IMG/VR virus record: IMGVR_UViG_3300025086_000167
Location: 1-28,226 of that record
DNA length: 28,226 nucleotides
Direction: 5' to 3' (one strand)
DNA from: a virus
Position 1 is the stretch's first letter, and each line of letters starts with the position of its first letter. The notes beneath the pieces are model-generated. The model searched no databases and was not told where the DNA came from. It saw only the letters and a list, made by a program, of their open reading frames with translations. Shown here in pieces: positions 1-28,226 of the stretch. Made by a program: the position numbers and the translations under genes.

Positions 1-1
1 T

Positions 2-394
2 GAGGATGCTGAAGAGTTTGGTCCTCGTATCTTTGATTTAGGTTCCGATGGAGCTAGTTTAAAGATTAAAGTAGAAGATCAAGGTGGATATCCTACTTAC
101 GTATCTTCTAGATTTACTACTGTAGGTGCTCTTGATCTAAATGAAGACGAGCAGAAAGATATTTACGATAACGTATTTAAACTTGACGAAGTATTTACTC
201 TTAAATCTAATGATGATTTAAAAGCTATGCTTAATGAGCATTACTATTGTAAAACTGAAGAAGATGCTGCTGAGGTAGTTAATACACAATCTGTAACTAA
301 TGTAGTAGCTGAGCCTGCTACTGCTTCTGTTAGTACTGCTACGGAAGAGACTACTACAGAAGATGATATTGACGAACTCTTAAAAGATCTCTAA
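2..394 (+). CDS. gp32: gp32-like single-stranded DNA-binding protein, C-terminal part (5' end outside window)
   Basis: The reading frame is open from base 2 to a TAA at 392-394 and gives about 130 residues of a protein that starts upstream of the window. The first third reads as the end of a folded core (FDLGSDGASLKIKVEDQGGY). A low-complexity Thr/Ala/Val/Glu linker follows, then a short acidic tail ending in DDIDELLKDL. T4 gp32 has the same arrangement: an OB-fold core, a flexible linker and an acidic C-terminal tip that binds other replication and recombination proteins. The protein would coat single-stranded DNA at the fork. Clustering with clamp, exonuclease and primase genes supports this. 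The N-terminal zinc and cooperativity regions cannot be checked here. Confidence 0.8.
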   Translation, partial: EDAEEFGPRIFDLGSDGASLKIKVEDQGGYPTYVSSRFTTVGALDLNEDEQKDIYDNVFKLDEVFTLKSNDDLKAMLNEHYYCKTEEDAAEVVNTQSVTNVVAEPATASVSTATEETTTEDDIDELLKDL

Positions 395-395
395 A

Positions 396-860
396 ATGAC
401 TGAAGAGGAAAAAGCATTAATTATGAATTTTGTGGGACAGACTTATGGTCAATCCCACAAAAATGATCAAATGATAGTTGGTCAATCAAATAGCTTAGCT
501 CCGCAATCTGAGGCAGTAAAACAACAGTTTGAAAATATAGCTCGAGCCCCTACACGACAGCAAATGCAGCATATGCAGCAACAACCGCCTGCTCCACCGC
601 AAGAGCCGCAACCACAACCTGTACAAGAAGCTCCGCCTGTCTCTTATGAGCAAGCGGTAAAAGAATTACAAGAAGTAGAGCCGGCTCCTGCTGTTGTAGA
701 GCAGGATAATAATCAGCTAGAATTTAATTTAAAAGATCCAGAAAAAATTGATATGCTTATTGATGCTATCAAGAGTAATGGGTTGCTATTAAAAGAAATT
801 ATATTACTCTTAGAAAAGAATGGAAGAAGAAAGAAGCCTTCAGATAAAAAACCGGGATGA
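396..860 (+). CDS. Gln/Pro-rich protein of unknown function between gp32 and the clamp
   Basis: This 154-residue protein starts one base after the gp32 stop and has no Shine-Dalgarno sequence. Its N-terminus (about residues 1-50) could be helical. Residues 50-100 are a disordered Gln/Pro/Glu linker containing runs such as QQPPAPPQEPQPQP. Residues 105-145 form an amphipathic Leu/Ile-rich segment (IDMLIDAIKSNGLLLKEIIL), and the end is strongly basic (GRRKKPSDKKPG). The last 41 bases overlap the clamp gene. I do not recognise the family. Position and the ordered-linker-helix layout would suit a small adaptor contacting the clamp, gp32 or RNA polymerase, but that is inference only. Confidence 0.75.
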   Translation: MTEEEKALIMNFVGQTYGQSHKNDQMIVGQSNSLAPQSEAVKQQFENIARAPTRQQMQHMQQQPPAPPQEPQPQPVQEAPPVSYEQAVKELQEVEPAPAVVEQDNNQLEFNLKDPEKIDMLIDAIKSNGLLLKEIILLLEKNGRRKKPSDKKPG

Positions 861-1545
861 ATTTTTAAAGTACTTAGATTCTTTATCAAAGATTAACGAA
901 AGTGCTATTCTAACTATTAAAAAAGATAAGATTGAGAGTCTGGTAGCAAGCCCGGATAATACTCTTATATTATATTCCGAATATAATTCTAAATCAGATT
1001 TTGAAGATAGTATCAATATCCCGGACTTAAAAAAGTTAGCTAGAGTAATAGATACTATTCCAACTAATGATATTAAGTTTAAAGTTAACTCTAATAATTT
1101 AGAATATAAGGGTAACGGTATTAAGTTTAAATACCATTTATTTGAAGAGGGGTTTCTAACTAAACCTAATCTTAATTTAGATAAAATTAATTCCTTTGAG
1201 TTTGATATTAAATTTAATTTAGATAAAAATCTTTTAAATCAAATTTTTAAAGGTAGTACTTTTGCTTCAGAAACTAATAAGATATATTTTTATACAGAAA
1301 ATGATCAATTAATGGCTGAACTTACTGATAGAGCAAGACATAATACAGATAATTTTGCTCTTACATTGCAACCAGCTAAATTTGAGTTAAAGCCTACCCC
1401 TGTTAACTTTGATAATATAAGACTTCTTACTAATGTAAGTGATAGCTTTGCTGTAAAGATTAATACTCAATTTGGTGTTGTGGTATTTGATAATTCTTTA
1501 AACAATATTAAATTAAAGTATATTATATCTTCTTTAACGCAATGA
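820..1545 (+). CDS. gp45: Sliding clamp (gp45-like DNA polymerase processivity factor)
   Basis: At 241 residues the protein is close to T4 gp45 (228). It has the two-domain beta-rich pattern of the phage clamp: an N-terminal helix (about residues 10-28), strands with IKKDKIESLVASPDNTLIL, the helix NIPDLKKLARVIDTIP, then a second domain with FEFDIKFNLDKNLLNQIFKG, and a terminal VVVFDNSLNN...KYIISSL. As a trimeric ring it would tether the DNA polymerase; in T4 it is also the mobile activator of late transcription, relevant to the many late-type boxes here. The start at 820 lies inside the previous gene (41-base overlap). The stop TGA overlaps the next ATG (ATGA). Assignment rests on sequence pattern and context, as gp45 proteins diverge strongly. 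Confidence 0.8.
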   Translation: MEEERSLQIKNRDEFLKYLDSLSKINESAILTIKKDKIESLVASPDNTLILYSEYNSKSDFEDSINIPDLKKLARVIDTIPTNDIKFKVNSNNLEYKGNGIKFKYHLFEEGFLTKPNLNLDKINSFEFDIKFNLDKNLLNQIFKGSTFASETNKIYFYTENDQLMAELTDRARHNTDNFALTLQPAKFELKPTPVNFDNIRLLTNVSDSFAVKINTQFGVVVFDNSLNNIKLKYIISSLTQ

Positions 1546-1877
1546 ACAAACAAACTAAGAACAAATTACAGACAGCTAGTTATTTTATTAAACGTCTTAA
1601 AGATTCAGGCTTCGAAACATGGAAAATTTATAATGGGTACGAGGAACATGATCCAAGAAAATGGACTGTATTAGTAGATCCAGGTGGTAAGTCAGTTTTT
1701 ATTACATGTTTCGAAAATACACCATTCAAAGGCGAGTATTTATTTTCCTTTGATGATGGTAACCGTGATTTTAGACCAGGTTTTAGTTTAAAGACCTTCT
1801 CTATCGAGGTTGTAGTTAGAAAATTAATCGAAAACGGTGTCAAACAAAGAGAAGATAAAGTAGATTTACATAAATAA
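1542..1877 (+). CDS. Small conserved-looking phage protein, function unknown
   Basis: The 111-residue protein overlaps the clamp gene by ATGA, so it is probably translationally coupled. The N-terminus is basic and helical (KQTKNKLQTASYFIKRLKDS). A compact beta-rich segment with several aromatics follows (WTVLVDPGGKSVFITCFEN, then YLFSFDDGNRDF), then a C-terminal helix with many charges. No catalytic motif or metal ligands stand out. It sits among replication genes and is read with them. It is too short for the gp62 clamp-loader subunit (187 residues in T4), so I do not make that call. Confidence 0.75.
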   Translation: MNKQTKNKLQTASYFIKRLKDSGFETWKIYNGYEEHDPRKWTVLVDPGGKSVFITCFENTPFKGEYLFSFDDGNRDFRPGFSLKTFSIEVVVRKLIENGVKQREDKVDLHK

Positions 1878-1881
1878 CGTT

Positions 1882-2157
1882 ATGGATGCTGAAGACCCTA
1901 GAGATAAAGAACTAAGAGAGCTAATTGAAGAAGCTCTTAAGCTTAATGTAGGGGAAAGAAAGAAAATTAAAGGTCAGCGTGATATTGCAGATAGAGTTGT
2001 AGCTATATTACAGGAATATCTAGATAGTTTTATATTATTAGGGTATGATATGGAAGGTAACGCATTGCAACTTAAATCAGCTAGCTCATCACAACAGCAC
2101 GAAGCTTTAAACTCCATACTTATTAAGTACTTTTCTTCCGAAATAGGGAGAATGTAA
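1882..2157 (+). CDS. Small helical protein, function unknown
   Basis: This 91-residue protein begins 4 bases after the previous stop. The first 30 residues are a strongly charged helix (DPRDKELRELIEEALKLNVG). A second helical segment with hydrophobic spacing (DIADRVVAILQEYLDSFILL) and a short Ser/Gln-rich stretch follow. It has no cysteine, transmembrane segment or known motif. Its stop and the next start overlap as TAATG. The family is not recognised; membership of the replication operon is the only functional clue. Confidence 0.72.
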   Translation: MDAEDPRDKELRELIEEALKLNVGERKKIKGQRDIADRVVAILQEYLDSFILLGYDMEGNALQLKSASSSQQHEALNSILIKYFSSEIGRM

Positions 2158-2420
2158 TGATTCGTAAAAAAATTCAAAAAAGAGACGTATACGCGTGCAA
2201 AACCGGTGATTACGCCGGACAAATGTTCATAATTATTAAAGAATCTAAGAATTCTATTGAATGTTTAAGTATTCCAGAAGTTAAAAACATTAAAATACCT
2301 ATAGATTCGTTTGAAACCGGAAGGAACAGTAATATAATTGAATATGTAGAGACTATTCCTAAGTCTGTATATAAAATTAGTAAAGCGCAATACGAAAAAA
2401 ATGAAAACTCTAATAATTGA
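2157..2420 (+). CDS. Small beta-rich protein, function unknown
   Basis: This 87-residue protein has a TAATG overlap with the preceding gene. Unusually for this window it is preceded by a recognisable Shine-Dalgarno sequence: AGGGAG ends at base 2150, 6 bases before the ATG. The sequence alternates strands and turns (KKIQKRDVYACKTGDYAGQM, then FIIIKESKNSIECLSIPE), like a small SH3- or KOW-like barrel, but I see no diagnostic motif. The last 20 bases overlap the exonuclease gene. Confidence 0.72.
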   Translation: MIRKKIQKRDVYACKTGDYAGQMFIIIKESKNSIECLSIPEVKNIKIPIDSFETGRNSNIIEYVETIPKSVYKISKAQYEKNENSNN

Positions 2421-3264
2421 TGGTAATAATCTTATTCACCGTACTTTTCATACTGCTAATTTACAAAAAAAGCGATACGAAAATGCAGATGTAGCCGGTC
2501 TTCATATATATTTTAGTATAAATGCTATATATTCTTATGTAAAGCGTTTTTTACCTGAGAAAACTATCATTGTTTGGGATGAGAAGATAGATTATCAAAA
2601 GAATAAACGAAAAGAACTATCTAGTGAGTATAAAGGTAATAGATCAAGTGATAGTACCCCGCATCAAAATAATGAAGATATAAAGCTTATATGTAAAACT
2701 CTTGGTATACCTTCTATATTCCCTAGAGAGCTGGAAGCTGATGATATAGTTGCTTATATTTGTAGAGAAACTAAGGGTAAAAAGGTAATTGTATCTGTAG
2801 ATAGAGATTTTCTTCAACTAATTAATGAAGATACTATTTTATTTGATCCTATTAGAAAAAAATACTTTGAAAAAGAAAATTTCGAAGAAAATACCGGGTT
2901 TAAAGATATATATGATTGGTTTACAGCAAAATGCTTAACCGGAGATAAGTCAGATAATGTATCTGGTATACCTGGATTCGGTAAAGTCAAAGTTAAAAAG
3001 TTTCTTAGCGGAGAACTTAAACTTACTACTGAGCAGGAAGAGAAATACTTTAGTAATCGCGATTTATTTAGATTAGATCTATATGAAGACTTTATTAATG
3101 AAAAAACTTATTATAAAAATCAATTAGATAGTACTGAACCCGGGGATTATAAGCTTTTTTTGAGTCTAGTTGAAAAATATAATATGGTTAATATTATAAA
3201 ACGTAAAGATCATTGGTATGAAACGTTCTTTTTAAATACCTTTTTAGATTCTATAAATGATTAA
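2401..3264 (+). CDS. rnh: 5'-3' exonuclease / RNase H of the FEN-1 (T4 Rnh) type
   Basis: This 287-residue nuclease would remove RNA primers and 5' flaps from lagging-strand fragments. The PIN/FEN active-site pattern is clear: IIDGNNLIHR at residues 5-14 with D7; ELEADDIVAYI at about 110-120 with E112, D114 and D115; SVDRDFLQL at about 132-140 with D134 and D136; and TGDKSDNVSGIPGFGKVKVK at about 180-199, which combines the last metal-binding aspartates with the helix-hairpin-helix DNA-binding turn. Length fits T4 RNase H (305). The ATG at 2401 places the first catalytic aspartate at residue 7, as is usual for the family. It overlaps primase by 8 bases. Confidence 0.9.
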   Translation: MKTLIIDGNNLIHRTFHTANLQKKRYENADVAGLHIYFSINAIYSYVKRFLPEKTIIVWDEKIDYQKNKRKELSSEYKGNRSSDSTPHQNNEDIKLICKTLGIPSIFPRELEADDIVAYICRETKGKKVIVSVDRDFLQLINEDTILFDPIRKKYFEKENFEENTGFKDIYDWFTAKCLTGDKSDNVSGIPGFGKVKVKKFLSGELKLTTEQEEKYFSNRDLFRLDLYEDFINEKTYYKNQLDSTEPGDYKLFLSLVEKYNMVNIIKRKDHWYETFFLNTFLDSIND

Positions 3265-4306
3265 TCTACCTAGAGAATACGTTATACAAAAGTTTTATGA
3301 ATATTCATTTAGCCCATTGTATAACAAGTTTAATAATGTATATCAAGGTGGGTGTTTTATTTGTAAAGAAGGTGGGTCATTTGGTAAAAAGCGACGGTTT
3401 TACTATATACCTGAAAATGATAACCTGTTTTGTCATAACTGCGGCTGGTCTAGTAGACCGTTAAAGTGGGTTAAGAAGGTTACCGGGTGTTCCGATACTG
3501 AAATAATTGAAGAGCTTAAAAATTACTCGGTTGAAGTAAAGATTGAAGATGAGGAAGCTAAGCCAACTATTAAAGTCGAGACCTTACCTACAGATAGTAT
3601 TAATCTGTTTGATGAGCTTCAGCGCGACTTTTATAATAGCAATGATATTGTTAGATCTGTTAGACATCTTATTAAAGAACGTAGATTAGACACTGCTGTA
3701 AATAGACCTGATAGTTTATATTTGTCTTTAACTGATAGAGTACATAAAAATAGATTGGTAATACCTTTTGTTAACGAGAAAAATAGTATAGAATTCTATC
3801 AAACGAGAACTGTACTTAATCGTGATAATAAAATAAAGCCTAAGTATCTCGGTAAGGTTGGTTCAGAAAAAACTTTATTTAATATTGATAGAGTAACTAA
3901 TGATCATGATAAAGTTTATGTATTTGAAGGCCCTATCAACGCTTTCTTTACTAAAAATTCAATAGCCGTAGCAGGTATTACTGAAAGAGGTAAGTCTTTT
4001 ACTCAACGACAGCAACAACAGTTTGATAATGTCTTAAAATTCTTTGAAAGAGTATGGATATTAGACTCTCAATGGATTGATAGAGCTTCTCTGATAAAAT
4101 CCGAAGTATTGCTTAAACAAATGGAGAAAGTCTTTATATGGCCGGAAAAATTTGGTAAAAGATTTAAAGACTTCAATGATATTGTTATGGCATGTAAGCT
4201 TGACGAGATAAAATGGGACTTTATACAAAATAATACCTTCGAGGGTATCGAAGGTATTATTAAATTGACAGAGATAAAAAAATACTCTAATCTTAAACGT
4301 ACTTAA
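3257..4306 (+). CDS. gp61: DNA primase, gp61-like (zinc finger plus TOPRIM)
   Basis: This 349-residue protein matches T4 gp61 (342) in size and layout. Four cysteines near the N-terminus (C33, C36, C59, C62 in CFIC and CHNC) form the zinc site that selects the priming sequence. The TOPRIM core follows: the conserved glutamate in KVYVFEGPINAFF (E224) and an acidic strand RVWILDSQWID (D270 and D275). With the replicative helicase, not in this window, it would lay down RNA primers. It is the last gene of the replication run and overlaps the converging minus-strand gene by 14 bases. Confidence 0.9.
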   Translation: MINLPREYVIQKFYEYSFSPLYNKFNNVYQGGCFICKEGGSFGKKRRFYYIPENDNLFCHNCGWSSRPLKWVKKVTGCSDTEIIEELKNYSVEVKIEDEEAKPTIKVETLPTDSINLFDELQRDFYNSNDIVRSVRHLIKERRLDTAVNRPDSLYLSLTDRVHKNRLVIPFVNEKNSIEFYQTRTVLNRDNKIKPKYLGKVGSEKTLFNIDRVTNDHDKVYVFEGPINAFFTKNSIAVAGITERGKSFTQRQQQQFDNVLKFFERVWILDSQWIDRASLIKSEVLLKQMEKVFIWPEKFGKRFKDFNDIVMACKLDEIKWDFIQNNTFEGIEGIIKLTEIKKYSNLKRT

Positions 4307-4724
4307 ATTGAGGATTACCTGTCTGTGCTAAATACCCCTTAAAAGATTCTGTAACACCTGCAAGTTCAGTAGCTACCCTTGAAATTTTTCTCTGTTCTGA
4401 TTGTTTCATTCTATCAAAGACAGTATCTGGCTCTGCATTAGCTAATTTCTGTTGAATTGAATCAGGCTCTTCACCATTAAGATAATCTAAGAATTCTTCC
4501 ATCTTACCAATCCATCCTCTCAATTCGTCCTTCATAGCCTCATTTCTCTCAGCTACAGCTGATGCTGCTCTTACAGAAGGATCATCTTCACTTACCTCTA
4601 CATCTAGATCAACGTCAAATTCTTCAGGGTTAGTATCCTGATCTAACGAATTTTCAAAAGCTTCTTTTTCATCATCATCTTGTTCTTTTAGTACAGTAAA
4701 AAATCTCTTTTCAAATTTAGTCAT
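4293..4724 (-). CDS. Acidic late-type small protein, function unknown
   Basis: This 143-residue protein starts immediately downstream of a late-type box. The N-terminus is basic (TKFEKRFFTVLKEQ). Residues 15-48 are very acidic (Asp/Glu-rich, DVDLDVEVSEDDPS), and the rest is helical with regular hydrophobic spacing (AMKDELRGWIGKMEEFLDYL). This looks like a scaffold, prohead-core or structural accessory protein, but no family is recognised. The last 14 bases are shared, in opposite orientation, with the end of the primase gene. The start is fixed by the only reasonable ATG, 5 bases after the box. Confidence 0.7.
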   Translation of the reverse strand: MTKFEKRFFTVLKEQDDDEKEAFENSLDQDTNPEEFDVDLDVEVSEDDPSVRAASAVAERNEAMKDELRGWIGKMEEFLDYLNGEEPDSIQQKLANAEPDTVFDRMKQSEQRKISRVATELAGVTESFKGYLAQTGNPQFKYV

Positions 4725-4729
4725 ACATT

Positions 4730-4737
4730 TATTTATG
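4730..4737 (-). promoter_or_regulatory. Late-type -10 box CATAAATA
   Basis: Reads CATAAATA on the minus strand, one base from the T4 late consensus TATAAATA. Exactly 5 bases (AATGT) separate it from the ATG at 4724. By the T4 spacing the +1 base would be the A of the ATG. Confidence 0.65.
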
Positions 4738-4743
4738 CTCGAG

Positions 4744-4751
4744 CATAAATA
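4744..4751 (+). promoter_or_regulatory. Late-type -10 box CATAAATA
   Basis: Reads CATAAATA on the plus strand, 6 bases before the GTG at 4758. It is the mirror image of the minus-strand box across the palindrome centre. No Shine-Dalgarno sequence could fit between box and start. Confidence 0.65.
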
Positions 4752-4757
4752 ATTTAT

Positions 4758-5090
4758 GTGGCTAACAACGGATATTACCCTTATTTTACAGGAATTGCTG
4801 ATAAACAGTATTCACCTAACTTAAACACTGATGCACAAGTAAACAAGTATAAGGAGGATGAAGCTAATCAAAAAGCACCGCCCATACTTCCTTATGAATT
4901 ACAGCAGATACAGCAACTCATAGGAGATACCTTTGTCTCCCTAGCGGAACTAAGGGCTATGCTTACAGCAGCGTCTGATAAAAACGGTATAGATAGCAGT
5001 GTTATTGATAGTATTAATCAGAAAATAGATAAAGTTAATGAAATATTAACACTTGAAATTCCTGAAGATCTATCTAAAATATCTATATGA
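4758..5090 (+). CDS. Small late protein, function unknown
   Basis: The 110-residue protein begins with GTG. An ATG two bases earlier (4756) is in another frame and stops after 22 codons, so GTG is preferred. The N-terminus is rich in Tyr, Asn and Pro (ANNGYYPYFTGIADKQYSPN). The C-terminal half is helical (LAELRAMLTAASDK, SVIDSINQKIDKVNEILTL). The late-type box and lack of enzymatic motifs suggest a minor virion protein. It overlaps the next gene by ATGA. Confidence 0.68.
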   Translation: MANNGYYPYFTGIADKQYSPNLNTDAQVNKYKEDEANQKAPPILPYELQQIQQLIGDTFVSLAELRAMLTAASDKNGIDSSVIDSINQKIDKVNEILTLEIPEDLSKISI

Positions 5091-5494
5091 GAATAGGTAT
5101 CTCTCTTTTAATAGTTTTAATAATATCAGCAGCATTAGGCTATGCTTTTAGAAACGTACTAGGATTTTTTGAAACTGCTATATTAGCAGCATTTTTACAA
5201 CTAATAGCTCCTTCAGTCTGGAATGCTATTTTTAAGCATAAAGAAAAAGTACTTCAATTAGAGAGTGAAATTAATTACTTGGTAGAACTTAACACAGCAG
5301 AAGTCGACTGTCCTTGCGGTAATTACAAATTTAATGAAATTGTAGTTATAACAGATAGTACAGTTGAAAGTAAATGTCCTAAATGCGGAGGAGTTTATAG
5401 ATTAGTACCTTCAGTTAAAGCAATACTTACTACTGAAGTGGTAGATGTAAATAAAAAGCCTTTCGATGATATAAAAATTGGAAAGGAAATATAA
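5087..5494 (+). CDS. Membrane protein with C-terminal zinc ribbon
   Basis: This 135-residue protein has two hydrophobic segments near the N-terminus (about residues 3-21, ISLLIVLIISAALGYAF, and 25-47). A short charged helix follows, then a soluble domain with paired cysteines C75/C77 (CPCG) and C97/C100 (CPKC) that would bind zinc. It would sit in the host inner membrane with the zinc domain probably in the cytoplasm. Function is unknown. Translational coupling to the preceding gene is likely (ATGA overlap). Confidence 0.75.
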   Translation: MRIGISLLIVLIISAALGYAFRNVLGFFETAILAAFLQLIAPSVWNAIFKHKEKVLQLESEINYLVELNTAEVDCPCGNYKFNEIVVITDSTVESKCPKCGGVYRLVPSVKAILTTEVVDVNKKPFDDIKIGKEI

Positions 5495-5506
5495 TATAAT
5501 ATATAT

Positions 5507-5752
5507 ATGGAACGAGAATTTACTTTTAACTTAAAAGATGGTACTACTAAAAAAATGTTATTTAATGAGTTCGTTAGATGGGCTTGTTTGATAGAAGGCG
5601 TTGAAAAAGTTTCTGAGAAACTTGAAGAGGCTGGTGTTGATATGAATAAGAATGATTGGGTAAAACCTTTAGCTTTTCAAAAATATGTTGAAGAACGATA
5701 TCATTCAATGAGGCATGATCTTACTGTTGAAGCTGGCTTAGGTAATATATAA
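5507..5752 (+). CDS. Small protein, function unknown
   Basis: This 81-residue protein starts with MEREFTFNLKDGTTKKMLFN and is otherwise helical with several aromatics (FVRWACLIEGVEKVSEKLEE). The 12-base gap upstream is a TA repeat containing a weak late-like box (ATATAATA at 5494-5501, 5 bases before the ATG). AAAGGAAA lies too far upstream to be a good ribosome site. The next gene begins one base after its stop. No family is recognised. Confidence 0.68.
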   Translation: MEREFTFNLKDGTTKKMLFNEFVRWACLIEGVEKVSEKLEEAGVDMNKNDWVKPLAFQKYVEERYHSMRHDLTVEAGLGNI

Positions 5753-5753
5753 G

Positions 5754-6593
5754 ATGAAAAAGCTTACCATAGGGTTATGTGTATACGATGATTTTGATGG
5801 TATATATTTTACATTACAATCTCTAAGACTTCATCATTCAGAGGTAATGAATGAGGTTGAATTTATTATTATAAATAATAATCCTAAATCTCATCAAGGG
5901 GGTGAAATTCAAAAGTATACTAGACATATTACTGAGCCTTTAACCTATGTTGAGTACAGCTCTTACAGTTCAACTGCATTAAGAGATAAAATTTTTACCT
6001 TAGCTAACACACCTTATGTACTGGTAATGGACTGTCATGTTCTGCTAGAAGGTGGTATTTTAAAAAAGCTTATTGAATTTTATGATCAAGAAGAAGATAA
6101 AGGTAATCTATTACAAGGTCCTTTAATTTATGATGATTTGAATAATTTAAGCACTCATTATGATCTAGATACTTGGGGAGCCTATATGTGGGGTACCTGG
6201 GGCACTGATAAAAGAGGAGAAAAAAGAGAAAATAAACCTTTTGAGATTCCAGCGCAAGGACTCGGTTTATTTAGTTGTCGTAAAGATGCTTGGTTAGGTT
6301 TTAACAATCAATTTAGAGGCTTTGGTGGGGAAGAAGGTTACATTCACGAAAAATTTAGACAAAATGGTAAAGTTACATTGTGCCTACCCTGGCTTAGATG
6401 GTTACATCGGTTCCAACGACCGCATGGAGTACCATATAACTGCGATTTAAAAGATAGATTTAGAAATTATATGATAGGCTTTACTGAACTTAAGTTAGAT
6501 ACTAGTGAAGTAATCAAACAATTTCAAGAAGTTATCTCTTCTAAGTATATAGCTCAAGTTAAAAAGGAGCTTGGTATTACTAAGAAAAAATAG
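5754..6593 (+). CDS. Glycosyltransferase, GT-A fold / family 2-like
   Basis: This 279-residue protein begins like GT2 enzymes: KLTIGLCVYDDFDGIYFTL (residues 3-21), then EFIIINNNP (36-44) for nucleotide-sugar binding, and YVLVMDCHVLLEGG (88-101), where D-C-H stands where the usual DxD metal motif lies. Residues 188-200 (RGFGGEEGYIHEK) carry the acidic pair expected for the catalytic base region. Trp-rich stretches (WGAYMWGTWG, LPWLRWLHRF) probably line the acceptor site. It would transfer a sugar to phage DNA, a virion protein or a host glycan; the acceptor cannot be told. It ends with a 14-base convergent overlap. Confidence 0.82.
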   Translation: MKKLTIGLCVYDDFDGIYFTLQSLRLHHSEVMNEVEFIIINNNPKSHQGGEIQKYTRHITEPLTYVEYSSYSSTALRDKIFTLANTPYVLVMDCHVLLEGGILKKLIEFYDQEEDKGNLLQGPLIYDDLNNLSTHYDLDTWGAYMWGTWGTDKRGEKRENKPFEIPAQGLGLFSCRKDAWLGFNNQFRGFGGEEGYIHEKFRQNGKVTLCLPWLRWLHRFQRPHGVPYNCDLKDRFRNYMIGFTELKLDTSEVIKQFQEVISSKYIAQVKKELGITKKK

Positions 6594-7710
6594 ATAGGCT
6601 ATTATCAGGTATTAAGAAAGGAAGGCCTCTATAGTCCCCTTCTATAGTAATATTATTATCGATAGCAAAATCATCCGCTCTTTCTTTAGGTATAATACCA
6701 ATAGTTTGAATATTTAACCCTGTATCAACTAATATACCTTTAAATCTTATTGGTGTATCAACAGAAATATTGTTATCAGTTCTAAATATGGTAATATTTT
6801 GTTTAGCTGTTTCTAATAAACTAATATTAGCTTGATCAGCAATTGCTGAAATACCTACCGCGGTAGTAATGTTACTATTAGGGTTGAAACTATTACCTCT
6901 TGTAGTTAGAGTTTCAGTTATCACACTATCAGTAACTAAACCTTCAATATGTGGGTCTTTTAAGAAGAATTTACCTACTGATAAGGCGGGGCTTGATGTT
7001 GAGACTGGTGTAGTAAACGAATAACCTACAAAAACGTCTAAATTATCAAAGTTATCTAATTCTAAAGGTAAACTAACAGTAGTAAGTGTTTCAAATTTAG
7101 AGTTTACATTTCTATCTATAGATATTTTAGTACCTAAATTAGCGTATCTAAACCTTAAAGTTGTAAAATCGTCCGAAGTTAAAGGTATAGTAGGTGAAAA
7201 AGTAGATAACTCTTCATAAAAAACTAAGCTCTTATTAAAATCTCTAATACAGAGGGAATTTCTTCTTACTTCATGAGGTTTAACCCCGTCTCTACCATCT
7301 CTACCTGATAAACCATAAAGTCCAGTAGTATCAAAAACTATTTTAACTAGTTGACCGCTTAAGCTAGTAGAATCAATTACTAAATTTTCACTACTTTCAG
7401 TAAGAAGAGGTAAAGCTGCTTCAGAAAGCAATGAAACAGCTGATAAAGCAACACTAGGGTCTTGATCTCCGACATATTGACCCGGTAAAGAAGAAATTTC
7501 TGAGGTTAATGTAGTTAAGAACGTACCAAAAGCGTATTCAACAGCAGATTCAGGAGCTTGCCATGAATTACCTTCTAGACCTAGATCTCCAGGTACTTTA
7601 AAATCAAACGACCATACAATATCATAATTAGAATTATATCTAAAATCTTTTTCTACAAATTGATACGACCTCTCACCGGGTGGTAGCTTTATTTCGTTAG
7701 GTAGAGCCAT
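6580..7710 (-). CDS. Late virion protein of unknown function, end of the tail block
   Basis: This 376-residue protein has a late-type box 6 bases before its ATG. The composition (Thr, Ser, Asn, Leu; almost no Cys) and alternating beta pattern are typical of fibre, baseplate or capsid-decoration proteins. A short Gly-rich GLYGLSGRDGRDGVKPHE (about residues 130-150) looks like a collagen-like or loop insertion. Around it the protein could be a beta-sandwich, for example lectin-like (SLCIRDFNKSLVFYEELSTF). No family is recognised. It is the last minus-strand gene of the block, and its 3' end overlaps the glycosyltransferase gene. Confidence 0.72.
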   Translation of the reverse strand: MALPNEIKLPPGERSYQFVEKDFRYNSNYDIVWSFDFKVPGDLGLEGNSWQAPESAVEYAFGTFLTTLTSEISSLPGQYVGDQDPSVALSAVSLLSEAALPLLTESSENLVIDSTSLSGQLVKIVFDTTGLYGLSGRDGRDGVKPHEVRRNSLCIRDFNKSLVFYEELSTFSPTIPLTSDDFTTLRFRYANLGTKISIDRNVNSKFETLTTVSLPLELDNFDNLDVFVGYSFTTPVSTSSPALSVGKFFLKDPHIEGLVTDSVITETLTTRGNSFNPNSNITTAVGISAIADQANISLLETAKQNITIFRTDNNISVDTPIRFKGILVDTGLNIQTIGIIPKERADDFAIDNNITIEGDYRGLPFLIPDNSLSIFS

Positions 7711-7716
7711 TATACA

Positions 7717-7724
7717 TATTTATT
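7717..7724 (-). promoter_or_regulatory. Late-type -10 box AATAAATA
   Basis: Minus-strand AATAAATA, 6 bases upstream of the ATG at 7710, in the 25-base gap after the 52-aa ORF. Confidence 0.6.
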
Positions 7725-7735
7725 CCTGTATAATG

Positions 7736-7894
7736 TTAATCAAAAGCTTTTAAAATTTCATTTACCTTCTCAATTAAAATTTTACAGCTTCTGAAATCTT
7801 TTTCTTCTCCAGGTTTAAAAGAGGATTGCTCAGCTAGCTTTTTTATAAAGACAAAATCTTGGTAATCTAATCCCTCTACAACAATTTCTTTCAT
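7736..7894 (-). CDS. 52-residue small protein between fibre genes
   Basis: An ORF from ATG at 7894 to TAA at 7736 encodes 52 residues: MKEIVVEGLDYQDFVFIKKL, then AEQSSFKPGEEKDFRSCKIL, then a helix IEKVNEILKAFD. It lies 8 bases after the preceding fibre gene and fills nearly all of the space before the next gene. The sequence looks like a real small folded protein. Position after fibre genes could suit a fibre chaperone or assembly factor, but this is a guess. Confidence 0.62.
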   Translation of the reverse strand: MKEIVVEGLDYQDFVFIKKLAEQSSFKPGEEKDFRSCKILIEKVNEILKAFD

Positions 7895-7902
7895 ATATTT
7901 AA

Positions 7903-9453
7903 TTATTCGCCGTAACCAATTATATCAACAAATACATTTGGTTGTAACCCAGGAGCTGTTCTATTTCCGTCGAGAGCAACAAATAGCTTTCTGGAAGTTC
8001 TGTTAAATCTAGCTGTAAATTGGCCTCCGTCTCCTTGTTGCGATCTACCTTGTACTGTACCACCACCGGCATCACCTAAAACAAACTTTTTAGAAGTAGC
8101 TGCAGGTAAGGCTGAATTATCAAAAGTAAAGTAGAAAGCAGCTCTATTAGGTATAGTATACTGACAATGAATAACCTTAGCAGCTACTGGTACTATGGTA
8201 GGTAAGTCAAAACCAGTCCATGAATTAACAACAAAATCAGTACCATCATTAATTAACTCTACCGGGGAGTCAAGGTAAACGTTTTTATAAATAGTAGCTT
8301 TAGAATCTGCGGGATATCCATCGTTATTTGATGAAAGACCTACCTCAATAGTACCACTTAAGAATTGAGTAGCTGTATTGTCTATACGTACTCCATTTTT
8401 AGCAGCAGAAAGTGGTGTATTAAATGATATAGTTGGAGCGCTTACCTTATCATCAACAGCTTTTATAATAAACGTGGTTGCTAAGGCAGATAATGGACTT
8501 GAACTTAAAGCACCACTAACACTAGCATTACCTTGCCCTAATCCTGAAACTACGTGGTACTCAGTACCTAAAAACGGGTCAGCTACTGCTGATCCGTATA
8601 AAGTAGCTCTCGTAAAATCTGGAAGCACAAAATTATCACCAGTACCTCCATATCTATTTCCTATAACACCAGATAAATCAGGATAATTAGTACCTGTTAC
8701 AGTTGAACCATCACATTTTAACCACCCATATGGTACATCAGCAACTGCAGATATAAATGGTACTATTGATCCTACTGGTACTGCTCCAGCAGATGTATTT
8801 GGTACGATAGTTTCTACCACAGTAGGTAAAGCCCACCTTAATTGACCTGTAGGATCAGAAATTAATTGACTGTTATTAACTGAAGGCTTTACCGACGGAA
8901 AGTCATAATCAATTGCATTTATCTTTAACTTACTTGGTATCTCTAAATAACTTCCTGCATCTACTGTTCTTTGAGAAATACCATCTATATTAATAAAACT
9001 ACTTAATGCTACTTTTTGCGAACCATCAAGCTCTATACTACTACCTAAAGCATTTAAATCTATATTGCCAGCTGATAACTTACCTATAGTTATTCTTTGT
9101 GATGCATCAATGCTAATAGTATTATCTCCAGCTGAAGCTAAATTAGAAATAGTAACCCAGTCGTTAATACTACCACCGTTATTTTCGTTAATAAACTGTA
9201 ATATATTATTGTCACTATCAAAAGCAATATCACCTATTACTCCTGTTTTATCAGTAATAGTTTCTGCTGTACCTAAAAACTTATTACCAACTAAAGTACC
9301 ACCTGGTGTAGTACCATCTCCAATAAAAACTCTTTTTGTATCTGTTGTATATCCAAATTCACCCTCATCAAGAGTTACTTCTTTTCTTTCTATATCAGTA
9401 CCTCTCCTTACAAGAAGTTTTAAAAGAGTATTTTCTAAAATTTCAATGGACAT
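7903..9453 (-). CDS. Short tail fibre-like protein with Mtd-type N-terminus and collar domain
   Basis: This 516-residue fibre protein has residues 13-47 (LVRRGTDIERKEVTLDEGEF through DTKRVFIGDG) matching the small domain at the N-terminus of many phage fibres and of the major tropism determinant, probably for attachment to the baseplate. A beta-structured shaft (about 60-220) follows. A phage tail-collar domain lies at about 224-288 (VPVGSIVPFISA, PYGWLKCDGS, NFVLPDF), as in T4 gp12. The C-terminal 220 residues are unlike those of its neighbour and probably form the receptor-binding tip. It is a tandem paralogue of the next gene upstream. A late-type box lies 5 bases before the ATG. Confidence 0.82.
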   Translation of the reverse strand: MSIEILENTLLKLLVRRGTDIERKEVTLDEGEFGYTTDTKRVFIGDGTTPGGTLVGNKFLGTAETITDKTGVIGDIAFDSDNNILQFINENNGGSINDWVTISNLASAGDNTISIDASQRITIGKLSAGNIDLNALGSSIELDGSQKVALSSFINIDGISQRTVDAGSYLEIPSKLKINAIDYDFPSVKPSVNNSQLISDPTGQLRWALPTVVETIVPNTSAGAVPVGSIVPFISAVADVPYGWLKCDGSTVTGTNYPDLSGVIGNRYGGTGDNFVLPDFTRATLYGSAVADPFLGTEYHVVSGLGQGNASVSGALSSSPLSALATTFIIKAVDDKVSAPTISFNTPLSAAKNGVRIDNTATQFLSGTIEVGLSSNNDGYPADSKATIYKNVYLDSPVELINDGTDFVVNSWTGFDLPTIVPVAAKVIHCQYTIPNRAAFYFTFDNSALPAATSKKFVLGDAGGGTVQGRSQQGDGGQFTARFNRTSRKLFVALDGNRTAPGLQPNVFVDIIGYGE

Positions 9454-9458
9454 ATTTT

Positions 9459-9466
9459 TATTTAAT
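9459..9466 (-). promoter_or_regulatory. Late-type box ATTAAATA
   Basis: Minus-strand ATTAAATA, 5 bases before the ATG at 9453. The TAAATA core is intact and the first two bases differ from consensus. It overlaps the stop of the upstream fibre gene. Confidence 0.45.
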
Positions 9467-10904
9467 AGTTAAAAATAGGTATGGCGTACCTATCGAATGT
9501 TTGTGAATTATTTCTCGTTGTACCAGATAAAGCTAAAGTTAAAAATCCTGCTGAACTAAGTGTATTTATATTTCCGCTTGAATCTTTTGCTGTATATGTA
9601 CTGCCATCGTGTTGATAACTGTTACTAACTTGATTAGGCGCACCAGTAAATACACCTTTTACAACGCTAGTAGCTTTAATAATGAAAGTAGTATCAACTG
9701 CACTTAAATTAACAAATGCTGAATCATGTTGTCTAGCAGATAAGTAGTAGACTTTAGAACCAGCAGTACCAAAATCAGGATTCTGATTATTACCATATAA
9801 AAACTGCCCTCCGGTTAAATTAGGTACTCTAAAGTCTGTACCTCCCTCACCACCAGTATTATAATTAGTACCTATAGCATTATATAGATCACTATATTGA
9901 CCTGTTTGTGAATAAACAGCGCCATCACATAAAACAAACCCGTGGGGAACAGCTCCAATAGCCCGAGCATGAGGTAGTATCGTACCAACTGGTACAAAAT
10001 CAGCTCCAGTTAAGGATGTAGCTGTCATAGTATCAAAGAAAGTAGATTGAACATTTTCAACTATACCTTTACCATTAAGAGATAAAAATGGTGCTTCATA
10101 ATTACCAGATACAGGTTTATTAACTAAAGAAATAGTACTATTATTAACATTGAAACTCTCCCCATCTACTGAGCATAGAGTTGTATTAATTGTTTGTGTT
10201 TCTAAATTAACATTTAAACCGTCGCCAAATATATTTAAATCTAACGCACTAAATAAAACTGAAGAAGAATCAGCAGGGCCTGCAGCTAAACGATTCCCTT
10301 CAAATATTAATCCGGAGCCAATATTTACTTGAATTGGCTCTCCATTACCACCCGATAACCCAGCTGATAAAGCTGTATTTTTAATCTCTCTTTCAGTAAT
10401 TGAGTTACTTACAGGTGTTAAAAATCCTCCCGATAGTTCAAAATAATCAGTACTAAAATTAACATCTATAGCTTGCCCGTTTCTTACTAAAGCTTTACCA
10501 AAAGCTTCATTCATTAAATCATTACCATCTATAGAACTGAGTTTTATTGTAAGATGGTTACTACCATTAAATTCAATATTAGCATCATCAGGCACGGCAC
10601 CTATATAAGACCAACCAGAAAGAGCATTAGTATATTGTTCAGCTGATAAAGCATATAATTTATTATTTGCATAGCCAAAATCACCTATTTGTGCACCAAC
10701 ATTACCACCTAATCCAGATTCAACATTAAAAGATCCAAAGTTTTTACTTCCTACAACATTACCACCTGAAAGAGCGCCATCCCCTACAAATAGTCTCTTT
10801 GTATCAATAGTATAACCTACTTCTCCTTGATCTAAAACTACACGCTCTCTTTCAGAGTCGGTTCCTCGTCTTACTTTAAATTTTACTATAGTAATATCTG
10901 CCAT
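9462..10904 (-). CDS. Short tail fibre-like protein, paralogue with collar domain
   Basis: This 480-residue protein carries the same N-terminal domain as its downstream neighbour (VRRGTDSERERVVLDQGEVG, then DTKRLFVGDG, residues 11-43). A different shaft rich in short repeats (SALDLNIFGDGLNVNLETQT) follows. The collar domain is at 303-373 (FVPVGTILPHARAIGAVPHG, LCDGAVYS, DFRVPNLTGGQFLYGNN). The C-terminal 105 residues are distinct and end in RYAIPIFNY. It is probably a trimeric receptor-binding or baseplate-pin fibre. The ATG lies 7 bases after the previous stop without a good box, so it is probably read with the preceding gene. Confidence 0.82.
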   Translation of the reverse strand: MADITIVKFKVRRGTDSERERVVLDQGEVGYTIDTKRLFVGDGALSGGNVVGSKNFGSFNVESGLGGNVGAQIGDFGYANNKLYALSAEQYTNALSGWSYIGAVPDDANIEFNGSNHLTIKLSSIDGNDLMNEAFGKALVRNGQAIDVNFSTDYFELSGGFLTPVSNSITEREIKNTALSAGLSGGNGEPIQVNIGSGLIFEGNRLAAGPADSSSVLFSALDLNIFGDGLNVNLETQTINTTLCSVDGESFNVNNSTISLVNKPVSGNYEAPFLSLNGKGIVENVQSTFFDTMTATSLTGADFVPVGTILPHARAIGAVPHGFVLCDGAVYSQTGQYSDLYNAIGTNYNTGGEGGTDFRVPNLTGGQFLYGNNQNPDFGTAGSKVYYLSARQHDSAFVNLSAVDTTFIIKATSVVKGVFTGAPNQVSNSYQHDGSTYTAKDSSGNINTLSSAGFLTLALSGTTRNNSQTFDRYAIPIFNY

Positions 10905-10911
10905 AATTTAA

Positions 10912-11538
10912 TTAACTTATTCGTTTCCATACATATACCCCATAATATGGAGGTATATTATTATGTGCTTGGTTATCACCAACAAATGTTGTATCAGCTC
11001 TCAATTCTCTTGATGTATCAAAACCTGCACTATCTTTATTCGCACCATTCGTTCGTCCAAATCTATTTTTTCTTCCATGTACGTCATGCTGGTGGCTAGG
11101 CATTTCATCTATTGTTAATTCATGCTTATACTCACCTTCAGTACCTACATTTTCAGCTTCAATAATTTGAACATTGCCGTTTTTATCTGTACCAGTTCCA
11201 GCTCCTGCAAGAAAAAGTCCCTCAGAAACTAATTCCCATTCTGATCCAACCAATCTAGTACCAGGATTAACATTTTCAATTGATAAGAAAATACTATTAA
11301 TTGGATATATTAAATCTAACAGTGTAGTATCTGTCGAAGATTTAAGCATAGTTACATTATGAATTGAAACATCGCTTGTCGAAATTTCTATACCTGTATA
11401 ATTACCTTTACCGTCATATACACCATCAAAATCTTCAGTGAGATTATTACCACTTAAATGTATTAACGAAGTATACCTATCAGAAATAAACTGATTAGTA
11501 AAATCAGCGCCTGTTGAGGTAGAAGGTGGTGTCGACAT
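10912..11538 (-). CDS. Collar-type baseplate/fibre protein (gp10- or gp12-like C-terminal domain)
   Basis: At 208 residues this is the shortest of the three. It lacks the RGTD-type N-terminal domain. Residues 15-55 (FISDRYTSLIHLSGNN, KGNYTGIEIS) and the collar module (LLDLIYPINSIFLSIENVNP, GSEWELVSEGLFLAGAGTG) are followed by a His-containing segment (MPSHQHDVHGRKNRFGR) and the typical end NNIPPYYGVYVWKR. The HxH pattern may bind metal along a trimer axis, as in T4 gp12. T4 gp10 has a related C-terminal fold, so it may be a wedge pin rather than a fibre. A late-type box lies 6 bases before the ATG. Confidence 0.78.
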   Translation of the reverse strand: MSTPPSTSTGADFTNQFISDRYTSLIHLSGNNLTEDFDGVYDGKGNYTGIEISTSDVSIHNVTMLKSSTDTTLLDLIYPINSIFLSIENVNPGTRLVGSEWELVSEGLFLAGAGTGTDKNGNVQIIEAENVGTEGEYKHELTIDEMPSHQHDVHGRKNRFGRTNGANKDSAGFDTSRELRADTTFVGDNQAHNNIPPYYGVYVWKRIS

Positions 11539-11544
11539 ATAATA

Positions 11545-11552
11545 TATTTAGT
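11545..11552 (-). promoter_or_regulatory. Late-type box ACTAAATA
   Basis: Minus-strand ACTAAATA with an intact TAAATA core, 6 bases before the ATG at 11538, directly after the upstream gene's stop. Confidence 0.42.
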
Positions 11553-13601
11553 TTAGGATGTTAAAATGCTATCATAAATTGCTTTCTGTAATTCAAATAA
11601 TTTAGAAAATACTCTATTTATTGAAAGATAATTAACACTTTCATTACTATGAAAGTAAAAATCACGTACATTAACGTCAATACTTTCAGGAAGCTTAGAA
11701 TCTAATAATAACTCTGTACCGTAAAACTTTTTACCCTTAGGTATCTTAGTGAAACCGTTATATATATTGAGAGTATCTCTTAGGATATCCTGTATAAGGG
11801 TGTTTAAATTAATACCTATTCCAGTTTCACATATATTATCAAATAAAGTTTCATCAAAAAGACATTCTAAATCCTTTTTTACTAAACTATCTGTTTTATC
11901 TTTTAATTTTGTGTAATATAATCTACCCACATTATGAAGATATAGTATCACTTCATTTTTTATTGAATCAACTAATACATTTTTATATGCTACTCTATTA
12001 GATTCAAGTAAATTTGTATTCCACTTCCATTGATTATTATCAAATAGATACTCTGTATTATCAAATAGTAAATCCGGAGGTAGATTTAAATCATTTCTAT
12101 TTAAAACTGAAATAGTTGGATCAGGATTAGATAGTAAGCGTTGGGAAATATTAGAATTATCATTAATAGTAAATAAATTACTATCAAACTCTGAAAATAT
12201 TACATCTAAATCAACTGTAGTATCAGTATCTCTATATATAAAGTAACCTACAGGTCTATTTTCTTTAAAAAATAGGTAATCAGGAGTAAAATAAAAAACA
12301 GTATTAGGAAATTCTGGAAAAGTAAGCGTACTTATAGCTCCACTTTTACTTATTTTTTGAGCATCATCTTTTTCTTTAAAAAGTGGGTAAAAGAACCCTG
12401 TTCTGTTATTATTTGTACCAAAAACTGTATAAGATGAATTAGTTTTTTTAGGTGATTTATATCTAAATTGATTATCGTAATTTATTCTAGTACTTTTTTG
12501 AGGATCAGGTATAATATTAGTTTCAAAATAATTTTCTAAATCAATTTTATAAATTAAAAATTCAGATACATTACTTACTGGCTTAGTTACTATTAAAAGT
12601 AAGTCGTCATGACCTCTTAATGCAATTTTTACATACTCTGGCTCATTTAAATCAGATAATTGTATAGTTTTCAACACCTCAGTCTCATTTTTTAAGGATA
12701 ACTCAATTAATATATCACCTGCATTATTAGAAACTAATGCTCCTTTATATTTTTTACTATAACCTATATTATTATTAACTAATTTATTATCTGATACTTT
12801 TATTCTATCAATTAATTTAAGAGTTTGGCATGATCGGTATATACTTTCATCAAATATATTAACAAATGGTACAGAACTTTCTATATCTAAAGAATATATT
12901 AAATGATTTGCTTTATCTACATAAATGTCTAAAAGTCTATTGTTGTTATCAAAAGTAACTAAGCTTAAATTTTTAATATCACTACCAAATGCACCTGAAA
13001 ATGCTAGAGTTTTTGAATCTGTACTTATAGTATATATAAATCCATCTTCGTAAGTTTCAACAAAACTCTCCGTAGTGTTATCTAATTCAAAAAGTTCAGG
13101 AAATGTATTTTTATCTGCACCAGCAAATGGATCAATTTGATAGGGCTCTTGTAAGTTCTTTATAGTAACCCTATCATCATTACGACTATCTATTGTTGTT
13201 GATGATAATCCAAAAAATGCACATGAGCTTAAGTTATCACTACTAGTAGCCGAATTATATAAAGAAGGATTATATACTTGACTTAAACTAAAAAGAGATA
13301 AATTATTTTCAAATAATGTTCTAAAGTTTCTCTTTAAAAAATCATTACTTAATATATTTCTAGGTGAATAATTTAAACTGCTAACTAAATTTGTAGTTGT
13401 TGATGTAACATTATTGTCGAATTCTCTCTTATCTAAAAAAGCAAAAGTAATAAAATTATTTTTAGCGCTTAGCGCTTGCGAGGTTTCAGTTTTAGTTCTA
13501 CCGGTATACGCTTCACCTTCTTCTACATTAAAAAAGCCTTCATAATCTTTTCCATCTAATGTAAAAGCATTACCGTCAGTAAATTTATAATAGGATATCA
13601 T
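11553..13601 (-). CDS. Large virion protein, possible beta-propeller, host-recognition candidate
   Basis: This 682-residue protein is rich in Asn, Asp, Ser and aromatics. Residues about 180-420 show repeated blades of the type GFIYTISTDSKTLAFSG, LLDIYVDKANHLIYSLD and LLIVTKPVSNVSEFLIYKID, spaced 40-60 residues apart, which suggests a beta-propeller. The C-terminal 150 residues are more helical (LNTLIQDILRDTLNIYNGF, VFSKLFELQKAIYDSIL) and could anchor it in the baseplate. No enzymatic motif is visible. It overlaps the 772-residue gene by ATGA, so the two are co-translated and likely partners. Family not recognised. Confidence 0.68.
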   Translation of the reverse strand: MISYYKFTDGNAFTLDGKDYEGFFNVEEGEAYTGRTKTETSQALSAKNNFITFAFLDKREFDNNVTSTTTNLVSSLNYSPRNILSNDFLKRNFRTLFENNLSLFSLSQVYNPSLYNSATSSDNLSSCAFFGLSSTTIDSRNDDRVTIKNLQEPYQIDPFAGADKNTFPELFELDNTTESFVETYEDGFIYTISTDSKTLAFSGAFGSDIKNLSLVTFDNNNRLLDIYVDKANHLIYSLDIESSVPFVNIFDESIYRSCQTLKLIDRIKVSDNKLVNNNIGYSKKYKGALVSNNAGDILIELSLKNETEVLKTIQLSDLNEPEYVKIALRGHDDLLLIVTKPVSNVSEFLIYKIDLENYFETNIIPDPQKSTRINYDNQFRYKSPKKTNSSYTVFGTNNNRTGFFYPLFKEKDDAQKISKSGAISTLTFPEFPNTVFYFTPDYLFFKENRPVGYFIYRDTDTTVDLDVIFSEFDSNLFTINDNSNISQRLLSNPDPTISVLNRNDLNLPPDLLFDNTEYLFDNNQWKWNTNLLESNRVAYKNVLVDSIKNEVILYLHNVGRLYYTKLKDKTDSLVKKDLECLFDETLFDNICETGIGINLNTLIQDILRDTLNIYNGFTKIPKGKKFYGTELLLDSKLPESIDVNVRDFYFHSNESVNYLSINRVFSKLFELQKAIYDSILTS

Positions 13602-15916
13602 AGGTAGTTCTTAAAGTTTAGCTTGTTAATTACAGTAGTAGCGGGTAAGTCTTTTGATAACACGGCTATTAAATTATCTTTAACATCATTTAAAATATCA
13701 GTGTTACTTATATTTAAATTATTAACATTTATATCAACTACATTTGATTTTGACTTTAAGTTTGTAGCGAGTGTATTAAGCACCTCAATATTATCAGTAT
13801 AATTCTTCATACCGCAAGGTAAACTTACAATTAAATCGTCAATCTTAGTTATAGCTCTACTAAAAACAGTTAGTAGTTCATCTTCTTGTGAAAGAGGCTT
13901 AAGAGATAAAAATATATTAGTAAGAGTATCAAGTCTATCTAAAGAAGCTCTTAATATATCACCTTTAAATTCACTGCTTTCTAACTTTATATTACCAAAA
14001 ATAATTTGTTTATTCGAATATCTAAAGCTGTTAGTATTAAAAGAAAATATTTTTACTGAATTTAAATATACATTACCCTTACCTATTTGATTATTAAATG
14101 AAACTACTAAATCATTATCATTAGTTTCAGTCAAGGTATGGTCTGTATTAAAAAATTCGTATGTTTCATTAGCATTATCAAAAAAAGTAAAGTTTAACGA
14201 TAAATTATTTTTACTTTTAACTATACTAAAACCTGCTTCAATTTCATTAAAATGTGAAAAAACTTTAAAATCTTTATCAAAAAACTTAAACGCGATGGCG
14301 TAACCACCATTATTATTAATATCTTTATAATATGTAGGTGTTTCTCTTTCCGCTTTAGGTAAATCGCAAAATCTTACCCGTATATCTTCTTTTACTTTAT
14401 CTATATCTATTCTCTCGTAAGTATATTCTTTTTTAGGTTCGAAGGTTAAGTCACTTTTTTTATCAAAGAAGAATTCTTTTTTAACATCATTTTTTAGAGC
14501 AGTATTATCGTTAATAAGTTTTTCAATAGCATCTAAGTAGGTAACTTGATATATCGGCTTACCGTTTAGCGCATCTTCTTTAGTAGTGTAATCAGGATAA
14601 TAATATCTATCAACCCATAATCCCTCTTCTCCTGGAGCTCCTGATAACCAAGTACACAAATATTGCTCTTCTGTATCAGGCATATTTTTTATTTTTTTAT
14701 AAACACGATCAGAAAAATATGGATATGGGTAAGCAAATGACCCACTCTCTGTAAACTTTGTATCATTAATGTTAAGCTTTGTAAATGGATCTAATGATGA
14801 TGGTGCTGTAAAAATATTTGTACCTGGGGTAAATTTATAATTTATATTATAAGTTACATAGTTAAGCTCTAATGTAGAATCTCTTTCAGATGGAATATCG
14901 TTAAATATACTAGTATAGTTTCTAATTTTTCTAGCAAAAACAGCATTATCTTCTGAACTAATTAAACTATTAGATGAAGTAAAGGTGTCAAAGTTATCAC
15001 TTATGTTTTTAAGATTTAATATATTAAAGCTATTTTGTGATAAATTACCAGACTTGTAAAATAGATAATTAGAATCTAAATTAAAGGCGCTTCTATCATT
15101 ATTAATAAGATAATCTGTATCAGTATACTCTACAAACGATGTGTCTAGAGGATCTGATATAGTAGTAGAAAGATTAAACGTAATTTTAGCTGATATAGAG
15201 TTTATAAAAAACTCATTTGTATTTTTATCTGAAATATCTTCACCTATTAATTTAGTATCTTCAGGTTTTATAGCATACTTTTTATTATTCTTTCTAGTAA
15301 AAAAAGCTAAAAACTGATTATTGCTATGCTTAGTTAATATGTACTCTATTTTTTTACCTTCCTCGGTTAAAGTATTTTCTGCTGCAAAAAATACTTCTAT
15401 CTTACCATCCACTTCTTCGTTATCTGAACCTACTAAATAATATCTTATGTTATTATCTACGTAAGATAAAGTACAGTAAAAATCATCTATAAACTCAACT
15501 AAAAATAATTCCTTAGAAGAGGTTTGAAAGTTAGTAATACCAGTAGCTCCATAATTTTGATAGTTGTTATAGTTAAGTGTATCCTTAAAAAACTCTCTCT
15601 TAATCTCTTTTACAAATTTTAAAAAAGTACCCTTCTTTCCTGGTAGGCGTGAAAAATTTAGCGATGTATAAATACTCGGTGGTTTTATATTTGTAGAGTT
15701 AAATTTAACAATTTTAGTTAAATCTGTTCTTTTTGTAAGATAAAAATTACTAAAGTTTTTATTTTTAAAATCTCTTGAACCAGATAGAGCATCAATAAAG
15801 TTAAACGAATAACCACCTGCGTATGTTCTAGAAAATTGTTCTAGATTTAAAGAATCTATGCATAAAGAACCCTCATTGAATTTAAGGGTACTTAAACTAG
15901 GAATACGACTACTCAT
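13598..15916 (-). CDS. Large virion protein with LamG/concanavalin-like domain
   Basis: This is a 772-residue structural protein. Residues about 415-445 contain CTWLSGAPGEEGLWVDRYYY, resembling a segment I recall from structural proteins of T4-like marine phages. Residues about 536-665 look like a laminin-G/concanavalin-type jelly roll: GGYAIAFKFFDKDFKVFSHF, then NNLSLNFTFFDNANETYEFF, GKGNVYLNSVKIFSFN and SNKQIIFGNIKL. Such domains usually bind glycans. The C-terminus is helical. It would lie in the baseplate periphery or a fibre. Start at 15916 follows a late-type box 9 bases upstream. Confidence 0.7.
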   Translation of the reverse strand: MSSRIPSLSTLKFNEGSLCIDSLNLEQFSRTYAGGYSFNFIDALSGSRDFKNKNFSNFYLTKRTDLTKIVKFNSTNIKPPSIYTSLNFSRLPGKKGTFLKFVKEIKREFFKDTLNYNNYQNYGATGITNFQTSSKELFLVEFIDDFYCTLSYVDNNIRYYLVGSDNEEVDGKIEVFFAAENTLTEEGKKIEYILTKHSNNQFLAFFTRKNNKKYAIKPEDTKLIGEDISDKNTNEFFINSISAKITFNLSTTISDPLDTSFVEYTDTDYLINNDRSAFNLDSNYLFYKSGNLSQNSFNILNLKNISDNFDTFTSSNSLISSEDNAVFARKIRNYTSIFNDIPSERDSTLELNYVTYNINYKFTPGTNIFTAPSSLDPFTKLNINDTKFTESGSFAYPYPYFSDRVYKKIKNMPDTEEQYLCTWLSGAPGEEGLWVDRYYYPDYTTKEDALNGKPIYQVTYLDAIEKLINDNTALKNDVKKEFFFDKKSDLTFEPKKEYTYERIDIDKVKEDIRVRFCDLPKAERETPTYYKDINNNGGYAIAFKFFDKDFKVFSHFNEIEAGFSIVKSKNNLSLNFTFFDNANETYEFFNTDHTLTETNDNDLVVSFNNQIGKGNVYLNSVKIFSFNTNSFRYSNKQIIFGNIKLESSEFKGDILRASLDRLDTLTNIFLSLKPLSQEDELLTVFSRAITKIDDLIVSLPCGMKNYTDNIEVLNTLATNLKSKSNVVDINVNNLNISNTDILNDVKDNLIAVLSKDLPATTVINKLNFKNYL

Positions 15917-15925
15917 TTACATATA

Positions 15926-15933
15926 TATTTAAG
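15926..15933 (-). promoter_or_regulatory. Late-type box CTTAAATA
   Basis: Minus-strand CTTAAATA, 9 bases before the ATG at 15916, in a 30-base intergenic gap. The TAAATA core is intact; the spacing is wider than at most other sites. Confidence 0.42.
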
Positions 15934-15946
15934 CTGTAAATTAAAT

Positions 15947-16585
15947 TCACTTTACAATTTTTATAATATCATCTTCCTTATCAATAATTACATCACCACC
16001 ACCTTCTTCTGCTTTTTCGAAGTTTTTACCTACATCATTTACAATAAAAGATATTTCTTCATCTCCTTCTGTTTGGTTATTAACTTCTAAAACATAATCA
16101 TCAACCTCACCTCTAAATACAAAATTTGAAGAGTAATTTACATCTTGTAATATATTACTGTCTATTAATTCTAAGTCACCAATATTTTCATAGTAACCTT
16201 CAGTTCTTACTTTTATAGGGTATGTTATTTCGGTAATATTCCCATTTATATACTGAATACCTATTTTTAAATCCATGGATTTTATTAACGCAGTAGCAGA
16301 AGGTTTGTAGACATGTTTGTATGTTTTAGATAAAAATACTGGTGCTAACCCTTTAGTAATTTCATCAAAAATACTATCAGTTCTATAAGTTCTAAAGGTA
16401 GTCAATTCAGGTTCTTCAATATCAGTACCATCACCCCAATCAATACTTATATACGAGGGAAAAATATTTTTATAGATGTTTACAATATCTAAACTTACTT
16501 CAGTTAAATCAAATAAATTTAACTGCTCACCTGTTGCAGTTAGTGCAGATTGCGATGTAGATAATGCAAGAGAAAACGTATTCAT
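15947..16585 (-). CDS. Small baseplate-region protein with PKD-like domain
   Basis: This 212-residue protein has residues 30-130 resembling a PKD (Ig-like) domain: the hallmark SIDWGDGTDIEEPE near residue 50 and SKTYKHVYKP near 90, followed by strands (DLKIGIQYINGNITEITYPI). The C-terminus is acidic and Gly-rich (EEGGGDVIIDKEDDIIKIVK). PKD domains commonly mediate protein-protein or polysaccharide contacts on surfaces. It overlaps the 936-residue gene by ATGA. The exact role in the virion is unknown. Confidence 0.7.
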   Translation of the reverse strand: MNTFSLALSTSQSALTATGEQLNLFDLTEVSLDIVNIYKNIFPSYISIDWGDGTDIEEPELTTFRTYRTDSIFDEITKGLAPVFLSKTYKHVYKPSATALIKSMDLKIGIQYINGNITEITYPIKVRTEGYYENIGDLELIDSNILQDVNYSSNFVFRGEVDDYVLEVNNQTEGDEEISFIVNDVGKNFEKAEEGGGDVIIDKEDDIIKIVK

Positions 16586-19392
16586 AATATAAGTGAGTTG
16601 CTTTCACTTCCCGGAGGAACTGAACTAATGTTAAAGTTAAAAGATGTTAAGGTTCTAGATATGTTTTCAAAGGTATAAGTCTTATTATCATATACAGCTC
16701 GTAAATTTTCATCTCTCATAAACAATACATTATCGTTAGAGTCTATATTAACTATATAATTTACTAGCAGTGGCGACTTATTTTGATCTTTTAACAGGTA
16801 ACTAATATTAAACATATCAATATCACTACGATATGAAATAACAGGTGTATCTGCTTCATTGTATCTAATATCTATTCCCGATAAAACAAAAAGATTTCTT
16901 CGTTCAACTAATTCAGAAGTACTTTTTGGAAATATTTTATTTGTCTTTTTATCAGTATAGCTATATTTGTAAATTTCTGGATATACAGATAACGCTTTTG
17001 TATCTGTACTGTTTGATAAAGATTTTAATTGATAGTAGTATACGCTATTATTAGTTGAATATCTATTACTAATCTTATCAAAACTATCAGTATTAATTGA
17101 AAGTGAAATATTATTAGTAAACGGGTCAACATATTTATTGTTTTCAAATCTTAAAGGCTCAATAACAAAAAATGAACTAGTCTCAATAAACAATGTATCA
17201 TATAATAGATCAAAATTAACAACTCTACTACTTAAATCATTTTTAATATTAGGCGAATGCTTTGAACTTAAGTAGTTAACAGCAGTAAATAAATGGGAAC
17301 CAACATTTGTTGATTTGTTATTAACAAATATTTGACCTGATAATTTTTCTGCATTATATCTACCTTCTTTAGATGATATGTCTGATAAAAGAATTGAAGG
17401 TTCTAGAACTGTACTATCATAAAAATATTCTTCTTTTTGTGGTGAATAATCAAACAATAATGTATCAGTAAATTTACCTCCTTCCATTCTAGTAAAGTCA
17501 TCTTGTATACCAGATAAAAAGTAGTTAACAAAAAACGTACCTGATGTTGTAGGTACAGCACTATCGCAGAGTGCTCGCTGCAGCGTGTTCCAGTTTGTAG
17601 GGTTATATCGACCGCTTACCCCAGCTATACCAGCATCAATTAACTCAGAATAATAATATTGTAATCCACTATCAAAAGCAGCGCTTAAATCCGATGATCT
17701 CGGTTCCGGTAAAAACTCATCACACCTTTTCATGAAAAAGGCACCATCTTTAACGCTAGCTGTCTCTACATTATTATCGATTATATCAGTATTATTAGTA
17801 GTAGGCTTTATTAGTTCTTCATAGGGGGCAAAATATCTAAAGAATATATTATAAGCTGAACTTGGTAACTGTGGTGAGTTGTCGCCTATAGTAGTTAATC
17901 CATTTGTAAAAGAAGTAATCCCTGACCTCTTTGTTTCTAAAAATGTTGTTTTATCAGTTACTGAATAATCAAAACTAAATTCAGAATCAAAAAGAGAATC
18001 ATAGAATTGATAACCATTTAAAACTAAATTAAGAATTTTTTTAGTTTCAATAGTAGTTAGATTTTCTCTAAATAAATTATCGTCTTTTACTAGTCCAAAA
18101 GTATTACTATATATGTCAGTTTTGCTATCAAAAATATATCCTTTATTAAAAAGAAACGACATGTCTGCATCTTCATCTCTCTCAAAAAAAGTTGAACTAT
18201 ATCCAAGATAAGAAGTATCGTCTTTATCAGTTAGTGGCTGTAATTTAGCTAATCCACTAGTAAGATTTTTTACAAATTCTGCTGGTTCAATATTAAAGAC
18301 AAGAATATTTTGATTATTGGTATATATACTTGGATCGGGAAAAATATATAAACTATCTGGCTCATATGATTCTTTAAACCCAAACTCTATAGCGTTGGCT
18401 TGTATTACATTAATTCCAGTTTTAGTAGGTTTAAAGAAGCCGGCCTCTCTTTCAGTTTCAATAGAGTTAGCAAACACCGACGCAGTAGTAGGGTAATCTT
18501 GATTTAAAAAATTACGGTAAGGCGCTTCTGCTTCTATTAATTTTTCATATACAAACTCACCTGTACTATTAGAAGATATATAGTAAAAATCTGTACCAAT
18601 ATATTTTTCAGTTAAATCTTTTTTATTTTTAAAAAGTTCATTTACTTCTAATATATCTCTTAACTCATCTCCTAACCCTTGAAAAACTTCTTCTATTAAT
18701 TTTGTATTATTACTTAGAAATATATTATCAGTAGGGAGCTCACTAGGATCATAGCTTTTAAAATGCTTACCATACTCTTCTACATCTGGCTCTTGATTAA
18801 AATAAGAAGTAAAAGTATCAAAATACTCAGTTAGATCGACTTGTATATTACTTTTTATAGTTTCTATATCGTAAGTAAATTTAGCATCTTCTCTATTTTC
18901 TAAAAAATCTAATATTATCTCAGTAGATCTTTTTTTAATGTTAAAATTACTACCCTTAGTCTTATACTTAATAGCTACATTTTGTAAATTTTCTCTTTCA
19001 CCTTTATAGTAACTAGCTACTTCTCTAAGTTTTTTACTATAGAACGAAATAGCAATAGATAAATCATTCGGATCATTAAAATCAATTACTGATAAAAACT
19101 TTTTCTCTGTTTCATTACTATAAAAAATTGAAAGTTCTTTTAAGAAGTCTCTATATCTATCTATAATTATTTTTTTATTATCTGCACTCTTATCGTTAGT
19201 GGCTCTATTCCAATTATTAAGATAATGCGTATAGTAATTCTGTAAGGTATCCGGTTCAAACGAAACCTTAACAACTTTCATAAAATCTATAAAAGATAAA
19301 GCTTGATTTCTATCTAACGCATTTTCCCTCTCAACATTAGGATTAGTAATAGATTGAGGTACTGGCGGAAATCCTTTCTGAACACTTTCCAT
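16582..19392 (-). CDS. Very large baseplate-region virion protein, family not recognised
   Basis: At 936 residues this is the longest gene of the window. The N-terminal 280 residues are charged and helical (NALDRNQALSFIDFMKVVKV, LREVASYYKGERENLQNVAI, VFQGLGDELRDILEVNELFK). The remainder is beta-rich with many Asn, Ser, Tyr and Phe and few Cys. Position two genes after gp6, and its size, are compatible with a gp7-like wedge component (1032 residues in T4), but I cannot align any signature. A late-type box is 6 bases before the ATG. Confidence 0.68.
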   Translation of the reverse strand: MESVQKGFPPVPQSITNPNVERENALDRNQALSFIDFMKVVKVSFEPDTLQNYYTHYLNNWNRATNDKSADNKKIIIDRYRDFLKELSIFYSNETEKKFLSVIDFNDPNDLSIAISFYSKKLREVASYYKGERENLQNVAIKYKTKGSNFNIKKRSTEIILDFLENREDAKFTYDIETIKSNIQVDLTEYFDTFTSYFNQEPDVEEYGKHFKSYDPSELPTDNIFLSNNTKLIEEVFQGLGDELRDILEVNELFKNKKDLTEKYIGTDFYYISSNSTGEFVYEKLIEAEAPYRNFLNQDYPTTASVFANSIETEREAGFFKPTKTGINVIQANAIEFGFKESYEPDSLYIFPDPSIYTNNQNILVFNIEPAEFVKNLTSGLAKLQPLTDKDDTSYLGYSSTFFERDEDADMSFLFNKGYIFDSKTDIYSNTFGLVKDDNLFRENLTTIETKKILNLVLNGYQFYDSLFDSEFSFDYSVTDKTTFLETKRSGITSFTNGLTTIGDNSPQLPSSAYNIFFRYFAPYEELIKPTTNNTDIIDNNVETASVKDGAFFMKRCDEFLPEPRSSDLSAAFDSGLQYYYSELIDAGIAGVSGRYNPTNWNTLQRALCDSAVPTTSGTFFVNYFLSGIQDDFTRMEGGKFTDTLLFDYSPQKEEYFYDSTVLEPSILLSDISSKEGRYNAEKLSGQIFVNNKSTNVGSHLFTAVNYLSSKHSPNIKNDLSSRVVNFDLLYDTLFIETSSFFVIEPLRFENNKYVDPFTNNISLSINTDSFDKISNRYSTNNSVYYYQLKSLSNSTDTKALSVYPEIYKYSYTDKKTNKIFPKSTSELVERRNLFVLSGIDIRYNEADTPVISYRSDIDMFNISYLLKDQNKSPLLVNYIVNIDSNDNVLFMRDENLRAVYDNKTYTFENISRTLTSFNFNISSVPPGSESNSLIL

Positions 19393-19398
19393 TTAATA

Positions 19399-19406
19399 TA
19401 TTTATT
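19399..19406 (-). promoter_or_regulatory. Late-type -10 box AATAAATA
   Basis: Minus-strand AATAAATA, 6 bases upstream of the ATG at 19392, overlapping the stop of the upstream gene. Confidence 0.58.
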
Positions 19407-21531
19407 AGTCAAACAGAGATAGACTACTAAATAAAGAATTACGAAATACTATATCTTCTATTTTATTATCTCCAGAGAACGCACTTAACGGGGTATCAAA
19501 ATCAAACGTGTTTTTAGGATCAGTAAAGTCAAGTAATCCGTCAGTTACAGAACCTTCTACACCTGATGTATAGCTATAAAAAGTATAAAAACTAGTTAAA
19601 TCTTCAGTAGAAAAACTTTCAGGTAATACTAAAGGCCAAGCCCAATTAGTACTATAGGTACTTAAACTATATTCAGTAGTAGTACCATTTAAAAATGATA
19701 CAGCGCACAATGGTTGAAAGGAATTTAAAAGTATACACTGCTTACTAAATTTTTCTTTAGCAACTATATCTGTACCAGCTGTAACTATATATGAAAGTGT
19801 ATCAATTTTATCACCAAGATTAGTACCATATACTGTTGGATTACCACCTCCTTTATCATCTAAATTTTGACTAAATTTATTTCTTGTACCCTTTAATTTA
19901 TTATATTCAGTAGAGAATAAAGAAATAAATCTAGCTACACTAGGTGGAAAATTAAAAAGTGATTGATCGTATATATTAGCTTCTTCATTAACTAACTTAC
20001 TTAAAGATATAATTGATCTTATATCACATGAATCAAGATCAATTTTATTATCTACAAAATTAAAAATTTTAGAATTGATAGTTTTGCCTAATGAAGAAGA
20101 AGAACTACTTAAATCACCAAAAATAGAACCTATAAAATCATCAAATAAAACATTTTTATCTAATAAAATTTCTTGAAATCTTAAACTTTTAAAAATATCT
20201 GTATAATCAACATTTTCGTTTTGCTTTGAAAATCCATAAAAATCTTTAGGAAATGCAGTCAGTGGGACTGCATTACTTGTCAAAGCTAAGTTAACAGAGC
20301 CATTAGTAAATAAACTGCTTACTGTAAGGGTTAAAGAAGTTGTTTCAGTAGAAAGACTGTCATTAAAAGTAAGACCCCCATAATACCAAAAATTAGTATC
20401 TACACCATCAATAGATCCTGATAAGCTTTCAATAGTAAAGTTACTACTACTTACATTTACACCGTCTTTTTGTAAGGTAAATGTTGGGGTTCCTATAGCA
20501 GATAAATTTTTAACTGTAAAATTTTGTATACTTTTAGGTTTTACTAAAAATGGTATCTGAACACCTTTGAATTGAACTGGGCTTATACCAAATATAGTTG
20601 CTTCTTCTAATCCTTCACTATCTAATCCATTTGAAGTAGCATTTAAACTTGATATTTTAAATGTTGATGAAGCTACGGCATCTACATTAGCAGTTAAAGT
20701 TATACCTAAATTATTATTATTATCGTTTACTGAAAAATTACCAGACTTATCTCTACTAAAAATCTTTTTTCTATCTTTAAATAATTCTATACTTATAGGG
20801 CTACTTACTGAATTATCAGTACTAAAATAAAAATTATTAATACCGGATGAACCTACATATAAACTACCTTTATCAGTACTTTTAGCTGGTACTATTATAG
20901 GAGGATTTACTCCAGAAAGTTTAACATAAACATTTTCCGAGCTTAATGTTAATTTAGATACTTCATTGTATTCATGAGCACTTAAATTATCAATAAAGGC
21001 TCTTTCATAAAAAGAATGATACCGTTTTAAGTGATTAAATTTATATGGTAGTAAGTCAAAATAGTTAGGTAGTCCTGTTCCGGAAATACTAAAAAATATA
21101 TCATTGTTAGTATTATAAAAAGGAGAATTATTTGTAATAGTAATAGCTTCTGAAAAATGACCTGCAGATAGAGTTAAAGTATTGTTTGGTATACTTATAG
21201 AAAAAGTATTTTCTATATAATCTTTAATATCAACGTTAGCAGAGTAGGAACCTAATACATTGTTATTTTGACAATCTCTTAATACCATTCTCACCTTATA
21301 CCTACCAGGTAGTTCATAAGTATGAACAGCAGTAGTTGAATGAATTATTGTACCATCTCCTAAATCAAAAGTAGCAGTAGTGTTATTTAGATCTTGTAAA
21401 ATTGTACAACCTGCTGGAATGTCTGCTACAAATGTTAAAGGAGTAAGAGATAGATTATAGGAAGATAAAACGTTATCTTGTTTATAATCTTCTACTCTAA
21501 ATAAGGCATAGGTTGTATTAATATTACTCAT
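19405..21531 (-). CDS. Baseplate-region virion protein with N-terminal PKD-like domain
   Basis: This 708-residue protein has residues about 30-105 forming a convincing PKD-type Ig fold: FVADIPAGCTILQDLNN, then ATFDLGDGTIIHSTTAVH (LGDGT at 57-61) and the closing HTYELPGRYKVRMVL. The central part is a series of beta-sandwich-like stretches (FTISNNSPFY-type, VKNLSAIGTPTFTLQKDGVN, SLTLTVSSLFTNGSVNLALT), perhaps further Ig-like repeats. The C-terminal 250 residues are mixed (RFQEILLDKNVLFDDFIGSI, CDIRSIISLSKLVNEEANIY). It directly follows gp6 with an 8-base overlap, so it is likely a wedge component. It is not recognisable as a T4 protein by sequence alone. Confidence 0.7.
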   Translation of the reverse strand: MSNINTTYALFRVEDYKQDNVLSSYNLSLTPLTFVADIPAGCTILQDLNNTTATFDLGDGTIIHSTTAVHTYELPGRYKVRMVLRDCQNNNVLGSYSANVDIKDYIENTFSISIPNNTLTLSAGHFSEAITITNNSPFYNTNNDIFFSISGTGLPNYFDLLPYKFNHLKRYHSFYERAFIDNLSAHEYNEVSKLTLSSENVYVKLSGVNPPIIVPAKSTDKGSLYVGSSGINNFYFSTDNSVSSPISIELFKDRKKIFSRDKSGNFSVNDNNNNLGITLTANVDAVASSTFKISSLNATSNGLDSEGLEEATIFGISPVQFKGVQIPFLVKPKSIQNFTVKNLSAIGTPTFTLQKDGVNVSSSNFTIESLSGSIDGVDTNFWYYGGLTFNDSLSTETTSLTLTVSSLFTNGSVNLALTSNAVPLTAFPKDFYGFSKQNENVDYTDIFKSLRFQEILLDKNVLFDDFIGSIFGDLSSSSSSLGKTINSKIFNFVDNKIDLDSCDIRSIISLSKLVNEEANIYDQSLFNFPPSVARFISLFSTEYNKLKGTRNKFSQNLDDKGGGNPTVYGTNLGDKIDTLSYIVTAGTDIVAKEKFSKQCILLNSFQPLCAVSFLNGTTTEYSLSTYSTNWAWPLVLPESFSTEDLTSFYTFYSYTSGVEGSVTDGLLDFTDPKNTFDFDTPLSAFSGDNKIEDIVFRNSLFSSLSLFD

Positions 21532-23356
21532 CTATTACTGTTAATTTAGCAGCTAACGAATTAGGGTTTATTAAGAACGGAAATTTAAAAAATGGTAAAG
21601 ATACGTCTTGGTTAACTAAACTTATATCAGCAGATGGATAAAGAGGATTATAAGATATAAATGATATGCCACTAAAAGATATATTTTCGTTATTATTTCT
21701 AGTTTCTATTCTTTTTACACCTTCAACACTTAGTATTTCAGATACAAGAGTAGAGAGAGATAATTGCTGACCTAAGTTATTATTAGTAGGACCAAAAAAC
21801 TTTGTTATAATAGCTAAAATTCTTGATTTTAAAATTTCTTTATTAATTTTATTATTAGATTCTCTAACTATAACTAACTTTGTATTTTTAGATACTTCAG
21901 GTTCTAAGTCAACTTGATTAGAAAATCCTAAATCAAAAGCCATATAAATAGGGTCTCTTGGAACTACTTCATGACTAATAGTTTTTCTTTCTAAAGAAGA
22001 ATCAACTATAAGCTTTTTAATTGAATTACTTAAAAATGGAGGATAGTCACCGTCTTTAGCTATATTAAATCTAGGTACTGTAAATATATTAATATTATTA
22101 AAATCACAACTATCAGAAAAGTTGACTTGATTAAGTAATACTCGATTTGATTTATCAGGATCTACACATATATTATAAAAATACTGTATATAATCATTAA
22201 TAAAGGTCTGATTACTAACAACTTTATTATCTATTAATATATTAGAGAAATTTTTACTTATAAAACCTTCGTAATCAGTTACACTAACAAGTCTTTGTTG
22301 AGAGCTAAATAATTTAGGTGCGTTTTCTCTTATTTCATCTACTGTTTCTTCTGTAGTTATAGGAGAAGACGGTTGTGGATTTTTAAAAGTTAAATTAGAA
22401 TTATTTGCTGATGATATAAATGTCGTAGAATCTTTGTTGGTATATGTATCATCAAATATTTCTCTTTGTCTAGAGCTATCATAAACGAAAAGCTTATTAC
22501 CGTTTATAGCATTTGTACTTACTATACCCCTTTGCCCGTCTGATAAAATATAATTTATAGATACAACGTCGCCCTTTGAAAGCTTTCTACCTGAAGTACC
22601 ATCACCAAATTTTATTTCAAAGTGACCATTTTCGTTCAACCGTTTTTCATAACACCTTGAATTATTATCTTTAATATATAAACTATCTACTTCGCTATAT
22701 TCATAATATAAACCAGAACTAGCTTCTTTAACATAAACACTAACAGTATCATCTGCTATAAATCTCCCACTATCTCCAGGGTCTAGAATATTATCAACAA
22801 CAAGAGTAACCTTTTCAAAATCAGTACCCTGTGCAGTATAATCAGGATATTCACTTACAGATCCTTGATATAGTATTACATTGTTATCAAGTTCAGTTAA
22901 TTTTTGCTCTTTTTGATCAGCTATAGTAAAGCTATAATCACTATTAAAGGTAAAAGGAATACTATCTACTAAGAAGAAAGAATATTTTTTAATAGTATAA
23001 TTACCTACTGCTAAGTCTGCATTTGCAGTAGCGTTTATTGAAGCGAGAGAAGTTTTTTTTCCAACAGGTTTATATCCTATAACCTTAACAATTTTATTCA
23101 TGTTTTCGTATAAGGTCGCCTGGTCGAAAGTAGATTCGGAAGCTGTATTATTTAAATAAAATAACAAAACATGATATGAATAAGCAATTATATCTATAAT
23201 AGCAGCTAAATTACTACCTTCAAAATTTTGATCAGTAAATTTTTCATTTTCATTTAAACGTTGAATAATGAAATCTTTCAAACTTACCGCGTCAAATGCT
23301 GCATATGCATCTTGCGGTAAGTTAAAATCTAAAAAATTATTGTTTTTATCAGCCAT
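21524..23356 (-). CDS. gp6: Baseplate wedge protein, gp6/gpJ-like
   Basis: This 610-residue protein (T4 gp6 has 660) has features of the gpJ/gp6 baseplate wedge family. The N-terminal helical region DFIIQRLNENEKFTDQNFEG is followed by SNLAAIIDIIAYSYHVLLFY (about 28-67) and TLYENMNKIVKVIGYKPVGK (81-100). A beta domain at 249-274 has the family loop KFGDGTSGRKLSKGDVVSIN. RLVSVTDYEGFISKNF and a C-terminal SLSTLVSEILSVEGVKRIET complete it. gp6 forms the ring that joins wedges around the hub and drives sheath contraction. It follows gp25 by 2 bases, as expected for partners in the same wedge. Confidence 0.88.
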   Translation of the reverse strand: MADKNNNFLDFNLPQDAYAAFDAVSLKDFIIQRLNENEKFTDQNFEGSNLAAIIDIIAYSYHVLLFYLNNTASESTFDQATLYENMNKIVKVIGYKPVGKKTSLASINATANADLAVGNYTIKKYSFFLVDSIPFTFNSDYSFTIADQKEQKLTELDNNVILYQGSVSEYPDYTAQGTDFEKVTLVVDNILDPGDSGRFIADDTVSVYVKEASSGLYYEYSEVDSLYIKDNNSRCYEKRLNENGHFEIKFGDGTSGRKLSKGDVVSINYILSDGQRGIVSTNAINGNKLFVYDSSRQREIFDDTYTNKDSTTFISSANNSNLTFKNPQPSSPITTEETVDEIRENAPKLFSSQQRLVSVTDYEGFISKNFSNILIDNKVVSNQTFINDYIQYFYNICVDPDKSNRVLLNQVNFSDSCDFNNINIFTVPRFNIAKDGDYPPFLSNSIKKLIVDSSLERKTISHEVVPRDPIYMAFDLGFSNQVDLEPEVSKNTKLVIVRESNNKINKEILKSRILAIITKFFGPTNNNLGQQLSLSTLVSEILSVEGVKRIETRNNNENISFSGISFISYNPLYPSADISLVNQDVSLPFFKFPFLINPNSLAAKLTVIDE

Positions 23357-23358
23357 TT

Positions 23359-23847
23359 TTATATAAAGTTATATCCATTACTATTTAATACAGATCTAAG
23401 TGATAGTCCATATACATTAAGAGACGGTACGTTTATTTGTAGTGTAATATTATATTCCTGTTGATCCTCATTAGCACTTACTTCTACTTTTTCTAATTCT
23501 ATTCGTGGTTCGAAGTTAGGTAAATTTTCTTCTATATCAGATTGTATCTCTAATTCAGTAAAAGGACTTACAGGATCGAAAATAAATCTTCTTAAATCTA
23601 TTCCAAATTCAGGGTTTAGAATTTTTTCTCCTGGTGATGTAAGTAAAGCATTTGCTATACTATTTTGTATTGACTCTATATCGTATAAACCTTGTACGTC
23701 TTTAAGCTCCTCTTTACGATTTAACTGACGATTAAAGGAGACTCTATTCTCAATATCAAGAAATAAGTCTTTATATAGATATTGCTGCTTAAGAGCTGCG
23801 TCTTCTGCCTCAGTAACTGATACTGAATCTATCTTAATTAAAGCCAT
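23359..23847 (-). CDS. gp25: Baseplate wedge protein, gp25/GPW-like
   Basis: This 162-residue protein belongs to the gp25/GpW lysozyme-like baseplate family (T4 gp25 has 132 residues). The signature spans residues 58-95: ESIQNSIANALLTSPGEKIL, NPEFGIDLRRFIFDP, where the EKILNPEFG loop and following Arg/Phe are typical. The acidic helix LEIQSDIEENLPNFEPRIEL comes next, then terminal strands (YNITLQINVPSLNVYG). gp25 starts sheath polymerisation and packs against gp6, encoded next. A late-type box lies 8 bases before the ATG. Confidence 0.9.
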   Translation of the reverse strand: MALIKIDSVSVTEAEDAALKQQYLYKDLFLDIENRVSFNRQLNRKEELKDVQGLYDIESIQNSIANALLTSPGEKILNPEFGIDLRRFIFDPVSPFTELEIQSDIEENLPNFEPRIELEKVEVSANEDQQEYNITLQINVPSLNVYGLSLRSVLNSNGYNFI

Positions 23848-23855
23848 TACTTATA

Positions 23856-23863
23856 TATTTAAT
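23856..23863 (-). promoter_or_regulatory. Late-type box ATTAAATA
   Basis: Minus-strand ATTAAATA, 8 bases before the ATG at 23847, in the gap after the 76-aa gene. Confidence 0.42.
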
Positions 23864-23875
23864 AAGAAACCTCTT

Positions 23876-24106
23876 TTAGACTTCCTCTTCATATTTTAAC
23901 TCTCTCTCACTATCATCTTGATATATATTTTTTAATATTTCAGCAGCTAAATCATCAAAGCTTTCTTCTTCCTCTTCCTTATCTGCTATATGTAATGCTG
24001 CAAGATATTTATTTTTAGCATCCTTTGTACCTTTTGTGCACCCAACCTTCTTTGTACCCTTATATACACAATACTTATTACCTTCTTTTTTAGCTTTATA
24101 TGGCAT
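23876..24106 (-). CDS. Small basic/acidic two-part protein, function unknown
   Basis: This 76-residue protein has a lysine-rich first half with two cysteines (KEGNKYCVYKGTKKVGCTKG, then TKDAKNKYLAALH). The second half is very acidic (KEEEEESFDDLAAEILKNIY). The N-terminal Y-C-V-Y-K...G-C-T-K-G pattern recalls short proteins found in other marine phage genomes, without known function. It would be the first gene of the long minus-strand late block. A full T4-consensus late box lies 12 bases before its ATG. Confidence 0.7.
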   Translation of the reverse strand: MPYKAKKEGNKYCVYKGTKKVGCTKGTKDAKNKYLAALHIADKEEEEESFDDLAAEILKNIYQDDSERELKYEEEV

Positions 24107-24118
24107 TTTTACTGTAAA

Positions 24119-24126
24119 TATTTATA
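24119..24126 (-). promoter_or_regulatory. T4-consensus late -10 box TATAAATA
   Basis: Minus-strand TATAAATA, an exact match to the T4 late consensus, 12 bases before the ATG at 24106. It is the one minus-strand box that leaves room for a short leader (about 7 bases). Confidence 0.7.
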
Positions 24127-24131
24127 GATTT

Positions 24132-24139
24132 AATAAATA
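24132..24139 (+). promoter_or_regulatory. Late-type -10 box AATAAATA
   Basis: Plus-strand AATAAATA, exactly 5 bases before the ATG at 24145. With the minus-strand box at 24119-24126 it makes a divergent pair in a 38-base intergenic region. Confidence 0.6.
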
Positions 24140-24144
24140 ATTAT

Positions 24145-24480
24145 ATGTCTAAACAACACAGAAATTTCGGTAAAGATATTCACCAACTAAACGAGACGTA
24201 CAACGAGATGTTGAACGGAGCGCATATGTTTCAAAATACAGGTAATCCTCAAGCTGCAGCTGATAGTATGAAGGAAGAAGATAGACCATTTTCTCCTAGT
24301 CACGGTGCACAAGATAAGATTCCATTTGAAGATAACGAAGATGATAAAGGTATTGATCATCTTAAGCATGCTTTAAAGATGCTCGGTAAGGCTAAGCTTA
24401 TGAAGCATCTCGAAGAGATGGAAGAGGATATCGAAGATGAAGAGTTTAATTTTAAAGGTGGTGATATTGAACACGACTGA
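24145..24480 (+). CDS. Late protein of unknown function, ending at an in-frame TGA
   Basis: This 111-residue product begins MSKQHRNFGKDIHQLNETYN and contains MFQNTGNPQAAADSMKEEDR and PFSPSHGAQDKIPFEDNEDD. An amphipathic helix (LKHALKMLGKAKLMKHLEEM) and a very acidic end (EEDIEDEEFNFKGGDIEHD) follow. The frame stops at TGA (24478-24480), but the same frame then stays open for 64 codons. The native product may therefore be a 176-residue protein made by readthrough, or the gene may be interrupted. The helical, charged composition and late-type box suggest a virion or scaffold component. No family is recognised. Confidence 0.65.
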   Translation: MSKQHRNFGKDIHQLNETYNEMLNGAHMFQNTGNPQAAADSMKEEDRPFSPSHGAQDKIPFEDNEDDKGIDHLKHALKMLGKAKLMKHLEEMEEDIEDEEFNFKGGDIEHD

Positions 24481-24675
24481 GCTTCTCACATTAAACATCC
24501 TCAGTTTGGGGAGTCAGTCAAGAAAGTCCTTCACCATAGCTTAACTTCAGCAGGCGTTATTGAAGAATATTATGTTGAACATAACGGTAAATTAGCAAAA
24601 GTACTTGCTGAAGAAGTTACAGTAGTTCAATTAAATGAGCATGGTGGTAGCGGTAAGAAGAAGAAAAAGAAATAG
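24481..24675 (+). other. In-frame open extension after the TGA, without its own start codon
   Basis: Directly after the TGA the same frame reads 64 sense codons to a TAG at 24673-24675. The sequence is protein-like: ASHIKHPQFGESVKKVLHHS, LTSAGVIEEYYVEHNGKLAK, VLAEEVTVVQLNEHGGSG, then six lysines. No ATG, GTG or TTG occurs in this frame, so it is hard to translate independently. It could be a readthrough extension, a nonsense-mutated 3' half or a sequence error (TGG to TGA). It fills almost all of the otherwise gene-free 228 bases before the next gene. Confidence 0.6.
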
Positions 24676-24695
24676 CGCAATTACGGCCGATCTGG

Positions 24696-24703
24696 CATAA
24701 ATA
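24696..24703 (+). promoter_or_regulatory. Late-type -10 box CATAAATA
   Basis: Plus-strand CATAAATA exactly 5 bases before the ATG at 24709. The upstream 20 bases (24676-24695) show no other obvious signal. Confidence 0.65.
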
Positions 24704-24708
24704 AATAT

Positions 24709-25287
24709 ATGGCTAAAGAAAAGAAGTTTGTAAAGCTCTTTGAAAATTATATGCGTAGATTTGAACGCGGCGGCTTTTTAGTAGGCGACGTTTTTAAGTT
24801 TAATGATGACTTTAAGAGTCATGACGCATATAAAGGTTTAGGAGATAACATTAAAGAGCTTATAGATGACATGATTGAATCAGGTCTTCATATTAGAGTT
24901 GTTAATATAAAAGATACAGACCCAGCTCGTTATCCTTCAAATGATCAAACTTCTTCTCTTAAAACAGTTTTAGACATAGCCTTAGATACCGGTGGAGGTC
25001 GTTTTTCTCATTATTGTTCTGTACCCTGTGGGTTAGGTCAACCTGTTCAATATGCTCCAAATTTATTACCTATTCCTGACGCTATGAGACGTAAGGATAA
25101 TGTTAATATTAAACCTGAAGAAGCAGAAGAGGATAAAGATAATATTCAAAATAAGACAGACAGGGGTAATGGTGAGCTGAGTAATACTGAAAGATCTTTA
25201 CCTAAGGACAATACCCAAATTCCATCACAGCCAGCTACCCCATCTCAAGAAGTAAATTCTTATACTAAGCAGTATATCCCTAGTTAG
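24709..25287 (+). CDS. T4-like phage conserved protein of unknown function
   Basis: The first 135 residues of this 192-residue protein are well structured: FVKLFENYMRRFERGGFLVG, DVFKFNDDFKSHDAYKGLGD, IKELIDDMIESGLHIRVVNI, ALDTGGGRFSHYCSVPCGLG and LLPIPDAMRRKDNVNIKPEE. I recall a closely similar uncharacterised protein in T4-like marine cyanophages; that is memory, not a search result. The last 55 residues are a low-complexity Asn/Gln/Pro/Ser tail. A late-type box implies a late, probably virion-associated product. Its stop overlaps the converging secreted-protein gene by 8 bases. Confidence 0.75.
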   Translation: MAKEKKFVKLFENYMRRFERGGFLVGDVFKFNDDFKSHDAYKGLGDNIKELIDDMIESGLHIRVVNIKDTDPARYPSNDQTSSLKTVLDIALDTGGGRFSHYCSVPCGLGQPVQYAPNLLPIPDAMRRKDNVNIKPEEAEEDKDNIQNKTDRGNGELSNTERSLPKDNTQIPSQPATPSQEVNSYTKQYIPS

Positions 25288-26377
25288 ACCAGTTAGAGGT
25301 AACTCTAGCTACTCCCCATGGTAGATTATTAACTACAGCATAATTAAAGAGTAATTCTGGACCTCCTGTCCCTTCTCTAGTTGCTAAGACATTCCAGCCA
25401 GTGAATGTATCATAATACTCAGATGTATAGCTTATACCGGCTTTACCAGGCCATGTAATTACAAAATAGAGATTATTTAGATTTTGCCCAAATCCCCATT
25501 CAAGCATATTGTTGACCATAGCTGCTGGAGGTTCATTAGGATCAGTCGCTTTTTTAATTCTCTTAAATCCCGCAGGAGGCCAGGTAGTTATTATGCGCTG
25601 CGCCGGTAGCATATTGTTTGTAACAGACCATTTAGGAGCTTGTAAAAAGATAGCAGAAGATGATATTAACGTATAGCTATGATCTGTATTACCATCGCCT
25701 ACCTTCTTCCACCCTTCAGTTAAAGGAGGAAATTGTTGCTTTAAAGTATAATAATATCCTTCCCATTTGCCTTCTCTTTGTATCCAAAATATATCACCCC
25801 TCGACTCATCTCCTTTTAACAGACCAGGTGAACTACTAATGTTAGCTTCAGCAAATGAAATCGGCACAGGTGTTCCTCTGTTTATAAGAGTCCAACTCTT
25901 ATTTGAAATAATATTATTGTTTGCTCTATTTACGAAGCCTCCTATAGCTAATCCCCAATCTTCATTTCTTTTTGATTCATAAAAGAATCCTCGTTTTACC
26001 ATTGTTCCAGAGACGTCTTGGTCGCCATAACCTACAGCTCTCCAACCTCGAGTTATAGGAGGAAATACATCTCCTCCCGGACTCCAAAAAATTTGTAACC
26101 ATGTACCGTCTTCATTTGGCACCCATATAATGTCAGCATTTGCTGGGTTAGTATTACCTAGTACATAAGCAGCAGAAGATGGTCCAAATATTTTACCTAT
26201 TGATCTAGATACACTTCCATTAGGATTGACTGATGTGTTAAGGCCTATAAGTGTTAAAGAGTTAGCTCTTATTCTCTCAACTTCAAAACCTGATAAGTTA
26301 GAGACAGTCTGGGCTCCTAAAGGGGATACTATTGCTAATAATAATATTAAGAGCCTTATTAATAATAAAGGCTTCAT
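25280..26377 (-). CDS. Secreted protein resembling the verrucomicrobial TIGR02597 family
   Basis: This 365-residue protein has a clear signal peptide (KPLLLIRLLILLLAIVSPLG, likely cut after GA at 21-22). Two copies of a module follow. Copy 1 (about 79-150) has ADIIWVPNEDGTWLQIFW, FPPITRGWRAVGYGDQD and RGFFYESKR. Copy 2 (about 192-250) has GDIFWIQREGKWEGYYYTL, FPPLTEGWKKVGDGNTD and SAIFLQAP. The C-terminal 65 residues (YFVITWPGKAGISYTSEYYD, FTGWNVLATREG) resemble the beta module ending many secreted Verrucomicrobia proteins. This is not a usual phage protein and is probably host-derived. A late-type box upstream suggests late expression, so it could act in the envelope, in lysis or in exclusion. 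Confidence 0.8.
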   Translation of the reverse strand: MKPLLLIRLLILLLAIVSPLGAQTVSNLSGFEVERIRANSLTLIGLNTSVNPNGSVSRSIGKIFGPSSAAYVLGNTNPANADIIWVPNEDGTWLQIFWSPGGDVFPPITRGWRAVGYGDQDVSGTMVKRGFFYESKRNEDWGLAIGGFVNRANNNIISNKSWTLINRGTPVPISFAEANISSSPGLLKGDESRGDIFWIQREGKWEGYYYTLKQQFPPLTEGWKKVGDGNTDHSYTLISSSAIFLQAPKWSVTNNMLPAQRIITTWPPAGFKRIKKATDPNEPPAAMVNNMLEWGFGQNLNNLYFVITWPGKAGISYTSEYYDTFTGWNVLATREGTGGPELLFNYAVVNNLPWGVARVTSNWSN

Positions 26378-26383
26378 ATATTA

Positions 26384-26391
26384 TATTTATG
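26384..26391 (-). promoter_or_regulatory. Late-type -10 box CATAAATA
   Basis: Minus-strand CATAAATA, 6 bases before the ATG at 26377 of the secreted protein. It overlaps the last codons and stop of the clamp-loader gene, which points to a separate late transcript for the downstream gene. Confidence 0.6.
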
Positions 26392-27307
26392 CTTTTTCTA
26401 AATTTATTAAACAGGCAAATGCATTAATTTCTTTATCTACAACGAAAGCGCTCTTATAAAGATGATCTGCTATAGTAGCTATCATAGCTTTCTTTTTAAT
26501 ATCTTCCATTTTTTGATCATAGATATAATCTAAAAGATTCGCTAACAACGTATCATAATCACCTTGAAATCTATCTTCATTTTCTATCAAGTACTTTCTT
26601 AATTCGAGAGACTTACCCGCGGCTAGTCCTTCGAAGCACTTAGATAACAACTCGTTATCAGACACGTTACTATCAATAGAGAGGACTGAATCAATAACGC
26701 TTTTTTGAAGCTCGTTAATCGTTTTCCGTAGATCGGGGAAGTAACGCTTGACGAGTTGTATAAACTTTTTCTTTTGCTCATCACTTATATTTACATTTTC
26801 TTGTTTTAGAATACTATAACATCTTTTAACAGCTTGCTCAAGAACAGGTTTAAGATCTAATGACTGACATCTTGATTGTATAGCAGGTATAATTTTATGC
26901 TTATAATTAGCTGTAATAATGAATCTACAATACTTAGCATACGTTTCCATAGTATTACGTAACGCAGCTTGTGCTTGTGCTGTTAATCCATCTCCCTCAT
27001 CTAATATAACTACTTTTACACCACCATCAAATGACTTAGTTTGAGCAAAATTAGTGATATTATGTCTAATAGTATCGATACCAGACTCATCAGAAGCATT
27101 AATATAAAGGTAATTACATCCGAGAATATCGTTAACAATAACTCTAGCAAGGGTGGTCTTACCAGTACCAGGATTACCAACAAAAAGAAGATTAGGTATT
27201 TCATTTTTAAACCCTTTAATAATATTAAGAGTACGCTCATCTAGAATAATATCATCTAGCTTAGAAGGTCGATATTTTTCGACCCATATTTTATCAAATT
27301 CAATCAT
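26387..27307 (-). CDS. gp44: Sliding-clamp loader large subunit, gp44-like AAA+ ATPase
   Basis: At 306 residues it is close to T4 gp44 (319). It opens with IWVEKYRPSKLDDIIL, typical of clamp loaders. It has Walker A GNPGTGKTT (44-52), Walker B VVILDEGDGL (99-108), sensor 1 ITANY (131-135), the SRC arginine-finger motif at 145-147, and a lid region with DLRKTINELQ. The loader uses ATP to open gp45 and place it on primed DNA. In T4, genes 45-44-62 are adjacent; here gp44 lies 25 kb from gp45 on the other strand, and no gp62 is visible. It follows dUTPase by 2 bases. Confidence 0.92.
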   Translation of the reverse strand: MIEFDKIWVEKYRPSKLDDIILDERTLNIIKGFKNEIPNLLFVGNPGTGKTTLARVIVNDILGCNYLYINASDESGIDTIRHNITNFAQTKSFDGGVKVVILDEGDGLTAQAQAALRNTMETYAKYCRFIITANYKHKIIPAIQSRCQSLDLKPVLEQAVKRCYSILKQENVNISDEQKKKFIQLVKRYFPDLRKTINELQKSVIDSVLSIDSNVSDNELLSKCFEGLAAGKSLELRKYLIENEDRFQGDYDTLLANLLDYIYDQKMEDIKKKAMIATIADHLYKSAFVVDKEINAFACLINLEKA

Positions 27308-27309
27308 AA

Positions 27310-27738
27310 TTAACGACCAGATGAACCAAATCCTTTTTCACCTCTCTGACTTTCAATAATTTCACTTTCACTAGTCTCTACAGTATAGTTTCTATACACA
27401 ACAAATTGAGCAATACGATCACCTGCCTTAACCTCATAATCTTTATCAGTAAAATTATATAATTTAATTCCAGCATCTCCACGGTAGCCTTGATCTATAA
27501 TACCGGGATGAGGAAAGATACCATGCTTAAATCCTAAACCCGATCTACCTTCAACCTTTACCCAAAATCCAAAAGATATATAAGCAAATTTTAAACCTAC
27601 ATCTACTACAGCAGAGCCTTTAGCAGGAATAGTAATATCCACTACCGAAGAAACATCTAATCCAGTATCGTTATCATGATTCTTACGGGGTAGAACTGCT
27701 TTATCGTTCGTTTTCTTAAACTTAAGTTCCATACTCAT
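27310..27738 (-). CDS. dut: dUTP diphosphatase (trimeric dUTPase)
   Basis: The 142-residue enzyme has all five motifs of trimeric dUTPases: I DTGLDV (24-29), II EGRSGLG (63-69), III GIIDQGYRGDAGI (79-91) with the catalytic Asp and the uracil-site Tyr, IV KAGDRIAQFV (104-113) and V RGEKGFGSSGR (132-142), the flexible P-loop-like tail that closes over the phosphates. It hydrolyses dUTP to dUMP and pyrophosphate, keeping uracil out of DNA and feeding dTMP synthesis. The start is either ATG at 27738 or the second Met two codons later; both leave the motifs intact. No Shine-Dalgarno sequence or late box precedes it. Confidence 0.95.
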   Translation of the reverse strand: MSMELKFKKTNDKAVLPRKNHDNDTGLDVSSVVDITIPAKGSAVVDVGLKFAYISFGFWVKVEGRSGLGFKHGIFPHPGIIDQGYRGDAGIKLYNFTDKDYEVKAGDRIAQFVVYRNYTVETSESEIIESQRGEKGFGSSGR

Positions 27739-27742
27739 ATTA

Positions 27743-27750
27743 TATAAATA
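27743..27750 (+). promoter_or_regulatory. T4-consensus late -10 box TATAAATA
   Basis: Plus-strand exact TATAAATA, 32 bases before the GTG at 27783. If used, it would give a leader of roughly 27 bases without a Shine-Dalgarno sequence. It shares the divergent region with the dUTPase start. Confidence 0.5.
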
Positions 27751-27769
27751 CTAAAAAATATATCAACTG

Positions 27770-27777
27770 AATAAATA
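27770..27777 (+). promoter_or_regulatory. Late-type -10 box AATAAATA
   Basis: Plus-strand AATAAATA exactly 5 bases before the GTG at 27783, so the predicted +1 is the first base of the start codon. It is the second of two late-type boxes in tandem. Confidence 0.55.
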
Positions 27778-27782
27778 TATAC

Positions 27783-28226
27783 GTGGACGAAGATCTTAAT
27801 GATGCTGTTGATGATATTATTACCCAGTTAAAGGGTAATAAAAAGGTATCTCATAAGATTGAGGAGGAAGTTTTAAGTAAAGAAGATTTAGAGGATTTTT
27901 TAATTGAAAAGAGTAGTAAACTTATTAATAAATCTCTTAATATAGTGGATAATGTAAACGATTATATTAGTTCTGCTCCAGAAAATCGTGATGTTGCAGC
28001 TATGGCTGAACTTATTAAAGCTACTTCTTCTTCTATAGAAACATTAAACAAGTTACATACTGCTAAAGAGCGAAATGAGACTCAATTAGAAGTTAAAAAG
28101 ATAGATGTTCAGAGTAAAGAACGAATTAGTATAGCAGACAATCAAACTAAAGTTCTACTTTCTAGAGAAGATATTATGTCAGCTCTAATAGAGGGCGATG
28201 ATAAGAGCGATGTTATAGATGTTTAA
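27783..28226 (+). CDS. Probable small terminase subunit (gp16-like)
   Basis: The 147-residue protein starts with GTG and ends at a TAA on the last bases of the window. It is almost entirely helical: DLNDAVDDIITQLKGNKKVS, FLIEKSSKLINKSLNIVDNV, then APENRDVAAMAELIKATSSS with IETLNKLHTAKERNETQLEV, as expected for the central coiled-coil of T4-type gp16 (164 residues in T4), which forms the ring that regulates the packaging motor. The family is poorly conserved, so this call rests on helical pattern, size and late-type boxes. Finding gp17 immediately downstream would settle it. An alternative is a structural scaffold protein. Confidence 0.5.
   Translation: MDEDLNDAVDDIITQLKGNKKVSHKIEEEVLSKEDLEDFLIEKSSKLINKSLNIVDNVNDYISSAPENRDVAAMAELIKATSSSIETLNKLHTAKERNETQLEVKKIDVQSKERISIADNQTKVLLSREDIMSALIEGDDKSDVIDV

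Follow-up and report, generated by a model that had tools for sequence, protein, structure and literature searches.

Late transcription in T4 is a textbook system, and its messages carry leaders and Shine-Dalgarno (SD) sites. In the DNA analysed here, a 28,226-nucleotide fragment of an uncultured T4-like phage (hereafter the window), boxes resembling T4 late promoters stand a few nucleotides before start codons, which raises the question of where the messages begin and how ribosomes would find them. Reading from sequence, we consider it very probable that these are T4-type late promoters recognized by gp55, from which transcription would begin at the start codon, yielding late mRNAs with leaders of 0–4 nt and no SD site. 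A T4-type box shifted so as to start transcription at the AUG, across a whole clade and in part among cultured SAR11 phages, would represent a natural experiment on the fit of promoters to host translation initiation.

Box-to-start spacing in the window and the clade

Fourteen genes of the window have TAAATA no more than 12 nt before the start. The preliminary description gave spacings for ten of these, 5 nt at 4724(-), 9453(-), 24145(+), 24709(+) and 27783(+), and 6 nt at 4758(+), 7710(-), 11538(-), 19392(-) and 26377(-), and all ten are exact; the other four genes carry the core at 5 nt (1882(+)), 8 nt (23847(-)), 9 nt (15916(-)) and 12 nt (24106(-)). The boxes are listed here with three genes to which the text refers.

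820..1545, +: probable sliding clamp, weakly matched (E 7e-4) by a sliding-clamp model; without a box
1869..1876, +: late box CATAAATA, 5 nt before ATG 1882; encodes a 91-aa protein one gene downstream of the probable sliding clamp
4730..4737, -: late box CATAAATA, 5 nt before ATG 4724(-); orthologues in relatives
4744..4751, +: late box CATAAATA, 6 nt before GTG 4758(+)
7717..7724, -: late box AATAAATA, 6 nt before ATG 7710(-)
9459..9464, -: TAAATA core, 5 nt before ATG 9453(-) of a gene for a tail-fibre-like protein
11545..11550, -: TAAATA core, 6 nt before ATG 11538(-) of a tail-protein-like gene
15926..15931, -: TAAATA core, 9 nt before ATG 15916(-)
19399..19406, -: late box AATAAATA, 6 nt before ATG 19392(-)
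21524..23356, -: gp6-like baseplate wedge; operon-internal, no own box within 9 nt
23856..23861, -: TAAATA core, 8 nt before ATG 23847(-), gp25-like baseplate wedge; gene also in G001
24119..24126, -: box TATAAATA, 12 nt before ATG 24106(-)
24132..24139, +: late box AATAAATA, 5 nt before ATG 24145(+)
24696..24703, +: late box CATAAATA, 5 nt before ATG 24709(+)
26384..26391, -: late box CATAAATA, 6 nt before ATG 26377(-)
26387..27307, -: gp44-like clamp loader; boxless, a replication gene for contrast; gene also in G001
27770..27777, +: late box AATAAATA, 5 nt before GTG 27783(+)

A perfect 24-bp palindrome (4729-4752) holds both divergent boxes at 4730..4737 (-) and 4744..4751 (+). It is the position of the box that forms the signal and not its number, since the 8-mer with one mismatch occurs 196 times in the whole window against a shuffle mean of 189 (at least 196 in 29 of 100 shuffles) and is therefore not enriched. 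TAAATA ends 5 or 6 nt before 9 of 31 called starts and 1 of 741 other ATGs, the start-calling script favouring ATG and the two GTG-started box genes being left out of the 9/31; dinucleotide shuffles of the window gave a mean of 0.26 such starts and a maximum of 2. Most copies of TAAATA lie elsewhere, with 11 of 68 in the window and 57 of 352 in G003 falling 5–9 nt before a called start.

Relatives were found with the gp6-like baseplate wedge as marker, giving a clade of eight records, the window and G001-G007, of which G003 and G004 are the longest at approximately 197 kb each. Scans of genome contigs with the gp6-like protein and the protein of 25280-26377 found no relative, and window bases 1-25000, compared by megablast with 50,697 phage records, matched none of them. 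Across 838 upstream regions of the clade (951 minus 113 near-duplicates), the distance from the end of TAAATA to the start is 5 nt in 143 cases, 6 nt in 66, 7–9 nt in 59 and 0–4 nt in 15, a one-sided limit at 5 nt with 268 boxes at 5–9 nt against 15 below it. ORFs open at piece ends, genes less than 60 nt from a piece end and identical upstream regions were left out, and GTG-started genes are under-counted because the start caller prefers ATG. The 5/6-nt spacing occurs at 39 of 215 starts and 16 of 6804 other ATGs in G003, and at 54 of 243 and 12 of 7782 respectively in G004, while shuffles of these two genomes place about one gene there on average. A second start rule, blind to upstream sequence, leaves the 5-nt mode in place in G003, G004 and G001. 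Among the matches listed, most relatives keep TAAATA 5-6 nt before an ATG at the equivalent of 24709(+), and the equivalents of 27783(+) begin with ATG in many relatives, 5 or 6 nt after a box. The histogram of spacings in the genome and its relatives against shuffles, named beforehand as a check that could refute the preliminary description, came out strongly for tight spacing.

Late-gene specificity and the probable start-site register

The box is largely confined to late genes. Counted at 4–9 nt, it precedes 33 of 52 late orthologues and 1 of 49 replication (early) orthologues, although orthologues from related records are not independent. Nineteen of the 52 late orthologues have no box at this distance; these include three gp17 genes (G002, G003, G006), kept as misses, in which the box lies 23 nt before the called ATG and, seen post hoc, an in-frame GTG stands exactly 5 nt after it. 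As an annotation rule, a box followed by 5-6 nt flags likely true starts, some GTG included.

In form the box agrees with a TATAAATA-like -10 box, being NATAAATA-like in G001 and G003 and ATTAAATA-like in G004, and it has no accompanying -35 element, TTGA being found 15-19 nt upstream of the 8-mer in just 8 of 143 spacing-5 genes. G001, G003 and G004 have model matches to a gp55-like sigma (E 7e-25 to 3e-27), although the model also matches 2 of 14 control bacteria and the G004 match contains TGA; the same search found none in the window, G002, G005, G006 and G007, all of them fragments. A gp33 model scored in none of the eight clade records and a gp45 model in G003 only, the window having its weak clamp match.

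A pyrimidine-purine step marks a register fixed to the box. Where the start codon is 7–12 nt away, the step falls at the fifth and sixth positions after the box (p5/p6) in 43 of 65 cases (background 0.236, p 4e-13), and 33 of 49 gene families show it in the majority of their members. A pyrimidine occupies -1 in 130 of 139 spacing-5 genes compared to 299 of 523 genes with no box within 30 nt; base counts per spacing are restricted to genes with exactly one TAAATA at 3–12 nt. Such a step would place +1 on the start codon when the spacing is 5. Boxes at spacing 6 (n=65) have no clear p5/p6 step (21/65; p4/p5 27, p6/p7 27), and in T4-like phages with leaders p5/p6 does not reach significance (21/69, p 0.14) and is exceeded by p4/p5 (25/69), leaving the register uncertain by about one base. 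The T4 late consensus begins at -13/-12 (PMC2988020, in excerpt), which would make +1 the sixth base after the box.

Taken together, host RNA polymerase with a phage gp55-like sigma would read the late boxes, with transcription beginning on the start-codon A where the spacing is 5 and approximately 1–4 nt before it where the spacing is 6–9. With +1 placed in this way, the predicted late mRNAs would have neither 5' leader nor SD site, and ribosomes would initiate at a 5'-terminal AUG, sometimes GUG. The spacing tests and the T4 contrast support the preliminary reading of leaderless initiation with one correction: because spacings of 6–9 nt imply leaders of about 1–4 nt, 'leaderless' is to be read as 0–4 nt.

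Possible leader loss beyond late genes and competing explanations

Promoters of another kind are similarly placed in the clade, with TATAAT mostly 6–8 nt before ATG. Early-looking promoters combine TTGA with TATAAT, and middle-looking ones GGAAC or ACACTA with TATAAT, in the form GGAAC-N5-TATAAT or, in G004, TTAAACACTAA-nn-TATAAT. The -10 hexamer register is -12 to -7, and the pooled TATAAT peak, 1 nt further from the start than that of TAAATA, is where such a hexamer would be expected. Operon starts without a leader hence seem to extend beyond late genes, and the preliminary description was too narrow in attributing the layout to late promoters of this phage or its host, since it is common to the uncultured clade and in part to pelagiphages. 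SD 4-mers precede 3-12% of genes in G001-G007, no higher a share than in a control window (6-15%), compared to 69% in T4. With moderate confidence, we suggest that leaders have been dropped in all temporal classes, host-sigma early, clade-specific middle-looking and gp55 late promoters each placing +1 on the start codon or adjacent to it in genomes with no SD enrichment, and that T4-like phages have switched between leadered and leaderless late mRNA more than once (in the clade and partly in pelagiphages), a reflection of how the host initiates translation.

The ordinary-looking TTGA/TATAAT early promoters do not favour a Bacteroidetes-like host. G003 carries a tmRNA tag. Roughly one half to two thirds of the genes that lack a recognised motif overlap their upstream neighbour or directly adjoin it, and these may be translationally coupled. 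Phage-encoded translation factors were considered as a general cause of leaderless translation and rejected: a search of 15 records found bS21 in three (HTVC008M, Mosig and Melnitz, the last having just one gene at 5 nt) but in none of the clade's eight, and found IF3 in no record.

The strongest competing account, which we nevertheless hold to be unlikely, accepts the promoters as placed but has protein made mainly from leadered polycistronic mRNA begun further upstream, the near-start boxes simply adding transcripts. Many late-box genes (17 of 31 in G001) follow a gene on the same strand at a distance of 4–25 nt, so read-through mRNA probably exists; against this, box genes also occupy divergent positions (8 of 31 in G001, 27 of 69 in G004), and a leadered message would have no SD enrichment to use.

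It is much less probable that TAAATA is a translation-initiation element within an ordinary leader and no promoter, whether A/T-rich or Kozak-like as in SD-less Bacteroidetes. A clade with no SD enrichment might be expected to use some other initiation signal, and F. johnsoniae, which lacks SD sites, makes use of adenines at -3, -6, -12 and -13 on mRNAs that are mostly leadered (PMC6847099, in excerpt). An A-at--3 type of signal may act in boxless genes of G003, 52% of which have A there, but box genes show no such preference (40% A, 42% T at spacing 5), and their A at -6 is merely the last base of the box. A translation element also sits poorly with a box limited to late genes, a hard lower limit at 5 nt and a pyrimidine-purine step tied to the box and not to the start codon; nor would it account for a different motif, TATAAT, peaking 1 nt further off beneath an upstream TTGA or GGAAC, or for T4, where TAAATA is mostly 15–40 nt upstream (17/22). 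An artefact of AT-rich sequence and start-calling bias merits almost no credence, for although the window has a GC content of 30.6% and TAAATA is common in it (68 copies, both strands), dinucleotide shuffles, other ATGs, the second start rule and T4 passed through the same code all fail to reproduce the spacing.

Comparison with T4-like phages and with leaderless systems

Leaderless transcription from T4-type boxes, as we propose for the clade, departs from T4 in placement and not in the box itself. The late promoters of T4 (gp55/gp33/gp45) and the NATAAATA promoters of cyanophages share with the clade the box core and its late structural genes, as well as a gp55-like sigma in three relatives. 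The contrast drawn earlier with leadered T4 late mRNAs holds, T4 having a box at 5/6 nt in 0 of 112 genes (94 kb examined). In ten T4-like phages (T4, RB49, CZ01, K452, Yut3, phiM12, a Campylobacter phage, Syn9, P-SSM2 and P-HM2), read in part (T4, for example, 94 of 169 kb), the box is mostly 15–40 nt upstream, whereas in the clade it is mostly at 5–9 nt with no SD enrichment; the Campylobacter phage and P-HM2 each have a single copy at 5 nt in the parts examined. Two phages stand outside the ten: Caulobacter phage Cr30 (50 kb with few late genes and two TAAATA copies, both at 40 nt) and RM378, which has another motif. An SD-like motif precedes 17 of 18 T4 genes with a box 14–49 nt upstream, and box genes in RB49 (12/12) and the Campylobacter phage (11/12) are similar. 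Syn9 (4/12) and P-SSM2 (2/13) have few SD motifs though their boxes are mostly 15–40 nt upstream, so leaderless mRNA does not follow from the lack of an SD by itself.

The cultured Pelagibacter phages HTVC008M and Mosig EXVC030M partly resemble the clade: in the parts read (100 of 147 kb for HTVC008M), the 5-nt spacing of TAAATA occurs at 10 of 105 called genes of the former, among them gp25, gp4, gp48 and gp3, and at 5 of 100 of the latter. Unlike the clade, they have SD in many other genes (53/92 and 56/92) and encode bS21, a protein for which none of the eight clade records gave a match. In HTVC008M, which uses SD, the motif precedes 1 of 13 box genes against those 53 of 92 others, and the cultured pair of this phage and Pelagibacter HTCC1062 puts the leaderless reading within direct experimental reach. 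Late-promoter prediction in pelagimyophages was reported as unsuccessful (PMC7029224, in excerpt).

Phage transcripts are described as often leaderless (PMC5312081, in excerpt), which makes leaderless phage mRNA as such less new; our search of open-licence PMC articles, mostly at listing level, found no description of leaderless T4-type late promoters. Most middle and late transcripts of the Thermus phage phiYS40 are leaderless according to an excerpt of a review (PMC3594737), a likeness by description and not by sequence, and the clade differs in having T4-type late boxes and early-looking promoters also at the start codon. Similarly, in Deinococcus-Thermus a -10 motif a few bp before the ORF yields leaderless mRNA (PMC12340547, in excerpt), but there the motif is the cellular -10, whereas in the clade it would be the box of a phage late sigma.

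A clade of distant T4-like phages

The window, a virus record, comes from a distant T4-like phage. It encodes gp25-like and gp6-like baseplate wedges, short-tail-fibre-like proteins, a gp44-like clamp loader, a primase, an exonuclease and a dUTPase. By megablast, bases 1-25000 matched none of 50,697 phage records; at the protein level gp6 matched 1842 records, and the 40 listed were approximately 30% identical and all cyanophages. Related gp6 occurs at 55 IMG/VR loci, and seven of these records (G001 to G007) were read as overlapping pieces. G001 is an 80.6-kb contig with a gp6 100% identical to that of the window, and G003 and G004 are contigs of ~197 kb each. A tmRNA in G003 (piece L067:15777-16193, minus strand; Rfam RF00023, 132.5 bits) has the tag AANKVVDFVLPQAEPQFALAA, which could be a pointer to the host. 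G004 has a tRNA with the amber-reading anticodon CTA (L086:15836-15910, plus strand), and fewer of its called genes end in TAG than in either other stop codon (8/244); stop-codon recoding is not demonstrated by this, since the TAG share of T4 is similarly low (4/112). One window gene stands apart in the family searches:

25280-26377, minus strand: 365-aa protein with its own late box

The start of this protein resembles a signal peptide in our reading; neither PHROGs nor NCBIfam gave a family for it, and its one distant relative, in G003, has 26% identity.

Late boxes and start codons

The preliminary description placed late boxes (TAAATA core) 5 or 6 nt before start codons in the window, and on re-reading every spacing was exact; four further genes have TAAATA no more than 12 nt from the start. 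Box-like 8-mers are ordinary in number (196; shuffles average 189), and the anomaly is where boxes are placed, not how many there are. The proposed comparison of spacing with shuffled sequence, performed with a gene caller blind to upstream sequence and 200 shuffles per sequence, bore this out, with TAAATA at 5 or 6 nt far above shuffles in the window (9 starts; shuffle mean 0.26, maximum 2) and its relatives, including G003 (39; mean 0.97, maximum 4), G004 (54; mean 1.12, maximum 5), G001 (26), G002 (23), G005 (14), G006 (18) and G007 (14). The same spacing occurs at 39/215 called starts of G003 versus 16/6804 other ATGs of that sequence, and at 54/243 versus 12/7782 in G004; the corresponding figures for T4 are 0/111 and 5/3580. 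An alternative start rule reproduces the same spacing mode. At least one called gene has TAAATA at 5-9 nt in 52 of 55 relatives (213 of 488 genes, near-duplicates counted), the other three having merely 2-3 callable genes apiece.

Among 838 upstream regions (951 before near-duplicates were dropped), TAAATA lies at 5 nt in 143, at 6 in 66, at 7 in 24, at 8 in 23 and at 9 in 12, with 15 in total at 0-4 nt and 73 scattered over 10-54 nt. This one-sided cut-off at 5 nt is expected if, in a promoter, any shorter spacing would put the transcription start (+1) within the start codon; it is not expected if the box were a ribosome-binding signal. Read as late promoters, the boxes predict mRNAs with leaders of 0-4 nt, and GTG starts 5-6 nt after late boxes, at window positions 4758 and 27783 and in gp17 of G002, G003 and G006, suggest leaderless GUG initiation. 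Window positions 4729-4752 form a perfect 24-bp palindrome in which the late boxes of the divergent genes 4724(-) and 4758(+) lie head to head.

A pyrimidine-purine step is the usual bacterial initiator. The T4 late consensus starts at -13/-12, according to a passage in PMC2988020, and +1 is therefore the sixth base after the box. Where the start codon is 7-12 nt from the box, that step falls at positions 5/6 downstream (p5/p6) in 43 of 65 cases (background 0.236), and at five neighbouring steps in only 6-23; by gene family, it is present in the majority of members in 33 of 49. A pyrimidine directly precedes the start codon in 130/139 spacing-5 genes, versus 299/523 genes with no box within 30 nt. 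In spacing-6 genes no step clearly stands out (of 65, 27 have it at p4, 21 at p5 and 27 at p6), and in leadered T4-like phages p5/p6 has 21/69, which is not significant, and p4/p5 25/69. With these last two results weaker, the predicted start register holds to within about one base.

Annotated proteins of T4, Syn9, P-SSM2, HTVC008M and phiM12 served as phmmer queries for assigning orthologues in G001-G007. A box at 4-9 nt precedes 33/52 virion genes versus 1/49 replication or recombination genes, although the cases are not independent, since related records repeat the same genes. The 19 virion-gene misses include gp6 (5), gp4 (3), gp15 (2), gp23 (2) and gp17 (3), the last with a likely GTG start, identified post hoc, 5 nt after the box. 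A gp55-like sigma, which may act at these boxes, was found in G001, G003 and G004, although its model also scores in 2 of 14 control bacteria and the sequence matched in G004 contains a TGA. Across eight clade records the gp45 model scores in G003 alone and the gp33 model in none.

Other start-adjacent motifs and genes without a motif

Among genes lacking a late box, TATAAT stands 6-8 nt before the start in 18 genes of G003 (shuffle mean 0.76, maximum 4), 18 of G004, 6 of G001, 4 of G002 and 3 each of G006 and G007; the single gene of G005 is within chance, and T4 has none and HTVC008M one. G006 has five more copies at 5 nt. The pooled peak at 6 nt (26 copies; 11 at 7, 9 at 8, 8 at 5) is one base beyond the late-box peak, as fits a -10 hexamer, which canonically occupies -12 to -7. 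In relatives other than G004, TATAAT lies at 5-9 nt in 45 genes. Among these, TTGAnn with a spacer of 15-17 nt occurs 17 times, and GGAAC exactly 5 nt upstream of TATAAT 14 times (in G003, G006 and G001, for example); counted per gene, TTGA at 16-18 occurs in 12 and GGAAC within 16 nt in 18, both together once. GGAAC-N5-TATAAT looks like a clade-specific middle promoter.

ACACTA occurs within 60 nt of the start in 39 genes of G004. In 26 of its 40 copies a gap of exactly 15 nt separates it from the start, and most are followed by TATAAT or a near variant. These 39 genes (pieces L077-L079 and L082) carry a highly conserved, promoter-like TTAAACACTAA-nn-TATAAT or close variants, at one fixed start distance in 26/40 copies; it is possibly an early or middle promoter class, for which we know of no name. 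As a group, the TATAAT-type motifs resemble promoters of early and middle genes that follow the same start-adjacent rule, their temporal classes being a guess from sequence.

Shine-Dalgarno (SD)-like 4-mers within -18 to -4 are not enriched in the seven relatives (3-12% of genes, against 6-15% in a control window); the frequency is 69% in T4 (control 6%), 73% in a Campylobacter phage and 51% in HTVC008M. Cyanophages have them in just 24-30% of genes and nonetheless have boxes mostly 15-40 nt away, so SD absence alone is not evidence for leaderless mRNA. Many motif-less genes overlap or abut the upstream gene (window 12/17, G001 33/48, G002 20/33, G003 60/127, G004 72/130; T4 genes by the same count, 45/110), and these may be translated by coupling to it. 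Others (36/127 in G003, 31/130 in G004) are separated from it by more than 25 nt and show neither a recognised motif nor an SD signal.

Comparison with known leaderless systems and other phages

Leaderless mRNA is already known: leaderless middle and late transcripts of Thermus phage phiYS40 are described in a review (PMC3594737), -10-adjacent ORFs of Deinococcus-Thermus in PMC12340547, and a remark in PMC5312081 states that phage transcripts are often leaderless. Late-promoter prediction failed in a pelagimyophage survey, according to a passage in PMC7029224. Our searches of an open-licence library turned up no account of T4-type late promoters that give leaderless mRNA. Rhodothermus phage RM378 (L112; 47 genes) has a different motif, TATTTA, which in 7 of its 15 occurrences ends 7 nt ahead of the start; this may be a further promoter system of the start-adjacent kind.

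In the parts read of ten other T4-like phages the box is mostly 15-40 nt upstream, unlike the 5-9 nt of this clade. Pelagibacter phages share the 5-nt layout in part (10/105 called genes in HTVC008M, 5/100 in Mosig); their box genes mostly lack an SD (present in 1/13 and 1/8 respectively), whereas their other genes often have one (53/92 and 56/92). Leaderless-placed box genes stand beside SD-led genes in these cultured SAR11 phages (HTVC008M, L110 and L111; Mosig, L136 and L139), both of which encode ribosomal protein bS21. Melnitz, a relative of the Pelagibacter phages from another host, has 1/81 genes at 5 nt. Box placement varies among relatives, and this variation plausibly follows the host.
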